Below the pieces are notes generated by a model. That model saw only the letters and a list, made by a program, of their open reading frames with translations. It made no database searches and had not been told where the DNA came from. The translations under genes were made by a program, and so were the position numbers. A stretch of DNA of 64,000 nucleotides, taken from the NCBI RefSeq assembly GCF_037154075.1, contig NZ_JBANRJ010000001.1, forward strand, positions 2,537,501 through 2,601,500. The letters run 5' to 3'. Positions 1 through 64,000 of this stretch are shown piece by piece (positions within the stretch are counted from its first letter, which is position 1; the number at the start of each line of letters is the position of its first letter). The stretch is from Sphingobium aromaticiconvertens. GTDB lineage: Bacteria; Pseudomonadota; Alphaproteobacteria; Sphingomonadales; Sphingomonadaceae.

Positions 1-83
1 CGCCATGACCTGTTCCGCCGGTAGTATCCCGACGGCACGCTCCGCGACATGATGGGCCTTGCGACGTGGGTCCGCAAGGCTGG

Positions 84-860
84 TCAGGCTTCCTCGACCA
101 CGCGGACGACGAGCGTGTCGCGAAAACGTGCGAGTTGATCCGCATCCACGCCTGCGGCCAGGAAGAAATCGTCGATCGAGCCCCATTCGCGCGTGATCCC
201 CCCGAGCGCGGAATCGAGGAACTCGAGATTAACACCGATCATCGTGTCGATCAGTGCCTCGCTCGGCCGGAAGCCGAAGGCTTCCTCGAATTGTTCGGGG
301 ATGCCGCCGCGAATACGCAGATTCTGCGCGAAGACGTCTGAGCGCTGATAGTCCGCCACGATCACGTCGCGTGGCACGCCCAGCGCCATCAGCAGGATCG
401 CCATCATCACGCCAGTGCGGTCTTTGCCCGCCGTGCAATGGACGAGAACGGGTGTCTCGCCATCGACGATCGCATCGATCAGCGATTTTAGATGCGGCCG
501 GATCGCGCCCGGAATCGCGGCGTAATTGCCGTTCAAGGCATTCCGTGCGCCTTCCGGGGTAGGGTCGTTCTTAAGCGTCATCCAGCCGTCGTTGGTCTCG
601 ACACGCAGATCGTTGGTGACGTCGAGGTTCAGCAACCGCGCCGTCTCGGTCCAGTCGTTTGGATCCTTGTTGCGCTCGGTATCGGCGCGAAGATCGCAGA
701 CGAGGCGGATGGCGAGCGCGGCGAGTTCCTTGCGGTGAACCTCCTGAAAGCTGGCCGGACCTTCGGAGCGATAGATCATGCCGGGCTTGAGCGCGCCGCC
801 ATCTTCGGTCGGCATGCCACCGACATCGCGGAAGTTGAGCTTGGAAAGCGCTTCGGTCAT
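84..860 (-). CDS. Tyrosine-protein phosphatase (Y_phosphatase3 type)
   Basis: This 258-residue protein should hydrolyse phosphotyrosine or a related phosphomonoester. The P-loop HCTAGKDRTG lies at residues 141-150, giving catalytic Cys142 and Arg148 in the CX5R signature, and an Asp in CDLRAD (about residue 56) is a possible general acid. The N-terminal NFRDVGGM segment is typical of the family, whose usual length is about 250 residues. No signal peptide is visible. The start is preceded by AGAGGTG a few bases upstream. It diverges from the SMP-30-like gene at 1040 with about 180 bp between them. A role in the neighbouring catabolism is not evident; it may be a flanking housekeeping gene. Confidence 0.9.
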   Translation of the reverse strand: MTEALSKLNFRDVGGMPTEDGGALKPGMIYRSEGPASFQEVHRKELAALAIRLVCDLRADTERNKDPNDWTETARLLNLDVTNDLRVETNDGWMTLKNDPTPEGARNALNGNYAAIPGAIRPHLKSLIDAIVDGETPVLVHCTAGKDRTGVMMAILLMALGVPRDVIVADYQRSDVFAQNLRIRGGIPEQFEEAFGFRPSEALIDTMIGVNLEFLDSALGGITREWGSIDDFFLAAGVDADQLARFRDTLVVRVVEEA

Positions 861-976
861 TTTACATCACCTCTTTAAGTCGGCCGCCGAATATCTTTGG
901 CATCGAGCGTAACCCGAAAGCATTGCAGAACCGAGACCGCGAAGAGATCGCCATTCCGCAGGCAAGCCTTCACCTG

Positions 977-992
977 CCAGAAGGCGGGTAGG
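977..992 (+). promoter_or_regulatory. Weak copy of the shared CCNNNC-N4-GRTAGG element
   Basis: The sequence CCAGAA-GGCG-GGTAGG has the invariant CC and GGTAGG parts of the element found upstream of eleven other genes here, but the distal half-site lacks its final C. It points toward the SMP-30-like gene and ends 47 bp before its ATG. Confidence 0.35.
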
Positions 993-1039
993 CCAGGCGG
1001 GCTAAAGATATACGCTGTGGGAAAGTGATTGGAGAGACG

Positions 1040-1963
1040 ATGGCGGGTAAGCTCGAATTCCTGACCAGCGGGCTGATGATGCCCGAAGGCCCGATCGCGA
1101 TGCCGGATGGCAGCGTACTGGTGGTCGAGGTGCTCGGCCGTCGCCTCACCCGCGTCGCCGCCGATGGCAGCCGCACGATCGTCGCCGAACTCGGCGGCGG
1201 GCCGAACGGTGCCGCGATCGGCCCGGACGGACGCTGTTATGTCTGCAACAATGGGGGTTTCGACCACGTCGAGCTCGAAGGCAGCGTGCTGCTGCCGCAC
1301 GAGGCACCCCATGATACGCCGCCGGGATCGATCCAGGTCGTAGATCTGGAAACCGGCGATTTCGAGACGCTCTACGCCCACAGCGAGGAAACACCGTTCT
1401 GGGGACCGAACGACATCGTGTTCGATGCCGCAGGTGGCTTCTGGTTCACCGATTTCGGGCGTGATCGGGGACGGGCGCGGATGCGTGGCGCGATCTATTA
1501 TGCGCAGGCGGACGGCAGCGCGATCCGCGAGGTCGTTTCGCCGGTCGATGCGCCCAACGGCATCGGACTCTCACCGGACGGTGGCACGCTCTATGTCGCC
1601 GCGACTTATGAGGCGCACCTGCTTAGCTTCCGCCTGTCGGCGCCCGGCATGATCGATCCAGCGGGCGCGATGATGCCGAACGGCGCCAGCATCGTCGGCC
1701 GAGCTGGGCCGGGGCAGTATCTCGACAGCCTTGCGGTGGATGGCGCCGGCCGGATTTGTGTCGCATCTCCGGGTGGTGGCGCGATCCTGGTATTCTTGCC
1801 GGAAGGCGGCTCGCCAGACGTCATCGCCATGCCTGATTTCCTCACCACCAACATCTGCTTCGGCGGACCCGATTTAAAGACCGCCTATGTGACGCTGGGC
1901 AGCACCGGGCGCGTGGCGGTGCTGAACTGGGATGTGCCCGGCCTGGAACTTGCTTATGCCTGA
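1040..1963 (+). CDS. SMP-30/gluconolactonase family protein
   Basis: This 307-residue protein has the six-bladed propeller pattern of SMP-30/gluconolactonase/LRE enzymes, which open lactones with a divalent metal. The expected metal ligands are visible as Glu16 in MMPEGP, an Asn in WGPNDIVFD, an Asn in APNGIGLSPDG and an Asp in LDSLAVDGAG. An in-frame GTG lies 15 bases upstream, but ATG at 1040 has GGAGAG three bases before it and gives the family's usual N-terminus, so I prefer it. The substrate is unknown. In a ring-degrading region it could hydrolyse a lactone formed by Baeyer-Villiger or extradiol chemistry, which is inference only. Confidence 0.85.
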   Translation: MAGKLEFLTSGLMMPEGPIAMPDGSVLVVEVLGRRLTRVAADGSRTIVAELGGGPNGAAIGPDGRCYVCNNGGFDHVELEGSVLLPHEAPHDTPPGSIQVVDLETGDFETLYAHSEETPFWGPNDIVFDAAGGFWFTDFGRDRGRARMRGAIYYAQADGSAIREVVSPVDAPNGIGLSPDGGTLYVAATYEAHLLSFRLSAPGMIDPAGAMMPNGASIVGRAGPGQYLDSLAVDGAGRICVASPGGGAILVFLPEGGSPDVIAMPDFLTTNICFGGPDLKTAYVTLGSTGRVAVLNWDVPGLELAYA

Positions 1964-2008
1964 GGTGATCATCTAGGGTCAGGACCTATTAAATCGTCGA
2001 ACAGGAAG

Positions 2009-2040
2009 GGGGCGTCGCAGGACGCGCGCCTTTTTGTTTT
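2009..2040 (+). terminator. Possible Rho-independent terminator after the SMP-30-like gene
   Basis: A GC-rich hairpin with a GCGTC/GACGC stem and GCAG loop is followed by CGCGCC and a run of five T, then TTTT. It lies between the convergent SMP-30-like and kinase genes. The stem is short and followed by five unpaired bases before the T run, so the call is tentative. Confidence 0.4.
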
Positions 2041-2087
2041 CCTGGCGAAACAGCTTCAGACTGGGCGCGGTCGAACCGCGCCCGGTC

Positions 2088-3236
2088 TCATTCGCACAGC
2101 AACAGCTTCCAGGAGCCGAGATCCTCGCCGGCCGTGAAGAAACGCTCGTTCATTGGCAGGCCGTTCTGCCCCCAGTGATCCATGTTGGCGGCCCATGCCT
2201 GAATTCCGTACATTACCCAGCGCGGAATCTGCTCCCAGATCTCGTCTATGCCGATGACGTCGGTGGCACCCTCCTTGATCAGGCAGTCGCGATAATGCGC
2301 GACCAGATCGCGGTGGCTTTGACGGCGTTCCTCAATGGTGAGCGATCCGACGGTGAAATAGGTGACGTCGCGCCACGGGCGGCCGCGCCGACCCAGTTGC
2401 CAATCGAGCCACATCCGCTCGCCATTGGGTAGGATATAGGTGTTGCCCTGATGGCAATCGCCCAGGATCACGCAATAGGGCGCCTTGAACTTTCGTTCGT
2501 AATCGACAAGCGCGTCATAGGCGCGTTCGAGACGTGACGGGTCGTCGAGATAATGTTTCGGCGCGATCCCGCAGAAATTGGGCTCCTTGCGATTTTCGCC
2601 GAGCCAGTGATCCATCAGGCGCACCTGATCGTAATCGACCGGAACCTCCATCGACGTCGGCAGCCAGGGCGCCGCGTCCGGCGTGATCAGCGGGCTGTTC
2701 CACAGGCCGGCATGGAGCTTGGCGAGATCCGCCAGCCCGCTTGCGACACCGTCGACGCCGGAATGCTGGAGGCTGTGTCCAAACTTGCCGCCGCGGTCGA
2801 TCAGGTCTTCCAGCACGACCAAGCCCTGGCCCGAGCCATCGTCGTTCCAGTCCGCATAATAGCAGGTCGCGGTGTGCGCCGTCAGCCGGTCGGTCAGGAA
2901 ATGATAGAAGCGCGCCTCGAGCGCATGGATGTCGACATTGTCGAACTGCCCGCCCCAGTTCGACTTGATGCACAGGTTCCGAGGCAGCCCCGCCGCCTTG
3001 CCGGCATCGTTCCAGTCGACGGCGACGCGGATCTTGGTGGTATGGCTGTCGAACATCTGCACGACCTCCATCGCATACGCGGCGATGCCAGGATATTTGT
3101 TCGCCATGATCCGGCCGAGCCAGTCCGCATCCGGACGGAACCGCTCCATCGGGATCTGTTCGGTCCGGCTCTGATAGGGTCTGGGCACCGGGTTCTGGTC
3201 GATCACCCGGCTTCGCGTGCGTTGTGCTTCCGCCAT
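2088..3236 (-). CDS. EcKL/CHK-type phosphotransferase (small-molecule kinase)
   Basis: This 382-residue protein has the protein-kinase-like fold of aminoglycoside/choline kinases, closest by motif to the ecdysteroid-kinase-like (CHK/DUF1679) branch. The catalytic loop reads GDCHQGN with Asp260 and Asn265, the metal-binding motif is LDWQ with Asp279, and it is followed by the branch-typical RRGRPWRDVTYF. Lys91 in CIKSNW is the likely ATP-binding lysine. The base before GD is Leu rather than the usual His. A second copy at 15696-16790 shares the same order of motifs. Known members phosphorylate hydroxylated steroids or small alcohols; the substrate here is not known. The gene lies 32 bp downstream of the MFS gene's stop, in the same orientation, so the two may be co-transcribed. 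Confidence 0.85.
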   Translation of the reverse strand: MAEAQRTRSRVIDQNPVPRPYQSRTEQIPMERFRPDADWLGRIMANKYPGIAAYAMEVVQMFDSHTTKIRVAVDWNDAGKAAGLPRNLCIKSNWGGQFDNVDIHALEARFYHFLTDRLTAHTATCYYADWNDDGSGQGLVVLEDLIDRGGKFGHSLQHSGVDGVASGLADLAKLHAGLWNSPLITPDAAPWLPTSMEVPVDYDQVRLMDHWLGENRKEPNFCGIAPKHYLDDPSRLERAYDALVDYERKFKAPYCVILGDCHQGNTYILPNGERMWLDWQLGRRGRPWRDVTYFTVGSLTIEERRQSHRDLVAHYRDCLIKEGATDVIGIDEIWEQIPRWVMYGIQAWAANMDHWGQNGLPMNERFFTAGEDLGSWKLLLCE

Positions 3237-3268
3237 GATTATCCTCTCACTTTCTTGTTTTGGAAATT

Positions 3269-4570
3269 TCAGATCTCTTCCGCTCGCTTTATACTGTGTG
3301 AAGCCAGGACGAGGTGAACGCCGCCCCAGAGGACGAACACCATCGCGATACCGATGCCCCAGGCGACGCCGCGCGTGCCGCCGACATAATCGCTAATCGC
3401 GCCGATCAGGAACGTGCCCGCACCCACGCCGATCAGGTTTGCGCCAAGTTGCACTAGCGAGACCGCAAGCCCACGCAGTCGGGCGCCTGCAATATGCACG
3501 ATCACAGCGTAGATAGGCCCGTTATACGAAGCGCAGAAGAATCCGCATGCCATCATAAACGCCATGGTGATCGTGAAATCGTCGAAGGCGACGGTGCCGA
3601 CGCCGGTTAGGGCAGTGACGAAGGGGATGGTCGCACCGAGCATGGCCGTCCGCGCCGGATTGAAGCCGCCCATCCGTCGGTTGAGCCAATCGGCACCCCA
3701 GCCTGCCGCGAAGCCGCCCAACGATCCGACGACGCCGAAAGCGATCGCGACCGTCAGCCCCGCCTTGCTGATGGGCATGTCGTGGACGCGGATCAGGAAC
3801 GTCGTGAGCCAAGTGCTCATCCCGTAGATGCCGGTTGCGATCAGGATGATCGCGGTGATGCAATGCGCAAGGCCGGGACGGCCGAGGAGCAGACGGATAC
3901 GTACTCTAAGGCTCGCGGTCTCGAGTGCCGCGTCCGAGGGGACGACCGCATCGCGGCCCCCGCGCTTGGGTTCACGCACCGTGAAGAGCAGCAGCGGGGC
4001 GATCAACAGTCCGGGGATGCCGGCGGCGAAGAATGCCCAGCGCCAGCCATAGGCCTGTACGATCGCGCCGCCGACGAAGAAGGCGATGGCTAGGCCGATG
4101 CCCGAACTAAGATACCAGAGTCCGATCGCGGTCGACCGCTTGTCCTTGTCGAAATAGTCGCTGAGCAGCGACATGCCGGTGGGCGATCCTGCCGCTTCTG
4201 CGGTGCCGACCGCCGCGCGGCCGAGCAGCAGCGTCCAGAACCCGGTTGCGAGTCCGCACAATGCTGTGGCGCTGCTCCAGATTGTGAGCGCCAGCGTCAT
4301 GATATTGCGCCGGTTGTGGCGATCGACGGCCATGCCGAAGGGAATTGCGGAGATCGCGAAGAAGATCCCATAGGCGAAGCCAGCGAGAAACCCGAGCTCG
4401 CGGTCCGTCAGGCCGAATTCCTTGCCGACGGGCGCGAGCACCAGGCCGATGATCGCCCGATCGATACCGTGGCAGGTCTGCGCCAGCGTCAGGACGCCAA
4501 GAACGTACCAGCTATAGCGCTCGGACACAGTCTTCACGGTTTCAGTGGTGCGGAAATCATTGGCCAGCAT
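3269..4570 (-). CDS. MFS transporter
   Basis: This 433-residue protein has about twelve hydrophobic segments and the MFS loop 2-3 motif at GMAVDRHNRRN. Two halves with symmetric motifs are visible, the second around GWGADWLNRRMGG. Such carriers in catabolic clusters import organic acids or terpenoid-like substrates; the specificity cannot be read from sequence. The reading frame extends 81 codons further upstream, but that extension is arginine- and proline-rich and non-homologous in look. ATG at 4570 follows GAGAGGA and gives a normal MFS N-terminus. It diverges from the luciferase-like gene at 5202 across a 631-bp gap. Confidence 0.88.
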   Translation of the reverse strand: MLANDFRTTETVKTVSERYSWYVLGVLTLAQTCHGIDRAIIGLVLAPVGKEFGLTDRELGFLAGFAYGIFFAISAIPFGMAVDRHNRRNIMTLALTIWSSATALCGLATGFWTLLLGRAAVGTAEAAGSPTGMSLLSDYFDKDKRSTAIGLWYLSSGIGLAIAFFVGGAIVQAYGWRWAFFAAGIPGLLIAPLLLFTVREPKRGGRDAVVPSDAALETASLRVRIRLLLGRPGLAHCITAIILIATGIYGMSTWLTTFLIRVHDMPISKAGLTVAIAFGVVGSLGGFAAGWGADWLNRRMGGFNPARTAMLGATIPFVTALTGVGTVAFDDFTITMAFMMACGFFCASYNGPIYAVIVHIAGARLRGLAVSLVQLGANLIGVGAGTFLIGAISDYVGGTRGVAWGIGIAMVFVLWGGVHLVLASHSIKRAEEI

Positions 4571-5201
4571 TAGAAAAAATCCTCTCGCGGAGTATGCATC
4601 TCGCGGCGCGCCTGATGAGCGCAGCCTCAGCATTCCCGTGCGCGGCCCGACAAAGACCTGTCGTAGGAAAGGTGGCGGCCAAGGCCTTGTGGATGGAAGT
4701 TCCGTCATCAGCCGTTTCCGGCGCGATCGAATGCGACTTGGCGGTCGGGCGATACAATCGCTGCGGCCGCGGGAGCCTGGATTGTATGGATGGCAACAGG
4801 GTGTTGATTTCAAATGAGATGTGACCCAAGAAGGTCAGGAATTTCCATTAAGAATTGACCCATGTTGAACTCACCCCAGGCTTTGGCGAGCGAGGGGTCG
4901 TGGAGTGTTGGACATGGCATCATTGAGCGTTATCACATGCTGCTCGACGCGCCGCCGCCGATAGCTTGGCCGAATGTAAGCGTGCGAACCGGCGTCGAAG
5001 CGTAATCCGCAGTTAAAACCTATCTAACTGAATTATATGTTAAAATTTTCCATGTAGGGACGGTCGGCACTTGTACGGATTGCGCGGTCGTTATGAACCG
5101 CGAGCGCAAATATTCAACTATCCTTCGACAGGGGAAAGAGCCGAAAAGCTTGGGCACCGACAGTCCTGCAATGGACAAATTTGGTTGCAAGGGAGCGGGT
5201 A
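4571..5201. other. 631-bp non-coding gap with a tandem repeat
   Basis: No convincing gene is seen between the MFS gene and the luciferase-like gene. The stretch holds two imperfect direct repeats (4806-4828 and 4840-4862, sharing GACCCA and an ATTTC core) that resemble the multiple end-repeats of IS21-type elements. It also holds a single CCTATC half-site at 5019-5024 and an AT-rich stretch near 5030-5060 that could carry promoters for both divergent genes. Confidence 0.6.
4806..4862. repeat. Tandem imperfect direct repeat, possible IS21-type end remnant
   Basis: Two 23-bp units start at 4806 and 4840. On the minus strand both read TGGGTCA, six variable bases, then a GAAAT-containing tail. 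IS21-family elements carry several such repeats near their ends. No transposase frame is intact next to them, so this would be an old remnant. Confidence 0.35.
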
Positions 5202-6224
5202 ATGACCCAACGCAAAGCAGTGTGGGCGCAACTTGTACCGATGCCCGGCGAAACCCTGGCCTCAGTGGCGCAGGGGTACGAGGCGGCCGGGGTTGCGGGC
5301 ATGTGGGCGCCGCAGATGTTTGGTGCTCCTTTCACCACATTGGCGGCTGCGGCGCCGGTTACGGAGCGAATCAAACTTGGGACAGGTATTGCGCTGGCTT
5401 TTGTTCGTAGCCCTCTCGAGACTGCGTGCAGTGCAATTGACCTTGACCTTATCAGCAATGGCAGGGTGGTTCTGGGGCTGGGATCCAGCGCTCAAAGCCA
5501 GATAGAAGGCTCCTTCGGCAGCACTTATGGCAAGCCGCTGGCGCACATGCGCGAAATCGTAGGCATGATCCGAGAGATTGTGGCGCGGGGCCATACCGGA
5601 GAATTGACGCAGTTGGAGGGCGAATATCATCGCCTCGACCTGTCGCATTTTCGCCTTCTTCAGCCGCCGGTACGAAGCGACATTCCTATCGTCTTGCCTG
5701 CCGTGTTCCAGAAAGCCTGCGCCCAGGCGGGAGAGATTGCCGACGGGCTATTGGGCCACCCGTTGTGGAACGATGCCTGGATCGAGCGAGAGGTGATCGC
5801 CAATCTCAAAACGGGGCTCGATCGGAGCGGTCGGGCTCGCAAGGACTTCTCGCTCAACATCTCGATCTTTACTGCGATCGCGGAGGATCGGCGCGAAGCG
5901 CTTGAAGATTGTCGCCCGACTGTGGCTTATTATAGTCAGTCGCCCCAATATCTGCGCTACTTCGAGGAAATAGGCTTCGGCCGGGAGGCAGCGGCGATTC
6001 AGGCTGCCTTCGCACGGGGGGATGATGTTGCTATGACCGCAGCCTGCACCGATGCGATGGTGGAAAGCATTGCGATCGTCGGTTCGGCTGACGAAGTGCG
6101 CGCGCGGGTGGAGAAGCGCGCGATGCATGCCGACGCGATCACTCCGGTCATTCCGCACTATGGCTTGTCACCGGAAAAGAGTGCAGCTTATTCCAAGCGC
6201 ATAGCGGACATTTTTTATGGATGA
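5202..6224 (+). CDS. LLM-class flavin-dependent oxidoreductase
   Basis: This 340-residue protein has the luciferase-like (bacterial luciferase/F420-dependent) TIM-barrel pattern, for example the early GYEAAGVAGMWAPQMFGAPF, the RIKLGTGIALAFVRSP strand and LISNGRVVLGLGSSA. Members use reduced flavin or F420 to oxygenate or dehydrogenate substrates. An upstream TTG could extend it by seven codons, but ATG at 5202 has AGGGAG about seven bases before it. The stop overlaps the start of the methyltransferase gene by eight bases, so the two are probably translated together and act on one compound. The cofactor (FMNH2 or F420H2) cannot be fixed from the sequence. Confidence 0.88.
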   Translation: MTQRKAVWAQLVPMPGETLASVAQGYEAAGVAGMWAPQMFGAPFTTLAAAAPVTERIKLGTGIALAFVRSPLETACSAIDLDLISNGRVVLGLGSSAQSQIEGSFGSTYGKPLAHMREIVGMIREIVARGHTGELTQLEGEYHRLDLSHFRLLQPPVRSDIPIVLPAVFQKACAQAGEIADGLLGHPLWNDAWIEREVIANLKTGLDRSGRARKDFSLNISIFTAIAEDRREALEDCRPTVAYYSQSPQYLRYFEEIGFGREAAAIQAAFARGDDVAMTAACTDAMVESIAIVGSADEVRARVEKRAMHADAITPVIPHYGLSPEKSAAYSKRIADIFYG

Positions 6225-7275
6225 AGGAAAAGCCAATCCGATAGCCCCGATGGCTGGGGGCGGGCTTTATAATCGGCATTCTTCCCTTCAGAACGCCAAT
6301 CTCCAATCTGCCCTGCCCCTGTTGGGGGCGGCTGCGCAGATCGTGGCAAACGAGGGGCCCGCAGTCGTGACGATTGCGGACTATGGCGCGTCGCAGGGCC
6401 GTAATTCGATGACGCCCATTGGCAGGGCGATAGACCTCGTCCGCTCAACCAATCCAGACCGGCCCGTTCAGGTCGTCCATACCGACTTGCCTTCCAACGA
6501 CTTTGCCTCGCTATTCACCCTGCTGGATAGTGATCCGACCAGCTATCTGAAGGGGAGGAGCGGGATTTTTCCCTCGGCAATAGGGCGGTCCTATTTCGAC
6601 ATCATATTGCCGCCGGGTAGCGTGGATCTGGGCTGGTCATCCAATGCGCTGCACTGGATGAGTGGCAGTCCTGTCGACGTCGATGATCATGGCTGGGCGA
6701 TCTTCAGTCAGGAAGCAGGGGCATGTGCCGCCGTGGATGCGCTCCTCGCAGATGATTGGTTACGCTTTCTCACGGCCCGCAGTGCCGAACTGCGTCCCGG
6801 AGGGCGGCTCATTTGCCAGTTCATGGGGCGCGGCCCGGTTCATCATGGGTTTGAATGGATGGCCGGGCATTTCTGGCAGTCGATCGTGGCGTTGCGGGAA
6901 GAAGGGTGGTTAACGGCCGAGGAAACTCGACAGATGACAGCGCCATCGGCTGGTCGGTCGTTAGAGCAACTGGCCGCACCGTTTGATAAAGGACGGGTAC
7001 CCGATTTGAATCTCGAACACCTGACCCTGTTCGAATCTCCCGACCCCTATTGGGATGAGTTCCAGAGTTCAGGCGACGCGGAACGGTTGGGGACTCAATG
7101 GGCCAATATGATGCGGGCCGCCAACGGCCCGAATTTCGTGGCGGCCGTCAACGCATCGCGTGATCATAACGCCATCCTCAATGCCCTCGTAAAGACGCTC
7201 TCTGCTCGTATCGCTGCCGATCCCCAGCGGAGCCACTCTTGGAATGTTCTCGTTTCCATCAGCAAACGGTTTTGA
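6217..7275 (+). CDS. SABATH-type carboxyl methyltransferase
   Basis: This 352-residue protein matches the SABATH family (salicylic acid, jasmonate, juvenile hormone acid and gibberellin carboxyl methyltransferases). Landmarks in order are GGGLYNRHSSLQ (residues 14-25), the SAM-binding ADYGASQGRNS (54-64), DLPSNDFASLF (90-100) and GWSSNALHWMS (139-149). The family esterifies small carboxylic acids using SAM and is best known from plants and insects; bacterial members are rarer. The start overlaps the upstream luciferase-like gene by eight bases. It may mask or release a carboxylate of the pathway substrate, or make a signal ester; this is inference. Confidence 0.82.
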   Translation: MDEGKANPIAPMAGGGLYNRHSSLQNANLQSALPLLGAAAQIVANEGPAVVTIADYGASQGRNSMTPIGRAIDLVRSTNPDRPVQVVHTDLPSNDFASLFTLLDSDPTSYLKGRSGIFPSAIGRSYFDIILPPGSVDLGWSSNALHWMSGSPVDVDDHGWAIFSQEAGACAAVDALLADDWLRFLTARSAELRPGGRLICQFMGRGPVHHGFEWMAGHFWQSIVALREEGWLTAEETRQMTAPSAGRSLEQLAAPFDKGRVPDLNLEHLTLFESPDPYWDEFQSSGDAERLGTQWANMMRAANGPNFVAAVNASRDHNAILNALVKTLSARIAADPQRSHSWNVLVSISKRF

Positions 7276-7313
7276 AACGCCGCTCGCAAAAGTCATTTTA
7301 CGTGAAAAGAAAG

Positions 7314-7353
7314 TGCCCCCAAGATCCGTCAGCTACGACGGATTTTGGGGGCA
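7314..7353 (+). terminator. 17-bp stem hairpin after the methyltransferase gene
   Basis: Arms at 7314-7330 and 7337-7353 pair over all 17 positions with a single G-T wobble, closing a six-base AGCTAC loop. It starts 39 bp after the methyltransferase stop. No T run follows, so it may terminate by other means, stabilise mRNA ends, or be part of a mobile remnant. Confidence 0.55.
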
Positions 7354-7379
7354 TGTCGATGACAGCGATCAGGCTCGCA

Positions 7380-7672
7380 GATAAAGCTTGCCGATATGCC
7401 GCGCGCGCGTTGAGCTATCCCATTGGATCGCATCGGCACGTGCTGCCAGCGTAAGATCGGTCATCCTTGTGATCACCTTTTGAATCAGAAGGCACGACAT
7501 TGCGCGTTATGGCATTACCAATGCAGATGTGCATACCGTGACCGAAGGCAAGGTGATCCTTGACGTTCGGCCGGTCGATGTCGAACTTGTATGGATCTGG
7601 ATAGGCTGAAGGGGCGTGGCAAGCGACGCCCAGAAGAGCATGGGCCTCGAACTGGAGAACAAGGTCCGTCAA
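7380..7672 (-). pseudogene. Cytochrome P450 C-terminal remnant
   Basis: The minus strand encodes a P450-like tail: YPDPYKFDIDRP followed by the haem-ligand loop FGHGMHICIG, whose Cys would bind haem iron. No start, I-helix or ExxR region is present upstream, where the frame abuts the NTF2-like remnant. Shortly after the haem loop the frame stops resembling a P450, and a neighbouring frame continues to a stop near 7380, which suggests a frameshift. The gene is therefore truncated and broken. An intact P450 lies at 22131-23354 but differs at the haem loop. Confidence 0.6.
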
Positions 7673-7794
7673 TTTTCAGGATGCGTGGGGCGACCATGTC
7701 CGCACCAGATGGTCGCAGTTTATGAGTTCGACGAGGATGGGCTGATCGCGCGCTGGCGCGACTATCTCAATATGCCGGATTTGACCGCAAGATG
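7640..7794 (+). pseudogene. NTF2/SnoaL-like C-terminal remnant
   Basis: The last codons read VYEFDEDGLIARWRDYLNM and then a short tail before TGA at 7792-7794. This is the typical C-terminal strand pattern of limonene-epoxide-hydrolase/SnoaL-type NTF2 proteins. Only about 30 recognisable residues remain, and the 5' part merges into the P450 remnant on the other strand. It appears non-functional. Confidence 0.5.
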
Positions 7795-7797
7795 ACG

Positions 7798-8073
7798 CTA
7801 AAACTGGAACAACACGAGTAGTGTGACACAGGTGACGAGAACCCAGCCCTGGAACAGGCAAAGCAGGAAGGGCGGTGCATGGCGCAGTTCCATGAATTCC
7901 CGCCCCAACAACAGCACTTTGGTGAAGGCAATGAGGAGGATGAGCGCACGGGCCACGCTTGCGCTGCCCAGCGACATGCTTTCGAATGACAAGAGGGTGG
8001 CGGCGACGAGCATCGCCCAGACCAGGGTGATGCGGTTCGCGTAAACGCCGGGCTTGGCAGTATCGGTCCTCAT
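7798..8073 (-). CDS. Small oxidase subunit IV/NorF-like membrane protein
   Basis: This 91-residue protein has three hydrophobic segments and the LLIAFTKVLLLGREFMELR stretch seen in prokaryotic cytochrome c oxidase subunit IV and NorF proteins. ATG at 8073 overlaps the stop of the subunit III-like gene as ATGA, which fixes the start over longer upstream options. It is the last gene of a three-gene membrane operon. No catalytic subunit I/II or NorB/NorC gene is nearby, so its partner oxidase must be encoded elsewhere or the trio has an independent role. Confidence 0.7.
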   Translation of the reverse strand: MRTDTAKPGVYANRITLVWAMLVAATLLSFESMSLGSASVARALILLIAFTKVLLLGREFMELRHAPPFLLCLFQGWVLVTCVTLLVLFQF

Positions 8074-8666
8074 AGCAGATACAGCAGCGCAAACAGGATG
8101 ATCCACAACAGGTCGACCAAATGCCAAAAGGCGCCGCAGCCCTCGATCAGGGCCACGCCGCCGGGCATCTGGCCGTTGCGGTCGAAGCGCGAGGCGGCGA
8201 AACAAAGAACAGCGAGGCCGATCAGCACATGGATCAGATGGATGCCGGTAAACATGTAATAGTAGATAGAGAAACTGTTGCTGTTGAGAGTGAAGCCCTG
8301 AGCGATCTTGGCCGAATATTCGAACGCCTTGACGATCACGAAGCTGCTGCCGAGTGCGATCGCGCCGAGCAGCAAGGGGCGTGCGCGGCGGTCATGGCGG
8401 CGAACGGCGGCGACTGCCTGGGCAACAAACAGGCTGCTGGTCAACAGCAATAATGTGTTGAGCAGGCCAAGGCGCCGGTCGAGCAACGTCTGCGCGCTTT
8501 CGAACAGGGCCAGTTCCTGGCGGCGCGCAACGGCATAGGTGATGAAGAAGACGGCAAAGGCGACCAGGTCGCCGCCGATGAAGACCCAGACGCCTTCCTC
8601 TCCCGGTACATGCCCGCGCGTGCTGCGGGCACGGCCATGTAGTTCGGATAGGGGTTGGACCGTCAT
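8070..8666 (-). CDS. Cytochrome c oxidase subunit III family protein (NorE-like)
   Basis: This 198-residue protein has about five membrane segments and the subunit III features FGI-type HLIHVLIG near residue 150 and EGCGAFWHLVDLLWIILFALLYLL at the C-terminus. The short N-terminus (GEEGVWVFIGGDLVAF) fits NorE-type accessory proteins of nitric oxide reductases and short oxidase subunit III forms. Start and stop overlap the flanking genes by four bases on each side (ATGA), so it is translationally coupled in a trio. Its role within a catabolic region is unclear; it might assist a haem-copper oxidase that removes electrons from quinol-linked dehydrogenases. Confidence 0.78.
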   Translation of the reverse strand: MTVQPLSELHGRARSTRGHVPGEEGVWVFIGGDLVAFAVFFITYAVARRQELALFESAQTLLDRRLGLLNTLLLLTSSLFVAQAVAAVRRHDRRARPLLLGAIALGSSFVIVKAFEYSAKIAQGFTLNSNSFSIYYYMFTGIHLIHVLIGLAVLCFAASRFDRNGQMPGGVALIEGCGAFWHLVDLLWIILFALLYLL

Positions 8667-9358
8667 TCGCCGGCCAGCACGTTGCGCTTGATCGAGCCGA
8701 GCATGGCGAAGATCATCAGGTTGAACCAGATGCCGAACACCACCGCCGGCACCCAGAAAGCGAGTACGCCGTTCCAGGCGAAAGGGCCGACCTTAAACAG
8801 CCCCACGGCAAGGCCGGGCAGCAGCAGCACGCCAGTCCACAGGTTCATGTAGCCCAGCCAGCGCGGCAGGATCGGCTGCGCACGCTTGTCGCCGAGAATG
8901 GCGATGCCGGTCACGACATTTTGCACGAAGGCCGGGACGGCGGGCATGACGAACAGAAAAAAGGCGATGTCGCTCAGCGTCGCGATGATCGCATCGGGAT
9001 TGTCGGGGCGATAAGCGGCGGCGGTAAAGAAAAGGCCGGCGAAGAAGACGGTGACGAAGCCATAGGCACAGATCATCACGAACGCCCAGGTCAGGGGCGA
9101 AACCGGCCCCTCGATCTTCTTGAGGAAGGTCGCAACCGCCGCGAGGAAGGGGAAGAACAGCACGGAGCAGGCCATGATGAGGATCGCGCCGACCAATATT
9201 CCGGTTTGGTGCGCGCGATAATAATCGGCGACCTCGGCCGCGGGCAGCGCTGGGGCGAGCGGGGGGAACATCTGCGCGAGCGGCCATATGCCGATGAACA
9301 TCAATGTTCCGGCGACGGCACCCATATAGGTGCATAATTTCATGGTCGTGCTTTTCAC
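8663..9358 (-). CDS. Multi-pass membrane protein of unknown function
   Basis: This 231-residue protein has six to seven hydrophobic segments, starting with MGAVAGTLMFIGIWPLAQM and ending with GIWFNLMIFAMLGSIKRN. I do not recognise a named family with certainty; the pattern resembles DUF4386-like membrane proteins. GTG at 9358 follows AAGGAGGGG with seven bases between, which is the best ribosome site in the region, and an ATG five codons later is an alternative. It heads the operon with the NorE-like and NorF-like genes (four-base overlap). Its promoter would lie in the 155-bp gap that also holds a GRTAGG element. Confidence 0.7.
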   Translation of the reverse strand: MKSTTMKLCTYMGAVAGTLMFIGIWPLAQMFPPLAPALPAAEVADYYRAHQTGILVGAILIMACSVLFFPFLAAVATFLKKIEGPVSPLTWAFVMICAYGFVTVFFAGLFFTAAAYRPDNPDAIIATLSDIAFFLFVMPAVPAFVQNVVTGIAILGDKRAQPILPRWLGYMNLWTGVLLLPGLAVGLFKVGPFAWNGVLAFWVPAVVFGIWFNLMIFAMLGSIKRNVLAGE

Positions 9359-9428
9359 GCCTGTTCCCCTCCTTGCGCGCATCATGTGCGTCTCGACGGT
9401 AAAGTGGGTAGCGACGGGACGCAGGCCA

Positions 9429-9444
9429 CCCGCCCTTGGGTAGG
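9429..9444 (+). promoter_or_regulatory. Shared element CCNNNC-N4-GRTAGG (site 1)
   Basis: The sequence is CCCGCC-CTTG-GGTAGG. The conserved half faces the NTF2-like gene, 69 bp before its ATG. It lies in the divergent gap with the membrane operon and could serve both sides. Confidence 0.7.
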
Positions 9445-9513
9445 GTTCCGCCAGGCCTTCCCGCCTGCACATGACGCGGCGACGCGATGCGTCTGCGCTG
9501 GCGGAGACAGAGA

Positions 9514-9906
9514 ATGGCCGAAATCGAGGCGAACAAGATGGTAGCGCGGCGCTATATGCGCGCGGTCGAGGAGGGGGACGTCGCCACGATCGAGGCGTTG
9601 CAGCATCCTGACTGTACCTGGTGGATATTGGGCCATGGCGACATGAGCCGCGCCGACTTCATCGCCAGCGTTAAGGCAGGTCTTCTGACCGCGTCGAAGC
9701 GCACGGCGCAAATTGTAGGTATCACCGCCGAGGGTGATCGGGTCGCTGTCGAGGTGCGCGGCGAGATGGTGTTCGCCGACCGGGTCTATCGCAACGAATA
9801 TCATAACCTGCTGATCATAAGGGACGGGCAGATTCTGTCGGGCAAGGAATATATGGATACGCGGGTGGTGGCCGAGGCATTTTCCATCGAAGGCGGCGCC
9901 AAGTGA
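9514..9906 (+). CDS. NTF2/SnoaL-like protein
   Basis: This 130-residue protein has the cone-shaped NTF2 fold pattern: an N-terminal helix (VARRYMRAVEEGDVATIEAL), a tryptophan-rich strand and a C-terminal EYHNLLIIRDGQILSGKEYMDT segment. Family members act as isomerases, dehydratases, epoxide hydrolases or cyclases on small hydrophobic substrates. ATG at 9514 follows GCGGAG, and the longer upstream frame is Arg-rich and unlikely. The stop overlaps the GTG start of the APH-like gene (GTGA), so it opens a forward operon of six genes. Confidence 0.82.
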   Translation: MAEIEANKMVARRYMRAVEEGDVATIEALQHPDCTWWILGHGDMSRADFIASVKAGLLTASKRTAQIVGITAEGDRVAVEVRGEMVFADRVYRNEYHNLLIIRDGQILSGKEYMDTRVVAEAFSIEGGAK

Positions 9907-11270
9907 GCGAAGCGACACCCTTCAACGATTATGACGACGCGGCCGTCGCGCGAATTACGCGCTTCGTCGAGCAGTTGACGGGTGGTACCGTGGTCGGGCT
10001 TGAACGGCTGGTACGCTGGCGGCCGTCCTGGTTCGTTGATGTAGAGAAGGACGGCGCGATCCGTCGCCTCCACCTGCGTGGGGACCGGGGCGGGGATGTC
10101 TCCATCTTCCCCGACTTGAAGCGCGAAGCGGATATTATCGCGCTGTTGCACGATCAGGGGCTGCCGGTGCCGGAAATCTACGGCTATCTTGCGGACCCGC
10201 CCTGCATCGTCATGGAGGCGATCGAAGGCACCCGAGATTTTTCCGCGCTGGACGACGCGACCAAAAGCGCGATTGGCCGCACCTATATGAAAGCGGTGGC
10301 GGCTATGCACCAGCTGCCGATCGAACCCTTGGTCGAGGCGGGCGTGCATCGGCCCGAAGGCGCGGAAGCGATCGCGCTGGTCGGTCTGGATGCCTATATG
10401 CCGCATTATCTGCGGACCAAGAGCCGGCCCGAGCCACTGATCGAATTTGTCATCCAGTGGCTGCGTCGTAATGTGCCCAGGCACCGGGAGCGCGCCAGCT
10501 TCATCCAGTTCGATTCAGGTCAGTATCTGGTCGAAAACGGTGCGATGACGAAACTTTACGACTTCGAATTTTCCATGATCGGCGATCCGCTGGTCGACAT
10601 TGCGACCATGGGAATGCGCAATAGCTACGAGCCGCTGGGCGCGCCGCTGCCCGATCTGATACGCTATTATGAGGAGGCGATGGGCGAGCCGGTCGACCAT
10701 GAGGCGGTGGTGTTCCATGTGCTCCAATTCTCGCTGTTGGGCACGATGCAGTTTACCGGTACGGTCGGCGAACCATGCATGGGCGATCCGCATTCAGTCT
10801 ATCTGATGTTCGACCTTTCGCTACGCCGATCGATCCTGCTGGCGTTGTCGCAGCTGTCGGGTGTGCCGTTGCCCGAGCTATCGCCGCTGCCGGAGCGAAC
10901 GGGCGACAACGCGCCACTGATGGCCAAGCTGGCCGATACGCTGGAGGGGCTGGTGGTCGAGGACGATGCGAGCCGGATGCAGAAGGCGCAGGTCGCCGAA
11001 CTAATCGAATGGGCGCAGCGTGCGGATAGCTATGGCGCCGAGATGGTCGCTCATAATCTGGCTGACATATCCGCCCTGCTGGGTCGTCCTTTCACGGACT
11101 GGCCGGAGGCGGCACAGGCGCTGGAATCTCATGTCAGGGCGGCGGGTCCAGAAGAGGATGAAACGCTCATCACCGTGCTGGCGACGATCGAGGGGCGGCG
11201 CCTCCAGTTATTTGGCCCGACCGCGCTTGGCGGAGCGGCTTGCAACGTCGTGCTGCCCGCGACACGATAG
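9903..11270 (+). CDS. APH-family phosphotransferase-like protein with altered catalytic loop
   Basis: This 455-residue protein has an aminoglycoside-phosphotransferase-like domain in its first 300 residues, with a P-loop-like start, PPCIVMEAIEGT hinge and a YDFEFSMIGDPLVDIATM metal motif. The catalytic loop usually reads HGDxxxxN, but here it is IQFDSGQYLVE: the His and Asn are replaced and the loop is two residues shorter, with one Asp kept. A C-terminal helical region of about 130 residues follows. It starts with GTG inside the upstream stop (GTGA). It could be a kinase with changed chemistry or a non-catalytic relative of the two EcKL-like kinases nearby. Confidence 0.75.
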   Translation: MSEATPFNDYDDAAVARITRFVEQLTGGTVVGLERLVRWRPSWFVDVEKDGAIRRLHLRGDRGGDVSIFPDLKREADIIALLHDQGLPVPEIYGYLADPPCIVMEAIEGTRDFSALDDATKSAIGRTYMKAVAAMHQLPIEPLVEAGVHRPEGAEAIALVGLDAYMPHYLRTKSRPEPLIEFVIQWLRRNVPRHRERASFIQFDSGQYLVENGAMTKLYDFEFSMIGDPLVDIATMGMRNSYEPLGAPLPDLIRYYEEAMGEPVDHEAVVFHVLQFSLLGTMQFTGTVGEPCMGDPHSVYLMFDLSLRRSILLALSQLSGVPLPELSPLPERTGDNAPLMAKLADTLEGLVVEDDASRMQKAQVAELIEWAQRADSYGAEMVAHNLADISALLGRPFTDWPEAAQALESHVRAAGPEEDETLITVLATIEGRRLQLFGPTALGGAACNVVLPATR

Positions 11271-11280
11271 AGCCAGTGCA

Positions 11281-11296
11281 CCGTCCCTCCGATAGG
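11281..11296 (+). promoter_or_regulatory. Shared element CCNNNC-N4-GRTAGG (site 2)
   Basis: The sequence is CCGTCC-CTCC-GATAGG. It lies in the 75-bp gap after the APH-like gene and ends 49 bp before the SDR start, with the conserved half facing the SDR. It implies an internal promoter in the operon. Confidence 0.7.
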
Positions 11297-11345
11297 TCAT
11301 TCGGTCCAGGGAGAGGACGATGTTCGTCGGCGAAAATATGGAAGG

Positions 11346-12203
11346 ATGATGAAGTTGGGCGAGAAAATCGTGATGATTACCGGCGCGACGCGTGGGCTGG
11401 GGCGGGGCATGGCGCGCGGTTTTGCTTCGCGGGGTAACATCGTCGCCATCACCGGCAGGGACGCGGCGCAACTTGGCGAGGTCGTGGGCGAGATCGAGCG
11501 GGCGGGGGGCAAAGGCATCGCGCTGGAATGTGACCATCGTGACGATACCTCGGTCGAGCGCGCCTTCGCCCGGCTGGCCGAGCGGACGGAGGGACGACTG
11601 GATGTGCTGGTCAACAATGCCGCCGCTGTGTACGGACAGGATCTGGTCGCGCCCGGTGGCTTCTGGGAAAAGCCGATCAGGCTTGCCGACATGATCGACG
11701 TCGGCCTGCGGTCCAGCTATGTCGCCTCCTATCATGCAGCCCCCCTCATGGTCGCGGCGGGACGCGGGCTGATCGCCAGCATTTCCTTCTATGGCGCGGT
11801 GTCTTATTTCCACGGCCCTGCCTATGGCGCGGCGAAGGCGGGCACCGACAAGATGACGGCCGACATGGCGATTGATCTGGCGCCTCATGGCGTGGCAGCC
11901 GTTTCCTTCTGGCCGGGCTTCATCCTGACCGACGCGGTGCGTGCGATGCCGCCCGAGATGATCCCCGACGAATTGCGCGCCATGCTGCCGCATTGGGAGA
12001 CGCCGGAATTTTCCGGGCTGGTGCTCGATCGGCTGGCGGAGGATTCCAGCTTGGCGAGCCTGTCCGGCAAGGCTGTGATCGGTGCGGAACTGGCCGAACG
12101 CTACGGTATTCGCGACACCGACGGCAAGCAGCCACTGTCCTACCGGACGAGCATGGGCGCGCCGCTGACGTTCCTGGCCCCGCCTGCGCATCCATCAGAA
12201 TAG
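11346..12203 (+). CDS. SDR family oxidoreductase
   Basis: This 285-residue classical SDR has the cofactor motif TGATRGLG (residues 12-19), NNAA at 90-93 and the active-site set Ser147, Tyr160 and Lys164 (AYGAAKAG). It would interconvert an alcohol and ketone with NAD(P). ATG codons at 11346 and 11349 both follow GGAAGG; the second has the better spacing. It is followed by a 12-bp gap and the two-repeat DUF protein, so they are likely co-expressed. Substrate unknown. Confidence 0.88.
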   Translation: MMKLGEKIVMITGATRGLGRGMARGFASRGNIVAITGRDAAQLGEVVGEIERAGGKGIALECDHRDDTSVERAFARLAERTEGRLDVLVNNAAAVYGQDLVAPGGFWEKPIRLADMIDVGLRSSYVASYHAAPLMVAAGRGLIASISFYGAVSYFHGPAYGAAKAGTDKMTADMAIDLAPHGVAAVSFWPGFILTDAVRAMPPEMIPDELRAMLPHWETPEFSGLVLDRLAEDSSLASLSGKAVIGAELAERYGIRDTDGKQPLSYRTSMGAPLTFLAPPAHPSE

Positions 12204-12214
12204 GGAGCAACGCG

Positions 12215-12991
12215 ATGATTGATGCCGTGCTGGTGGTGTTGACCAGGGCCGTCGAAGGCCGAGAGGCCGACATGGAGGACTGGTACACCAACATCCACAT
12301 TCGCGATGCGCTGCGTTTTCGGGGATCGGTCACTGCCCAGCGTTTCCATCTGGCGAGCGCGCAGCCCTGTCCGATCGAGGGGTTTAACTGGCAATATCTG
12401 GCGCTTTACGACGTATTCGATCCGGTGCGTTTCAGTCGTGAGCATCTGGACAATGCGCTGACATCGCGGATGCAGGTGTCGGATGCGATCGACGATAGCG
12501 AGCTATATGACTTCCATTATTATCCTTTGGCCTTCCAGGACAATGATCCGGAAACGGCTGCAGATGAGGGCGCTATCCTGGAAGAGGTGAACCCGGCCGA
12601 TGGAGGCGAAGGGGATTTTGCGCGCTGGCTGGGCGAGGGCCACTTCCGCGAGGCCGCAGCGCGGCCGGGTGTCAAGTCGGCGACACTTCTGGTCTTCCGC
12701 ACTTTCGGGCAGATGATCCCGGTCGTGCCCGAATATCGCTATGTTGCCATCTATCGGCTCTGCGACGCCGGTGCCGCGCGGGCAGCCTGGACCGGGGCTG
12801 ACGTAGCGCTGCGCGCAGGTGGCCGGATTGCCAGCCTGCGTATTACCCAGTGGGACGTCGCGACCCCGCGGCTGACAAAGGATGATGTCCAGCATCCCAC
12901 TGCTGCGGGGGTGGGTGAAGAGGAACGCGCTCGCGCCCACATGGGCAACAGGGTGCGCACCGGGGGGGCTGAAAAGCTGGCGATGAGCTGA
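12215..12991 (+). CDS. DUF4286-like protein with two ferredoxin-like repeats
   Basis: This 258-residue protein begins MIDAVLVVLTRAVEGREAD followed by WYTNIHIRDAL, a pattern of dimeric alpha/beta-barrel proteins that I associate with DUF4286/EthD-like families. A second, weaker repeat starts near residue 150 (TLLVFRTFG through RYVAIYRL). Such proteins bind hydrophobic ligands and are common companions in steroid and terpenoid clusters, but no reaction is established for this group as far as I can tell. ATG at 12215 follows AGGGAG at good spacing. It sits 11 bp after the SDR stop. Confidence 0.7.
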   Translation: MIDAVLVVLTRAVEGREADMEDWYTNIHIRDALRFRGSVTAQRFHLASAQPCPIEGFNWQYLALYDVFDPVRFSREHLDNALTSRMQVSDAIDDSELYDFHYYPLAFQDNDPETAADEGAILEEVNPADGGEGDFARWLGEGHFREAAARPGVKSATLLVFRTFGQMIPVVPEYRYVAIYRLCDAGAARAAWTGADVALRAGGRIASLRITQWDVATPRLTKDDVQHPTAAGVGEEERARAHMGNRVRTGGAEKLAMS

Positions 12992-13083
12992 AAAGATGAT
13001 GTTTGGTACCGCGGATTCAGGACCGGAAGAAGCTCAGGGCACCATTGCGGAGCCAGTGTCATATCGCTTGGGTGGGTGAAGAT

Positions 13084-13464
13084 ATGGGGATTTTCACCCA
13101 TGCCTGCCTTGGCTCCAACGATCTGGCGCGTGCGCGCCGTTTTTACGACGAGGTTCTCGCGCCCCTGGGCATCGTCAATCTCGGACCTTTTCTGAATCAG
13201 GGGATCGGCTATGGCCGGCATGTGCCCGAACTGCTGATCTTGCGCCCGTTCGAAGGTGAAGCGACGCCCTCGAACGGCGCGACGCTGAGCTTCCAGGCAC
13301 CTGACCGCGACGCGGTGGATTGTTTCCATGCTGCGGGGTTGGCTGCGGGTGGACGTGACGCAGGATTGCCGGGACCGCGCGCCGCGGTATCCCATGCCTA
13401 TGGCGCCTATCTGTTCGACCCGGACGGCAACAAGATCTGCGCCTATTGCTTCAGTCCTCCATGA
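13084..13464 (+). CDS. VOC family (glyoxalase-fold) protein
   Basis: This 126-residue protein is a single vicinal-oxygen-chelate domain pair: FTHACLGSNDLARARRFYDEVL at the start and DPDGNKICAYCF at the end. Members bind a divalent metal and act as isomerases, dioxygenases or epimerases. The start at 13084 gives the normal N-terminus; the frame is open 27 codons further upstream without family-like sequence, and the ribosome site is weak. It is 12 bp upstream of the next SDR. Reaction unknown. Confidence 0.8.
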   Translation: MGIFTHACLGSNDLARARRFYDEVLAPLGIVNLGPFLNQGIGYGRHVPELLILRPFEGEATPSNGATLSFQAPDRDAVDCFHAAGLAAGGRDAGLPGPRAAVSHAYGAYLFDPDGNKICAYCFSPP

Positions 13465-13476
13465 AAGGGAATTCAC

Positions 13477-14304
13477 ATGACCACCGCTTTTGAAGGCCGC
13501 GTTGCCATCGTGACGGGAGCCGGGCAGGGTATTGGCGCTGACGTCGCCGCACTGTTGGCAGAGCGCGGTGCGACCGTGATCCTGGCGGATATTGCGAAAG
13601 ACCGTGTTGGAGCGGTGGCCGATGCCCTATGCTCGGCTGGCCATCGGGCGGATGCCGTTGCGTTCGACCTCGCCGATGAGGATGGCGTGGCAGCTGCCGT
13701 CGCAGGCATCGTTGACCGGCACGGGCGCATCGACATCATCCACAACAATGCCGCCTATCAAGCGCCGGAACAGCGTGCGGGCGACCTTGATGTCATCAAC
13801 CTTGCGACCGACGCGTGGGACAAGGCCTTTGCGGTCAATGCGCGGGGACCGATGCTCCTGTGCAAATATGCACTGCCGACGATGATCGCGGGCGGTGGCG
13901 GATCGTTGATCCATTCGGCCTCCGGCTTCGGCCTGCTTGGCGAGATGACTTTGACTGCCTATGGCGCGTCGAAGGCGGCGCTGATCAATCTCAGTCGGTT
14001 CCTGGCGACGCAATATGGTAAGCAGGGTGTCCGGTCGAATGTCGTCGCCATCGGTTTCGTGTTGAGCGAAACGGCGGTCGAGACCACGCCGCAGGCAGTC
14101 AAGGATGTGCTGCTCGACCATCATCTCAACCCGACGCTGGGCAGTATGCGGGACATTGCCAATGTTGTCGCCTTCCTGGCGTCGGATGAGTCGCGCTTCA
14201 TCAATGGGGCGCTGATCCCGGTCGATGGCGGCTTCACCGCGCACCAGCCGACGATGGTCGATTTCCAGCGCCTGTTCGCCGCGGCCGGCAGCAATCAGTT
14301 GTAG
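13477..14304 (+). CDS. SDR family oxidoreductase
   Basis: This 275-residue classical SDR has TGAGQGIG (13-20), NNAA (90-93) and the triad Ser149, Tyr162 and Lys166 (AYGASKAAL). The C-terminal INGALIPVDGG loop is normal. AAGGGA precedes the ATG. It closes the intact part of the forward operon begun at 9514. A perfect 14-bp palindrome follows the stop, and after it comes the broken decarboxylase gene. Confidence 0.9.
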   Translation: MTTAFEGRVAIVTGAGQGIGADVAALLAERGATVILADIAKDRVGAVADALCSAGHRADAVAFDLADEDGVAAAVAGIVDRHGRIDIIHNNAAYQAPEQRAGDLDVINLATDAWDKAFAVNARGPMLLCKYALPTMIAGGGGSLIHSASGFGLLGEMTLTAYGASKAALINLSRFLATQYGKQGVRSNVVAIGFVLSETAVETTPQAVKDVLLDHHLNPTLGSMRDIANVVAFLASDESRFINGALIPVDGGFTAHQPTMVDFQRLFAAAGSNQL

Positions 14305-14305
14305 C

Positions 14306-14319
14306 GCGGGGCGCCCCGC
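14306..14319. repeat. 14-bp perfect GC palindrome after the SDR stop
   Basis: The sequence GCGGGGCGCCCCGC begins two bases after the SDR stop codon. It may help end transcription, although there is no loop or T run. It also marks the left edge of the remnant region. Confidence 0.4.
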
Positions 14320-14347
14320 CACTTGCCAGAATTTCCAGTTCCCGTAA

Positions 14348-14497
14348 GGCGTTGGATATGTAGTGGTGGGCAATGGCGTGACGCGGGACGAATTGGAAAA
14401 GGTCATCTATCATGGCAGCGGCTATGCCGGCTTCCCGATGGCGGCGACCGCCCGTCAGGCTGCAAAGACGGTCATGGACCGAATGACTGAAGCATGA
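14348..14497 (+). pseudogene. Carboxymuconolactone decarboxylase-like C-terminal remnant
   Basis: An open stretch of 49 codons ends GNGVTRDELEKVIYH, then GSGYAGFPMAATARQAAKTV and a stop at 14495-14497. This is the C-terminal part of a carboxymuconolactone decarboxylase/AhpD-type protein, where the helix with YAGxPxA is typical. The catalytic CxxC or HxxxD core is missing and an in-frame TAA lies just upstream. The gene was lost by 5' deletion, probably as the last gene of the forward operon. Confidence 0.6.
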
Positions 14498-14536
14498 GAA
14501 GCCGCTCTCTTCCCGTCGGGAAGGGGGGCTGTCCCT

Positions 14537-15682
14537 TCATTCGCTTGCCATCGCCTTGAAGCAGGCGCGCATTTCCTCGGCGAACAGGACGGGTTGCTCG
14601 AAAGCTGCGAAATGGCCGCCGACGGGTAACTCGTTCCAATAGGCAAGATTGGGATAGCTGCGCTCCGCCCAACGCCGCGACGGACGGAAAATTTCCTTCG
14701 CGAAGAGACTGACCCCGACCGGCAGTTCCAGCCGTTGCGCGCGGAACGCATTCGCGCTTTCCCAGTAAAGCCGGGCGGATGATGCGCCGCTGTTGGTGAG
14801 CCAGTATAAGCTGATCATGTCCAGCATCTCATCGCGGCTTAGCGCGTCCTCGGGCCGACCCTGATTGTCGGTCCAAGCCTGGAATTTTTCATAGATCCAG
14901 GCCGCTTGCGCTACGGGTGAATCGGCCAGCGCATAGCCTATCGTTTGCGGGCGGGTGCCTTGCAGCTTGGCATAGCCGGCATCCTGCTCCTGATAATATT
15001 GCATCCGCTCGACCGTTTTGCTTTCGGCGGCGGTCAGATTGGCGAAGTCGCTTTCTTCGGGGAAGACGAGCGGCATATTGAGATGCACGCCGACGCATTC
15101 TGGTGGTGCGGCCATGGCGATCGCCGTCGTGACCGCCGCTCCCCAATCGCCGCCCTGTGCGACGAAGCGGGCGTAACCCAGGCGGCGCATGAGGAGTATC
15201 CAGGCCTCAGCGATTCTTTCGACGCCCCAGCCTTGTGCTGTCGGCTTATCGGAGAAGCCATAACCTGGCAGCGAGGGGATGACGACATGGAAGGCGGGCG
15301 CGTCGGGCGCGCCATGTGCGGCAGGATCGGTGAGCGGGCCGATGACTTTCAGGAATTCCAGGACCGAACCCGGCCAGCCATGGGTCAGGATCAGCGGCAG
15401 GGCATCTGGTCGATCGCTGCGGATGTGAAGGAAATGCATCGACAGATCGTCGATCCGCGTCGTGAACTGGGGCAGGGCGTTCAGCGCAGCTTCGCACCGC
15501 CGCCAATCATAGCGGTGCGTCCAATGGTCACACAAGTCGCGGAGGACCGCCAGCGGGACGCCCTGGCTCCAATCGGAAACCGTTTCGGCGGTTGGCCAGC
15601 GTGCGGAGGCCAGCCGTCGGCGCAAATCCTCCAGCGCCGTATCGGGAATGGCGACCCGGAATGGCGTGATGGCATCGGTCAT
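14537..15682 (-). CDS. Epoxide hydrolase (EHN, juvenile-hormone-type)
   Basis: This 381-residue protein carries the N-terminal EHN domain (residues 1-110) followed by an alpha/beta-hydrolase core. The oxyanion-hole motif HGWPGS is at 101-106, the nucleophile Asp179 is in GGDWGA, and the catalytic His is in GGHFAAFEQP near 357. It should open an epoxide to a trans-diol, consistent with P450 or flavin epoxidation in the cluster. AAGGGGCG precedes the ATG. It is the last gene of the reverse operon from 19233, 13 bp after the EcKL-like kinase gene. Confidence 0.92.
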   Translation of the reverse strand: MTDAITPFRVAIPDTALEDLRRRLASARWPTAETVSDWSQGVPLAVLRDLCDHWTHRYDWRRCEAALNALPQFTTRIDDLSMHFLHIRSDRPDALPLILTHGWPGSVLEFLKVIGPLTDPAAHGAPDAPAFHVVIPSLPGYGFSDKPTAQGWGVERIAEAWILLMRRLGYARFVAQGGDWGAAVTTAIAMAAPPECVGVHLNMPLVFPEESDFANLTAAESKTVERMQYYQEQDAGYAKLQGTRPQTIGYALADSPVAQAAWIYEKFQAWTDNQGRPEDALSRDEMLDMISLYWLTNSGASSARLYWESANAFRAQRLELPVGVSLFAKEIFRPSRRWAERSYPNLAYWNELPVGGHFAAFEQPVLFAEEMRACFKAMASE

Positions 15683-15695
15683 GCTGCTCGCCCCT

Positions 15696-16790
15696 TCAGA
15701 AAGTGACGCCTAGCGCTTCCACGGTACCCAGATCTTCACCGGCGATGAAGATGCGCTCGACGATATGCGCGCCTTTCTGGCCCCATTCGTCCATGTTCGC
15801 GATCCATGCTTGCATCGCATAGGGCGGCCAGCGGCGATAATATTCCCACAGCGTCTCGTCGTCGGGGACATTTTGCGCTCCGGTTTCGACCAGGCAGCGG
15901 CGGTAATGGCGCAACAGGTCGCGGTCATTGGCGCGACGCTCCTCGATCGTCAACGCGCCGAGGATGAAATAGGTGAAATCGCGGATCGGCCGGCCCTTCC
16001 GCACCAGTTGCCAGTCGAGCCAGACCCGCTTTCCATCGGGACGGACATAGCTGTTGCCCTGATGGCTGTCGCCATGGACCAGGCACCATGGCCCTTGTTC
16101 CTTGGTCCGAGCGAAATCGACCAGGGCGTCGAAGACCGTGTGGAGCCGCGACAAATCGCCCTTGATCCAGTTGGGAAGGAAGGACTGATATTCCGGCTTG
16201 GCATGGTTTGCCTTGGCAAAACTGTACATCATGTGCAGTTGCTGTGCATCGACCGGTGTCACCATGGATACTGGGAGCCAATCGGCGGCGTGCAACACCG
16301 GACTATCCCAAAATGCCCCATGTATGCGGGCGAGGCTCTCTACGGCGCGCGCCGCTTCCTCCACGCCCATATGGTCGGTGCTGGTCCCGAATTGGCCGCC
16401 CTCGATCGAGAGATCCTCCATTACGACAAGACCCTGTCCGCTGTCCTGACGTGGGTCCCAGGCCTCGAAATAGGAGCGGGGCGCGGGGAAGGCGACGTGT
16501 CGGCGGAAATCTTCGTAAAAGCGGGCTTCCAGACGGCAAATGCCCTGGCTTTCGAACTGCGCCCAATTGGCTTTCAGGCAGACATTTTCAGCAATGCCGG
16601 CTGCTTTGCCAATGTCGTTGAGGGTCAGTTTTACCTGATATTTGGTTGTGTGACTGTTGCGCAGGAAGACCGCATCCATCCGCTCCACCACGATGCCAGG
16701 ATAACGCGGTTGCATGATGTCGGTCAGCCATTCGGCCGTTACGTCTTCCAGTCTGGCGGGAATGCCCGCCGGGTTCGCCAAAGTCGTCAT
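15696..16790 (-). CDS. EcKL/CHK-type phosphotransferase (second copy)
   Basis: This 364-residue kinase-like protein is a paralogue of the one at 2088-3236. Its catalytic loop is intact, HGDSHQGN with Asp241 and Asn246, followed by LDWQ (Asp259) and RKGRPIRDFTYF; Lys73 in CLKANW is the likely ATP lysine. ATG at 16790 is preferred to GTG at 16793 because AGGGG lies six bases before it. It sits between the flavoprotein and epoxide hydrolase genes in one operon. A function in phosphorylating a hydroxylated intermediate is plausible but untested. Confidence 0.87.
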   Translation of the reverse strand: MTTLANPAGIPARLEDVTAEWLTDIMQPRYPGIVVERMDAVFLRNSHTTKYQVKLTLNDIGKAAGIAENVCLKANWAQFESQGICRLEARFYEDFRRHVAFPAPRSYFEAWDPRQDSGQGLVVMEDLSIEGGQFGTSTDHMGVEEAARAVESLARIHGAFWDSPVLHAADWLPVSMVTPVDAQQLHMMYSFAKANHAKPEYQSFLPNWIKGDLSRLHTVFDALVDFARTKEQGPWCLVHGDSHQGNSYVRPDGKRVWLDWQLVRKGRPIRDFTYFILGALTIEERRANDRDLLRHYRRCLVETGAQNVPDDETLWEYYRRWPPYAMQAWIANMDEWGQKGAHIVERIFIAGEDLGTVEALGVTF

Positions 16791-16798
16791 CACAGCCC

Positions 16799-18376
16799 CT
16801 ATTTCATCTTCTTGAGTTCGCGCAGGGCGCGGTTGGCTGCGATCCGCCCGGCAATGCCCGATACGCCGCCGCCCGGATGCGCGCCCGCGCCGCCGATCAG
16901 GAAGCCGGGGAAGGGCGGCTTGGGACCGCCAAAGCCGGTAGCCGGGCGATGCAGGCCCGAACGCAGCGCGCCGAAGTCAATATGGGTGACGCAACCATTG
17001 GTGACGTTGAGCCGCTTTTCGCGCTCACGGGCCGTTTCCACGAAGCGGCCGACTTCTGTGTCGAGGCCGTCATAATATTCGCCCAGATGCGACAGGATCG
17101 AGGACATGGCCTTGTCCTTAAGCGTCGGCGACCAGCCTTCGCGGGCATCCACCGCCATGGCGGGCAGGTAGATATAGGCGAGCGATCCGCCCGGTGGCGC
17201 CTGCGTCGGATCGGAATTGGACAGCGGGCTGAGCGACAGGGCGTGGCGATCGGGAATGTCGCCGCGCCGCGCGCTCGCGAAGGATTCGCGCACTTCCTCC
17301 GGCGTGCCGATCAGGCCGACTGCCTTGTTGAGATCGGCATCGTCATGGCGCATGTCCTGATGCTTCTTGAGCGCAAGCGGTCCCGACATCGCCACATTGG
17401 CAAGGAATGGCGCGGCGTTGGAGCGGTTGGCGGGCGCATGTTCGATCCGCTGCATCAGCGCGCGGGGTACGCCACCCGGCGTCGTCAGTCGCATGGCCGT
17501 GCGAGGGTCGCAGGTCGCGATCACCATCCTGGCGCGGATCACGCGGCCATCCTCCAGCCGCACGCCCTTCGCCGCTCCATCGTCGACGATGATTTCGGCG
17601 ACCGGAGCGTTGAGTTCGATCGTCGCGCCTGATGCCTGTATGCTGCGTGCCAGAGCGTCGGAGAAGGACTGGAGGCTGCCGATCGGCTTGCCAGTGCCAT
17701 ATTTATGGGTGACGGCGAAGATCATATAGGCAGCCGCGTTGCCATCGTCATCAACTGGTCCAGCCCCCGCAGCGATACCCAGCAGAAGGGCGATCGTTGC
17801 GGGATGCTCGAACCGCTCGCAGGCGACCTGATCGGCAGTTGCCTTCGACAGGGAGATCAGTTCGTCCTTCAGCCGAACATTACGAACCGCGCTGCCAATG
17901 ATCTTCGCCATATTCTTCAAATCGGGCTTGCCCGGCTCGGCCATCATCATCGGAAAGCCGATGTCCATCATGACGTTCAGCGTCTTCATGAACTCCAGAT
18001 AGGCTCTGCCGTCATTGCGGTTGATGCGGGCAATGTCTTCGGCCGTGCGGCGATAATCGTAGAAGAGTGCAATCGAACTGCCGTCCGGGTGAAGATAGGC
18101 ATAGGTCGGATCAGGATCGACGGTGCGCAGGCCATATTTGGGCAGGTCGAAATCCTCAATGATGCCCGATTTGCGCGCGAACAGCAGCTCGACCGCACAG
18201 GGCGTCACCAGATGTTCGGGCGCTTCGGGGATCATATAGCCCGAGCTGGTCATGCCGCCGACCTTGCCGAGCCGTTCGACGACGACGACCTTCTTGCCCT
18301 CCCGTGCCAGATAGCCCGCAGCGGCCATGCCGTTATGTCCGGCGCCAACGACGACGACGTCGACCTGATCGGTCAT
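16799..18376 (-). CDS. FAD-dependent oxidoreductase, CrtI/phytoene-desaturase-like
   Basis: This 525-residue protein starts with the FAD-binding DVVVVGAGHNGMAAAGYLA fold followed by VVVVERLGKVGGM, and ends with the second FAD-contact motif GGGVSGIAGRIAANRAL. This arrangement is typical of carotenoid-desaturase-like flavoproteins that dehydrogenate or isomerise long hydrophobic substrates. Start at 18376 follows AAGGAA. It lies 20 bp after the SDR and 8 bp before the kinase. A dehydrogenation or isomerisation on a terpenoid-like ring system would fit its context. Confidence 0.87.
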   Translation of the reverse strand: MTDQVDVVVVGAGHNGMAAAGYLAREGKKVVVVERLGKVGGMTSSGYMIPEAPEHLVTPCAVELLFARKSGIIEDFDLPKYGLRTVDPDPTYAYLHPDGSSIALFYDYRRTAEDIARINRNDGRAYLEFMKTLNVMMDIGFPMMMAEPGKPDLKNMAKIIGSAVRNVRLKDELISLSKATADQVACERFEHPATIALLLGIAAGAGPVDDDGNAAAYMIFAVTHKYGTGKPIGSLQSFSDALARSIQASGATIELNAPVAEIIVDDGAAKGVRLEDGRVIRARMVIATCDPRTAMRLTTPGGVPRALMQRIEHAPANRSNAAPFLANVAMSGPLALKKHQDMRHDDADLNKAVGLIGTPEEVRESFASARRGDIPDRHALSLSPLSNSDPTQAPPGGSLAYIYLPAMAVDAREGWSPTLKDKAMSSILSHLGEYYDGLDTEVGRFVETAREREKRLNVTNGCVTHIDFGALRSGLHRPATGFGGPKPPFPGFLIGGAGAHPGGGVSGIAGRIAANRALRELKKMK

Positions 18377-18396
18377 GCTGTTTTTCCTTCGATCCG

Positions 18397-19233
18397 TCAG
18401 GCGGTAGCGGCGGCGGTGTAGGCCTTGCCCCACTCGGCGAGCGCCACGAGCCGGGCCTTGCGATCGGCCTGGATCTGCGGGATCTTCTCTTCGTCCGGGC
18501 CGTCGGGCACGATCACCAGCGGTTCCTTGCCCAGGCTGGCGAGCGCGAGGGCGCAGACATCCGCGGGGTTATAAGCCGTGGAATAGTCCATACCCAGCCC
18601 CTCGGTCGCACGGCGCAGGGTCGGGGTATCCATGATCGGCGCTGCAACGCCGACGATATCGACATTCCGGCCGTCCAGTTCAGCCCAGAGGGATTCCACG
18701 AAATTGAGTTCGAACGCTTTGGTGGACGAATACATGACAAGCCACGGCTGGCCGCCCAGGCCCGCGCCCGAGGACATGATGACGAAACCGCCTTTGCCGC
18801 GCTGGAGGAAGCGGTTGCCAAAGCCGTGTACAGCCTCCAGCACATTGGCCGCATTCATTGTCAGCAGGTTGAGCGAGCGCTGCACAGGCTCGCCAAAGAA
18901 GCTGTTCCCCGCGCCATCGGCACCGGCGTTGGAGATATAGAGGCCGATGTCGAGGTCGGCGGTTGCCTCAACCAGGCGCGCGCCTGCGCCCTGTTCGGTC
19001 AGGTCGGCAGTGAGGGCGCGGAACTCGATTCCATGTTCGGCCGCAAGTCGTTGGCCCAGCGCGTCGAGCGTGGACTGGCGGCGCGATACGAGGACGAGGT
19101 TGATGCCCATCGCTGCAAGCTGTTCGGCGTAGCAGGCTCCGGTGCCTTCAGAAGCGCCTGCAATGACGGCCCAAGGGCCATATTTTCCGGCAAAGGCTGC
19201 GCGATCCAGATGGGGTAGGTCGATCTTGCGCAT
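18397..19233 (-). CDS. SDR family oxidoreductase
   Basis: This 278-residue SDR has a slightly modified cofactor motif AGASEGTG (25-32), SNAG at 101-104 and the active-site set Ser155, Tyr168 and Lys172 (MYSSTKAF). It belongs to the divergent SDR group seen in sphingomonad and actinobacterial degradation clusters. GAGAGGA lies about ten bases before the ATG. It is the first gene of the reverse operon that continues with the CrtI-like flavoprotein, EcKL-like kinase and epoxide hydrolase, and a GRTAGG element lies 89 bp upstream. Confidence 0.87.
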   Translation of the reverse strand: MRKIDLPHLDRAAFAGKYGPWAVIAGASEGTGACYAEQLAAMGINLVLVSRRQSTLDALGQRLAAEHGIEFRALTADLTEQGAGARLVEATADLDIGLYISNAGADGAGNSFFGEPVQRSLNLLTMNAANVLEAVHGFGNRFLQRGKGGFVIMSSGAGLGGQPWLVMYSSTKAFELNFVESLWAELDGRNVDIVGVAAPIMDTPTLRRATEGLGMDYSTAYNPADVCALALASLGKEPLVIVPDGPDEEKIPQIQADRKARLVALAEWGKAYTAAATA

Positions 19234-19322
19234 TGGGTAACAATCCTCTCTGCTATGTCCGACGTAGAGCGCCGGGAATATTTGATCTTCGGCAAGCCTA
19301 TAAGAGCGTTGGCGGATGCCGG

Positions 19323-19338
19323 CCTATCGAGCGGAAGG
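19323..19338 (-). promoter_or_regulatory. Shared element CCNNNC-N4-GRTAGG (site 3)
   Basis: Read on the minus strand the sequence is CCTTCC-GCTC-GATAGG. The conserved half faces the SDR gene, 89 bp before its start at 19233. Confidence 0.7.
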
Positions 19339-19358
19339 TGGGGTGCACTGAATGCGCT

Positions 19359-19475
19359 TCATCCGGCGGGATCTTCGCGAAAGACGATTTCGGTGAAGTG
19401 GCCGAGTGTCGTGCGCGTATCGGGATGGGCGAAGCGGGGTTCGTTCGGAACCTGACCAATGAAACCTATGCCCAT
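19359..19475 (-). pseudogene. Possible VOC-protein C-terminal remnant
   Basis: This 38-codon stretch contains PRFAHPDTRTTLGHFTEIVF before a stop. Many VOC proteins end with a similar ‘DTR..LGH..E’ strand carrying the last metal-ligand Glu. There is no complete domain upstream, and an overlapping +1 frame interrupts it, so it would be a relic. The match is from memory of the family pattern only. Confidence 0.35.
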
Positions 19476-19592
19476 GCGAGTTTTGCCAGTTCGGCGAGCG
19501 TAGGCCTGCCCTGTGCGATCAGATGCGGCAGGAAGACGAAGTTGCGGCGCACTCCCGAGAAGAGGTTGATGTCGTTCTGGAGCGCAGAACGA

Positions 19593-20039
19593 TTAAATTC
19601 GTGTCCAGCAGGGCGTTCCTGCATCTTCGAGCGGTCGACAATTGGCGATGCGGGTTGCCCCTGTCGATGCGATCAGGATGAACCAATCCCCTGTATCGCG
19701 GCAACGTATTGTCCAGGCGGCGTTAGTGCCAATGTCGCCGCGGAACAGCGTCTTCGACGTGCTGGCGCATTGTTGACCAGCGTCGTGCATGACTTTGGCG
19801 AACGCGGCGCTTCGCCCATTCATGCCCTGCACTTCGATCGCATTGCTATATTCATTTCGGCTGCTGCCTTGGCGCAGCATTTTGGAAATAGAGAGGCTGA
19901 TCGCCAATGTCATCGCGACGATGCTGATGGGTAGGAGCGTCCACAATAGGGCCCGCCGCATATCGCCACCCGCATGGCCACATGAGGCACAGGGGTGACT
20001 ATAGGCTTCCGTCGGCAATTTGCATCGAGCGCACGTCAT
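19593..20039 (-). CDS. Small membrane protein with N-terminal zinc-ribbon-like CxxC pairs
   Basis: This 148-residue protein begins with CARC...CASCG (two CxxC pairs about 14 residues apart), then a single membrane segment (LLWTLLPISIVAMTLAISL), then an exported or cytoplasmic tail with several Cys residues (QQCAS, IRCRD, NCRPL). I do not recognise a function. It diverges from the GntR-family gene at 20125 across 85 bp, which holds both a GRTAGG element and an ATTCTATAGAAT palindrome. It could equally be an unrelated flanking gene. Confidence 0.5.
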   Translation of the reverse strand: MTCARCKLPTEAYSHPCASCGHAGGDMRRALLWTLLPISIVAMTLAISLSISKMLRQGSSRNEYSNAIEVQGMNGRSAAFAKVMHDAGQQCASTSKTLFRGDIGTNAAWTIRCRDTGDWFILIASTGATRIANCRPLEDAGTPCWTRI

Positions 20040-20073
20040 GAACGCGATCTAGGCGGCGGCCAATATAGGCGAT

Positions 20074-20089
20074 CCTACCTTACGATAGG
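20074..20089 (+). promoter_or_regulatory. Shared element CCNNNC-N4-GRTAGG (site 4)
   Basis: The sequence CCTACC-TTAC-GATAGG is a nearly full inverted repeat. It lies 35 bp before the first ATG of the GntR-family gene (95 bp before its alternative GTG). Confidence 0.7.
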
Positions 20090-20112
20090 CACAGGCATGG
20101 CGAGGGTCAGCC

Positions 20113-20124
20113 ATTCTATAGAAT
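20113..20124. promoter_or_regulatory. Palindrome ATTCTATAGAAT abutting the GntR gene start
   Basis: This perfect 12-bp palindrome ends at the base before ATG 20125. The identical 12-mer recurs at 41369-41380, also just upstream of a gene start and near a GRTAGG element. If the GTG at 20185 is the true start, the palindrome would be a normal operator position, suitable for autoregulation by the GntR protein. Confidence 0.5.
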
Positions 20125-20853
20125 ATGGAATCAGCCCTTTCCCCTTCCGTCGATTCCCCTTGGCTTTGGGGTATCGGAGAGACCGTGAACGGCCCTTTAG
20201 GAACGCCAGCGACCTTGCGTCAGGCGGTTCTTGAGCAACTGCGGGCGAAGATCGTGGCGGGCCTGATTGCGCCGGGCGCGCTGTTGCGGGAAACCGCGCT
20301 CGCGCAACAGCTCAAGGTGAGCGCAACGCCGATACGGGAGGCGCTGGGCACGCTGGCGTCGGAAGGTCTGGTCGAAATTGAAGCACATCGGCGCAAGCGT
20401 GTGGCGCCGGTCGATATGGCTGCGACCCGCGATCTCATCCGTGTTCAAGCCGAATTGTGGCGGCTGGGATATGACTGGGGCATGGCCCGGATCGGGGTCG
20501 GGCAGGTCTTGCTGCTGGATCAGGCTATCGCGAGGTATCGCGCAGCGATCGATACGTCAGAATATATGGCGGCGATCATCGCCGGCCTGGATTTCCATAC
20601 CATTTTCATCATGGCGTCAGAGAATCGTGAGCTGCTCCGTTCCACGCTTGACCGACGCGGGCTGATTGCCCGGTTCATCTTCCTGCACGGCATCAACACC
20701 CTCTCCGCCAATGGCCTGTCGCAGCATGAAGCGATCCTGCGTGCATTCAAGGCTGGCGATCATGCCGCTGTTCTCGCCTGTCTCGACCGGATGAGCACTC
20801 GGCTGATTGCGCTGTGCGACGATCAAATACACACTCCCATCAGCAAGGACTAA
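20125..20853 (+). CDS. GntR-family (FadR/FCD-type) transcriptional regulator
   Basis: This 242-residue protein has an N-terminal winged helix (ETALAQQLKVSATPIREALG and LASEGLVE) and a helical FCD ligand-binding domain, as in FadR-type regulators that sense acids or acyl-CoAs. The first ATG is used here, but GTG at 20185 follows GGAGAG and would remove 20 residues that precede the winged helix; either is possible. It is followed after two bases by the acyl-CoA dehydrogenase gene, so regulator and enzyme are co-transcribed. Confidence 0.88.
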   Translation: MESALSPSVDSPWLWGIGETVNGPLGTPATLRQAVLEQLRAKIVAGLIAPGALLRETALAQQLKVSATPIREALGTLASEGLVEIEAHRRKRVAPVDMAATRDLIRVQAELWRLGYDWGMARIGVGQVLLLDQAIARYRAAIDTSEYMAAIIAGLDFHTIFIMASENRELLRSTLDRRGLIARFIFLHGINTLSANGLSQHEAILRAFKAGDHAAVLACLDRMSTRLIALCDDQIHTPISKD

Positions 20854-20855
20854 AG

Positions 20856-22019
20856 ATGGATTTCGAACTGCCCGAAGAATATCGCTCGTTCCAGGATATG
20901 GTGCGACGCTGGGTTGATAAGGAAGCGCCCAAGGAATGGGCGCGCGCGCTGGAGAAGGACGAACATAATTATCCATTCGCGCTTTGGGAGAAGTTCACCG
21001 AGGCGGGTTTCCACGGCGTCGGCATAGCCGAAGAATTTGGCGGGCAGGGCGGCGATGTCGTCATGCAGATGCTGCTGGCGCGTGAACTTGCCCGTTCGCT
21101 GGGGGGGCTTGCCTGGATCTGGGGGATCACCAGTTTTGCTGGGTCAAAGTCGATTGGTCTCTACGGCTCACCGGAGCAGAAGGCCAAATATCTGCCGCTC
21201 ATTGCGACTGGCCAGCTCAAGGCCGCTATTGCCTTTACGGAGCCGGGCGGCGGCACTGACCTGCTGGGTGCGATGACGACCACCGCCGAGCGGGTCGAGG
21301 GCGGCTGGAAGATCAATGGCGAGAAGATCTGGTCGTCTTCGGCTCATGTCGCCGACTATCTGCTCGTGATCGCGCGCAGTGACAAGAATGCGGAGAAAAA
21401 GCACCAGGGGCTGACCCTGTTCTGGGTGCCGACGAAGACGGATGGTGTGAAGATCACGCCGCTCGCCAAGCTCGGGATGCGCTCAATGGGGAGCTGCTCG
21501 ATCCATTTCGAGGATGCCTTCGTTGCTGACGAGCATGTGCTGGGTGAGCCGCACAAGGCCTGGTACATGCTGCTGCCCACGCTCAATAACGAGCGGATCA
21601 TGGTGGGTGCTTTCTGCCTTGGCGTCATCGACGGCGTGCTGGAGGATGCGCTCGACTATATGAAACAACGCAAGGCGTTTGGCGGGATCATCGGTCGCTT
21701 TCAAAGCTTGCAACATTATGTCGCCGACATTGCGACCATGCAGAAGACCACTGAACTGATGCTGCATTTTTGTGCCGACAAGCAGGCTCGGGGTGAAAAT
21801 GTAGGAGTCGAGGCGAATATGCTCAAGTTGATGGCGTCGGAAAACGCCAATGCTGCGGCAGACCTCGGCATCCAGATCCTCGGTGGCATGGGATATTCGG
21901 CGGAAACCGACATGCAGCGTTACTGGCGCGACAGCCGCCTGTGGCGGATCGGGCCGATCACCAACGAAATGGTCCGCAACGGCATTGCCGAGAGCCTCGG
22001 GCTGCCTCGATCCTACTAA
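20856..22019 (+). CDS. Acyl-CoA dehydrogenase
   Basis: This 387-residue flavoprotein shows the ACAD signatures AFTEPGGGTDLLGAM (about 128-142) and the C-terminal ILGGMGYSAETDMQRYWRD segment. It should insert a double bond alpha-beta to a CoA thioester and pass electrons to ETF. ATG at 20856 follows AAGGA, three bases after the GntR stop. A close paralogue of the same length lies at 46065-47228, with nearly the same DxVRRWVxxEAPKxW N-terminus. The P450 gene follows after 111 bp. Confidence 0.92.
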   Translation: MDFELPEEYRSFQDMVRRWVDKEAPKEWARALEKDEHNYPFALWEKFTEAGFHGVGIAEEFGGQGGDVVMQMLLARELARSLGGLAWIWGITSFAGSKSIGLYGSPEQKAKYLPLIATGQLKAAIAFTEPGGGTDLLGAMTTTAERVEGGWKINGEKIWSSSAHVADYLLVIARSDKNAEKKHQGLTLFWVPTKTDGVKITPLAKLGMRSMGSCSIHFEDAFVADEHVLGEPHKAWYMLLPTLNNERIMVGAFCLGVIDGVLEDALDYMKQRKAFGGIIGRFQSLQHYVADIATMQKTTELMLHFCADKQARGENVGVEANMLKLMASENANAAADLGIQILGGMGYSAETDMQRYWRDSRLWRIGPITNEMVRNGIAESLGLPRSY

Positions 22020-22020
22020 A

Positions 22021-22072
22021 CGGGCAATCCTTCCAGGCGGGCAATCCTTCCAGGACGGCCAATCCTTCCAGA
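22021..22072 (+). repeat. Three tandem 17-18-bp direct repeats
   Basis: Units start at 22021, 22038 and 22056 and share CAATCCTTCCAG. The third carries two changes and its CCTTCC forms the distal half of the GRTAGG element at 22064. Slippage duplication of part of the operator is a simple origin. Confidence 0.75.
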
Positions 22073-22079
22073 CGGTAGG
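22064..22079 (+). promoter_or_regulatory. Shared element CCNNNC-N4-GRTAGG (site 5)
   Basis: The sequence is CCTTCC-AGAC-GGTAGG, 51 bp before the P450 start and facing it. Its distal half lies inside the third tandem repeat. Confidence 0.7.
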
Positions 22080-22084
22080 TGAAG

Positions 22085-22115
22085 CGGCAGGGGCGATAAC
22101 GCCTATCCCCTGCCG
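22085..22115 (+). promoter_or_regulatory. Hairpin just upstream of the P450 ribosome site
   Basis: A nine-bp perfect stem (CGGCAGGGG with CCCCTGCCG) encloses a 13-base loop and ends three bases before AAGGAG. It could be a 5' leader structure that tunes P450 translation, or a terminator for the preceding gene; there is no T run. Confidence 0.45.
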
Positions 22116-22130
22116 TCAAGGAGAGAGAAA

Positions 22131-23354
22131 ATGATGTTTCCCGACCAACCAATTCCCGATCATGTGCCACCCGAACTGGTGTCTAAGGACTTTCCTTTCA
22201 TTTTCGGGATGACCACAGATCGTGACCCCTTCAATGATCTCGCCACGCGCGTGCATGAGGGACCCGATATCATCTATGCGCCGCACGCCTATCCGGGGGG
22301 TACGCCGGCCTGGGTACCGCGGCGGATGGAGCATTTGCGCGCTATCTACCTCGACACCGATCATTTTTCGTCCACCGATTTTTCTCCCTTTTCCAAGTTG
22401 GTCGGGGGGAACTGGATCAATTCCCCGGCCGAACTGGACCCGCCGGCGCATGGGCCGTTTCGCCAGATGGTCAATCCCGCCTTCACGCCGAAGGCGATGG
22501 CGGCACTTGAAAGCAAGATCCGCCAATATGCCGTCGAATATATCGACGCCTTTGCGGCGCGCGGCGAATGCGAGTTCATGAGCGAGTTCGCCTTCGAATT
22601 TCCGATCAAGGTGTTCATGGATCTGATGGGACTGCCGCATGACCGGGTGGCCGAGTTCATGGAGTGGGAAATGAACCTGCTCCACAATCATGATATGTTC
22701 AAGATCGCCGAAGCGACACGCAACGTGCTGGAGTATCTGGGACGCGAGATCGAAGACCGGCGTGCCCATCCGCGCGAGGACCTCATCACCTTTGGCGTAC
22801 AGGGGAAGATTGGAGATCGCTCGCTCACCCAGGACGAATTGCTGGGCTTCATGTTCAACCTGTTCATCGGCGGGCTTGATACGGTCTCGACCAATATGGG
22901 GCTCCATTTCCGCCATCTGGGCAGCGATATGGCGGACCAGGCCTTTCTGCGCGCCAATCCGTCCGAAATACCGCATGCCATAGACGAACTGATGCGGGCT
23001 TATGGCGCGGTGACGACCTTCCGCACCTGCAAGAAGGAAACGGAAGTAGGGGGCGTCCGTTTCATGCCGGGAGACAAGGTGGCGATGTCGACGACGCTCG
23101 CTGGGCGCGATCCCGCCGAGTTCGATAACCCGGCTGAAGTGCAACTGACGCGGCGGTCGCGCCATGTCGGCTTCGGCTTTGGCGTGCATACCTGCGTGGG
23201 CATGCATCTGGCGCGGCGCGAGCTGCGGATCGCGATGGAGGAATTTCTGGCGCGTATTCCCGAGTTCCGCATCGCCCCTGGTCACAAGGTTGAATGCCAT
23301 CTCGGCATGATCCAGCCCGTCGCGCTTCCGCTGGTCTGGAAGGCGGGGGCTTGA
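22131..23354 (+). CDS. Cytochrome P450
   Basis: This 407-residue soluble class I P450 has the I-helix GGLDT at 247-251 (Asp250, Thr251), ExxR as Glu286/Arg289, and the haem loop FGFGVHTCVG with Cys355. Length and the lack of a membrane anchor are normal for bacterial CYPs. The oxygen-activation residues are Asp-Thr rather than Glu/Asp-Thr variants with Ala. AAGGAGAGAG precedes the tandem ATG codons. It would hydroxylate or epoxidise a hydrophobic substrate, receiving electrons from a ferredoxin; the 3Fe-4S-type ferredoxin at 31621 is one candidate partner. Confidence 0.95.
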   Translation: MMFPDQPIPDHVPPELVSKDFPFIFGMTTDRDPFNDLATRVHEGPDIIYAPHAYPGGTPAWVPRRMEHLRAIYLDTDHFSSTDFSPFSKLVGGNWINSPAELDPPAHGPFRQMVNPAFTPKAMAALESKIRQYAVEYIDAFAARGECEFMSEFAFEFPIKVFMDLMGLPHDRVAEFMEWEMNLLHNHDMFKIAEATRNVLEYLGREIEDRRAHPREDLITFGVQGKIGDRSLTQDELLGFMFNLFIGGLDTVSTNMGLHFRHLGSDMADQAFLRANPSEIPHAIDELMRAYGAVTTFRTCKKETEVGGVRFMPGDKVAMSTTLAGRDPAEFDNPAEVQLTRRSRHVGFGFGVHTCVGMHLARRELRIAMEEFLARIPEFRIAPGHKVECHLGMIQPVALPLVWKAGA

Positions 23355-23359
23355 CCAGA

Positions 23360-23479
23360 GCATTTTCAAGTTGACCGTTTACGGTCAACGGCTCGGAAAA
23401 TGCGGCATCAAAAGAAAAGAGCGTTTTCGCTCAAAGTGAAAACGCTCTGGTGCGGGGCGCCTGGTGAGGACGCCCCGCA
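23360..23479. terminator. Three stem-loops between convergent genes
   Basis: Stems are at 23370-23389 (GTTGACCG/CGGTCAAC), 23418-23448 (11 bp, AGAGCGTTTTC with GAAAACGCTCT) and 23451-23479 (nine bp, TGCGGGGCG with CGCCCCGCA). An outer pair GCATTTTC/GAAAATGC encloses the first. They separate the convergent P450 and nitroreductase genes and probably act as a two-way terminator or as a repetitive extragenic palindrome. Confidence 0.65.
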
Positions 23480-23488
23480 TTTTCCGGA

Positions 23489-24088
23489 TCAGAGATCGAG
23501 GCACGCCGCTTCGAAATCAAGGCGCGGGTTGCGCGGGAACAACGCCTCGGCCTTGCCATAGCCCATGTTGCACAGGAAATTGCTCTTCCACCGTCCGTCG
23601 GGGAAAAATTCGGCGTCCGTCCCGGCTTGATCGAAACCGGACATCGGCCCGCAATCCAGCCCCAGCGCGCGGGCGGCCATGATCAGATAAGCGCCCTGGA
23701 GCGTCGAGGAGCGGGCGACCGTATCCGCGATCAACGCATCCTTGCCCTCGAAGACGCTGCGCATGTCGCGCGACGGGAAGAGCGTGGCATAATATTCGTA
23801 AAAGCGGCTGTCGCCCGCGATGATGACGGTGCAGGGCGCCTGCATCACCTTGTCGACATTGCCGGCGTTCAGATGCGGCTTGAGGCGGGCCTTGGCGGTC
23901 GCCGATCGGATGAAGGCGAAGCGGGCGGGGGTGCTATTCGCGGTCGTCGGTCCCCATTTTGCAAGATCGTAGATCGCACGCACTGTTTCGTCGGTGACAG
24001 GGCGGTCGGTCCAGCCATTGTGGCTGCGGGCCTGCCGGAATAGGCGGTCCAGCATGGTCTTTTCGTTAAAACCGGGCGTATCGGCCAT
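23489..24088 (-). CDS. Nitroreductase family protein (RutE/HadB-like)
   Basis: This 199-residue FMN protein has the family pattern: an N-terminal RSHNGWTDRPVTDETVRAIYDLA, then KWGPTTANSTPARF, and GAYLIMAARALGLDCGPMSGF. It resembles the malonic-semialdehyde-reductase/RutE branch. Members reduce aldehydes, enones or nitro groups with NAD(P)H. ATG at 24088 follows AGGGA and lies next to the stop of the upstream gene. The longer frame upstream is Arg-rich and rejected. Confidence 0.85.
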   Translation of the reverse strand: MADTPGFNEKTMLDRLFRQARSHNGWTDRPVTDETVRAIYDLAKWGPTTANSTPARFAFIRSATAKARLKPHLNAGNVDKVMQAPCTVIIAGDSRFYEYYATLFPSRDMRSVFEGKDALIADTVARSSTLQGAYLIMAARALGLDCGPMSGFDQAGTDAEFFPDGRWKSNFLCNMGYGKAEALFPRNPRLDFEAACLDL

Positions 24089-24089
24089 A

Positions 24090-24683
24090 TTAAATCCCTG
24101 ATTGGCAGCCATTATCGGCCAGCCCATTCTCATTCCAGCCAGGCGCTTCCTGCGCAAGAATTGCGTCGGCTTCGGCGCGTAACGCGGCCATGTCCGACCT
24201 TTTCCACACATGATGATCGCCCACCGCATAACCGCGCGCATTGTCGCGATAGAGAAGCGCGTCGACGATGTTGGACTGTAGCTTGTCTACGCGGCGCACG
24301 ACCCGGCCGGGCATGCCCATCACCAGCGAATGGGGCGGGATGATGCTGCGCGGCGGAAGGAAGCAGTGCGCGGCTATGATCGATCCGCGACCAATGATGC
24401 TGCCCTCCATGATGGTGGCGCCGACGCCGATCAGGCAGCCCGGTTCGATGGTGCAGCCATGCACCACCGCGCGATGCCCGATAGTGCAGTAATCGCCTAT
24501 GATCGTAGGGTCATCCCATCCGATGTGCGCCATCGCATGATCCTGCACGCTGGCGCATGCTCCGATCGCCACATACTCCCGTTCGCAACGGATGACGGCA
24601 TAAGGCCAGAGGCTGCAATCCCTACCCAGCCGAACGTCTCCAAACAGCCGGACGGTCGGATCGATATAGGCAGCCGCGTCCAT
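24090..24683 (-). CDS. Gamma-carbonic-anhydrase-like hexapeptide-repeat protein
   Basis: This 197-residue protein is a left-handed beta-helix with hexapeptide repeats from residue 8 to about 150. Likely metal-ligand His residues are in SVQDHAMAH and in GHRAVVHGC. The family includes gamma carbonic anhydrases, PaaY-type thioesterases and CaiE-like proteins; PaaY hydrolyses CoA thioesters in phenylacetate catabolism, so a CoA-salvage role is possible here. ATG at 24683 is chosen because it follows the upstream gene's stop; the ribosome site is weak and 24713 is an alternative. Confidence 0.82.
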   Translation of the reverse strand: MDAAAYIDPTVRLFGDVRLGRDCSLWPYAVIRCEREYVAIGACASVQDHAMAHIGWDDPTIIGDYCTIGHRAVVHGCTIEPGCLIGVGATIMEGSIIGRGSIIAAHCFLPPRSIIPPHSLVMGMPGRVVRRVDKLQSNIVDALLYRDNARGYAVGDHHVWKRSDMAALRAEADAILAQEAPGWNENGLADNGCQSGI

Positions 24684-24687
24684 CGGC

Positions 24688-25608
24688 TCAGAATCCAATG
24701 ACGATCTTGCCATGGGGACTGCCTGCCTGTGCTGCCCAGGCTGCGGGCGCGTCATCGAACGTGTAGCATCGCGTATCGACCGTCAGCCCCTGTTTCCGGG
24801 CCATAGCGATCAGCCGCGCATAGGCATCGCCGCGTTCGGCTGCCGGGCGCTGGCCGGTGCCGACCCCGACATGACTGCGAAAGACCAGATCGCGCAGGGA
24901 CAGGCTGACGGTCTGGCCCGCCTGCACGCCGATGCTCATCATCCGCGCGCCGGGCCGTGTAGCGCGCATCGCGGCTTGCGCTGGTGGGCCGTAGATGATG
25001 TCGAGTATGACATCATAGCCGCCGTCTGCCACGGCCTTCAACGCGGCCTCGTCATCTCCCTCGCCCAGTACCGCGAGGGCATCCGCATGGCCCTTCGCCT
25101 GCATCGCCTCCAGCGCTGGGCGATTGCGAGCGGCGACGACCACGCGCCCCGCCCCCAACAAGCGGGCGACTTGCGCGCCAATCTGCCCCACCGGGCCGGT
25201 TGCGCCCAGAATGAGCACCGACTCGCCTTTGGCGATTTGCGCCTCCTCCAGCGGGATCAGCGCGCCCGTGCCCGAAATGCCAAGCGCAACAAGCTGGTCG
25301 TCGCCAAGGTCGTCGGGCACCGGCCATATTTCATCCTCAGCGACCAATGTGTGTGCGGCGAGTGCGCCAAAGGGCGGCTTGCCATGGCCGAAATAGACGC
25401 GGCGGCCGTCTTCCAGCAATCCGACCCCTTCGCCCGCCGGGATATAGGGGGTGGTGACGGGACCGAAAAAGCCCTTTGCGCGCATCAGGTCGGTGGGCCC
25501 TATGCCTGCTGACGAGACTGTAATCCGCCGGTAGCCGCCCTCCGGTTGGGGCGAGGCGTGGTCGGCCATTGTGAAATGGCCATCAGTGCCGATCAATGCA
25601 GCGCGCAT
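24688..25608 (-). CDS. MDR-superfamily quinone/zinc-less oxidoreductase
   Basis: This 306-residue protein is a medium-chain dehydrogenase/reductase with the NADPH fold VLILGATGPVGQIGAQVARLL and GAGRVVVAARN. The zinc-binding Cys/His residues of alcohol dehydrogenases are not evident, so it fits the quinone-oxidoreductase or enone-reductase branch. AGGAA precedes ATG 25608; the frame extends 27 codons further up but without family character. It overlaps no neighbour and sits in the run 26912 to 23489. Confidence 0.85.
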   Translation of the reverse strand: MRAALIGTDGHFTMADHASPQPEGGYRRITVSSAGIGPTDLMRAKGFFGPVTTPYIPAGEGVGLLEDGRRVYFGHGKPPFGALAAHTLVAEDEIWPVPDDLGDDQLVALGISGTGALIPLEEAQIAKGESVLILGATGPVGQIGAQVARLLGAGRVVVAARNRPALEAMQAKGHADALAVLGEGDDEAALKAVADGGYDVILDIIYGPPAQAAMRATRPGARMMSIGVQAGQTVSLSLRDLVFRSHVGVGTGQRPAAERGDAYARLIAMARKQGLTVDTRCYTFDDAPAAWAAQAGSPHGKIVIGF

Positions 25609-25685
25609 CTTATGATTCCTGCTTTGGAAGATGATGCCTTGGGATGCGAAGTCGCGGGGCTGGGCGGCCCCGCGACTTTTCGATC

Positions 25686-26912
25686 TCAATAGGCGCCGGG
25701 TGGCGAGATCGGGTCGGCGCCCGCCGTGCTGCGGCCGTAAATTTCATAGCCGATGGTCGGGATGTTCTGGATGTGGCGGGTCGCCATCGACACATCGCGC
25801 CAATAGCGGTTGATAGGCTTGTCGAGCGAGAAAGCTGATGATCCGGCCTGGAACATCAAGGATTCACTCGCGCCGTGGACCAGCTCGATCATTTGCGCGC
25901 CAGCCGCGCGATGCTTCGCCTTTTCCTCGATCGAAAACTCCTCGCCCAGGCCGATCCGGTCGAGTTTGGCGGTCAGGTCGAACAGGATCAGCTTGGCAGT
26001 GTCGATCATCGCCGCCGCTTCGCCCAAATCGCGCATATAGGCGCCCGAGCTGGTACGCGGACCAATAATGGTGGTCAGAACAGGCTTCTTCGACGCTTCT
26101 GCGGTGACGATCTCCAGCATTGCCTCAACCGCACCGATCAATTGCGCGATGCCGGTAGTGCGAACGACCGGAACGGCGGGTAGCAGGTCCGACGGGGCGC
26201 CGAAATTGCTCTTAGTGCGGTCAATCTGACCTGCGCGTTCATCCATCAGCACCATCTGTGCGTCGGGAATGAATACATCCTTGGCTATCGCCGTGTCGGA
26301 ACCGGTGCCCTGCATGCCGGACACGAACCAGGTGTCTTCGATGGTCATGCTGTCCATCGGCAGATAGCACATGCTGATGCCCGGAACGACAGGACCCTCA
26401 TAGCCTTCCAGAACGACGCCTTGCTGTGCCCAGACTGACTGGCGTGATCCGGACATATAGGGCCACTTGCCGTTGATGATCCAGCCGCCCTCGACCTTGC
26501 GCGCTTTGCCCGGAGGATTATAGGCGCCACAGACGGTCTGCGGGCCGTCGCTGAACACCGCATCCTGAACGCCATCGGGTGCAAGGCTGGTTATCCAGCT
26601 GGTGCCGTTGATGATTTGCATGACCCAGCTGATGGCCGGATCCCCCTTGGCAATCTCGATCTGAACACGGCAGAAATCCGTCGGCGACAAGCCGAAGCCA
26701 CCCAATCTTTCAGGCAGAAGCAGGCGCAGAAAGCCTTCATCCTTCAGCATCTTGTCCACTGCCGGAGTGGGATTGCGACGCTTTTCACCCTCGGGCGCTT
26801 CGCTCTGGAGGAAACCGCGCAGGCTGCGCGCCTTTTCCACGAAGGCGTCGGCGACTGCCTTTTCGGCGAAGCCGCCCTGCGTGCCGGATTCCAGCTTTGC
26901 TACGGTAGCCAT
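25686..26912 (-). CDS. ACAD-fold flavin-dependent monooxygenase (HsaA/DszC-type)
   Basis: This 408-residue protein has the acyl-CoA-dehydrogenase fold but the motif set of group D two-component monooxygenases such as HsaA, HpaB-like and DszC: LPERLGGFGLSPTDFCRVQIEIAKGDPAISWV near the N-terminus and a C-terminal IPTIGYEIYGR tail in place of the ACAD catalytic region. Such enzymes use FADH2 or FMNH2 from a separate reductase to hydroxylate phenols. The FMN reductase at 47293 or the nitroreductase at 23489 could supply flavin. It lies 5 bp before the TetR gene in transcription order. Confidence 0.82.
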   Translation of the reverse strand: MATVAKLESGTQGGFAEKAVADAFVEKARSLRGFLQSEAPEGEKRRNPTPAVDKMLKDEGFLRLLLPERLGGFGLSPTDFCRVQIEIAKGDPAISWVMQIINGTSWITSLAPDGVQDAVFSDGPQTVCGAYNPPGKARKVEGGWIINGKWPYMSGSRQSVWAQQGVVLEGYEGPVVPGISMCYLPMDSMTIEDTWFVSGMQGTGSDTAIAKDVFIPDAQMVLMDERAGQIDRTKSNFGAPSDLLPAVPVVRTTGIAQLIGAVEAMLEIVTAEASKKPVLTTIIGPRTSSGAYMRDLGEAAAMIDTAKLILFDLTAKLDRIGLGEEFSIEEKAKHRAAGAQMIELVHGASESLMFQAGSSAFSLDKPINRYWRDVSMATRHIQNIPTIGYEIYGRSTAGADPISPPGAY

Positions 26913-26916
26913 CAGT

Positions 26917-27549
26917 TCATCCTTTCTTATGTTTGGTATCGTGGCCGGCGATCTGCAATGCCCATTCGCACAGTCGGTCGGGCGCGCTGTTCCAGATCGC
27001 CAGCCAATCCGAAGTTGCGGGAATGATGAGGGTGCTCAGTTGCAACCGAACCATCGTGTCGCAGAAGATGTCGCGATCGAGCCGGTTGCCGGTCATTTCT
27101 TCGAAATAATCGAGCACAGGGTCGAGTGCGCACTGCACGGCTGCCTTGTGCCGGCTGAAATGGCTGCGCAAAAAGTTGAGGTGGAAGGCCGGCTCGACCT
27201 CGAAAATGCCTTCCGGCGACCTTTCGATGGTGAAGCGGCCATAGAAACGCATTACCGCGCGAAAGCGTTCGATCGGGTCGGCAATGTCTTTCCCGGCCTC
27301 TATTATGCCTTTTTCGAAACTGCTGCAGATATACTCGCTGACGGCCGCCAGAACGTCTTCCTTGGAAGCGAAGTAACGGTAGAGCGTGCCGCGTGAAACG
27401 CCGCTGCTTTCGCTGATGTCGCTCATCGACAGGCGGCGCGCGCCGATGCTGCCGATTGCGCGCAAGGTGCCGTCCATGATCTTCTGGACGCTGCATGATG
27501 GATCGGTAGCGGCAATTTCGCTGCAGTCGGCATGTGGCATCAGCTTCAT
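26917..27549 (-). CDS. TetR-family transcriptional regulator
   Basis: This 210-residue protein has a TetR helix-turn-helix at about residues 25-70 (SMSDISESSGVSRGTLYRYFASKEDVLAAV) and a variable C-terminal ligand domain. The start ATG at 27549 overlaps the SDR stop (ATGA). It is embedded within the Rieske oxygenase operon and probably autoregulates it. The inverted repeat TTGAAC-N7-GTTCAA between the dioxygenase and ferredoxin genes is a possible operator. Confidence 0.88.
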   Translation of the reverse strand: MKLMPHADCSEIAATDPSCSVQKIMDGTLRAIGSIGARRLSMSDISESSGVSRGTLYRYFASKEDVLAAVSEYICSSFEKGIIEAGKDIADPIERFRAVMRFYGRFTIERSPEGIFEVEPAFHLNFLRSHFSRHKAAVQCALDPVLDYFEEMTGNRLDRDIFCDTMVRLQLSTLIIPATSDWLAIWNSAPDRLCEWALQIAGHDTKHKKG

Positions 27550-28358
27550 GTCTGGGCTTCCATCTCTGCGAGATTGTGAGGAACACTCACATAGCCGGGC
27601 AGATGCTGCCCGCCATCCACATTGATAAGCTCGCCATTGACGAAACGCGACATGTCCGAGGCGAGGAACAGAACTACCGGACCGATGTCCTTTTCCGGGT
27701 CGCCCGCGCGCTTCAAGGGATTGCTGGCGGTCGCCATCTCCAGGAAACCCGGCACTTCCTCGGCCAACTGCGCAAACACTTGACCCATGCCCGTGGGGGC
27801 AATGGCGTTGGTGCGGATATTGAAGCGCCCCCATTCGACCGCAGCGCTGCGGGTCAGGCCCATGATAGCGCCCTTGTTCATATTATAATCGGCGTGGAGC
27901 CAGGCACCGGTCTGGGCATCGATCGAGTAGAAATTGACGATCGAGCCGCCGCCGCGCGCCTTCATGTGCGGGAAGGCGGCGCGCATGGCCCACCAGCTGC
28001 CCCAGGTACCAATCTCCAGCGTGCGCTGGAGCATTTCGTCAGTCTTCTGTTCGAGCAGGATGTTGGGAGAGAGCAGTGAGGCGTTGTTGATGAGGATATC
28101 GAGGCCGCCAAATTCAGCGACAGCGCGATCGATCATAGCCTCCACGTCCAGCTTGACCCCCACGTCGGCAGCCATGCCGACAGCTCGAACCCCAAATTCC
28201 TCGCTGATCTGCGCCGCGACCTTTTCCGCCGTTGCGCCGTCGCGTCCGGTGATGAGGACATGGGCGCCGTCACGGGCGAGGCATCGGGAAATACCATAAC
28301 CAAGTCCCTTGGCCCCGCCGGTGACGATCGCAACCTTGTCCTGAACCAAACCCGTCAC
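27546..28358 (-). CDS. SDR family oxidoreductase
   Basis: This 270-residue classical SDR has TGGAKGLG (13-20), NNAS (91-94) and Ser145, Tyr158 and Lys162 (DYNMNKGA). It begins with GTG at 28358 inside the stop of the reductase gene (GTGA), which sets the start; upstream frame is not family-like. Placed after the Rieske oxygenase and reductase, it may oxidise the cis-dihydrodiol made by the dioxygenase or a neighbouring alcohol. Confidence 0.87.
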   Translation of the reverse strand: MTGLVQDKVAIVTGGAKGLGYGISRCLARDGAHVLITGRDGATAEKVAAQISEEFGVRAVGMAADVGVKLDVEAMIDRAVAEFGGLDILINNASLLSPNILLEQKTDEMLQRTLEIGTWGSWWAMRAAFPHMKARGGGSIVNFYSIDAQTGAWLHADYNMNKGAIMGLTRSAAVEWGRFNIRTNAIAPTGMGQVFAQLAEEVPGFLEMATASNPLKRAGDPEKDIGPVVLFLASDMSRFVNGELINVDGGQHLPGYVSVPHNLAEMEAQT

Positions 28359-29524
28359 GCGGCCACTCCTGTCATTTGCTCGCTCAAGGCGCGGTCCATG
28401 TCCATGCGCTCCTGGCAATAGTCTTGTGTGAAAACATAGCCCCGGATCGTCCCGCTGGAATCGCGGAACAGATATTTGAGGCCCTTTTCGTCATTCACTG
28501 CCTCTTCCCACCAGCCTTCGACGCCCAGCGGCGCTGGCAGGAGAACGACAGGATAAGCCGTGGTCTTGACCTGCACCGACAAAGGCGGAAAGCGGATGTC
28601 GGTCGGCGTGCCAAGAACGCTGGGTGCGATCGCGCGCGCCGCAGCCATTATGGGGGTGACATAGGCGGCCAAGCCCTGCGGATATTCAGCGCAGTCGCCG
28701 ATCGCATAGATGTCGGGATCGCTGGTGCGGCCAGTCCGGTCCACCTTGATACCGCGTGCCACGTCCAGTCCTGCCTCTGTCGCGAGGTCGAGATGCGGGC
28801 GCAGGCCCACGGCTGAAAGCACTGCCGCCGCCTCGATGACCAAGCCATCGTCCAACTCCGCGCGAATACCCTGATCTGCTTTGTGGATGGCCACAACCTT
28901 GCGGCCGAGATGCCACTCGACGCCCTTGGCTGTAAGCGCATTGCGGATCATATCGCCCACGCCCGGCGGTACGAGTTGCGCCAGGGGGTGAGAGAGCATG
29001 TCGACTACCACCGGCTGGTAACCGGTCGCCGCAAGGTCATTGGCGAATTCAGTTCCAACCAGGCCGCCGCCCATGACGAGCACGCGCGCGCCGTCGGGCA
29101 GCTTCTCCCGGAATTCGCGGTAATTATCGAGATTATTGACCGCGAGCGCACGATGGGCAGCATCGCCGTCGATCGGCGGTCGAACCGGATCAGCACCCAG
29201 CGCCAACACCAGCTTATCGTAGAAGATCGGCCCGCCGGTGGAAAGGACTGCCTTGTCCTCCCGATCGATCGCTTCAACCTGCCGACCAGCGCGTAAGTCC
29301 AGCTTGAGCTGAACCACCATCTTTTCGGCGGGGGTGGTGATCAGTGTGTCAGCGACCTTGCCTTTGGCAAGTGCGGTCGACAGGGCAGGCTTGGAATAGA
29401 AGTGCCCATCATCCTGTGTCACCAGCGTTAGCCGGGCGTCCGGCGCAAGCTTGCGAAGCTCACGCAGGACGCCATAGCCGGCAAGGCCGCTGCCGATCAC
29501 CACAATATGCGGGGCGTCCGTCAC
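28355..29524 (-). CDS. FAD-dependent ferredoxin/rubredoxin reductase
   Basis: This 389-residue protein has FAD motif VIGSGLAGYGVLRELRK at the N-terminus, the NAD(P) motif VLVMGGGLVGTEFANDLA near 145 and the second FAD motif DIYAIGDCAEYPQ near 270. The closest type is rubredoxin-NAD reductase (AlkT/RubB), which also serves Rieske ferredoxins. It starts with GTG, seven bases after AGGGG. Its place in the operon after the alpha and beta subunits marks it as the NADH-side reductase of the dioxygenase. Confidence 0.9.
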   Translation of the reverse strand: MTDAPHIVVIGSGLAGYGVLRELRKLAPDARLTLVTQDDGHFYSKPALSTALAKGKVADTLITTPAEKMVVQLKLDLRAGRQVEAIDREDKAVLSTGGPIFYDKLVLALGADPVRPPIDGDAAHRALAVNNLDNYREFREKLPDGARVLVMGGGLVGTEFANDLAATGYQPVVVDMLSHPLAQLVPPGVGDMIRNALTAKGVEWHLGRKVVAIHKADQGIRAELDDGLVIEAAAVLSAVGLRPHLDLATEAGLDVARGIKVDRTGRTSDPDIYAIGDCAEYPQGLAAYVTPIMAAARAIAPSVLGTPTDIRFPPLSVQVKTTAYPVVLLPAPLGVEGWWEEAVNDEKGLKYLFRDSSGTIRGYVFTQDYCQERMDMDRALSEQMTGVAA

Positions 29525-29536
29525 CGTCGGCCCCTA

Positions 29537-30112
29537 TCAGAGGAAGATTGCGAAGTTGGACATGCCGAGCGTTGACTGATCGACGATGATTTCACGGCGG
29601 GCCAGCTTATAAGCGCCGTCGACCAGTCGCCAGATGTCACGGCGTTCGGCGGTGATCGACTCATTGTGAGGATTGTCGAAGCGGCTGCGTTCGACATAGA
29701 GATAGCTCACCACCTCATATTCACCCGCCGTCTCGCATTCGGCAATACGGACATTGGTGACGAAGCGCCGTGTGCGCGAGGGTGGGTCTTCGGCCCAGGC
29801 ACTTTTAGACAAGCGGCCGGTCCGCATCAGGATCGAGCCGTAATTTTCGTCGAAATGCTTCATCGTCCGCACGACGTCGCGGTCCCTGTTGGGACCGTTG
29901 CGGGTCAGGCGCAGCGGAGCGGTGTAGCTGATGTCCTGCTCGATATAGGCGACCCAATCGTCGAACCGGCGCTCGTCAAGGGAGGCTGCCTCGTCATACA
30001 GGGTTTCAAGCAGGCGGTTATAGATTTCCGATCCCAGCGGCACGCGCTTGGTGGAAACCAGTCCGCGCATCACGCTAGTCGTGTCGATGGCGGCGGTCGC
30101 GTAATTCACCAT
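29537..30112 (-). CDS. Ring-hydroxylating dioxygenase beta subunit
   Basis: This 191-residue protein has the NTF2-like fold of small dioxygenase subunits, with IYNRLLETLYDEAASLDERRFDDWVAYI at the N-terminus and DIWRLVDGAYKLARREIIVDQ at the C-terminus. It assembles with the alpha subunit as alpha3beta3 and is structural. AAAGGATCA precedes the ATG. Gene order alpha-beta-reductase is the usual one, with 30 bp between alpha and beta. Confidence 0.92.
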   Translation of the reverse strand: MVNYATAAIDTTSVMRGLVSTKRVPLGSEIYNRLLETLYDEAASLDERRFDDWVAYIEQDISYTAPLRLTRNGPNRDRDVVRTMKHFDENYGSILMRTGRLSKSAWAEDPPSRTRRFVTNVRIAECETAGEYEVVSYLYVERSRFDNPHNESITAERRDIWRLVDGAYKLARREIIVDQSTLGMSNFAIFL

Positions 30113-30142
30113 GATGTGATCCTTTCTTCTCGCGTCGCCGGC

Positions 30143-31528
30143 TCAGGCTTCGGCCATCAGATTATAATAGGCCATCCACCAGGCCCATTGCGTGTCGTCC
30201 TTGGTGAAGCCGGGGTAGAGGTCGCCGCCGCCGACCCAGCCTTCGGGCCGTTCATGGCCATGCAGCGCCTGATATTTGAGCGTCATGGTCTTGCTCATAT
30301 GGCCGCGCGAATTGCGCATGATCTGCGGCCATGTGTCGGCATCGTCCTGCTCGATCGTGCCCGACGTGCCGGTTGACCAGATGGCGTTCTGGAGCATGTC
30401 GCGCTTCACATCTTCGGGCGCATCCTTTTCGGCGAAGATGAAGTTTATGAACTCCACCTTATCCGGCCCCTTGGGGACATAGGTATGTAGCGACAGGGCG
30501 CCCGACGCGCCGCCGTCCATGCGCGGGGCGAAGATGAAGGCGATGAGGATGTTGGGGAACATGCCACCCACCTGTGGCGGGATGTTCGCAAGCTGGTTGA
30601 CCTGATCTTCGGACAGATTTTTGAACAGCTGCGGGATCAGATCCTTGGTGATGCCGGGAGGGGACAGCAGGTTGAGCCGTTCCTCAGTAGACTTGCCCTC
30701 GAAACTGACGTCGGCGAACATCTTGAAGGTCTGGGCCGCCTCCAGGCAGCGCAGCGTGTGGCCCTGCGGCACTGAAACATCGACGCCATACATGCCGGGC
30801 GCCGTGTCGTAGATCGACTCGGCGGTACCGCCCATGATCCCGCCTTCCATCAGCGAGCGGTGCAGCGTCAGCGTATGGAAACCGTCCGAGCCGGACTGTT
30901 CACCCGGTATCTTCCAGTTACAGGGCAGCACGAAGCGCTGTGGGGGGCCAAGCATCTCAAGGCCATTGTCGGTACGGCAGAAGAGCTGGTCGAGATAGAA
31001 TTTGGCGTCGCCCAGATAATCGTCGAACGACAGGTCCTTGCTCCAGGTGGCGAAGATCAGTCCGCCATAGAGATGAACGCGCGCCTTCTTGAGGCCCAGT
31101 TCGTCCTTGGAGTGCTTGTTGCCGTGCATCTGCTCCTTTTCGATCGGCGCACCGATGAAGCTGCCGTCCGGGCGGAAGGCCCAGCCATGATAGATGCAGC
31201 GATGGGCCTGGGCGTTGCCAGCTTCGGCCGTGCAAACCTTCATGCCGCGATGCGGGCAGACGTTGAGCATGACGTGGATTTCGCCATCGCGAGCGCGTGT
31301 GACGATCACATTGTCCTCGGCCATGTCACGCATGACATAGTCGCCGGCTTTGGGAATCTCCGATTCATGGCCGAGCAGCAGCCAGGTGCGCGCAAAGATG
31401 CGCTCCATTTCCAGCTCGTAGAGTTCCTTGTCGTTCATCACCCGCAACGACACTTCGTTCATGTCGCGATTGATGAGATCGTCGAGCGTGGTCCCGTCGT
31501 TCAGGGTTACCCCAGGATTATGAAGCAT
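30143..31528 (-). CDS. Rieske ring-hydroxylating dioxygenase alpha subunit (DitA1-like)
   Basis: This 461-residue protein has the Rieske ligands Cys91, His93, Cys111 and His114 (CPHRGM and CIYHGW) and the mononuclear-iron set around SDGFHTLTLH with Asp215, His218 and His223. It would add both atoms of O2 to an aromatic or unsaturated ring as a cis-diol. AAGGAGAGG just upstream fixes the start at 31528. Its companion ferredoxin is of the 3Fe-4S/4Fe-4S type, which recalls the diterpenoid dioxygenase DitA rather than the biphenyl or naphthalene enzymes; the substrate remains inferred. Confidence 0.93.
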   Translation of the reverse strand: MLHNPGVTLNDGTTLDDLINRDMNEVSLRVMNDKELYELEMERIFARTWLLLGHESEIPKAGDYVMRDMAEDNVIVTRARDGEIHVMLNVCPHRGMKVCTAEAGNAQAHRCIYHGWAFRPDGSFIGAPIEKEQMHGNKHSKDELGLKKARVHLYGGLIFATWSKDLSFDDYLGDAKFYLDQLFCRTDNGLEMLGPPQRFVLPCNWKIPGEQSGSDGFHTLTLHRSLMEGGIMGGTAESIYDTAPGMYGVDVSVPQGHTLRCLEAAQTFKMFADVSFEGKSTEERLNLLSPPGITKDLIPQLFKNLSEDQVNQLANIPPQVGGMFPNILIAFIFAPRMDGGASGALSLHTYVPKGPDKVEFINFIFAEKDAPEDVKRDMLQNAIWSTGTSGTIEQDDADTWPQIMRNSRGHMSKTMTLKYQALHGHERPEGWVGGGDLYPGFTKDDTQWAWWMAYYNLMAEA

Positions 31529-31571
31529 CTTCCTCTCCTTGGAAAATCCGTGTTGAGTCGAGTTATACATA

Positions 31572-31590
31572 TTGAACTAAATCTGTTCAA
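31572..31590. promoter_or_regulatory. Inverted repeat TTGAAC-N7-GTTCAA in the divergent promoter
   Basis: Perfect six-base arms are separated by seven bases, between the dioxygenase alpha gene (start 31528) and ferredoxin gene (start 31621). The 92-bp gap is AT-richer than the surroundings and must hold both promoters. The repeat is a fitting operator for the TetR protein encoded in the same operon, and the GRTAGG element is absent here. Confidence 0.6.
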
Positions 31591-31620
31591 GCTGTATTAT
31601 TGCAGCAGAAGGAGAGGATG

Positions 31621-31827
31621 ATGAGTCAGAAGTTGAAAGTGGTGATCGATAAGGCTGCCTGCTGCGGCTATGGGGTCTGCGCTGAAATTTGCCCCCAAGT
31701 GTATAAGCTGGACGCCAACGGCATCGTTTTTGTGGACGATGAAATTGTGCCCGAAGGCCTTGAGGAGCAAGCGCGCGAAGGCGCGGAGGCCTGCCCTCAA
31801 TCGGCGCTGGCGGTGGTTGACGCCTGA
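31621..31827 (+). CDS. 3Fe-4S/4Fe-4S-type ferredoxin
   Basis: This 68-residue ferredoxin has Cys14/15, Cys20, Cys24-Pro and a later Cys-Pro (EACPQSAL), the spacing of the 3Fe-4S or single-4Fe-4S ferredoxins that feed P450s and DitA-type dioxygenases. Rieske-type Cys-x-His pairs are absent. Two ATG codons lie in tandem; the one at 31621 has better distance from GGAGAGG than 31618. It diverges from the dioxygenase alpha gene and may also serve the P450. Confidence 0.9.
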   Translation: MSQKLKVVIDKAACCGYGVCAEICPQVYKLDANGIVFVDDEIVPEGLEEQAREGAEACPQSALAVVDA

Positions 31828-31884
31828 CCTATCCTTCCCTTGCGAACGATAGCTGGATGCTCCGCCCTGATGCCGACCATGGAA

Positions 31885-31900
31885 CCTGTCCTTGGGTAGG
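31885..31900 (+). promoter_or_regulatory. Shared element CCNNNC-N4-GRTAGG (site 6)
   Basis: The sequence is CCTGTC-CTTG-GGTAGG, 62 bp before the OYE-family gene and facing it. A lone CCTATC half-site at 31828 is not counted. Confidence 0.7.
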
Positions 31901-31962
31901 CCCAACGATGCAGGCGGCTGCGGCAGCAGGGGATGGGTGGCAGGGATAGCAAGAGAGGCATG

Positions 31963-33114
31963 ATGACCGGCAGGACCGATATATTGTTCACGCCCATCGA
32001 CATTGGGGCACTGCGGCTGCGCAACCGCTTCGTGATGGCGCCGATGACCCGCAATTTTTCGCCGGGCGGTATCCCCGCTGAGGGGGTTGCAGGCTATTAT
32101 CGGCGGCGCGCCGAAGCCGATGTGGGCCTGATCGTCACCGAAGGGATCGGCGTCGATCATCCCGCTGCGTTGGGGCGGGAATCCGTAGGTGGAGGTGCAT
32201 CGCCGGTGCTGCATGGTGAGGCGGCGCTGGCGCAATGGCGTGATGTCGTGGCGGGCGTTCATGCGGCAGGTGGGCTGATCGTACCCCAGCTCTGGCATCA
32301 AGGCGTCATTCGCGCGCCGGGGACGGGCTATCATCCCGACGCCCCTTCGTCCCGCCCGTCGGGGACGTGGGGACCGACCGACCGGGCGATGGTTCCGCCC
32401 GACTATCTGGAACTTGTGCGCGAAAACACGGCGCCCCTGAGCGATAGCGAGATCGGCGACATCATCGCGGCCTTTGCCCGCAGCGCGGCCAATGCGATGG
32501 CTGTGGGGTTCGACGGCGTCGCCTTGCATGGTGCGCATGGCTATCTGATCGACAGCTTTTTTTGGCAGCAGACGAATATACGCGAAGACCGCTGGGGAGG
32601 GGACATCGCGGCGCGCGCCCGTTTCGCCGCTGCGGTGGTGCGTGAGATCCGGGCCGCGACCGCACCCGATTTCCCGATCATCTTCCGTTTCTCGCAATGG
32701 AAGCTGCAAGATTATGATGCGCGCAACGCGGAGACGCCGGCGGAACTGGAGGCAATGCTCGCGCCGATCGTGGATGCTGGTGTGGACGTGTTCGACGCAA
32801 GCACCCGCATCTTCACCGCGCCCGCCTTTGAGGGATCGGACCTCAGCCTCGCGGGATGGGCGAAAAAGCTGACCGGCAAGCCGACCATCGCGGTGGGCGG
32901 GGTTGGTTTAAGCAAGGATCTGCAATCCTCCTTCGTCCAGCCGACGGTGATGATGGACAATCTGTCGCTGGTCGCGGAGCGTATGGCGCAGGGCGAATTT
33001 GACCTGATTGGCGTCGGACGTGCGCTGTTGATGGATGCCCAATGGGTGCAGCGGATGCGTGCCGGGGCGCAGGTCAACCCGTTCCGCCTGGAGGCATACG
33101 CCTCGCTCGACTAA
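31963..33114 (+). CDS. Old yellow enzyme family NADH:flavin oxidoreductase
   Basis: This 383-residue TIM-barrel flavoprotein starts FTPIDIGALRLRNRFVMAPMTR, typical of OYE-like enone reductases, and has the His-x-x-His pair at HGAHGYLIDSFFWQQ and a C-terminal FMN-phosphate site near GVGRALLMD. It reduces an activated C=C bond with NAD(P)H. Tandem ATG codons at 31960 and 31963 follow AAGAGAGG. Stop overlaps the convergent SDR stop by four bases. Confidence 0.9.
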   Translation: MTGRTDILFTPIDIGALRLRNRFVMAPMTRNFSPGGIPAEGVAGYYRRRAEADVGLIVTEGIGVDHPAALGRESVGGGASPVLHGEAALAQWRDVVAGVHAAGGLIVPQLWHQGVIRAPGTGYHPDAPSSRPSGTWGPTDRAMVPPDYLELVRENTAPLSDSEIGDIIAAFARSAANAMAVGFDGVALHGAHGYLIDSFFWQQTNIREDRWGGDIAARARFAAAVVREIRAATAPDFPIIFRFSQWKLQDYDARNAETPAELEAMLAPIVDAGVDVFDASTRIFTAPAFEGSDLSLAGWAKKLTGKPTIAVGGVGLSKDLQSSFVQPTVMMDNLSLVAERMAQGEFDLIGVGRALLMDAQWVQRMRAGAQVNPFRLEAYASLD

Positions 33115-33836
33115 TGATTGTCCGCTGCGGCGTAGATCTGGATGCGGGCCATGTTGGTCCGTTCCGATTGTTGCGCCATGAAGGTGACGGCCTGCGCGAT
33201 ATCTTCAGCTTGCATAGGCGGAATGAAGCTGTCCCAGGCGGGTTGTCCGCGGCTCTTCATGTCTTCGAATATCTCGGTGCTGGTGGTGCCGGGGGCCACG
33301 ATCCCGACCTTGACGCCCGATCCCGCCAACTCGACGCGCAGGCAATCGGTAAAGGCTTCCAGCGCGCGCTTCAGGCCGCCGTAGACCCCTACGCCGGGAG
33401 CAATGATATTGGCGCCGATGCTGGATATATTGATGATCTGGCCTTTGCCCGCCGCCTTCATCGTTCGACCGAACAGGGTGCTCGTCCGCACGACAGCCTC
33501 ATAGTTCAGGGCGATCATGGGGCGTAATTGGTCGAGGTCGAACTGGTCGAGCGGGGCGGCGTGGAGGATGCCGGCGTTGTTGACGAGGATGTCGGCGCGC
33601 CCGAAGCGGTCCAGCACAAAGTCGTGAAGGGCCTGTGGCGCATCGGGGTCTGCCATGTCGGTGGCGAAGGGCAGGGCACCCTTGCCGAGTTCGGATACCA
33701 TGGCCGACAGACGGTCGGCGCGGCGCGCAACGACGACCAGCGTTGCCCCCGCCTGCGCCAGCGCGCGGGCACTGGCCGCGCCTATGCCCGAAGAGGCGCC
33801 GGTGACGATGGCGATCTGACCGTTCAGGCTGGTCAT
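33111..33836 (-). CDS. SDR family oxidoreductase
   Basis: This 241-residue classical SDR has TGASSGIG (12-19), NNAG (86-89), Ser138, Tyr152 and Lys156 (VYGGLKRAL). GGGAGGA precedes the ATG. It lies last in the three-gene reverse run NTF2, MDR, SDR from 35297. Its end overlaps the OYE-family gene end tail-to-tail. Confidence 0.9.
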   Translation of the reverse strand: MTSLNGQIAIVTGASSGIGAASARALAQAGATLVVVARRADRLSAMVSELGKGALPFATDMADPDAPQALHDFVLDRFGRADILVNNAGILHAAPLDQFDLDQLRPMIALNYEAVVRTSTLFGRTMKAAGKGQIINISSIGANIIAPGVGVYGGLKRALEAFTDCLRVELAGSGVKVGIVAPGTTSTEIFEDMKSRGQPAWDSFIPPMQAEDIAQAVTFMAQQSERTNMARIQIYAAADNH

Positions 33837-33859
33837 TGATAGTCCTCCCTAAAGTGCGT

Positions 33860-34861
33860 TCAAACGAGGCGGATCAGCCGCTTGCCGTGATTTTCTCCCC
33901 GATAGAGGCCGGCGAGTGCATCGGGGCAGGCCGCGATGCCGTCCAATATGTCCTCGCGCCACTTGAGGTGGCCATCCTTGATCCAGGCCCGCAACTGCGC
34001 GACGGCCTCGGCGCAGCGGGCCATATGGTCGAAGATGACGAAACCTTCCATGCGGGCACGCTTCACCAGTAAATGCCGTTCGACGCGGGGGCCAAGGGGC
34101 CATGGAGCCCAGCGATCAATCGACGCAGTGCCACAGACCACCACCCGGCCGCGCAGGGCGAGGTGGGGAAGAACCGTGTCGCTGATCGCACCCGCGACGT
34201 TGTCGAAATAGATGTCGATCCCATTCGACGCTGCCTTGGCAATGGCGGGACCTAAATCCTGGCTCCGGTAGTCGAGCGCCGCGTCATAGCCAAATTCCTC
34301 GACGCACCGTCGGACTTTGTCCGGGCCGCCAGCGATGCCGATCGTTTGGCAGCCCAGGATGCGCGCGATCTGGCCCGCCGCCGAGCCAACCGCACCAGCG
34401 GCGGTCGAAACCAGCACGGTTTCTCCCGCCTTGGGTTGGCCGACCAGGGTCAGGGCAAGATAGGCGGTGACGCCGTTGATGCCCAATATGCCGAGAGAAG
34501 CGCGCATTTCCTGCGCATTGGTCCGCTGGACGATCTGCTCCGGCGTCACGCAGGCATAATCCTGCCATCCGAACCAGCCGGATACATAGTCTCCGGCCTG
34601 ATAATCGGGATGCCGCGATTCGACGACCTCCCCGGATGCCAGGCTGCGCATCACCGATCCGAGTTCGATCGACGTGGCATAGTTGCCGACGTCGGCGATC
34701 CAGCCGCGCATCGCGGGCTCGACCGAGAGATAATGATTGCGCACCAGCAGCTCGCCTGGCTGCGGATTTGCTATGGTGGATGTGCGGATCGCGAAATGTT
34801 CGGCCTGCGCAATGCCGGTCGGACGAGCCACCAGGACCACCTGTCGATTGCCGTCAGCCAT
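33860..34861 (-). CDS. MDR-family NADP-dependent alkenal/enone reductase (CurA/PTGR-type)
   Basis: This 333-residue protein matches the leukotriene-B4-dehydrogenase/prostaglandin-reductase branch of the MDR superfamily: NHYLSVEPAMRGWI near residue 45, the NADP fold VLVSTAAGAVGSAAGQIARILG near 145 and YFDNVAGAISDTVLPHL near 220. It has no zinc ligands. It should reduce an enone or enal double bond. ATG at 34861 overlaps the NTF2 gene stop by eight bases; the upstream frame is not homologous. Confidence 0.9.
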   Translation of the reverse strand: MADGNRQVVLVARPTGIAQAEHFAIRTSTIANPQPGELLVRNHYLSVEPAMRGWIADVGNYATSIELGSVMRSLASGEVVESRHPDYQAGDYVSGWFGWQDYACVTPEQIVQRTNAQEMRASLGILGINGVTAYLALTLVGQPKAGETVLVSTAAGAVGSAAGQIARILGCQTIGIAGGPDKVRRCVEEFGYDAALDYRSQDLGPAIAKAASNGIDIYFDNVAGAISDTVLPHLALRGRVVVCGTASIDRWAPWPLGPRVERHLLVKRARMEGFVIFDHMARCAEAVAQLRAWIKDGHLKWREDILDGIAACPDALAGLYRGENHGKRLIRLV

Positions 34862-35297
34862 CCAGTCCTGCCTTGACCATGGTGAAGCGGCGACGGGCGA
34901 TCTTCCAACCGTCGGAGGTCCGGACCAGCGCGTCGTCATAATAGCCCGCCGCACGATGCGTTATGCCACCCTGGGTCGCTTCGGTCAGGATCGCATCGAC
35001 ATAGCTGCGTGCGCGGATTTCGTCATTGCAGTTCTCCACGACGATGTTCGTGATGCGGTGCAGGGTCGACCCCATGTGTCGGTGCGCCGCTTCCATATAT
35101 TCGGTGATCTCGCGGGGGCCGCGCCAGCTGCCGAACGAACCATAGTCGGCTTCGCAGTCTTGCGAAAAGCAGGTTCTGAAAAGCGGCCAATCCCGTGTGT
35201 CTATGCCCGTCGCATAGCGCAGTAACAGCCTGCGTATCGCGGACTCGTCGTCCGCCGCGACCGGCTGGCGCCTGGGCAGGCTGCTAGGTGCCCGCAT
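34854..35297 (-). CDS. NTF2/SnoaL-like protein
   Basis: This 147-residue protein has the dehydratase/SnoaL pattern AIRRLLLRYATGIDTRDWPLFRTCF and a C-terminal GYYDDALVRTSDGWKIARRRFT. It resembles the proteins of this type at 40898 and 60225. Several ATG codons are in frame; 35297 has GGGAGG six bases before it. It could catalyse an isomerisation, a dehydration or a ring-hydration step; no active-site prediction is secure. Confidence 0.83.
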   Translation of the reverse strand: MRAPSSLPRRQPVAADDESAIRRLLLRYATGIDTRDWPLFRTCFSQDCEADYGSFGSWRGPREITEYMEAAHRHMGSTLHRITNIVVENCNDEIRARSYVDAILTEATQGGITHRAAGYYDDALVRTSDGWKIARRRFTMVKAGLDG

Positions 35298-35350
35298 TTT
35301 CATCCTCCCTGTTGTTGGAAGCAAGCATAAGCACGGCGTCGGCGAGCAGG

Positions 35351-35366
35351 CCCGCCGAAGGATAGG
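35351..35366 (+). promoter_or_regulatory. Shared element CCNNNC-N4-GRTAGG (site 7)
   Basis: The sequence CCCGCC-GAAG-GATAGG is 72 bp before the ABM-domain gene and faces it. The same gap precedes the divergent NTF2-MDR-SDR run. Confidence 0.7.
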
Positions 35367-35438
35367 GCACGCGGCCTATGCAGCGAGATCTTATGTTTGA
35401 GCGCGCAATTGGTGCAGCGGTGAGAGGAGCTCGACGGA

Positions 35439-35747
35439 ATGATCCTGATTGACGTGGCGCTGACGACGAGCGAGGCGCACCGAACAGCCTTCCTGAACCT
35501 CTTGCGGGATACCGTGACAGGGTCGTTGGAAGAGGAGGGCTGCGTGACCTATCGCGCTACTATCGCGTTGGACGATCCGCTGCGGTTCCATTTGCTGGAG
35601 CTGTGGGAAAATGAACCGGCCTATCTGGCGCATAGCAAGGGCGCGGTGCTGGCGCGTTTCCTTCAGCAATTGCCGGATTGCGGGCGTATCCTGTCCATCG
35701 TGCGCCGGGAAGGGGCGATCGCGCCTTATCCGGCGGCCCGGACATGA
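35439..35747 (+). CDS. ABM-domain (antibiotic biosynthesis monooxygenase-like) protein
   Basis: This 102-residue protein has the ferredoxin-like ABM fold: MILIDVALTTSEAHRTAFLNLL, then EEGCVTYRATIALDDPLRFHLLELWENEPAYLAH. Members are cofactor-free monooxygenases or ligand-binding proteins. The stop overlaps the serine-hydrolase start (ATGA), so it leads a forward operon of three coupled genes: ABM, serine hydrolase, GMC oxidoreductase. Confidence 0.85.
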   Translation: MILIDVALTTSEAHRTAFLNLLRDTVTGSLEEEGCVTYRATIALDDPLRFHLLELWENEPAYLAHSKGAVLARFLQQLPDCGRILSIVRREGAIAPYPAART

Positions 35748-36892
35748 TGGTCGATAGCCCCGCCAACCGCACGGTTCAGGCCGCGCTGGAGCGCGCGATC
35801 GCGGATAAGGGTGAGATTGGCGTCCAGGTGGCAGCCTATCTTGGTGAGGAACTGGTGATCGACTGTTGGGCGGGGCTGGCCGATCGGGAAACCGGACGTT
35901 CAGTCGATGGGGACACGCTGTTCAATGTCTTTTCGGTATCGAAGGCGATAGTCTCGACCGCCGTCCATGTGCAGGCGGAAAAGGGGCTGGTCGATTATGA
36001 TCGGCCGATCGCTGACTATTGGCCTGAATTTGCCCAGAACGGCAAAGGGGACATCACCGTTCGCGATGCGCTCAACCACCATACGGGCACGCCGCAAATG
36101 CCACCTGGGACGACGCCCGAAACGATCTGTGACTGGGATTATATGGTGCGCGGAATTGCCGCGCTGACGCCCATTTTGCCGCGCGACAAGCCCGCCTATC
36201 AGGCCATGTCTTTCGGCTGGATTTTGGGGGAAATAGTCAAGCGAACCGATCCTGCAGGGCGTGATTTCGCGCGGTTCATCCAGGAAGAAATTTGCGAACC
36301 CTATGGCATCACCGACCTGTGGATGGGCATATCGGATGAAGCGGAGCGGCGGGTTGCAAAGCTGGTTGATGAGGGGTCTTCGGGCAGCTTCCCCGACGAT
36401 AGCTATTTCGCGATGGCCCTGCCCAATAATGTCCGCTTGGTTCCCGACATATTCGAGCGGCCAGCGGTGCGGCGCGCGACCATCGCGGCGGTAGGGGGTA
36501 TCTTCAACGCACGCAGCGCGGCGCGGTTCTGGGCCATTCTGGCGAATCGCGGCACATTGAGTGGAAAGCGATTGCTGTCGCCCGAGCGCGTCGATGCAGC
36601 ATGTTTGCCGCGCGCCAACAGCGACGCGCCTGATCCTGTTTATTTCAACGCGCCCATGCCGCTCAGCCAGGGCGGTTTCTGGATGTATTCACCCACGACC
36701 CCGCTCACCTGCCCGGCCAAGGGGCAGCGCACGATCTGCGTTCCGGGCGCGGGCGGATCGCTGGGCTGGGCCGATCCCGATACGGGGCTGGCCGTCGCCT
36801 TCTGTCACAATCGGATGATGCGCCCACGCACTTGCGAGGATCATCCGCTCAGCGAGATCGCCGATGTGATTCGTGCGAGTCTGGGCCTTTGA
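35744..36892 (+). CDS. Beta-lactamase-fold serine hydrolase (family VIII esterase type)
   Basis: This 382-residue protein has the SxxK motif SVSK with Ser64 and Lys67, and a Tyr near PAYQAMSFGW as second-motif candidate. Lack of a signal peptide suggests a cytoplasmic esterase or amidase rather than a secreted beta-lactamase. The C-terminal GAGGSLGWADPDTGLAVAF replaces the KTG box. The ATG overlaps the ABM stop; its own stop overlaps the TTG start of the GMC gene (TTGA). It could cleave an ester or lactone in the pathway. Confidence 0.9.
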   Translation: MMVDSPANRTVQAALERAIADKGEIGVQVAAYLGEELVIDCWAGLADRETGRSVDGDTLFNVFSVSKAIVSTAVHVQAEKGLVDYDRPIADYWPEFAQNGKGDITVRDALNHHTGTPQMPPGTTPETICDWDYMVRGIAALTPILPRDKPAYQAMSFGWILGEIVKRTDPAGRDFARFIQEEICEPYGITDLWMGISDEAERRVAKLVDEGSSGSFPDDSYFAMALPNNVRLVPDIFERPAVRRATIAAVGGIFNARSAARFWAILANRGTLSGKRLLSPERVDAACLPRANSDAPDPVYFNAPMPLSQGGFWMYSPTTPLTCPAKGQRTICVPGAGGSLGWADPDTGLAVAFCHNRMMRPRTCEDHPLSEIADVIRASLGL

Positions 36893-38493
36893 GCGAAGAA
36901 ATTTTCGACCATGTGATCGTAGGTGGCGGCACGGCGGCGGGCATAATTGCCTGGCGACTGACCGAGGCGGGGCGCAGCATATTGGTGCTGGAGGCAGGGC
37001 CGCGAGACGATAATTTCTATCACCGCGTGCCCGCAGGGTTCATCAAGACCCTATTTGATCCGCGGGTCACATGGCAATTGGCGAGCGAGCCGAACCCGAA
37101 TAGCGACAACCGGCCGATCCAATATACCCAGGGCAGGGTGTTGGGCGGGTCGAGCAGCGTCAACGGCATGGTCTATAATCGCGGCCAGCGCGCTGATTTT
37201 GACTATTGGGCGCAGTTGGGCAACCGTGGCTGGGGCTATGACGACATCCTGCCCTATTTCCGCCGGACCGAGCGACTGGAGGGAGAAGGAGATGACACCT
37301 ATCGCGGGCGCGAAGGGCGGCTTGATGTCTCGACTTCACCTTGGCCGAGCGCGGTTGTCGATGCATTCATCGAGTCCGCCTTGGGGCGGGGCCATCCCTA
37401 TAATCCCGACTATAATGGCGCACGGCACGAAGGGGTTGGTCGCTATCAGAGCGCAATCGGGCGCGGACGGCGGATGAGCACAGCCAATGCCTTTCTGCAC
37501 CCCGCGCGGCGAAAGGGGGCCATGGTCCGCACGGACGCGCTGGTCACGCGCATTGTGATGGAGGGGCGACGCGCGACGGGGGTTGCCTATCTGCATCATG
37601 GTGCGGCCAAGCAGGTCAAGGCGCGGCGCGGTGTGATCGTTTCGGCGGGGACCACCAATACGCCCAAATTGCTCCAGCTCTCCGGCATTGGGCCGGTCGA
37701 CCTTCTGAAACAGCATGGCATCGACGTTGTTCAGGCATTGCCGGGCGTTGGCGAGAATTTCCACGATCATTACAGCCCGCGCCTCGTCGTGCGGCTACGC
37801 GAGGGCGTGGATAGCCTCAATGCGCATGTCACGGGCCTGCCACTGGTCGGGCAGGTGGCGCGGTGGCTGACAGGCTGGCCGAGTATATTGGCGCTGTCGC
37901 CCGCGCTGGTACACCTGTTTGGACGCAGCAATCCAGCCTTCGACATCACCGACTACAGCCTCGTGTTCACGCCGGGGAGCTACAGGCAGGGCTTTATTGG
38001 GCGGCTGGACGATTTCCCCGGCATGACCTGCGGCGCGTGGCAGATGCGGCCCGAAAGCCGAGGGCATGTGCGGATCGCCTCGGTCGATGTCCGGGATGCC
38101 CCTCGACTGGACGCCAATTATCTTGGCGAAGAGAAGGACAGGATCGTGTTGGTCGCTGCCCTGAGAGAGGCAAGGGCGATCCTATCGAGCGAACCGCTGG
38201 CTGCCTTGGCGGATCGAGAACTGTTTCCAGGAAGCGATGTGCAGAGCGATGATGAATGGCTGGGTTTTGCCAGGCAATATGGCAATAGCAGCTATCATCT
38301 GGTCGGTACGGCGAAGATGGGACCGGCAACCGATCCCATGGCCGTTGTCGATGATCGGTTGCGCGTGCACGGGCTGGACGGGCTGCATGTCGTCGATGCT
38401 TCGGTCATGCCCGTGATCCCATCGGCCAATACCTATGCTGCAACCATGATGATCGCCGAAAAGGCGTCGGACATGATCCTGTCCGACGCCTGA
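36889..38493 (+). CDS. GMC-family oxidoreductase (choline-dehydrogenase-like)
   Basis: This 534-residue flavoprotein has the FAD fold HVIVGGGTAAGIIAWRL, GMC signature 1 GRVLGGSSSVNGMVYNRG, signature 2 SAGTTNTPKLLQLSGIGP, and the active His in SSYHLVGTAKMG with a final SANTYAATMM. It should oxidise a primary alcohol to an aldehyde. The start is TTG at 36889 inside the upstream stop (TTGA); no ATG or GTG near by gives a complete N-terminus. It is convergent with the PQQ dehydrogenase, which may oxidise a similar alcohol or aldehyde. Confidence 0.9.
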   Translation: MSEEIFDHVIVGGGTAAGIIAWRLTEAGRSILVLEAGPRDDNFYHRVPAGFIKTLFDPRVTWQLASEPNPNSDNRPIQYTQGRVLGGSSSVNGMVYNRGQRADFDYWAQLGNRGWGYDDILPYFRRTERLEGEGDDTYRGREGRLDVSTSPWPSAVVDAFIESALGRGHPYNPDYNGARHEGVGRYQSAIGRGRRMSTANAFLHPARRKGAMVRTDALVTRIVMEGRRATGVAYLHHGAAKQVKARRGVIVSAGTTNTPKLLQLSGIGPVDLLKQHGIDVVQALPGVGENFHDHYSPRLVVRLREGVDSLNAHVTGLPLVGQVARWLTGWPSILALSPALVHLFGRSNPAFDITDYSLVFTPGSYRQGFIGRLDDFPGMTCGAWQMRPESRGHVRIASVDVRDAPRLDANYLGEEKDRIVLVAALREARAILSSEPLAALADRELFPGSDVQSDDEWLGFARQYGNSSYHLVGTAKMGPATDPMAVVDDRLRVHGLDGLHVVDASVMPVIPSANTYAATMMIAEKASDMILSDA

Positions 38494-38514
38494 TAGGACA
38501 TTATTTCTGGGGCA

Positions 38515-40851
38515 TCATTTCTTCGGCAAGGCGTAAGCGATCAGCTGATCGCTTGCCCCCGATAACATGGCGCCATGTCCACCCGCTGCAATCACCACGA
38601 ACTGTCGGCCACTGGCGTTGGACCAGTAGGCTGTGGGTGATGCATTGCCGCCCGCAGGCAGGCGCGCCTTCCACAGCAGTCGGCCAGTCTCGGTCTCATA
38701 GGCGCGGAAGGCATGTTCCTGGGTCGCTCCAATGAAGGTGAGGCCGCTCGCCGTTGCAACCGATCCGCCGATATTGGGCACGCCCATCGGGATCGGCACG
38801 AAGGTGGGCAGCGCCAATGGACCGCTATCGCGTGAGGTGCCGAAAATGTGGCTCCACACCATCTTGCCGGTTCTAAGGTCCACCGCGTTGATCCGCCCAT
38901 AGGGCGGCTGCTGGCAGGGAATGGCGAGCGGTGAAAGGAAGGGTGCGATCTGTGCTGCATAGCCTACGCCCTGCTGGGCCACCGGGCCGCCGACATCGCT
39001 CATATGGCTGGCGGTCATCGGCTTGATGCCGCGTTGATCCGCCTCGGCTCGGGGAATGAGCCGATTATAGTTGCCGACCTGGTTATTGTTGACGATCATC
39101 AGGCCACGGCCGGGATCGACCGAAATGCCGCCCCAGTCGATTCCGCCCAGATAACCTGGCCATGTGACGGTATAATGGTCGGTCGATAGCGGCGTCATGT
39201 CGCCGTCGAAGCGGGCCTGTTTGAAGCGAATGCGGCAGATTGCCTGGTCGATCGGGGTCAGACCCCACATCCCCTTTTCGGTCGGGCGCGGGCCGCCGAA
39301 ACTCGGGATGCCGACAGAATAGGGCTGCGTTTTCGCGACTCTTTCACCGGGCACGCCGCCCTGCGGTACGGAACGTTCCTCGACCGGCATAAGGGGCTTG
39401 CCGGTTACACGATCGAGGAAGAAGATTTCGCCGCGCTTGGTTGGCTGGAGCAGGCCGCGCACGCCGTTGGGCAGATCGATCAACGTAGGCTGCGCAGGTA
39501 CATCATAGTCCCACAGGTCATGATGGGTGGTCTGGAAGGACCAGCGAACAGCGCCGCTCTGTGCGTCGAGCGCGATCACCGAACTGGAATAGCGGTCATC
39601 ATTGGCGGTGCGATGCCCGCCGAAATAGTCAGGCGTTGCATTGCCGGTAGGCAGATAAACGAGGCCGAGATTTTCGTCCGAACTCATCGGTGCCCAACTG
39701 TTGGGCGTGCCGGGGGTGAATGTTTCGCTGGGTTGCGCCTGGCCATGTTCGTCTGGACGGCTGGTGTCGAAAGCCCAGGAAAATTGGCCGGTGACGGCAT
39801 CGAAGGCCCGCACGACGCCGGACGGCTCCTTGATCTTCTGCCCGTCCATGACCCAGCCGCCCAGGACCAGGCGCCCGCGAACAAGAGCGGGGGGAGAGGT
39901 GACGAAATAATAGCCCTTCTCGACGGTTCCCAGGCCAGCCTTGAGATCGACCTGGCCTTTGCTGCCGAAACCGGGGCAGGGCTTCCCGCTCGCGGCATCA
40001 AGCGCGATCAGACGAGCATCGAGCGTTGCGGTATAGATCCGCTCAGCACATAAACCGGATGCTTCGGGCACCCGATAATAGGTTACGCCCCGGCAGACGA
40101 GGCCATAGACGCCGGTGAGATCGGTCTTGGGATTGTGGCGCCAGAGCTGCCGCCCGGTTTCGGGATCGAGCGCGATCACGTCATTATTGCCCGCGCACAG
40201 GAACAGGCGATTGCCGACTTTTAGGGGATTGGCCTGAAAGGCGGTGCCCTGCTTCCCATCGCCCAGCTTCCCCGTGCGATAGGTCCAGGCGGGTTTGAGG
40301 TTGCCGACATTGGCCGGGGTAATCTGCGCCAGCGGTGAGAAGCGTGATCCGCCCCGATCATTGCCATAAGCGATCCAGTCGCCATCTGCGGCCTGCGACG
40401 GTGATGGCCCCCAGGCAGTGCTGGTGGCTGCGGGCGTGCGATCGGCCCAGAAGGCGAGGCCCAAGCCACCGACCAGCATCAATGCAAGGGCGGGCCACAA
40501 TATATGCGCGCCCGGCAGCGGTGCTTCCCGACCGACATGCCGCCGGAAAGAAGGGGTGAGCATGTAGAGGCCCATGCAAACGGGCATGGCAAGACGTGGC
40601 GCGAGCGCCCAACCATCCATGCCGGCCTCCCAGAGTGCCCAGATCAGATTGGCCCCCAGATAGGCCCAATAAAGTGAGATCGATGCCGGAGATTTGCGCC
40701 ACGCCAGAAAGGCTGTGATCAGCATCACCAGACCAGAGGCCATATACCAGGGTGATCCACCCAGCAGAAGCAGTCGCCCGCCCAGCCAGACAAGCGATGC
40801 TCCCGTGACAAGCAGGATCAGAAGAAAAACAAGGTTAAAAAAACGCTGCAT
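38515..40851 (-). CDS. Membrane-bound PQQ-dependent dehydrogenase (glucose/quinate type)
   Basis: This 778-residue protein has four to five membrane segments in the first 130 residues and then an eight-bladed PQQ propeller with tryptophan-docking repeats and a C-terminal GGNASPTAYWSNASGRQFVVIAAGGHG. The catalytic face would be periplasmic, passing electrons to ubiquinone. ATG at 40851 follows GGGGGACA. No PQQ biosynthesis gene is in the window. It lies 46 bp after an NTF2-like gene in the same direction. Confidence 0.92.
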   Translation of the reverse strand: MQRFFNLVFLLILLVTGASLVWLGGRLLLLGGSPWYMASGLVMLITAFLAWRKSPASISLYWAYLGANLIWALWEAGMDGWALAPRLAMPVCMGLYMLTPSFRRHVGREAPLPGAHILWPALALMLVGGLGLAFWADRTPAATSTAWGPSPSQAADGDWIAYGNDRGGSRFSPLAQITPANVGNLKPAWTYRTGKLGDGKQGTAFQANPLKVGNRLFLCAGNNDVIALDPETGRQLWRHNPKTDLTGVYGLVCRGVTYYRVPEASGLCAERIYTATLDARLIALDAASGKPCPGFGSKGQVDLKAGLGTVEKGYYFVTSPPALVRGRLVLGGWVMDGQKIKEPSGVVRAFDAVTGQFSWAFDTSRPDEHGQAQPSETFTPGTPNSWAPMSSDENLGLVYLPTGNATPDYFGGHRTANDDRYSSSVIALDAQSGAVRWSFQTTHHDLWDYDVPAQPTLIDLPNGVRGLLQPTKRGEIFFLDRVTGKPLMPVEERSVPQGGVPGERVAKTQPYSVGIPSFGGPRPTEKGMWGLTPIDQAICRIRFKQARFDGDMTPLSTDHYTVTWPGYLGGIDWGGISVDPGRGLMIVNNNQVGNYNRLIPRAEADQRGIKPMTASHMSDVGGPVAQQGVGYAAQIAPFLSPLAIPCQQPPYGRINAVDLRTGKMVWSHIFGTSRDSGPLALPTFVPIPMGVPNIGGSVATASGLTFIGATQEHAFRAYETETGRLLWKARLPAGGNASPTAYWSNASGRQFVVIAAGGHGAMLSGASDQLIAYALPKK

Positions 40852-40897
40852 GATGGTTGTCCCCCGACGCGAAACGGAATGATTGGCGCTAGGGCTC

Positions 40898-41356
40898 TCA
40901 GGCGGGGGGGAGTTGTGCCGCCAGCCAATCGGGCACATTCATCCGATAGCATTTCTGTTCGTAAAGACGGCTGATCTTCCAGCCTTCATCTGTTCGAACG
41001 AAATCATGAATATACCAAAGACCAAAGACCAGCGTATCGGTCGTCTCGCCATTGCTGACCGTCATCGGGTTGTAGCAGGCTGTTTTGGTCTGCGCCCGGT
41101 CGCCTTCGATCCGATATTGCGTAGTGGAAACCGCGTGCTGAAACGCGAGAATCGGAGTCAGGCTTTCCGCGAGGAATTGCTTGATCTCTGCAAGGCTCCC
41201 CGACACGCCGACCATTTCTGAATAGTCGATGATCGCGTCCGGAGTGAAATTGTGGTCCAGCGCATCCCAGTCGCGTGTGTCGACGGCATAGCAATAGCCC
41301 ACGATAAGGTCCTGAATCTCGAACCGGTCCGACATTTCCTGTACAGTAAGCGGCAT
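40898..41356 (-). CDS. NTF2/SnoaL-like protein
   Basis: This 152-residue protein has SDRFEIQDLIVGYCYAVDTRDWDAL at its N-terminus and GLWYIHDFVRTDEGWKISRLYEQK at its C-terminus, as in dehydratase-like NTF2 proteins. GGAGGAGAG lies just before the ATG, and the ATTCTATAGAAT palindrome begins 12 bp upstream of the start. It precedes the PQQ dehydrogenase gene. Confidence 0.85.
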   Translation of the reverse strand: MPLTVQEMSDRFEIQDLIVGYCYAVDTRDWDALDHNFTPDAIIDYSEMVGVSGSLAEIKQFLAESLTPILAFQHAVSTTQYRIEGDRAQTKTACYNPMTVSNGETTDTLVFGLWYIHDFVRTDEGWKISRLYEQKCYRMNVPDWLAAQLPPA

Positions 41357-41368
41357 GATCTCTCCTCC

Positions 41369-41380
41369 ATTCTATAGAAT
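41369..41380. promoter_or_regulatory. Palindrome ATTCTATAGAAT (second copy)
   Basis: This perfect 12-mer is identical to 20113-20124. It lies between the NTF2-like gene on the minus strand and the GRTAGG element at 41410, so both divergent genes could be under its control. Confidence 0.5.
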
Positions 41381-41409
41381 CCTGCTCTCATGCCGAGCGA
41401 TCTTCGCCG

Positions 41410-41425
41410 CCTTTCGTTCGGTAGG
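41410..41425 (+). promoter_or_regulatory. Shared element CCNNNC-N4-GRTAGG (site 8)
   Basis: The sequence CCTTTC-GTTC-GGTAGG lies 80 bp before the NTF2-like gene at 41506 and faces it. Its left part is nearly the same as site 10 at 54640. Confidence 0.72.
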
Positions 41426-41505
41426 TGCTGGAACGAGCAGGGAGCGGGAAGAAGCAGGACCGTCGGAGTTGTGCCACGGGCTGTTTTGTCACCAAGGAGA
41501 GTAAT

Positions 41506-42030
41506 ATGGGCCTCGCCCCGTTCACCGAAGCCGATTTCGTCCTGTCAAAGGAGAAGCGGGCCGAAATCAACGCCGGGCTGACCGAGCGCCAGGCTTTCAT
41601 GGTCACGCAATGGATGGATTTGCACGAAGTCATCAATCGGGGCGATTGGGATGGCATGGATGCCTTCTTCAACACCGACACGATGACCTATGACAATCCC
41701 AACCGGCCGGACCTGGGCACCTATCATGTCTGGAAGACCTCGCCGCAAGGTCTCTACACCACTTTTCCGCCCAGCCACTATCGCACGCTCAAGGCTTGGG
41801 GCCGGGGCGAGGACGAAATCTGCGTCCTGTGCCACCACCATGGCAAGCATACCGGTGGTCCCTACATGGGCGTGCAGCCCACCGGCAACGACCTCAATGT
41901 GCTCTGGTTCTCCTGGTTGCGTTTCCGCGGCGACAAGATCGACCATATCTATTCGATCTCGGACGTGCTGACGATGCTGAAGGACCTGGAAGTCATCCAG
42001 GTGCCGCAGCCGGTCGATCCATATAAATAA
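41506..42030 (+). CDS. SnoaL/ester-cyclase-like NTF2 protein
   Basis: This 174-residue protein is longer than its NTF2 neighbours. It has an N-terminal helix pair (FVLSKEKRAEINAGLTERQAF), a NRGDWDGMDAFF segment and a C-terminal strand WLRFRGDKIDHIYSISDV, as in SnoaL-like polyketide cyclases. AAGGAGAG precedes ATG 41506; a longer upstream frame is not homologous. A terminator-like hairpin follows. It may catalyse a C-C bond isomerisation; not known. Confidence 0.83.
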   Translation: MGLAPFTEADFVLSKEKRAEINAGLTERQAFMVTQWMDLHEVINRGDWDGMDAFFNTDTMTYDNPNRPDLGTYHVWKTSPQGLYTTFPPSHYRTLKAWGRGEDEICVLCHHHGKHTGGPYMGVQPTGNDLNVLWFSWLRFRGDKIDHIYSISDVLTMLKDLEVIQVPQPVDPYK

Positions 42031-42033
42031 TAG

Positions 42034-42054
42034 ATGCCGTCCCCCGGACGGCAT
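42034..42054. terminator. Hairpin between convergent genes
   Basis: An eight-bp stem ATGCCGTC/GACGGCAT closes a five-base loop four bases after the SnoaL-like gene's stop. It separates this gene from the convergent alpha/beta hydrolase. There is no T run. Confidence 0.55.
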
Positions 42055-42103
42055 AGGGCCGGCCGGGGGAGCGTTTGTGTGGGTTCAAGGTCTAGCGCTG
42101 GCC

Positions 42104-43012
42104 TTACCCGATCCTGTCGATCCACCGATCGAGCATCTGCCAACTTGCTACACGGGTGGACGCGAAATTGTGGCAATGGGCTCCATCGGGAAGGGTGGTC
42201 AGCGTCACATGGCGTGACCCTGGGTAGCACGCCGGTTCGGCATGGGGTGCGGGGCTAACGTCAATGTCGGCGAAATGGAGATAGACGGGCGCGGTTATGG
42301 TGCCCGCTTCCTTCGCCACGCCGCCAGGCACGATCGCCAGCCGTCCATAGCTGTTAGGTGTGGGCGAGGCCTGTGCGTCGTCGACAGCGATAACCGCTTC
42401 GGGTACGTCTGGGGCATGGAAATAGTGCCGCATCGTGATGCGATCGGGCAAGGAATAGCCGGGGTCTGCGACGTGTGCGCTGAGGTTGGCCCGGACGTCA
42501 TCCGCCATGGCGAGGCCGATATTGGTGAATCCCAGGATCGCGACTTGATCGAAACTGGCGAAGATGGCCTGTTGCACGATTGTCAGCATCCCGCCCATTG
42601 AATGACCTATGCCTGTGATCCGTCGCATCCTTCCGACGGGCGCGGGACCGAGATCGCCGGATTTCAGACGATCGAGAACAGCCGCCAGCGCGTCATGATG
42701 TACCTGAGCGGCGACGCTACTGGTCAGGAAAGCTTCACAAGAGGGACGGCTGCTTTCGCCCATGCCCAAGGCATCGAGGGTGAGGACCGCCTTGCCGCGT
42801 GCGACGAAATGATCGACGAAACTATAGTCCGGGCAGCCGTCAATCTGCGCGTCCCAATACCAGCGGCTGTAGGTGCCGCCATGCAGGCAGACGAGCAACT
42901 CGAAGCCGTCTTCGGCAAAAACATCGGGCAGGGCGAGTGTCGCGGTGATCTGGATAGGTTCGCCGAAGTCGGTGACTGTCTTTATCGGTAGCGACAAGGT
43001 GAATTTGGGCAT
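42104..43012 (-). CDS. Alpha/beta hydrolase
   Basis: This 302-residue protein has the nucleophile elbow GHSMGG with Ser138, an LLVCLHGGTYSRWYW oxyanion region (39-53) and a late His in GAHCHNFAST. It may hydrolyse a C-C bond, ester or lactone. AAGGACGA precedes the ATG. It is the third and last gene of a coupled run (hydrolase 44615, SDR 43782, hydrolase 43012). Confidence 0.86.
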   Translation of the reverse strand: MPKFTLSLPIKTVTDFGEPIQITATLALPDVFAEDGFELLVCLHGGTYSRWYWDAQIDGCPDYSFVDHFVARGKAVLTLDALGMGESSRPSCEAFLTSSVAAQVHHDALAAVLDRLKSGDLGPAPVGRMRRITGIGHSMGGMLTIVQQAIFASFDQVAILGFTNIGLAMADDVRANLSAHVADPGYSLPDRITMRHYFHAPDVPEAVIAVDDAQASPTPNSYGRLAIVPGGVAKEAGTITAPVYLHFADIDVSPAPHAEPACYPGSRHVTLTTLPDGAHCHNFASTRVASWQMLDRWIDRIG

Positions 43013-43026
43013 GTTGGCTATCGTCC

Positions 43027-43782
43027 TTACAGGCTAAAACCGCCATCGACGATCAATGTCTGTCCGGTTATATATTGTGCCCGGTCCGACGCGAGGAAAG
43101 CGACAGCCTCGGCAATATCGTCGCCACCGCCAAAGCGTTGCAGCGCGATGCGCTTGCGTTGGGTTTCCCAGATTTTCGGGGTGTAGAGCGTCTTGAGGAA
43201 ATCGGCGCCCAGCCCGGCATCAATGATGCCGGGGGCGACCATGTTGGCGCGGATACCGTAGCGTCCTTCCTCCTTGGCGATCGCCCGGCCCAGCGCCTCT
43301 ATCCCCGCCTTGGGCACGGACGAAAGCGCGTCACCGGGCGGGAAGCAATAGTTGGCGACCGACACGACCGACACGAAATTGCCGAAACCCTGGGCACGGA
43401 AATGGGGCAGAGTGGCCGAGACGATACGGGTGAAGCCGATCAGTTCGACCTCGATCACCTCGCGCCATTGATCTTCCACGATTTGGCTGACGAAGGGCTG
43501 TGGGATTTCGACGCCGCTTGCGAAGATCATCGTGCCGATCGCGCCAAAACGATCGATGGCGGCGCGAATCCCGGCGTCGATGCTGTGCCAATTCATCAGG
43601 TCGCACGGAATGGCGAGCGCTTTGTCGGCTGCATCACCGAGTGTCTCGATGACCGCCTGCGCCTTGTCGCTGCTGGAGCGGTAACCGATGGCGATGCCGT
43701 CCCAGTCGGAAACCAGTCGGTGGCAGACTGCGCTGCCAAGGCCTCCGGTGCCGCCGACCACAAAGGCTGCGCCCCTGTTCAT
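43027..43782 (-). CDS. SDR-family protein lacking the catalytic Tyr
   Basis: This 251-residue protein has an SDR cofactor motif GGTGGLG (10-16), ASG in place of NAG and a normal C-terminal ITGQTLIVDGGF. The segment aligned with YxxxK reads SSVPK: Lys158 is kept but the position of Tyr is Ser154, so the classical triad is not intact. A Tyr at 145 lies too far away to substitute simply. It might bind substrate without redox, or act as an isomerase or dehydratase. Its start overlaps the upstream hydrolase stop (ATGA). Confidence 0.82.
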   Translation of the reverse strand: MNRGAAFVVGGTGGLGSAVCHRLVSDWDGIAIGYRSSSDKAQAVIETLGDAADKALAIPCDLMNWHSIDAGIRAAIDRFGAIGTMIFASGVEIPQPFVSQIVEDQWREVIEVELIGFTRIVSATLPHFRAQGFGNFVSVVSVANYCFPPGDALSSVPKAGIEALGRAIAKEEGRYGIRANMVAPGIIDAGLGADFLKTLYTPKIWETQRKRIALQRFGGGDDIAEAVAFLASDRAQYITGQTLIVDGGFSL

Positions 43783-44615
43783 AGGGGCATATGCTCCCCA
43801 AGGTGGTACAGCAATCGCTCGGCGAAGGCATCATTATGATCGCCCGTGAACATATGGCCTACGCCGTGCGCTATCTCGACCTGCAACTGCGGTGTAAGGC
43901 GTTGGAACGTTGCAACACTCTCGTCCGAGAGGATGTCGCTCAGTTCCGCCTTCACCAGCACGACGGGTGCCGTGACCCGCTGCGCCGCCGCCAACAAGGC
44001 GTCTCCTTCGGAGGCTGGATGCAAAAATTCTGGCAAAGTGGAGCGGGGGTCCCAATGCCAGAAAAGCCGGTCGCCCTGCTTTCGCATTGATTTGGCGAGA
44101 CCGGATACATTTGGCAGGCGCGGTTGGCCAAGATGATGGTGCAGAGCGTCGGCCGCATCCTCAAGCGATGCAAACCCTCCGTCGGACGCACGAAAAAAGT
44201 CGCGGATATTATCCACGCCTGTATCGACGATCTGAGGCGCGACATCGGCCAGCATGATGAGCCGGACCTGATCGGGGCGCCGCGATCCGCCTACCAATGC
44301 GGACTGTCCCCCGCGTGATGCACCCACCAAAGCCGTTGGGCGGGCAAGGGATGCGACTATGGCTTCGACGTCGCGTCCATAGGCTTCGAGCAGATAGTCG
44401 CCATCGGCAGCCCACCCGCTGTCCCCATGCCCGCGAAGATCGAAGCTAAGTCCGTAATATCCTGCGCTCGCCACGCGTCGCGCCGATCCTGCCCATGATC
44501 TGCGGCTCTGTCCGCCACCATGAAAGAAGCAGACGGGTGGGGCGGTCGGGTCGCCATAGGCGTCCGCGACCATATCCACGCCGTCACCCGGCAAAATGAT
44601 CCGCTTTGCTGTCAT
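43779..44615 (-). CDS. Alpha/beta hydrolase
   Basis: This 278-residue protein has PVCFFHGGGQSRRSW (27-41), the nucleophile elbow GASRGG with Ser100 and a catalytic His in HGVGHMFTGDH. The type is close to meta-cleavage-product or epoxide-hydrolase-like esterases. It heads the three-gene run. The ribosome site is weak (GGACC). It lies 18 bp after the VOC gene, so it may belong to the same transcript that starts at 47228. Confidence 0.86.
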   Translation of the reverse strand: MTAKRIILPGDGVDMVADAYGDPTAPPVCFFHGGGQSRRSWAGSARRVASAGYYGLSFDLRGHGDSGWAADGDYLLEAYGRDVEAIVASLARPTALVGASRGGQSALVGGSRRPDQVRLIMLADVAPQIVDTGVDNIRDFFRASDGGFASLEDAADALHHHLGQPRLPNVSGLAKSMRKQGDRLFWHWDPRSTLPEFLHPASEGDALLAAAQRVTAPVVLVKAELSDILSDESVATFQRLTPQLQVEIAHGVGHMFTGDHNDAFAERLLYHLGEHMPL

Positions 44616-44633
44616 TGTGCCAGGTCCGATAGG

Positions 44634-45188
44634 CTATTCAGCGGCAGCCGGTGGTACGAGTTCGCCAAAAGAGGGGTGCTCGCCCGGACCCTGATAGGCA
44701 AATTTGCCGGGAGCATGGTGCCATTTTCCATCATTGCGGCTTTCATAGGGTGATGCCACTTCGATCAGGCAGCCATGGGTGCTCTTCGCGCCAACCCAGC
44801 TCCATTTCTGCCAGGTCATGTCAGGATCATTATAGGTCTTGCCTTCGCCAGGCAGGTGCAGCCCTTCGGCCTTGAGCTTCTCCATTGATCCAGGCACGTC
44901 GTCCGTCGCGAAGCAGAGATGATGGACATGCTCGCCCACCTTGTCGAGACGATCGCCCATGGGTGTGCCGGGGGCAGGCTGAATGAACTGGATTTCAGTG
45001 CCGCCCTTGTTGACGAATGTTGCCCACCGCATTCCGGCATCGGCGCCGCTGGAAAATTCGTCATATTTGACGATCCGCTCTTCCAGAGACGCAGGGTCCA
45101 ATACGCGCAGGATTTTGGTCCAGTCCTCGATCGCCTTGTCAAGGTCGCGCACGACCATGCAAACATGAGCAAAAGGTCCGCTAGGCAT
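44634..45188 (-). CDS. VOC-family protein (methylmalonyl-CoA-epimerase-like)
   Basis: This 184-residue protein starts FAHVCMVVRDLDKAIEDWTKIL with a metal-ligand His, has HVHHLCFATDDV in its second half and a likely Glu ligand in GCLIEVASPYES. Length and order fit the epimerase-like VOC branch that acts on CoA thioesters. GAGGAG precedes the ATG. It follows the two MaoC half-genes and the acyl-CoA dehydrogenase, which supports a CoA-thioester substrate. Confidence 0.84.
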   Translation of the reverse strand: MPSGPFAHVCMVVRDLDKAIEDWTKILRVLDPASLEERIVKYDEFSSGADAGMRWATFVNKGGTEIQFIQPAPGTPMGDRLDKVGEHVHHLCFATDDVPGSMEKLKAEGLHLPGEGKTYNDPDMTWQKWSWVGAKSTHGCLIEVASPYESRNDGKWHHAPGKFAYQGPGEHPSFGELVPPAAAE

Positions 45189-45208
45189 AATCTTTCTCCT
45201 CGGATTAT

Positions 45209-45598
45209 TTAGATTTCTATTATTGCGGTTCCGGAATTAACGGTGCCCCGCCCGTCGACATCCAGCGTGAATTCGCAGGTGATGCTATTACCTTCAATCG
45301 CTGCGACATTGCCGCTCACGGTTGCGTGATCGCCGCCATAGACATTGTCCAGAAAGCGCGAATCCATCGTCTTGATCCGTCCACCGGGGAAGGCGTTGAT
45401 CAGCATGTTCATCATATAGGCGACGTTGATCGGCCCCTGATTGATCACGCGATCCCCCAGCCCTTTGGCCTTCACCACTTCGACGTCGAGATGGATAGGG
45501 TTGGGATCGGCCAGGAAAACGGCCCATTGCTTCATGGCTTCCGGACTGACGCTTTCGATCGTGAAGGGCGGCAGCGCATCGCCAACTTGATAGGTCAT
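45209..45598 (-). CDS. MaoC-like hydratase, C-terminal-type half
   Basis: This 129-residue hot-dog protein has the hydratase-2 active-site pattern ADPNPIHLD (about 30-38), where Asp and His add water to an enoyl-CoA. The partner at 45595-46053 is the FAS1-like half. The ATG overlaps that gene's stop (ATGA), so a heterodimer is expected, as for the steroid side-chain ChsH1/ChsH2 hydratases. Confidence 0.87.
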   Translation of the reverse strand: MTYQVGDALPPFTIESVSPEAMKQWAVFLADPNPIHLDVEVVKAKGLGDRVINQGPINVAYMMNMLINAFPGGRIKTMDSRFLDNVYGGDHATVSGNVAAIEGNSITCEFTLDVDGRGTVNSGTAIIEI

Positions 45599-46053
45599 GC
45601 GGCGAACTCCTTGCGTGGCAGTACCCACACATTGTCAGTTTCAAGCAGTTGCGTTCCGTTGAGCAAATGGAGGCGCAGGCGGTAGGTGAGGACGTCCATG
45701 ACGCCGAGCTTGCGGCTGCGCTTGCGGATGAGGCTGAGGATTTCGCCCGTGACCTTGTAGCTTTCGCCGACCTTGAGCGGCGCGTCAAAACGCACACCGC
45801 TGCTGCCCATCATCGGGCCATCCTCGACATTGAACGCGCAGGCTTCGCAGACGCCAGCAACAGTCTTTCCCATCGCGACCTGGGTCGCGATGTAGTAATA
45901 AATGGGGTGCGCGGTGCCGTCGCTGGCCGGTTCGATGCCGGTCGAACGGCACAGCGCCGCATTTTCCTCCGCCGTGATGGTGAATATCGTCGAGCCGTCC
46001 AGCGATGTGCCAGCGGCGTCGGGGGCGGGGGGCAGGTCGTCGAGATCGCTCAT
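45595..46053 (-). CDS. MaoC-like hydratase, N-terminal (FAS1-like) half
   Basis: This 152-residue hot-dog protein has ITAEENAALCRSTGIEPASDG at the N-terminus and PLKVGESYKVTGEILSLIRKR, the pattern of the FAS1-like dehydratase domain. It lacks the Asp-His pair, which is carried by its coupled neighbour. AAAGGATC precedes the ATG. It lies 11 bp after the acyl-CoA dehydrogenase gene, so dehydrogenation and hydration of an enoyl-CoA are consecutive. Confidence 0.85.
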   Translation of the reverse strand: MSDLDDLPPAPDAAGTSLDGSTIFTITAEENAALCRSTGIEPASDGTAHPIYYYIATQVAMGKTVAGVCEACAFNVEDGPMMGSSGVRFDAPLKVGESYKVTGEILSLIRKRSRKLGVMDVLTYRLRLHLLNGTQLLETDNVWVLPRKEFAA

Positions 46054-46064
46054 GGCTGATCCTT

Positions 46065-47228
46065 TCAGAAAGAGCGCGGCAAGCCGAGACTTTCGGCGAT
46101 CGTGTTGCGAACCATCTCGTTGCTGATCGGTGTCATCCGCAAAATCCGAAGGTCGCGCCAGTAACGTTGCATGTCGGTTTCCGCCGAATAGCCCATGCCG
46201 CCGAGGATCTGGATTCCCAGGTCGGCAGCCTTCACCGCATTCTCGGTAGCGACCATCTTGAGCATGTTCGCCTCAACGCCGCAGGGCATGCCATTGGCCT
46301 GCATCCACGCGACATTGTTGAGCAGCAACTCGGTCGTTTTCTGCCAGGTGGCTATGTCGGCGACATAATGTTGGAGTATCTGGAAACGCCCGATGATCCC
46401 GCCAAAGGCCTTGCGCTGCTTCATATAGTCGAGCGCGTCTTCGAGGACGCCGTCGATCGCGCCCAGACATTGTGCGCCGACCATGATCCGCTCATTGTTC
46501 AAGGTGGGCAGCATGGCATACCAGGCTTGGCCGGGCTCGCCGAGCACATCCGCGTCGGGAACAAATACATCCTCATAATGGACTTCGCATGACCCCATCG
46601 CGCGCATACCCAGTTTGGGCAGGAGCGAAGCGGTGATGCCGGGCGATTTCGCATCGACGAAAAACATGGTCAGGCCATGATGCTTCTTTTTGACATTCTT
46701 GTCGGTACGGGCGAGGACGAGTAGACGGTCGGCGGCCTTCGCTCCCGTCGTCCACATCTTCGCGCCGTTCAATTTCCAGCCGCCTTCGACCTTTTCGGCG
46801 TGGGTCTTCATCGCGCCCAGAACGTCGGTGCCGCCGTCCGGCTCGGTCATGGAGAGTGAGACGCGCAGCTTGCCTTGCGCCATCGGGCGGAGCCAAAGAT
46901 TTTTCTGTTCCTCGGTGCCGACCGCGCTGATCGTCTTGGCCCCGCCGAAGGAGGTGAGGCCCCAGACCCAGAGCAGCCCACCCGCCGTGCGCGAAAATTC
47001 GCGGGCGAAGATCATTTGCATCATGACGTCGCCGCCCAACCCGCCATATTCCTCTGGTATGCCGATGCCAAAGAAGCCCTGCTCGGCAATCTTGTCCCAC
47101 AGCGCGTAGGGGTAATTTTCCTCGTCGGCCTCCAGCGCGCGCATCCAGTCCTTGGGTGCTTCGGCTTCAACCCAGCGGCGAACGATATCGCGGAACGCCT
47201 GCTGCTCCTCGGTGAGCGAAAAATCCAT
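46065..47228 (-). CDS. Acyl-CoA dehydrogenase
   Basis: This 387-residue ACAD is a paralogue of that at 20856-22019, with the same length. It has SMTEPDGGTDVLGAM, the catalytic-region QRKAFGGIIGRFQ and QILGGMGYSAETDMQRYWRD. The start at 47228 matches the paralogue's start and removes a 12-residue non-homologous extension. It leads a reverse run with the MaoC pair and VOC gene. A GRTAGG element lies 55 bp upstream. Confidence 0.92.
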   Translation of the reverse strand: MDFSLTEEQQAFRDIVRRWVEAEAPKDWMRALEADEENYPYALWDKIAEQGFFGIGIPEEYGGLGGDVMMQMIFAREFSRTAGGLLWVWGLTSFGGAKTISAVGTEEQKNLWLRPMAQGKLRVSLSMTEPDGGTDVLGAMKTHAEKVEGGWKLNGAKMWTTGAKAADRLLVLARTDKNVKKKHHGLTMFFVDAKSPGITASLLPKLGMRAMGSCEVHYEDVFVPDADVLGEPGQAWYAMLPTLNNERIMVGAQCLGAIDGVLEDALDYMKQRKAFGGIIGRFQILQHYVADIATWQKTTELLLNNVAWMQANGMPCGVEANMLKMVATENAVKAADLGIQILGGMGYSAETDMQRYWRDLRILRMTPISNEMVRNTIAESLGLPRSF

Positions 47229-47283
47229 CGTCTTTCCTGTTCTCTTTGCCCGACCACTAGGCACCTGTCGGGCGTGCTGAGAA

Positions 47284-47299
47284 CCTATCGCTCTATAGG
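47284..47299 (-). promoter_or_regulatory. Shared element CCNNNC-N4-GRTAGG (site 9)
   Basis: Read on the minus strand the sequence is CCTATA-GAGC-GATAGG, facing the acyl-CoA dehydrogenase 55 bp away. The flank GAGAACCTATC on the plus strand differs by one base from the corresponding flank of site 11 at 63499. The element overlaps the end of the upstream FMN-reductase gene. Confidence 0.7.
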
Positions 47300-47847
47300 G
47301 TGGGGCGCCCGCAGAAGTGGAACAACTGGTCCACCATCATCGCGAGATGGTCGGGAATCGGCGCCTGCTCGATGGGGTCACCATCGCCGCCGACCGTGTT
47401 GATCGCGATGCCGAGCGGGGTTGGCCAGCCGCGCAAGGCGTGGGTAATGGCGCGCAACTGCTGGAGCGTTGCGACGGCCGCCTGCCAGCCCGCCGCTGTT
47501 GCAATACAGCCTACCGGCAGGCCGTCGAAATAGCAGCGGTCGTCGCGGCTCATATCTTCGACATAGTCGAGCGCATTCTTGACGAAGCCCGAGATCGCGC
47601 CGTGATAGCCGGGCGATCCGAGGATGATGGCGTCGGCAGAACGCAGCGTTTCGATATAGCTACGGGCGATTGCAGACCGATCGGCATTTTCCGGCGCATA
47701 AGGCGGAAAATTAATCGCTTCGCCGGATAGTAATGTGGTGCGCGCGCCGCGTGCCTCCGCGATAGAGAGTGCCTTCCGCAGGGCGCGCTCCGTCGAGGAA
47801 TGGGCACGCATGGTGCCGCCAATGGCGACGAAATGAAGCTGGGTCAT
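47293..47847 (-). CDS. NAD(P)H-dependent FMN reductase
   Basis: This 184-residue flavodoxin-like protein has HFVAIGGTMRAHSSTERALRKAL near the N-terminus and GSPGYHGAISGFVKNALDYVE near 75, the FMN-site pattern of SsuE/ArsH-type reductases. It can supply reduced flavin to the HsaA-type monooxygenase or the luciferase-like protein. The ATG at 47847 is next to the SDR stop; the longer frame is rejected because it lies within the SDR gene. Confidence 0.88.
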   Translation of the reverse strand: MTQLHFVAIGGTMRAHSSTERALRKALSIAEARGARTTLLSGEAINFPPYAPENADRSAIARSYIETLRSADAIILGSPGYHGAISGFVKNALDYVEDMSRDDRCYFDGLPVGCIATAAGWQAAVATLQQLRAITHALRGWPTPLGIAINTVGGDGDPIEQAPIPDHLAMMVDQLFHFCGRPTL

Positions 47848-47848
47848 A

Positions 47849-48625
47849 TCAGATCGACAATCCACCTTCGACCGGGATGACCGATCCTGTGACATAAGCG
47901 CCGGCGCGCGAGGCGAGATAGATGGCGGTCCCGGCAAGATCCTCTGGCGTGCCGACCCGGCCACGCGGGACCATGCTCTCGACCATCTTGCGCATTTCTT
48001 CCGACGCGATGACAGTCATTTCGGACTCGAAGAAGCCCGGCGCAATCACATTTGCGGTGATGTGGTCGCGACCAAGGCGCTTGGCCAGACCCTTTGCCAT
48101 CCAGTGGATTGCGCTTTTGGACGCCTGATAGGCGTAATTTTCCTTGGGTCCGATCTTCAGCGCGCCGACGGAACCGATATTGATGAGCGATGCCGGACGC
48201 TCCGCCGTTCCCCCAGCGCGCAATAGCGGCAGGAACTTCTGGAGGATGAAAAAGGGTGCCTTGAGATTGAGGTCGATGACCTGATCCCAATCCTCCTCCC
48301 TATAGTCGTCGATTGGTGCATCGGCCATCGTTCCGGCGTTGTTGACCAGGATATGCAGCGCGCTTTCGATTGCAGCTATCTTCTCCACCAGCGCGCCAAT
48401 GCCGGACAGAGCGGAGAGGTCGGCGGCAAGGCCGATGCAGGTGCCGCCGGTCGTGTCGCTGATGTCCTTTGCAGCGGCCATGACCTTGGCCTCGGTGCGG
48501 GCGCAGATATAGACCTTCGCCCCCGCCGCCGCGAAGCCCGTAGCGATATGGCGGCCGATGCCGCTCGAGCCGCCAGTGACGACGGCGACCCGGCCTCGAA
48601 CGGAAAACAGGTCATTAGGGTTCAT
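47849..48625 (-). CDS. SDR family oxidoreductase
   Basis: This 258-residue classical SDR has TGGSSGIG (17-24), NNAG (95-98), Ser152, Tyr166 and Lys170 (AYQASKSAI) and a C-terminal YVTGSVIPVEGGLSI. It is a paralogue of the SDR at 61601. The start overlaps the upstream hydrolase stop (ATGA). It belongs to the coupled run extradiol dioxygenase, hydrolase, SDR, FMN reductase. Confidence 0.9.
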   Translation of the reverse strand: MNPNDLFSVRGRVAVVTGGSSGIGRHIATGFAAAGAKVYICARTEAKVMAAAKDISDTTGGTCIGLAADLSALSGIGALVEKIAAIESALHILVNNAGTMADAPIDDYREEDWDQVIDLNLKAPFFILQKFLPLLRAGGTAERPASLINIGSVGALKIGPKENYAYQASKSAIHWMAKGLAKRLGRDHITANVIAPGFFESEMTVIASEEMRKMVESMVPRGRVGTPEDLAGTAIYLASRAGAYVTGSVIPVEGGLSI

Positions 48626-49362
48626 ACCGCCACCTGTTGTGCGGCGATTTTCAGGATCAGATCAGTCGTGCCTTCGGGGTCGCCGACCAGCAGGGCATGG
48701 TCGCCCGGATGACTGTGGATCGTCCAACCGAGCGCGCGGGCGCGATCGTGCATGGCGGTCATCACCGTGACGGCCGCGGCGATATAGTCGACTGGCCGTT
48801 TGATGGTTTCCGCGCCTACCGGGATGACGCAGGCCGTCGCCTTCATCGGCTGATCGGATAGATTGTCGAGCAGCCATTTCTCCCGCTCGGGAGCCATGAG
48901 ATGCGGATGCTCCTTGGCTGCGGCGCGCTGCATTTCGTCAACGCCCGAGCCGATCGGGCCTGCACCTGCCTCCAGCATGGCGTCCAGGGCGGCCAATTGC
49001 TCTTCTGGGACATAGCCCATCAGCGAAGCGATCCGCTCGCCTGAATGGGGCACGATGGCGTCGAGATAGATGATGGAGGCGATGCGATCGCCGACCTGGG
49101 CGATGACGCCTGGCGCGACAGTACCGGCATAGCTGTGCGCCACCAGCACGACATCGTGCAGATCTTCATAGTGGAAGACGTTGACGATGTCCTGCACATG
49201 GGTCGCGTTGCCCACATCGCGGCCGATCAGATGCACGCGTTCGCCAAAGCCGGTGAAGGTTGGTGTATAAACCTTATGCCCCTTGGCCTCGAGCAGTTCA
49301 CGGACATATTTCCACGTCCAGCCGCCCATGCCGCCGCCGTGGAGTAGAACGAAAGTGGTCAT
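48622..49362 (-). CDS. Alpha/beta hydrolase (EstC/HNL-like)
   Basis: This 246-residue protein begins FVLLHGGGMGGWTWKYV with an oxyanion motif, has the elbow AHSYAG with Ser77 and the late HPGDHALLVGDPE with the catalytic His. It fits the salicylate-esterase/hydroxynitrile-lyase-like branch. GGAGG precedes the ATG. It is five bases downstream of the extradiol dioxygenase stop and could cleave the ring-fission product or a derived ester. Confidence 0.87.
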   Translation of the reverse strand: MTTFVLLHGGGMGGWTWKYVRELLEAKGHKVYTPTFTGFGERVHLIGRDVGNATHVQDIVNVFHYEDLHDVVLVAHSYAGTVAPGVIAQVGDRIASIIYLDAIVPHSGERIASLMGYVPEEQLAALDAMLEAGAGPIGSGVDEMQRAAAKEHPHLMAPEREKWLLDNLSDQPMKATACVIPVGAETIKRPVDYIAAAVTVMTAMHDRARALGWTIHSHPGDHALLVGDPEGTTDLILKIAAQQVAV

Positions 49363-49367
49363 GGCAA

Positions 49368-50324
49368 TCAGGCCTCCGCAGGTTCTGTATTCTGGATAAA
49401 TTCGGGGAAGGGGTCTGGCCCCCAGAGGAACATGCTGTCTTCCGGCGCATGATTGGCCGAGGGCCAGTCGACATCATGCGGGATGAAGTCGATGTCGGCG
49501 GAATATTCACTGAAACTGCCCCACGGATCGCGGACATAATAGAAATAGTTGGCGCCCAGCACATGCTGGCCGACGCCCCAATTGGGGCCATAGCCCGCGC
49601 GTGCCATGGTTGCGCCGCCAAGCCCGACTTCCATGACCGAACCAACGTCCCAACTGTTATGATGCATACCGCGCCGGTCCGACAGCACGAGCGCGAGCAG
49701 ATGGTGGTCGCTGCCATGCACACCGTGCAGAAATGCTACGGCCGGCTCGCTCTTGTCGGACAGTCGCAAGCCGAGTGTTTTTTCATAATAGTCGATCGCG
49801 GCGTTCACATCTGTAGTGAATATCGCAAAGTGCGACAGTCGCCGCGGATGCACCGGTGGCGCCTTGCTGTTGGGTATGGCCCCGGACTTGCCCGGTTCGG
49901 AACTTACGAAGGAAAAGTGGCTCTTTTCGGAGGGCGTTGCCTTGTCCGCTGCGCGTACATTGATCGGCAGACCGTCAAAGCCGCTGAACCAGATGCCGCT
50001 GGTTTCGGCGCCTGCGGGCGCCTCGATCAGCTGGACGCCACAATCATCAAGGTGCGAGCGGAAGGCCGCCATCTCATCGGGGTAGACGCCGAAGCTCAGA
50101 TAGCACAGGCGCCTGGTATCGCCGCCTTGGCTGATGATAGCCCAGCGATGCGGGTTGCCCCGCGTATACAGTTCCAGCCTACCATCCTTGTCCCGCACAT
50201 CGAGGCCAAAGAGGGTATAGAAACGGCGCGCATCTTCCAATTCGGGCACTTCAACCGCGAAATGGTCGATGGAATGGATGCCCAGCACATTGGCGCGGCG
50301 TCCGGCGGTGCTCTTTTCGTTCAT
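49368..50324 (-). CDS. Type I extradiol ring-cleavage dioxygenase
   Basis: This 318-residue protein has two VOC domains. Metal ligands expected for type I enzymes are His165 in RLSHFAIF, His221 or His222 in GMHHNSWDV, and Glu273 in SFSEYSADID. It should open a catechol next to its hydroxyl groups, as the BphC, HsaC or DitC enzymes do. AAGGAGG before ATG 50324 fixes the start; the long upstream frame lies inside the FAA-hydrolase gene. FAA-hydrolase and hydrolase genes flank it in the same direction. Confidence 0.9.
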   Translation of the reverse strand: MNEKSTAGRRANVLGIHSIDHFAVEVPELEDARRFYTLFGLDVRDKDGRLELYTRGNPHRWAIISQGGDTRRLCYLSFGVYPDEMAAFRSHLDDCGVQLIEAPAGAETSGIWFSGFDGLPINVRAADKATPSEKSHFSFVSSEPGKSGAIPNSKAPPVHPRRLSHFAIFTTDVNAAIDYYEKTLGLRLSDKSEPAVAFLHGVHGSDHHLLALVLSDRRGMHHNSWDVGSVMEVGLGGATMARAGYGPNWGVGQHVLGANYFYYVRDPWGSFSEYSADIDFIPHDVDWPSANHAPEDSMFLWGPDPFPEFIQNTEPAEA

Positions 50325-50377
50325 CCTGTCCTCCTTGGCTGGTGGGGCGGCGCTGAGAGACACCGCCCCACCGTAGA

Positions 50378-51229
50378 TCAGGCCGCCTTGATCGGATTGA
50401 CCAGCAGGCCGATCTTTTCGATCTCCACTTCGCACACGTCCCCGTCCTTCATGAACAGGGGAGGATTGCGCGCTAGGCCAATGCCCGACGGCGTTCCCAT
50501 CACCAGCACGTCGCCTGCTTCGAGCGTGAAGCAGGTCGATAGCAAGGCGACGGTGTCGACCACGTCGAACACCATGTCGGACGTGTTGGCGCTCTGCACC
50601 GTCTGGCCGTTGAGGCGTGTCTCGATCTTGAGGCCTGCTCCGCCAGCGGGTAATTCGTCGGCGGTTACTAACCAGGGGCCAAAGGCGCCGGTGTCGTCGA
50701 AATTCTTGCCGACGGTCCATTGCGGTGTCTTGAGCTGATAGTCGCGGATGGAGCCGTCGTTGAACACCGAGTAGGCCACGATGTGGGTGAGGGCATCCTC
50801 CTTGGCGATATCCTTGCCGGGCTTGCCGACTACCGCCACCATTTCCGCTTCATAGTCTAGCTGATCGGAGCAGGGCGGTTTGATGATCGGAGCGCCATGG
50901 CCGATCAGGCTGGAATTAAACCGCCCGAACACCGTTGGAAATTCCGGCACCTCGAAGCCGCCCTCGGCGGCATGATCCTTGTAGTTCAGCCCAAGGCAGA
51001 GAATCTTGGGTGCCTTCACCAGGGGCGGGAGGAAGGTCAGGTCGTCAAGGCTGACGTCCTCGCCACCAGCCACGACGGCCTCGCCCGCCTTTGTCAGCGC
51101 ATCGCCGCCCTGCGCGATCAGCGCGTCGAGATCATGGAGCGCGGCATTGCCGAACAGCGCCTTGAAGCCTGCACCTGTATCGACTGCCAAGCCGGTCTGC
51201 CCGTTTTTTGAAACCTTAGCTAAACGCAT
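50378..51229 (-). CDS. Fumarylacetoacetate-hydrolase-family protein
   Basis: This 283-residue protein has the FAH metal-site Glu cluster in DYEAEMVAVVGKPGKDI and an LCLGLNYKDHAAEGGFEVPEFP segment typical of 2-oxohepta-3-ene-1,7-dioate or acylpyruvate hydrolases. It would hydrate, isomerise or cleave the product of extradiol fission. AGGAGG precedes ATG 51229. It leads the reverse run that continues with the extradiol dioxygenase and is divergent from the GntR gene at 51360. Confidence 0.9.
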   Translation of the reverse strand: MRLAKVSKNGQTGLAVDTGAGFKALFGNAALHDLDALIAQGGDALTKAGEAVVAGGEDVSLDDLTFLPPLVKAPKILCLGLNYKDHAAEGGFEVPEFPTVFGRFNSSLIGHGAPIIKPPCSDQLDYEAEMVAVVGKPGKDIAKEDALTHIVAYSVFNDGSIRDYQLKTPQWTVGKNFDDTGAFGPWLVTADELPAGGAGLKIETRLNGQTVQSANTSDMVFDVVDTVALLSTCFTLEAGDVLVMGTPSGIGLARNPPLFMKDGDVCEVEIEKIGLLVNPIKAA

Positions 51230-51290
51230 GATTCGATCCTCCTGAAACCAGGCCACCGTGGAACCGGTCGACAACCGGGTCAATATGAAA

Positions 51291-51313
51291 TATATTCTAA
51301 AAGACAAAATATA
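51291..51313. promoter_or_regulatory. AT-rich inverted repeat between FAA-hydrolase and GntR genes
   Basis: The sequence TATATT-N11-AATATA lies in an AT-rich 130-bp divergent gap, far richer in A and T than the surroundings. It is a likely promoter region for both genes and possible operator for the GntR protein. No GRTAGG element is found in this gap. Confidence 0.45.
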
Positions 51314-51359
51314 CTATATAGATTTGCGTGCTGTTTCAAAGCTGCTATAGCTTTTGGGT

Positions 51360-52067
51360 ATGAGCAAAAAGTTGAGCTTGACCGAGCAGGCCTATCGCAG
51401 GTTGCGCGAAGATCTTCTGACCTGCCGATTGGTGCCGGGGGAGAAGATCAACATAAAGGATATCTCCGATGGTCTGGGGTTTAGCCTCGGCGCGGTGCGC
51501 GAAGCGCTGTCGCGCCTCACTTCGGAAGGATTTGTAACGCTGGACGATGCGCGCGGCTTTCGCGCGACGCCCATCTCGATCGGCGATCTCACTGACCTTG
51601 TGGCTGTGCGGAGCGACATTGAGGGGCAATGCCTGCGCCGCGCGATCGCGCGGGGTGGACTCGACTGGGAATCGGCGATCGTCAGTGCAGCGCATCGTCT
51701 CAGCAAGACGCCCACGCGCGATCCCGCCGACTCGGCCCGCCTGAACGAAGATTATGCCGATGCTCATGGCGCGTTTCATCACGCGCTGGTTGCGGCGTGC
51801 GATAGTCCATGGCTCCTGCGGATGCGTGGCTGGCTCTATGCCCAGTCGGAAAGGTATCGCTATCTGACTGTCCCGCTTTCCAATAGCGAACGGGATCTGG
51901 TCCATGAGCATGCAGACATTTTGGCGGCGACCCTGGAACGCGACGCTGATCGTGCGGTGGCCCTGCTGGGCGACCATCTGATGGCAACCGCACGATTGTT
52001 GATCGATGGGCAGGATAGCGCGAGGCCCGAAGCGGGCCTGCGCATATTGAAGAACAGGGCGGCCTGA
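51360..52067 (+). CDS. GntR-family (FCD-type) transcriptional regulator
   Basis: This 235-residue protein has a winged helix (LTEQAYRRLREDLL and ISDGLGFSLGAVREALSRL) and an FCD effector domain with metal-type His residues in DAHGAFHHAL and HEHADIL. It probably controls the divergent FAA-hydrolase/extradiol operon in response to an acid. ATG at 51360 was preferred over TTG two codons earlier. Confidence 0.9.
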   Translation: MSKKLSLTEQAYRRLREDLLTCRLVPGEKINIKDISDGLGFSLGAVREALSRLTSEGFVTLDDARGFRATPISIGDLTDLVAVRSDIEGQCLRRAIARGGLDWESAIVSAAHRLSKTPTRDPADSARLNEDYADAHGAFHHALVAACDSPWLLRMRGWLYAQSERYRYLTVPLSNSERDLVHEHADILAATLERDADRAVALLGDHLMATARLLIDGQDSARPEAGLRILKNRAA

Positions 52068-52074
52068 TAGCATT

Positions 52075-52857
52075 TCAGCTCTGCCGCTGCTGACCCGTGC
52101 CGCCGCCACTGGCAGGCATCAACATATTGCTCATACCGCCATCGACGAGCACATCGATGCCGCTGATATGGCCGGAATGGGGGCCGATCAGAAACAGGAT
52201 AGCGTTGGCGACATCCTCGGCCATGCCCAGTTTACGCAGTGGAATATTGGCTTCACGCTGGTCGCGGCGGGTCTGGTCCTGATAGCCCGCTGCCGTCATG
52301 GGCGTATAGGTAGGCCCCGGCGAGACGGTGTTGCAGCGGATCCCGTCAGGCCCCCATTCGATCGAAAGCTGGCGGATCATCATCAGCAAAGCCGCCTTGC
52401 TGCATGAATAAAAGCCAAGGCCAGGCGTAGGCGCTGTGGCCGACATCGAAGCGGTTGCGACGAATGCACCCTTGCTTTCCTTGAGATGGGGGTGCGCGGC
52501 CTTGGCTAGCAGCCAGGCCGATCGGGTATTGATCGAAAAGATCCGATCGAAATCGCCGACGGGCAGGTCCACCAGTGCGCCGCCCATGATGATTCCGGCA
52601 TTGCTCACCAGGGCATCGATCCCGCCCATATGAGCGAGCGCCGCAGCAACGATCCGATCCCCACAATCCGCTTCGGCCAAATCGACGATGCAGGTGGCCG
52701 CCGCCGGACCGATCGCATCGGCGACGATTTTAAGATTGGCCGCGTCGCGATCCGCCAGAAGCAGTTTGTGCTCGCCTGTTATCACAGTGCCGGCGGCGAG
52801 CAATTCCGCGCACGCGCGACCGATACCGCTGGCTGCTCCGGTGATGATAACCCGCAT
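52075..52857 (-). CDS. SDR family oxidoreductase
   Basis: This 260-residue SDR has TGAASGIG near the N-terminus, SNAG in place of NNAG and the Tyr-Lys pair in GFYSCSKAALL. The C-terminal SGIDVLVDGGMS loop is normal and short. AGGAGAG precedes the ATG. It lies 43 bp after the acyl-CoA ligase stop in the same direction, so the two may share a transcript. It meets the GntR gene tail-to-tail. Confidence 0.89.
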   Translation of the reverse strand: MRVIITGAASGIGRACAELLAAGTVITGEHKLLLADRDAANLKIVADAIGPAAATCIVDLAEADCGDRIVAAALAHMGGIDALVSNAGIIMGGALVDLPVGDFDRIFSINTRSAWLLAKAAHPHLKESKGAFVATASMSATAPTPGLGFYSCSKAALLMMIRQLSIEWGPDGIRCNTVSPGPTYTPMTAAGYQDQTRRDQREANIPLRKLGMAEDVANAILFLIGPHSGHISGIDVLVDGGMSNMLMPASGGGTGQQRQS

Positions 52858-52900
52858 TCATACTCTCCTGTCGTGCGCCTTGATCGGCGCGCTGACCCAG

Positions 52901-54565
52901 TCAGTCCTTGATACCCAGTTCGTCCATCAATGCGTTGCGCAGTTTGAACTTCTGGATCTTGGACGCCGACATCGGCCATTCGTCGATGAACCGGATGTGG
53001 CGTGGCACCTTGAAGGATGCGAGGCGCGCCTTGGTGTAGGCAATCAATTCTTCGGGTTCCACAGCAACATCACCATCGCGCTCGATATAGGCGGCGGGAA
53101 TCTCGGCGAGCCTTTCGTCGGGCAGGCCGATGACCTGGGCCAATCGGACGGCGGGGTGGGTTGCCAGTACGGCTTCGACCTCGGCCGCTGCGACGTTCTC
53201 GCCGCCGACCTTGAGCATATCCTTGAACCGGCCATGGAACATGACGTGCCCATGTTCGTCGATCGAGCCGATGTCCGCGCTGTGATACCAGCCATCTGCA
53301 TCGAGCGCCTCTGCCGTCTTTTCCGGGTCCTTATAATAGCCGTCGAACAAATTATAGCCGCGGATCAGGATTTCTCCGCGCTCGTCGATCCCCATTTCGT
53401 CGCCGCTCTCGGGATCGACGATCTTCATTTCGATGCCGGCCAGCGGATAGCCCAGCTTCAGGAACCCCATCTCGGGGGCCATGGAATAGCCGCCGGTGGT
53501 CACGATGCCGGTCGCCTCGGTCATACCCATGGTGCCGACCTGGAGCATGTTCGGGGCCTTTTCCCGATACGCCTGACCCACCCGGTCCGGCATGAAGGCG
53601 AAGCAGCTGTTCTGAAGCCGCACGGAGGACATGTCCGCCGTGGCCCAGTTGGGATGCGCAACCATGGCCTGATGGAAGGTGACGAAGGGCAGGAACATCA
53701 TCGTCACCCGCTCATCCTCGATCTGGCGAAGGCTTTCGCCGGCATCAAAATGGGGCTGGCCGATGAAGGTGCCGCCGACGTCTATTGCCCCCAGCATGCA
53801 GAGCATGGCCGCGATATGGAAGAGCGGCAAGGGCGACCATGCGCGTTCGCCGGACTGGAACGCCCAGCGATAGCGGGCCAGATTGCTGGCCTCGCGTGTC
53901 ACGGCTTCATGGCTGAGCAGGCAGCCCTTGGGATTGGCCGACGTTCCCGAAGTATAGAGGATCATGGCCGTGTCGCGCACCCGGACCGTCAGGCGCGTCG
54001 CATGGATTTCGGCTTCGCTGACCTGCTCGACCGCCGCGTCGAACATGGCCTGGTCGATAAAACCAGGCGCTGACCGCCCTCCCAGCATGATGATCCGCGA
54101 TAGCATCGGAGCGTGGGCGAGTGTCAACGCCGCAGGGCTGGCTGTCGCTGGCAGATCGGGAAAGGCCTCGATCAGGCAGGCGCCAAAATCGACATGCTCG
54201 GATATCAGGTCGTTGGTGACGATCGCCCGAAGGTCGGCATTCTGCGCGACATAGGCCATTTCCGGTGCCTTGTAGCGCGCGTTCATCAGCACCGATACAG
54301 CGCCGCACATCGCGTTGGCGAACAGCGTTTCTACAAATTCAATGCTCGAGGGCAGCAGGATGCCGACATGATCGCCCCGCTTGATGCCGAGCGCCTTCAA
54401 CCCCCTCGCGCGCCGGAAGACGCTGGCCACGACATCGCCGTAGCTTTTCCGTTCGCCCGGAAAGACAAGGGCCTCGTTGTCCTTTTCCTTGTCCCACCCC
54501 TTGAGAAGGTGATCGCCCAGCGTCGTCGCAGAAATGCGAATTGCGGCGTTGTCTTCGCCCATCAT
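52901..54565 (-). CDS. Acyl-CoA synthetase (AMP-dependent ligase)
   Basis: This 554-residue ANL-superfamily ligase has the P-loop LYTSGTSANPKG, the GYYKDPEKTAEALDADGWYHSAD hinge region, GRFKDMLKVGGENVAAAEVE and the catalytic Lys region MSASKIQKFKLRN. It should activate a carboxylic acid to the CoA thioester and so gate the pathway. GTG at 54571 and ATG at 54565 or 54562 are all possible starts; none has a strong ribosome site. It is divergent from the thiolase gene. Confidence 0.9.
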   Translation of the reverse strand: MMGEDNAAIRISATTLGDHLLKGWDKEKDNEALVFPGERKSYGDVVASVFRRARGLKALGIKRGDHVGILLPSSIEFVETLFANAMCGAVSVLMNARYKAPEMAYVAQNADLRAIVTNDLISEHVDFGACLIEAFPDLPATASPAALTLAHAPMLSRIIMLGGRSAPGFIDQAMFDAAVEQVSEAEIHATRLTVRVRDTAMILYTSGTSANPKGCLLSHEAVTREASNLARYRWAFQSGERAWSPLPLFHIAAMLCMLGAIDVGGTFIGQPHFDAGESLRQIEDERVTMMFLPFVTFHQAMVAHPNWATADMSSVRLQNSCFAFMPDRVGQAYREKAPNMLQVGTMGMTEATGIVTTGGYSMAPEMGFLKLGYPLAGIEMKIVDPESGDEMGIDERGEILIRGYNLFDGYYKDPEKTAEALDADGWYHSADIGSIDEHGHVMFHGRFKDMLKVGGENVAAAEVEAVLATHPAVRLAQVIGLPDERLAEIPAAYIERDGDVAVEPEELIAYTKARLASFKVPRHIRFIDEWPMSASKIQKFKLRNALMDELGIKD

Positions 54566-54639
54566 GCCCACAGAAGTCCGCTCCCAAATACCGCCAGTCT
54601 CGAATTACGGTCAGATTGCAGTGCCATGCGGATCGTGCG

Positions 54640-54655
54640 CCTTTCGTTGGATAGG
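54640..54655 (+). promoter_or_regulatory. Shared element CCNNNC-N4-GRTAGG (site 10)
   Basis: The sequence CCTTTC-GTTG-GATAGG is 68 bp before the thiolase start and faces it, in the divergent gap with the CoA ligase gene. Confidence 0.72.
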
Positions 54656-54723
54656 TGCGGATAGTTCCGTCCGACCCGAGAGCAGGGTCAGGAAATTATC
54701 GGATCACTGGTCGGGAATTTACG

Positions 54724-55926
54724 ATGGAAGCCTATGTCTACGATCATGTTCGCACACCGCGCGGCAAGGGCCGGCCGGACGGTGCGCTGCATGAGATCAC
54801 CTCGGTCGAAATGGCGACGCAACTGCTGAAGGCGCTTCAGCAACGCAATGATCTCGACACAGCGCTACTTGATGACGTCATTATCGGCATGGCGCAGCCG
54901 GTCGGTGAGCAGGGTGGGGTGCTCGCACGCGCCGCGGTCCTTCAGGCAGGCTATGCACAGACCGTCGCCGGGCAGCAAATTCACCGCTTTTGTGCAACGG
55001 GTCTGGATGCGGTCAGCCTGATCGCGGCGCAGGTCCATGCCGGCATGATCCAGGCGGGCATCGCCGGCGGCGTCGAATCCATGAGCCGCACCGTCATGGG
55101 CTATGACTCGGGCGCCTGGACGTCCGATCCTTCCATCGCCTACAGCAACCATTATGCCCCGCAGGGTATCGGGGCCGACATTATCGCGACGCTCGACGGC
55201 TATACGCGCGAGGATGTTGATAGCTTCGCCGTGGAAAGCCAGCGCAAGGCCGCCCACGCCTGGGAGCAGGGTTATTTCAAGAAGTCGATCGTCCCGGTGA
55301 AGGACATATTGGGCGAAGTCATTCTTGACCATGACGAGCATATGCGACCGGGTACGACGGTGGAGAGCCTGGCCAAGTTGAAGCCCGCTTTCGAAGGGTT
55401 TGGCAAAGCCGGCTTCGACGCGGTGGCGAAGGCGAAATATCCCGAGATCGAGGAACTGAACTACGTCCATCATGGCGGCAACAGCTCGGGTATCGTCGAC
55501 GGATCTGGTCTGGTGCTGGTGGGGTCGAAGGCCTTCGGCGAGAAGGCAGGGCTGAAACCACGCGGGAGAATCCGGTCCTACGCCAATATCGGTTCGGAAC
55601 CCACAATCATGCTGACCGCGCCCACGGCGGTGTCTCGCAAGGCGCTCAAGGCAGGCGGTATGACCGAGAAGGACATTGATCTGTGGGAGCTGAACGAGGC
55701 CTTTGCCAGCGTCGTCATGCGCTACCAGCGCGACATGGGCATCCCCGACGACAAGATCAACGTCAATGGCGGCGCCATCGCCATGGGCCATCCGCTCGGC
55801 GCCACTGGCGCGATGATCCTGGGTACTGTGCTGGACGAGCTGGAACGCCGTGATCTCAACGCCGGCCTCATCACCCTGTGCGCCGCCAACGGCCTTGGCA
55901 CGGCCGCCATCATCGAGCGCGTTTGA
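54724..55926 (+). CDS. Acetyl-CoA acetyltransferase (thiolase)
   Basis: This 400-residue thiolase has the acyl-enzyme Cys90 in RFCATGLDAV, the His in AIAMGHPLGATGA and the second Cys in LCAANGLG. It cleaves a 3-ketoacyl-CoA to acetyl-CoA. The start at 54724 removes a 23-residue non-homologous extension. It heads the forward beta-oxidation operon with the FadJ-like, acyl-CoA dehydrogenase and MaoC genes. Confidence 0.94.
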   Translation: MEAYVYDHVRTPRGKGRPDGALHEITSVEMATQLLKALQQRNDLDTALLDDVIIGMAQPVGEQGGVLARAAVLQAGYAQTVAGQQIHRFCATGLDAVSLIAAQVHAGMIQAGIAGGVESMSRTVMGYDSGAWTSDPSIAYSNHYAPQGIGADIIATLDGYTREDVDSFAVESQRKAAHAWEQGYFKKSIVPVKDILGEVILDHDEHMRPGTTVESLAKLKPAFEGFGKAGFDAVAKAKYPEIEELNYVHHGGNSSGIVDGSGLVLVGSKAFGEKAGLKPRGRIRSYANIGSEPTIMLTAPTAVSRKALKAGGMTEKDIDLWELNEAFASVVMRYQRDMGIPDDKINVNGGAIAMGHPLGATGAMILGTVLDELERRDLNAGLITLCAANGLGTAAIIERV

Positions 55927-55960
55927 GCGCGCCAACAGACCTTATAGAGCGGGAATTCCC

Positions 55961-58129
55961 ATGAAGACTATGCGACTGGACAAGGCCGATGATGGCTTCG
56001 CAATCCTGACCCTCGACGCCGAAGGCGCGATGAACGTCGTCAATGACGCCTTCATCGCCGACATGGAGGAGGCGACGAAGCAGATTGCGGGCGATGCGGA
56101 CATTAAGGGTGTCATCCTTACGTCGGGCAAGAAGACGTTCATGGCTGGCGCTGACCTGAAGCAGTTGGTTAATGGTTTTGGTACGCTCACGCTGGCCGAG
56201 GCTTATGCCTTTTCCAAGCGCGCGACCGACATGCACCGCGCGATCGAGCAATCGGGCAAGTCCTGGGTTGCGGTGATCAACGGGCTGGCGCTGGGCGGCG
56301 GCTTTGAATTGGCGCTGGCGTGCCACCATCGCATCCTGGTGGATGATGCCAAGGCGCTGGTCGGCCTGCCCGAAGTCAATGTCGGCCTTCTGCCGGGGTC
56401 GGGTGGCACCGTGCGTCTGGGTATCCTCGCGGGAATGAAGACCGCGCTCGACTTGCTGCTGTCGGGGCGTTCCGTCGGTCCGGCCGAAGCCCTCAAGCTG
56501 AAGATCGTTGATGAGGTCGTGCCCGTAGACCAGCTGACCGCCGCAGCGAAGGCGTGGCTCGCAACTGGTCCAGATCCGGTCAAGCCCTGGGATGTAAAGG
56601 GCTGGGTGCCGCCGCAGAAGAAGGGCCTGACCATCCCTGAGGATTCGGCTGCCTACATGATGGCGGTCGGCGGGCTTGCGAAGAGCGGCTATAACCAGCC
56701 CGCGCCGCTCGCGATCCTCAATTCGGTGTTCCAGGGGCTTCAGTTGCCCTTCGACAAGGCGCTCGCCGTCGAGGGTAAATATTTCGCCAAGCTTTTGACC
56801 GATCCTGTCGCGCGCAACATCATTCGTTCGACCTTCATCTCGAAGCAGGCGGCCGAGAAAGGCGCGCGCCGTCCCGAAGGTTTTCCAAGGTTCGAGGCGA
56901 AGAAGGTGGGCGTGCTGGGCGCGGGCATGATGGGTGCAGGGATCGCCTATGTATCGGCCAATGCCGGGATCGAGGTCGTGCTGATCGACCGCGACACGGC
57001 GACGGCGCAGAAGGGCAAGGACTATTCAGCCAAGGTGCTGGGCAAGCTGGTGGAAAAGGGAAAGACGACGCAGGACAAGGCTGACGCCGTGCTTGCCCGC
57101 ATCACCCCCACGGACGACTTCGCCCTGCTCGAAGGGTGCGACCTGGTGGTCGAGGCGGTATTCGAGGATACCGGGATCAAGGCCGAAACGACGCGCAAGG
57201 CTGAGGCCGTGCTGCCCGAGAGCGTTGTATTCGCGTCCAACACCTCGACGCTGCCGATCTCGCAACTGGCACAGGCCTCGAAGCGTCCAGACCAATTCAT
57301 CGGCCTGCACTTCTTCTCGCCGGTCGAGCGCATGGGACTGGTCGAAGTCATCATGGGCAAGCAGACCAGCAAGGAGACATTGGCCAAGGGGCTGGATTAC
57401 ATCGCCCAGCTGCGCAAGACGCCGATCGTGGTCAATGACAGCCGTGGCTTCTATACCAGCCGCGTGTTCCAGATGCTGATCCATGAAGGCGCGGCCATGC
57501 TGGCGGAAGGCGTGCCGCCCGCCGTGATCGAAAATGCCGCCAAGGCCGTCGGGATGCCGGTCGGGCCACTCGCGTTGCTGGACGAACTGACGCTCGACCT
57601 CCCGCTCAAGATCGTCGATCAGGCGATTGCAGAGGAAGGTGACAAATATACCCCGCCCGCAGGCGTTCCCGTCATGCGCCGGATGAAGGATGAGATCGGT
57701 CGTTCCAGTCGCAAGACCGGCGGCGCCTTCTACGACTATCCCGAAGGCGGCAAGAAGCATCTGTGGAAGGGCCTGGCCGAGCATTTTCCGGTCAAGGATG
57801 GCTGGGATTTGGAGGAATTGAAGACACGCTATCTCTATGCCCAGGCGATGGAGACGGCGCGCTGTCTGGAGGAGGGCGTGCTTGAGACGCCGCAGGACGC
57901 CGACTTGGGCGCTCTCTATGGCTGGGGCTTTCCGACCTGGACCGGGGGTACGATCAGCTATATCGATACGATCGGCATCAAGGCGTTCGTCAAGGAATCC
58001 GACCGTCTGGCGCAGCTCTATGGCCCGCGCTTCCTGCCCTCCGCCTGGCTGCGCGACAAGGCGACGAAGGGCGAGACTTTTTATGCTCCCGCGCAGGAAA
58101 CCACGGTCAAGGAGCCGGTGTCGGCATGA
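55961..58129 (+). CDS. Multifunctional enoyl-CoA hydratase/3-hydroxyacyl-CoA dehydrogenase (FadJ/FadB-type)
   Basis: This 722-residue fusion has an N-terminal crotonase domain with Glu116 (GGGFELALAC) and Glu138 (LPEVNVGLLPGSGGT), then a Rossmann domain starting at VGVLGAGMMGAGIAY (about 315) with the His in GLHFFSPVERM. The C-terminal dehydrogenase domain completes it. It hydrates enoyl-CoA and oxidises the alcohol with NAD. It lies 34 bp after the thiolase and ends in the start of the ACAD gene (ATGA), so beta-oxidation is fully coupled. Confidence 0.94.
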   Translation: MKTMRLDKADDGFAILTLDAEGAMNVVNDAFIADMEEATKQIAGDADIKGVILTSGKKTFMAGADLKQLVNGFGTLTLAEAYAFSKRATDMHRAIEQSGKSWVAVINGLALGGGFELALACHHRILVDDAKALVGLPEVNVGLLPGSGGTVRLGILAGMKTALDLLLSGRSVGPAEALKLKIVDEVVPVDQLTAAAKAWLATGPDPVKPWDVKGWVPPQKKGLTIPEDSAAYMMAVGGLAKSGYNQPAPLAILNSVFQGLQLPFDKALAVEGKYFAKLLTDPVARNIIRSTFISKQAAEKGARRPEGFPRFEAKKVGVLGAGMMGAGIAYVSANAGIEVVLIDRDTATAQKGKDYSAKVLGKLVEKGKTTQDKADAVLARITPTDDFALLEGCDLVVEAVFEDTGIKAETTRKAEAVLPESVVFASNTSTLPISQLAQASKRPDQFIGLHFFSPVERMGLVEVIMGKQTSKETLAKGLDYIAQLRKTPIVVNDSRGFYTSRVFQMLIHEGAAMLAEGVPPAVIENAAKAVGMPVGPLALLDELTLDLPLKIVDQAIAEEGDKYTPPAGVPVMRRMKDEIGRSSRKTGGAFYDYPEGGKKHLWKGLAEHFPVKDGWDLEELKTRYLYAQAMETARCLEEGVLETPQDADLGALYGWGFPTWTGGTISYIDTIGIKAFVKESDRLAQLYGPRFLPSAWLRDKATKGETFYAPAQETTVKEPVSA

Positions 58130-59283
58130 AGCGTCTGATCTTCGAACCGGAGCATGAGCAGTTTCGCGACAGCGTCGTCAAGTTTATGACGAGCGAAGTC
58201 GGTGCCCATGCCGAGCGTTTCCGCGAACAGGGCATGGTCGATCGCGAGTTGTTCCTGAAAGCCGGTGAGCAGGGCCTGCTCTGCACGTGGGCTGACGAGA
58301 AATATGGCGGGGCGGGGATCGAAGATTTCCGCTTCGAGCAGATCATCATCGAGGAGAATATGCGCCACGGCGATATAGGCTTCTATATCAACCTGCATAA
58401 TGATCTGGTCGCACCCTATATCGCCAAGCTTGGGACAGAGGCGCAGAAGGATCGCTGGATGCCCGGCATCGTCAGCGGCGCGCAGATCCTGGCGGTGGCC
58501 ATGACCGAGCCGTCGACCGGCAGCGACCTGGCCGGGATGCGCTCGACCGCCGTGGATAAGGGCGACCACTGGCTGCTGAACGGCGCCAAGACCTATATTT
58601 CCAACGGCATCCTTAGCGATTTGGTGATCGTCGCGGCGCGTACTGATCCCAACAGCCGCCATGGCTTGGGCCTGTTCGTTGTCGAGCGGGGCATGGAAGG
58701 CTTCGAGCGGGGGCGCAAGCTCGCCAAGATGGGGATGAAGGCGCAGGATACTGCCGAACTCTTCTTCAACGACGTCAAGGTGCCCAAGGACAATGTGCTG
58801 GGCGATCCGGTGCAGGGTTTCAAATATCTGGCGCGCTTTCTGGCGCAGGAACGACTGGTCGCGGCCATCGGCTTCATGGGCACGGCGCAGACGGCGTTCG
58901 ATATCACGCTCGATTATGTGAAGGACCGCAAGGCTTTCGGAAAGCCGATCGGCGCCTTTCAGAATACGCGTTTCAAGATGGCGACGATGCGCGCGGAACT
59001 GGACGCGCTCCAGACCTATGTCGATCAGTGCGTATTGTTGCTCAATGCGGGTGAGTTGACGGCTGAGGATGCATCGGCGGCGAAGCTGTTAACGAGCGAG
59101 CTGGAGGCGCGCGTGATGGACGAGTGCGTTCAGCTTCACGGCGGCGCAGGCTATATGGAGGAATATCGGATCAGCCGCATGTATACTGATGCGCGTATCA
59201 GCCGGATATTCGCGGGGACCAGCGAGATCATGCGCGAGATCATCGGTCGCGGCCTGGGCCTTGATGAGCGGAAATTGAGCTGA
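58126..59283 (+). CDS. Acyl-CoA dehydrogenase
   Basis: This 385-residue ACAD has AMTEPSTGSDLAGMRSTA near 125, a DRKAFGKPIGAFQ segment and QLHGGAGYMEEYRISRMYTD near the C-terminus, with the Glu-containing GTSEIMREIIGR end. It belongs to a different subgroup from the two 387-residue copies. The start overlaps the FadJ-like stop (ATGA), and its own stop shares one base with the MaoC start (TGATG). Confidence 0.93.
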   Translation: MKRLIFEPEHEQFRDSVVKFMTSEVGAHAERFREQGMVDRELFLKAGEQGLLCTWADEKYGGAGIEDFRFEQIIIEENMRHGDIGFYINLHNDLVAPYIAKLGTEAQKDRWMPGIVSGAQILAVAMTEPSTGSDLAGMRSTAVDKGDHWLLNGAKTYISNGILSDLVIVAARTDPNSRHGLGLFVVERGMEGFERGRKLAKMGMKAQDTAELFFNDVKVPKDNVLGDPVQGFKYLARFLAQERLVAAIGFMGTAQTAFDITLDYVKDRKAFGKPIGAFQNTRFKMATMRAELDALQTYVDQCVLLLNAGELTAEDASAAKLLTSELEARVMDECVQLHGGAGYMEEYRISRMYTDARISRIFAGTSEIMREIIGRGLGLDERKLS

Positions 59284-60149
59284 TGGCTGTCCTGGATATC
59301 GATCGGCTGCGTGCCTATCAACTGCCTGAATATCGCGAGAGCTACGACAGGCGCAGCACGATCCTGTACGCATTGGGCGTAGGGGCAGGCCTTAGCGAGG
59401 ACGTGGACGAACTGGATTTCCTCTACGAACGCGACCTCAAGGCGCTGCCGACGATGGCACTTGTGCTCGGAACGCCGGGTTTCTGGGCAATGGACCCAAA
59501 GGCCGGTCTGGATTGGCCGAAGATCCTCCATGGGGAGGAAACGCTGGCACTCCATCGGCCGATCGAGCCGGAGGGGGAACTGGTGGGCAATAGCTGGATC
59601 GAGGACATCGCCGATAAAGGGCCCGGCAAGCCGGTCATGATCCGTAGTCGACGGACGCTCTCGACCCTGTCAGGCCTGCTGGTTGCCGAGATGACGGAAC
59701 TGTGGGTATTGCGCGGCGCTGGGGGCTTTGGTGGGCCGCGTGACCTGCCCGGCGATCCTTTACCGACGGTACCAGATCGTCCGGCGGACTGCCTGATCGA
59801 ACTGCCTACGGCCCGAAACCAGGCGCTGTTATACCGGCTGTCGGGCGATCGCAATCCGCTCCATGCCGATCCGGAACTGGCCAAGAGCGTCGGCTTCGAT
59901 GGACCGATATTGCATGGACTATCGACCATGGGCGTCATCGGCCGGGCGCTGACCCATAAGTGCGCCGACGGCGATCCGCATCAGTTGCGGTCCATGCGGC
60001 AGCGCTTCACTGCGCCGGTAGTACCGGGCGATGTCATCGCCACCGAAATTTGGGATGAAGGCGACGGCTCGGCGCGGTTCCGCGCTTCGGTGCCCGCACG
60101 CGGCGTCGTGGTTGCGGACAGTGGCGTGGCGACATTCGCTTCGTATTAA
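59283..60149 (+). CDS. MaoC-type double hot-dog dehydratase/hydratase
   Basis: This 288-residue protein is a fused two-hot-dog hydratase of the MFE-2/hydratase-2 type. The C-terminal half carries the active-site motif SGDRNPLHADPELAKSVGF (about 194-212). It hydrates enoyl-CoA to the (R)-3-hydroxyacyl-CoA, possibly for a branched or ring-derived chain that the crotonase domain cannot handle. It is the last gene of the forward beta-oxidation operon and converges on the broken NTF2 gene. Confidence 0.9.
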   Translation: MAVLDIDRLRAYQLPEYRESYDRRSTILYALGVGAGLSEDVDELDFLYERDLKALPTMALVLGTPGFWAMDPKAGLDWPKILHGEETLALHRPIEPEGELVGNSWIEDIADKGPGKPVMIRSRRTLSTLSGLLVAEMTELWVLRGAGGFGGPRDLPGDPLPTVPDRPADCLIELPTARNQALLYRLSGDRNPLHADPELAKSVGFDGPILHGLSTMGVIGRALTHKCADGDPHQLRSMRQRFTAPVVPGDVIATEIWDEGDGSARFRASVPARGVVVADSGVATFASY

Positions 60150-60224
60150 TCCGGCGCCAGCAGTCTCTGCTTTGGTTCTTTGCTGCTCGTGCGGCCGTTC
60201 CATAGAGCAGGGACTGCCGCTGAA

Positions 60225-60736
60225 TCAGCTAGGCCAACTGGTGCGGCGTCCCTGCATTCCTTCGAAGATCGGGCGCATGGGGTCGGGCACTTGGCCAACG
60301 CCAACGCCAGTACCGAAATTGATGCCGCGCCGCTCATATATCCGCCAGCCATCCGCCGTGCGGCGCAGTCGGTCTTCATAAGCGCCTACAGCCAGCAGGT
60401 CGGACGGACGCAGCGGATCGGCGTCGGGAATGGCGAACCAGTGCCAGGCAAGGATGCGGCTGGCGGCACGGGCTTCGTCTCCGTTCACTTACTTCTATCA
60501 TCACATTGGTTACATTGTGCGAACAGCCCAGCAGCGCGCCCTGATAGCCCATGCACTGCGCATGGATGGCGTCGCGTCCAACGGACGCGCGCGCCCCCAA
60601 AGTCGATGCAGGCGTCTTCGGTGAACACCTCCTCAGCGATGCGGTCATATTGTATCGCGTCAACCAGATGCGCGTATCGGTAGAGGCATTCTTCGATGGC
60701 GATACGGTCGCTCATGATTTGCAGGTCTAGTGTCAT
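60225..60736 (-). pseudogene. NTF2/SnoaL-like pseudogene with two frameshifts
   Basis: Three overlapping frames read as one NTF2 protein: IAIEECLYRYAHLVDAIQYD to CIDFGGAR, then GRDAIHAQCMGYQGALLGCS to VMIEV, then NGDEARAASRILAWHWF to RTADGWRIYERR. Shifts lie near 60580 and 60487. Joined, they would give a normal 150-170-residue SnoaL-like protein like those at 34854 and 40898. The start ATG at 60736 overlaps the upstream SDR stop. Sequencing error is possible but two shifts make decay more likely. Confidence 0.75.
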
Positions 60737-61587
60737 GGGAGATGCACTCCTTTTCGTGCCGCAATCTCCGTCGTGATCTCCCACAGTCGCCCGGCTTCGT
60801 TTTCCGGGACATCGAAGGGAGAGGGAACGAACAGCTTTGGGTTTTTGAAAATAGCGGCGGGCAAGGGCGGTGGGTTATCGTCCAGTAATAGCCGAGTTGG
60901 ATTGATCGCGGATTTTTCAGGCGACGTACCAAAGCGGCCCATGATCCGCATGATAAGGGGCATGGCCGGGTTCTGCATCGCCTTCGTTTTTGTCGAGGCG
61001 ACGCCCGCTGCGTACAGGCCGATCGGTCGATCGCACCAGCGCCTTGCCGCTTCGTCCAGAAACAGGAAGCCTTGAACATGCGTGGTCAGGATTGCCTTGA
61101 AAAAGCTCCACTTGCGATGTTCGAACTGGAGGTCGGCCAGATCGGGCCGGGCCATGCGGTAAGGAATGGCTCCGGCCAGATGGACGATGCGCCCGTCGCC
61201 CGACGCCGCCAGTACATCGGCGCACAGCCGATTGATGATGGCACGGGAAAGATATTGCAGGGCGAAAGCGAATTCCAGCCCGTCAGGCGTTATGGTTTTG
61301 CCGGAAAATGCGCTCATTGCACTGTGCATCAGGCCATGAATGGCCGGGCGCCACGCCCGAATATCGTCGGCCGCCGCCGCCGCGCCGTGGATGGTGGAAA
61401 GGTCGGCCTGAAGGAAAGTGGCGTCCTTCGCGCCCGCGGCCCGCATCGCTTCAACCGCAACAGCACCGCGTTCGGCATTGCGAGCGACAAGAAGGATCGA
61501 AGCCCCGGCACGCGCGGCATTGATGGCCGTGGCGCGCCCTATACCCTCGGTACCGCCGACGAAGACGAAATTGCCCGTTCTTGTCAT
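60733..61587 (-). CDS. Divergent SDR lacking Ser/Tyr catalytic residues
   Basis: This 284-residue protein has an SDR cofactor motif GGTEGIGRA (11-19) and a HSAMSAF loop in place of NNAG. The expected Tyr-x-x-x-Lys reads WSFFK with Trp160 and Lys164, and the Ser strand is HLAGA, so Ser and Tyr are missing. It may use another base, work on a CoA substrate, or be non-catalytic. AGGGGCG precedes the ATG. It lies 13 bp after the neighbouring SDR. Confidence 0.82.
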   Translation of the reverse strand: MTRTGNFVFVGGTEGIGRATAINAARAGASILLVARNAERGAVAVEAMRAAGAKDATFLQADLSTIHGAAAAADDIRAWRPAIHGLMHSAMSAFSGKTITPDGLEFAFALQYLSRAIINRLCADVLAASGDGRIVHLAGAIPYRMARPDLADLQFEHRKWSFFKAILTTHVQGFLFLDEAARRWCDRPIGLYAAGVASTKTKAMQNPAMPLIMRIMGRFGTSPEKSAINPTRLLLDDNPPPLPAAIFKNPKLFVPSPFDVPENEAGRLWEITTEIAARKGVHLP

Positions 61588-61600
61588 TATCGCCCCTGAT

Positions 61601-62377
61601 TTAGCCGCAGCCTACCACCCCACCGTCCACCGGAATTTGCGCGCCCGTGACATAGGCGCCTGCGCGAGAGCAAAGGAAGACGACGATCCCGGCGATATCG
61701 TCCGGTTTGCCGAGGCGTCGCAGGGGAATATGGTCGAGCAGCTTGGGATCGACGCTATCCTCATCGCGCATATGTGCCGTCATCTTGGTCGGGAAGAAGC
61801 CGGGAATGACCGCGTTAACGGTGATATTGCGTCCAGCAAGGTCGCCCGCCAGATCGCGTGTCATCATATGCACCGCAGCCTTGCTGGCCGCATAGCTGTA
61901 GGCGCTCAACCGCTCGGTCTTCATCCCCGCAACTGAACCGATGTTGATGATCCGCGCCGGATCATCGGCTGTAGCCGCAGCGTCTAGTTCGGGCAGGAGT
62001 TCGCGCACCATGGTGAAAGGCGTCTGGACGTTGACGGCCATCACGCCGGGCCAGGCCTTGTCGGGGAAGGTGTCGATCGACCCGCCCCAGGTCTTGCCCG
62101 CATTGTTGACCAATATGTGGCATTCGCCCACCGCAGCGCGATAGCGCGCGACCAGATCGACCGCGGCTTCGGGTGTGGAAAGGTCGGCCGGCAAGGGAAT
62201 GCAGGTCCCAAGCGAGGCCATCTCGCTGGCAGCTTGCTCGCATAGGTCGGCTTTACGCGACGTGATGGCGACGGTTGCGCCCGCGCGCAGCAAACCCTCG
62301 GCAATCATGCGGCCCAGGCCCTGCGCCCCGCCGGTGACGAGCGCCTTCTTGCCGTCCAGGCTGAACAGGTCGGTCAC
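61601..62377 (-). CDS. SDR family oxidoreductase
   Basis: This 258-residue classical SDR has TGGAQGLG (15-22), NNAG (91-94), Ser148, Tyr162 and Lys166 (SYAASKAAV) and a YVTGAQIPVDGG end. It resembles the SDR at 47849 in length and C-terminus. GTG at 62377 overlaps the MDR stop (GTGA), which gives translational coupling. It is the second gene of the MDR-SDR-SDR-NTF2 run. Confidence 0.9.
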   Translation of the reverse strand: MTDLFSLDGKKALVTGGAQGLGRMIAEGLLRAGATVAITSRKADLCEQAASEMASLGTCIPLPADLSTPEAAVDLVARYRAAVGECHILVNNAGKTWGGSIDTFPDKAWPGVMAVNVQTPFTMVRELLPELDAAATADDPARIINIGSVAGMKTERLSAYSYAASKAAVHMMTRDLAGDLAGRNITVNAVIPGFFPTKMTAHMRDEDSVDPKLLDHIPLRRLGKPDDIAGIVVFLCSRAGAYVTGAQIPVDGGVVGCG

Positions 62378-63375
62378 ATCGTCACCACGACTTTACCGAA
62401 TTTGTGGCTGTCGCGCAGGTGGAGTAATGCTTCCTTGGCCTGTGCCAACGGATAGGTGGCTTCGATCACCGGCTTGATCTTGTGCTCGCCGGCAAACGCC
62501 AGCATCTCCTGGAAATCCTGCGGATCGCCGACCTGACTGCCGACGATGCTCGCGCTTTTCAGGAAAATGTCGGTGGCGTTGAACTTGATCTCGTTGCCGG
62601 CTGTCGATCCGTAGATGACGATGCGTGCGCCGGGATTGATGGCGCGCACATAGTTGGCGAAGCTCGGCGCAGGGGCGCCATCCAGCACGACGTCAATGCC
62701 GCCCGTCAGCTTGCCGACCTGCTTGCGCCAGTCGGGGTCGGTATAGAGCAACCCACCCTTGGCCCCCATGGCGATCGCCCGATCGATCACTTCCTGGCTT
62801 TCGCCGGTCACATAGACATTGGCGCCCTTGGCGACCGCGAAGGCGAGGCCGAAAGTGGCGACGCCGCCGCCGACGCCGCTGATCAGCACGGTTTCGCCAG
62901 CTTGCAATTTGCCCTTGAACATCAAGGCGCGCCAGGATGTCAGTGCCGTGAGTGGCATGGCCCCGGCTTCCTCGAAGCTCATGAAAGCGGGCTTGGGTGC
63001 CAGATTTTCGGCCGGAACGCAGATATATTCTGCGATCGTCCCGGCAAAGGGCATGCCCAGCAGGCCGAAGTCGGCACCAGGGGCGTGGCGATCTGGTCCC
63101 CAGTTGCGCGCAGGGTAGAGGACGACCTCGTCCCCTTCGCTAACCCCGGATACCCCTTCACCGATCATGTCGACGACACCCGCGCCATCGCAGCCGAGCG
63201 TAACCGGAACGACCATGCCGGGATATTGACCATCGGTAATGAACAATTCGCGGTGATTGATCGACGCAGCCTTCACGGCGACCCGGACTTCGCCGACGCC
63301 AGGGACCGGCGTTTCGACATCCGTTACCACGACGGATTCGGGGCCAGCGATCTGCTCGAGATACAGGGCCTTCAT
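62374..63375 (-). CDS. MDR-family NAD(P)H quinone/enone oxidoreductase
   Basis: This 333-residue protein has INHRELFITDGQYPGM near residue 40, the cofactor fold TVLISGVGGGVATFGLAFAVA near 165 and GARIVIYGSTAGNEI near 255. It belongs to the zinc-less or degenerate-zinc branch of MDR enzymes, without the second Cys cluster. AGGAAAGG lies before ATG 63375. It is the first gene of the reverse run to 60225, and a symmetric GRTAGG element lies 123 bp upstream. Confidence 0.9.
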   Translation of the reverse strand: MKALYLEQIAGPESVVVTDVETPVPGVGEVRVAVKAASINHRELFITDGQYPGMVVPVTLGCDGAGVVDMIGEGVSGVSEGDEVVLYPARNWGPDRHAPGADFGLLGMPFAGTIAEYICVPAENLAPKPAFMSFEEAGAMPLTALTSWRALMFKGKLQAGETVLISGVGGGVATFGLAFAVAKGANVYVTGESQEVIDRAIAMGAKGGLLYTDPDWRKQVGKLTGGIDVVLDGAPAPSFANYVRAINPGARIVIYGSTAGNEIKFNATDIFLKSASIVGSQVGDPQDFQEMLAFAGEHKIKPVIEATYPLAQAKEALLHLRDSHKFGKVVVTM

Positions 63376-63498
63376 GGTCAACCTTTCCTAATTCATTGCC
63401 CCTGCGCTTCGGGTCGCCTGATTCTACGCGCTTGCAGTGCGTCTGCGCGACGCCCTGCCGATGGTGCCAAGCTGGACAATATCTCCGGCGGTTGAGAA

Positions 63499-63514
63499 CC
63501 TATCTGTGGATAGG
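63499..63514. promoter_or_regulatory. Shared element, fully symmetric copy CCTATC-N4-GATAGG (site 11)
   Basis: Both arms match perfectly. It lies 123 bp before the MDR gene on the minus strand and 89 bp before the LuxR/MalT-type gene on the plus strand, so it may serve both. It is the best inverted repeat of the set. Confidence 0.75.
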
Positions 63515-63603
63515 AATTGGGGATTGCGTTTATGATTTCATCGTTCAGAATATATTTAGAAGAACAAAACGAATCATGCCACGCAGCATGCTAGGAGAGA
63601 GAA

Positions 63604-64000
63604 ATGGCCGTAGTCCCTACTATCGTCCTACCACCTCGTATGACGTCAACGCTGATCGAGCGTCCCGCCCTGGCTGCGCTGACAGACAAGGTTGCAGGAT
63701 CGCGCATGACGATCGTGTCAGCGCCGGCCGGGAGCGGGAAGACGACGGCGATGTTGTTTTGGGCCGATCGGTTCCGGGTGCAGGGGCGCCCCGTGATCTG
63801 GCTCGCGGCGCGTGCGGGGATACATGACAAGACATCCTTCCTGCTCGCGCTCAAGGCCGGCGGCGTCGCGGCGGGTATGGCCTGGAAGGATCTGGATGGC
63901 GACACAAAGGATGATGTCTGGCTCCAGACGCTCTCGACGCTTGTCGAGCCGAAGCTTGTCATTGTCATTGACGACGCGCAGTTGCTGGGTCAGCCGATCC
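63604..64000 (+). CDS. LuxR/MalT-type ATP-dependent regulator, N-terminal part
   Basis: The window ends after 132 codons of this gene. It starts after AGGAGAG with MAVVPTIVLPPRMTSTLIER, has the Walker A motif APAGSGKTT near residue 43 and a Walker B-like LVIVIDDAQ near 122. This is the usual N-terminus of MalT/AlkS-type regulators (STAND ATPase with LuxR HTH at the C-terminus, length about 850-900 residues). The HTH lies outside the window, so the class is inferred from the ATPase start. Confidence 0.8.
   Translation, partial: MAVVPTIVLPPRMTSTLIERPALAALTDKVAGSRMTIVSAPAGSGKTTAMLFWADRFRVQGRPVIWLAARAGIHDKTSFLLALKAGGVAAGMAWKDLDGDTKDDVWLQTLSTLVEPKLVIVIDDAQLLGQPI

Follow-up and report, generated by a model that had tools for sequence, protein, structure and literature searches.

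The window analysed here, a 64-kb stretch (64,000 nucleotides) of the Sphingobium aromaticiconvertens genome, carries one short element in front of many catabolic genes, which raises the question of whether this element is an operator and which protein would read it.

A repeated palindrome in the window

A pattern search of the 64-kb window for CCNNNC-N4-GRTAGG gave 12 strand matches at 10 places (9429, 11281, 19323 on the minus strand, 20074, 22064, 31885, 35351, 41410, 54640 and 63499, with both strands matching at 20074 and 63499) versus 0.89 expected (sd 0.96), and none of 100 shuffles contained 12 or more matches. Thus, the element is present far above chance, as the initial annotation had claimed. 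Its placement in gaps before gene starts was also borne out at all ten exact places, which lie 51–123 bp from the start in our own gene calls, and the two weaker sites, 47284 (minus strand) and 977, have the form ascribed to them.

A palindrome, CCTNYC-N4-GRNAGG, captures the element better, and this form reveals two window sites, 4657 and 5117, that had been missed before. In the eight islands described below, inverted half-site pairs with a spacer of 4 occur 142 times, against 6–25 for each of the other inverted spacers from 0 to 25, and direct repeats of the half-site show no peak (18–48 pairs at spacers 0–25). The spacer and flanks are poorly conserved from copy to copy. Genome-wide, the palindromic pattern has 40 sites, 20 of them within 173 kb around the window, versus 28 sites for the reversed pattern. 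The loose CCNNNC-N4-GRTAGG form is not enriched in the whole genome (103 strand matches versus 164 for the reversed pattern) and, since its reversed control is commoner, is uninformative as a genome-wide test. Sites were scored with a symmetric matrix trained on 11 window sites; gene starts were taken from a simple gene caller, and the counts for pSA2 and Croceicoccus from the deposited annotation.

The two added palindromes both lie in gaps: CCTGTCGTAGGAAAGG (4657..4672, score 19.2) is 86 bp from an MFS transporter gene (MFS_1, 3269–4570, minus strand), and ACTATCCTTCGACAGG (5117..5132, score 14.3) is 69 bp from a luciferase-like gene (Bac_luciferase, 5202–6224, plus strand). Four plus-strand sites precede plus-strand genes: 9429..9444 (score 14.2), located between 8663–9358 (minus strand; no Pfam match when scanned as ORF 8663–9472) and a SnoaL-like gene at 9514; 11281..11296 (14.2), 52 bp from an SDR gene at 11349; 22064..22079 (15.8), 51 bp from a CYP101-like P450 gene at 22131; and 31885..31900 (19.0), 62 bp from an old-yellow-enzyme-type gene at 31963. 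On the minus strand, 19323..19338 (18.6) lies 89 bp upstream of a gene group starting at 19233 (minus strand; SDR, FAD, kinase-like and epoxide hydrolase-like), and CCTATAGAGCGATAGG (47284..47299, 17.6) is 55 bp upstream of an acyl-CoA dehydrogenase gene (46065–47228, minus strand), with look-alikes in G237 and G071 (CCTATAGTT.GATAGG) and on pSA2 (CCTATCGTCCTATAGG).

A near-perfect palindrome at 20074..20089 (score 21.4) is followed after 95 bp by a GntR/FCD regulator gene at 20185 (plus strand). Three sites separate divergent genes: 35351..35366 (15.7) between 34854–35297 (minus) and an ABM-domain gene at 35439 (plus); 41410..41425 (21.3) between SnoaL-like genes at 41356 (minus) and 41506 (plus), with counterparts in several relatives at a similar distance; and 54640..54655 (21.9) between a CoA-ligase gene at 54571 (minus) and thiolase/β-oxidation genes from 54724 (plus). 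The thiolase site keeps its position in 15 relatives, and across 16 sequences conservation is 0.98 at the half-site columns versus 0.63 and 0.61 in the flanks. The perfect palindrome at 63499..63514 (19.5) lies 89 bp upstream of a LAL regulator gene and, on its other side, 123 bp from ADH/SDR genes starting at 63375 (minus strand). Two candidates were set aside. The weak plus-strand match CCAGAAGGCGGGTAGG (977..992) has a symmetric-matrix score below 8 and is probably not a site, and the high-scoring match at 53111 falls in coding DNA, with no counterpart scoring at least 13 in the pSA2 ligase gene.

Distribution and promoter geometry across the islands

Eight islands from six genomes (1.15 Mb) contain 133 matches scoring at least 13, of which 124 are in gaps and 126 lie no more than 200 bp from a start; the reversed-sequence control gave 20, including 8 in our own region. 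This region, with 26 matches, has a higher control than elsewhere, and 11 of its 26 matches are training data. A control stretch of 200 kb yielded two matches scoring at least 13, both in coding DNA. Two plasmids (200 kb, deposited annotation) carry 23 matches, all near an annotated start and 21 in gaps, versus four in the reversed control. Equal frequency in coding DNA, occurrence at unrelated promoters and lack of conservation had been named beforehand as outcomes that would count against the element; all were tested, and it held up. The proposed extent of 60 kb was too small: the island spans about 170 kb, across which the element lies ahead of about two to three dozen sets of genes (about 24–34 promoters).

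The island genes encode TonB receptors, transporters, dehydrogenases, oxygenases, β-oxidation enzymes, and luciferase-like and F420-linked proteins. Its enzymes give no more than hints of the substrate: the P450 is near CYP101J2 and P450cam, the dioxygenase is near naphthalene/biphenyl enzymes, the extradiol enzyme has a single weak PDB match, and an HsaA-like match (E 4.7e-49) falls far below its cut-off. Our own FO-synthase-like gene lies downstream of the site at 71035 with a luciferase-like gene between them, but no match scoring at least 13 lies directly upstream of the cof genes on pSA2 or in Croceicoccus. Element control of the F420 genes was rejected on account of these cof genes. The proposed regulon suggests that F420 genes might travel inside a catabolic module.

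The sites cluster about 45–95 bp before the start (median 69); in the 99 single-gene cases the range is 34–163 bp. The view that GRTAGG faces the gene stands for our own island, where the better half-site is proximal in 13 cases and distal in 5, and fails for sites from other genomes (31 proximal, 34 distal); over all sites the better half is proximal in 44, distal in 39 and tied in 16. A −10-like A occurs at +40 in 60 of the 99 sites (p ~1e-18) and also in 9 of 14 plasmid sites kept out of its discovery. The −10 signal consists of this one strong base, T in the −7 column being weak (33/99). Its constant distance would place the palindrome centre near −42.5, adjoining the −35 position, as expected for an activator. 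Class II activators act from such a place, as at the lux box.

A candidate regulator and its rivals

The palindrome at 63499 precedes a gene of the plus strand (63604–66285; G000:C1:2601104–2603785), whose first 397 bases (63604..64000) lie in the window and which encodes a LuxR-type protein of 893 aa. Its N-terminal half (residues 7–407) matches the MalT structure 8bob (E 3.9e-32), TPR_MalT covers residues 508–788 (E 9.5e-27), and a GerE domain (LuxR-type HTH) occupies residues 832–885 (E 9.7e-14). The sequence includes APAGSGKTT and LVIVIDDA, which we take to be Walker A and B. With about 900 residues, a C-terminal HTH, a predicted N-terminal ATP-binding module and a MalT-like TPR region, the protein has the traits of a LAL regulator as far as its sequence can tell. 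The HTH is almost invariant among orthologues down to 49% overall identity.

Of 19 LALs with at least 49% identity, 18 have the exact core 86–108 bp before the gene, and none of 16 with 32% or less has it; the N. resinovorum locus L161 has an element site upstream of its LAL regulator. A paralogue on G237 C4 (53%) lacks a site upstream of itself, and the surrounding 80 kb contains 9 matches. Among 21 genomes fetched by another island gene, encoding an enzyme, 15 have the regulator, and all 15 have the element near that gene; in the six genomes that lack the regulator, which are only distantly related and matched the query weakly, the 11–21 kb retrieved contain no element. Match counts separate these genomes less sharply, with 8–29 in the 15 and 8 and 10 in two lacking the regulator. 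In a scan of 298 genomes, seven without an orthologue reach 9–12 strand matches, a range that overlaps the counts of G156 (9), G049 and G071 (10 each). The pair is also present on a megaplasmid whose typing came out as conjugative. The regulator's presence in 16 neighbourhoods is by construction, all but our own having been placed using its position, and none of the other island regulators (seven tested in all) occurs in all 16. The single LuxR/MalT-type regulator proposed for the pathway genes is favoured by these results, among them the 18 of 19 own promoters and the 15/15 versus 0/6 genomes.

Computation established that the site exists, that it is conserved and confined to promoters of the island, that it goes together with the regulator and that its distance to the −10-like base is fixed. 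CCTNYC-N4-GRNAGG is most likely the operator through which the LAL-type LuxR regulator 63604–66285 activates the island promoters. In this predicted mechanism, a dimer of the C-terminal HTH would bind both half-sites, centred near −42.5. Activation would depend on ATP and an inducer, presumably a pathway compound: once it loaded the MalT-like sensor, the regulator would recruit RNA polymerase at some 24–34 island promoters. It would also activate its own promoter, creating a positive loop.

The same protein might instead bind the palindrome as a repressor released by inducer. Palindromes close to promoters are often repressor operators, and the sites here lie 34–163 bp from starts. We consider this unlikely, given the constant distance to the −10-like base, a class II activator position, and the activator roles of AlkS, TpdR and MalT in the source excerpts; one LAL protein, SCO6993, is described as negative in an excerpted source. 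It is extremely improbable that the element is no operator at all and merely a mobile or structural repeat, such as a REP-like palindrome or a terminator hairpin; its copies are palindromic, repeated and mainly intergenic, but their spacer and flanks are little conserved, they cluster upstream of starts, and the thiolase site stays in place among relatives.

Binding by another island regulator (GntR/FCD 20185 or FCD-type 51360, TetR 26917 or 81267, AraC 84374 or 101813) is very unlikely. The GntR gene does lie downstream of a palindrome that ranks among the best (20074), its pSA2 counterpart is preceded by two sites, and AraC 101813 has an upstream site at 101733. However, GntR orthologues occur in only 4 of 298 genomes, being absent from G156 and G290, which carry the LAL gene and sites, and from the Croceicoccus stretch, although sites are present there. 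None of the six alternatives is found in all element-bearing neighbourhoods, and near the Caballeronia and Massilia LALs, which have element-type sites nearby, none was detected at E 1e-10. On this distribution we rejected a universal role for the GntR/FCD, TetR and AraC proteins; GntR/FCD 20185 is a predicted target. The GntR, FCD, TetR and AraC genes of the island may encode co-regulators.

The activator reading yields a predicted map of one regulator and one operator for an unusually large catabolic regulon. Biosensors could draw on the promoters and the sensor of such a regulon, and the regulator's inducer would offer a route to the island's substrate.

Related LAL lineages and known systems

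The half-site is retained near some LAL homologues that share about 30% identity, its spacer being 4, 5 or 6. Spacer 4 is found in the sphingomonad islands, Massilia and Caballeronia, and by one site in Agrobacterium; spacers 5–6 belong to the G076/G193/G138 group, and spacer 6 is seen by one site in G554. Spacer-6 matches scoring at least 13 number 3 in G138, 4 in G076 and 5 in G193 (1, 1 and 0 in the reversed controls), while other spacers reach 3–5 matches in single reversed controls. The N4 element does not accompany every LAL, since G127, G236, G115 and G402 have no site upstream of the regulator; the first three show 0–1 matches scoring at least 13 in 60 kb. A spacer rule by which RRR means 4 and RNR means 5–6 is broken by G554a (RRR, spacer 6). 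We regard as evenly balanced the broader idea that a LAL clade of alpha- and betaproteobacteria, with recognition helix EG(T/S)V(K/R)W(Y/H)(L/M)QQ, shares a CCTATC half-site with lineage-changed spacers, its spacer-4 branch being the single master switch of mobile F420-bearing catabolic mega-islands. If this is true, spacer differences could insulate coexisting LAL regulons, and the spacer change among lineages opens LAL site choice to testing.

Titles and abstract openings of the open-access literature contained no description of this regulon that we could find. In the excerpts of the sources compared here, a close parallel is AlkS of Pseudomonas putida GPo1, a LAL/MalT-type activator of alkane genes, whose operators lie upstream of a catabolic promoter and of its own gene's promoter, forming a positive loop (PMC8784404). 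The present system shares with it the LAL protein, an inverted repeat as the putative operator and a copy of that repeat before the regulator's own gene (18/19 orthologues). In contrast, the AlkS site is a 20-bp inverted repeat and the promoters named are PalkB and PalkS2, whereas the element here has 16 bp and would serve about 24–34 promoters over about 170 kb. No Pfam match naming an AlkB-type hydroxylase was found among 60 window ORFs and the scanned part of the outer island, so the regulator is best said to work like AlkS, not to be AlkS.

In architecture (8bob match, TPR_MalT and GerE) the protein resembles MalT of Escherichia coli. According to the same kind of excerpt, MalT sites are two decanucleotides in direct repeat, and TpdR of Rhodococcus jostii TMP1, a LAL activator of the tetramethylpyrazine catabolic operon, has a proposed 15-nt direct repeat, TnnAAnnGCGGAnTC (PMC6099782), both unlike the single inverted repeat here. 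Another catabolic cluster of a sphingomonad whose regulator has palindromic operators is the estradiol edc cluster of Caenibius tardaugens. Unlike the predicted activator here, its regulator EdcR is, as far as the source excerpt goes, a repressor, and the operator proposed for it, TnnCnnTACnAnTnGTAnnGnnA, overlaps the −10 box (PMC8700777).

Distribution of the palindrome in the island and the genome

The initial annotation had proposed a 16-bp element, CCNNNC-N4-GRTAGG, upstream of at least eleven genes or operons. The pattern is indeed there: 12 strand matches fall at 10 places, at the coordinates listed in that annotation, whereas 0.89 matches would be expected across the window and none of 100 shuffles reached 12. 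The two weaker matches are also as described. In this loose form the pattern is not enriched genome-wide (103 strand matches vs 164 for the reversed pattern). Alignment of the window sites gives the palindrome CCTNYC-N4-GRNAGG. The 5.45-Mb genome has 40 such sites, against 28 sites for the reversed pattern, and 20 of the 40 are located between 2,476,450 and 2,649,294, a 173-kb region (3% of the genome) that includes the window (2,537,501-2,601,500).

A scoring matrix built from 11 window sites was applied to the 200 kb surrounding the window and produced 26 hits with scores of at least 13. Ten 20-kb control stretches elsewhere in the chromosome produced two. Both control hits are inside coding DNA, whereas 24 of the 26 island hits are in gaps and 24 lie within 200 bp of a start. 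At a cut-off of 11, the same region has 38 hits, 34 of them within 200 bp of a start. The sites at 4657 and 5117 are additional window sites overlooked initially.

Half-site arrangement and promoter geometry

In the stretches around eight copies of the LAL regulator in six genomes (eight islands), half-sites paired as an inverted repeat with a spacer of 4 gave 142 pairs scoring at least 13, compared to 6-25 for the other spacers from 0 to 25, while direct and everted pairs showed no peak. The earlier claim that GRTAGG faces the gene was borne out in the island of S. aromaticiconvertens (better half proximal at 13 sites, distal at 5), but did not extend to the other islands (31 vs 34).

Promoter geometry was analyzed using 99 sites that have only one gene downstream; no two of these sites are 60% or more identical across 54 downstream bases. 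Outside the site, a single column is outstanding and ranks above all others: position +40, numbered from the palindrome's first base, is an A in 60 of 99 sites (p ~1e-18 to 1e-19). T at +17 comes next (55 of 99). The same A is present in 9 of 14 plasmid sites kept apart from its discovery. Read as position -11 of a -10 box, it places the palindrome centre near -42.5, adjoining the -35 position. Class II activators sit at this position, the lux box providing a comparison, and activation would be predicted from this geometry.

The LAL regulator and its association with the element

The LAL regulator gene (63604-66285; first 397 bases inside the window) encodes an 893-aa protein with TPR_MalT and GerE domains, whose N-terminal half matches MalT (8bob, E 3.9e-32). 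On the features tested, it is a LAL-type LuxR regulator. A perfect palindrome at 63499 is positioned 89 bp upstream of the gene, and the exact core is found 86-108 bp upstream of the start in 18 of 19 regulators with at least 49% identity, the sole exception being the C4 copy of genome G237. This genome has three paralogous LAL regulators (on C3, C4 and C5) that are 80, 60 and 53% identical to that of S. aromaticiconvertens, the C4 copy being the one at 53%. Their HTH regions are nearly identical, and the element is abundant around every one of them. In Sphingobium sp. Ant17 (G309, C10 39461-42138), the regulator match is split, with residues 1-599 and 598-893 aligned separately, owing to either a broken reading frame or an assembly error.

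Orthologues with at least 53% identity are present in six of 298 family genomes (S. aromaticiconvertens included), one with three copies. The stretches around all eight copies (1.15 Mb) contain 133 hits of at least 13 (9-26 per stretch), 124 in gaps and 126 no more than 200 bp from a start, compared with 20 hits in the reversed-sequence control. That control gave 8 hits in the S. aromaticiconvertens island (2,477,501-2,677,500) and 1-3 in each of the other seven. Among the 298 genomes, motif counts are highest in G237 (29), G290 (18) and S. aromaticiconvertens (14), and those of G071 (10), G049 (10) and G156 (9) overlap with seven orthologue-free genomes (9-12). In 200 kb of two plasmids with deposited annotation, 23 hits of at least 13 were obtained, compared to 4 in the reversed control. 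All 23 lie no more than 200 bp from an annotated start, and 21 are in gaps.

Using the extradiol dioxygenase (49368-50720), and neither regulator nor motif, as query, 22 loci were fetched from 21 genomes, L063 and L069 being contigs of one MAG by accession. The regulator (at least 49% identity) is present in 15 of 21 genomes and the thiolase-promoter element in all 15 (in the MAG, on L069), a co-occurrence that is not a phylogenetically independent count because the six remaining genomes are distant relatives, three with short or weak query matches. These six either lack the regulator or have a protein at most 28% identical to it, and no CCTNYC palindrome is present in the 11-21 kb fetched from them. 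Whole-genome one-strand pattern counts overlap (8-29 with the regulator vs 1-10 without). Across 16 aligned promoters, half-site columns are 0.98 conserved, compared to 0.63 upstream and 0.61 downstream. A search of 16 neighbourhoods for seven island regulators found only the LAL in every one; LAL presence is by construction, and the result means only that no rival is universal.

In 50 kb around each of three regulators with ~30% identity, CCTATC-N4-GATAGG-like sites gave five hits of at least 13 in Massilia, three in Caballeronia (both betaproteobacteria; one Caballeronia site 119 bp upstream of the regulator) and one in Agrobacterium, with none in each reversed control. The same half-sites with a spacer of 6 or 5 surround three other regulators: G076 (four perfect spacer-6 sites within 60 kb and a spacer-5 site preceding the regulator), G193 (five strong spacer-6 sites) and G138 (one spacer-6, two spacer-5). 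A perfect spacer-6 site precedes one of two copies in G554, from another alphaproteobacterial family, and G352, whose protein is 32% identical to that of G076, has a spacer-4 site. Among the LALs analysed together with those of G554 and G352, the ones that lack the EG(T/S)V(K/R)W(Y/H)(L/M)QQ helix have no such upstream site. These data are suggestive of an association between spacer length and HTH sequence, which is not a rule.

Contents of the proposed regulon and comparison with known systems

Genes behind the sites encode MFS transporters, TonB receptors, SDRs, acyl-CoA dehydrogenases, thiolase/β-oxidation proteins, P450s, an old-yellow-enzyme homologue, a BKACE enzyme and luciferase-like oxidoreductases. 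The site at 71035 precedes a luciferase-like gene followed by genes for a 783-aa FO-synthase-like radical-SAM protein (Radical_SAM and CofH_C) and an F420-dependent NADP reductase. In this stretch, which lies beyond the window at 71117-76221 (L037:11117-16221), the latter two genes are flanked by luciferase-like genes. The matching island of pSA2 from Novosphingobium resinovorum SA1, a plasmid typed as conjugative, also has cofH, npdG, cofC, cofE and cofD, and Croceicoccus marinus has consecutive cofH, npdG, cofE, cofD and cofC. F420 biosynthesis appears to travel with the catabolic island. The cof genes on the pSA2 and Croceicoccus plasmids have no hit of at least 13 immediately upstream.

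The pSA2 island (~100 kb) is bounded by two gene pairs in opposite orientation (L177 27361-29566 and L178 32450-34655), both with the hypothetical protein WP_197524514.1 beside a recombinase-family gene, an arrangement that resembles mobile-element termini. Within this bacterial catabolic cluster, the window also encodes a SAM-dependent carboxyl methyltransferase (6217-7275) of the Methyltransf_7 type, a family known from plants, and the island has two Y_phosphatase3 (tyrosine phosphatase-like) genes (84-860 and 86748-87512).

As portrayed in the relevant passages of PMC8784404, AlkS resembles the system predicted here from sequence in combining a LAL activator with an inverted repeat, its own promoter included, but differs in operator length, operator sequence and number of targets. 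In contrast to the inverted repeat of the island, MalT and TpdR have a direct repeat, according to the corresponding passages of PMC6099782.
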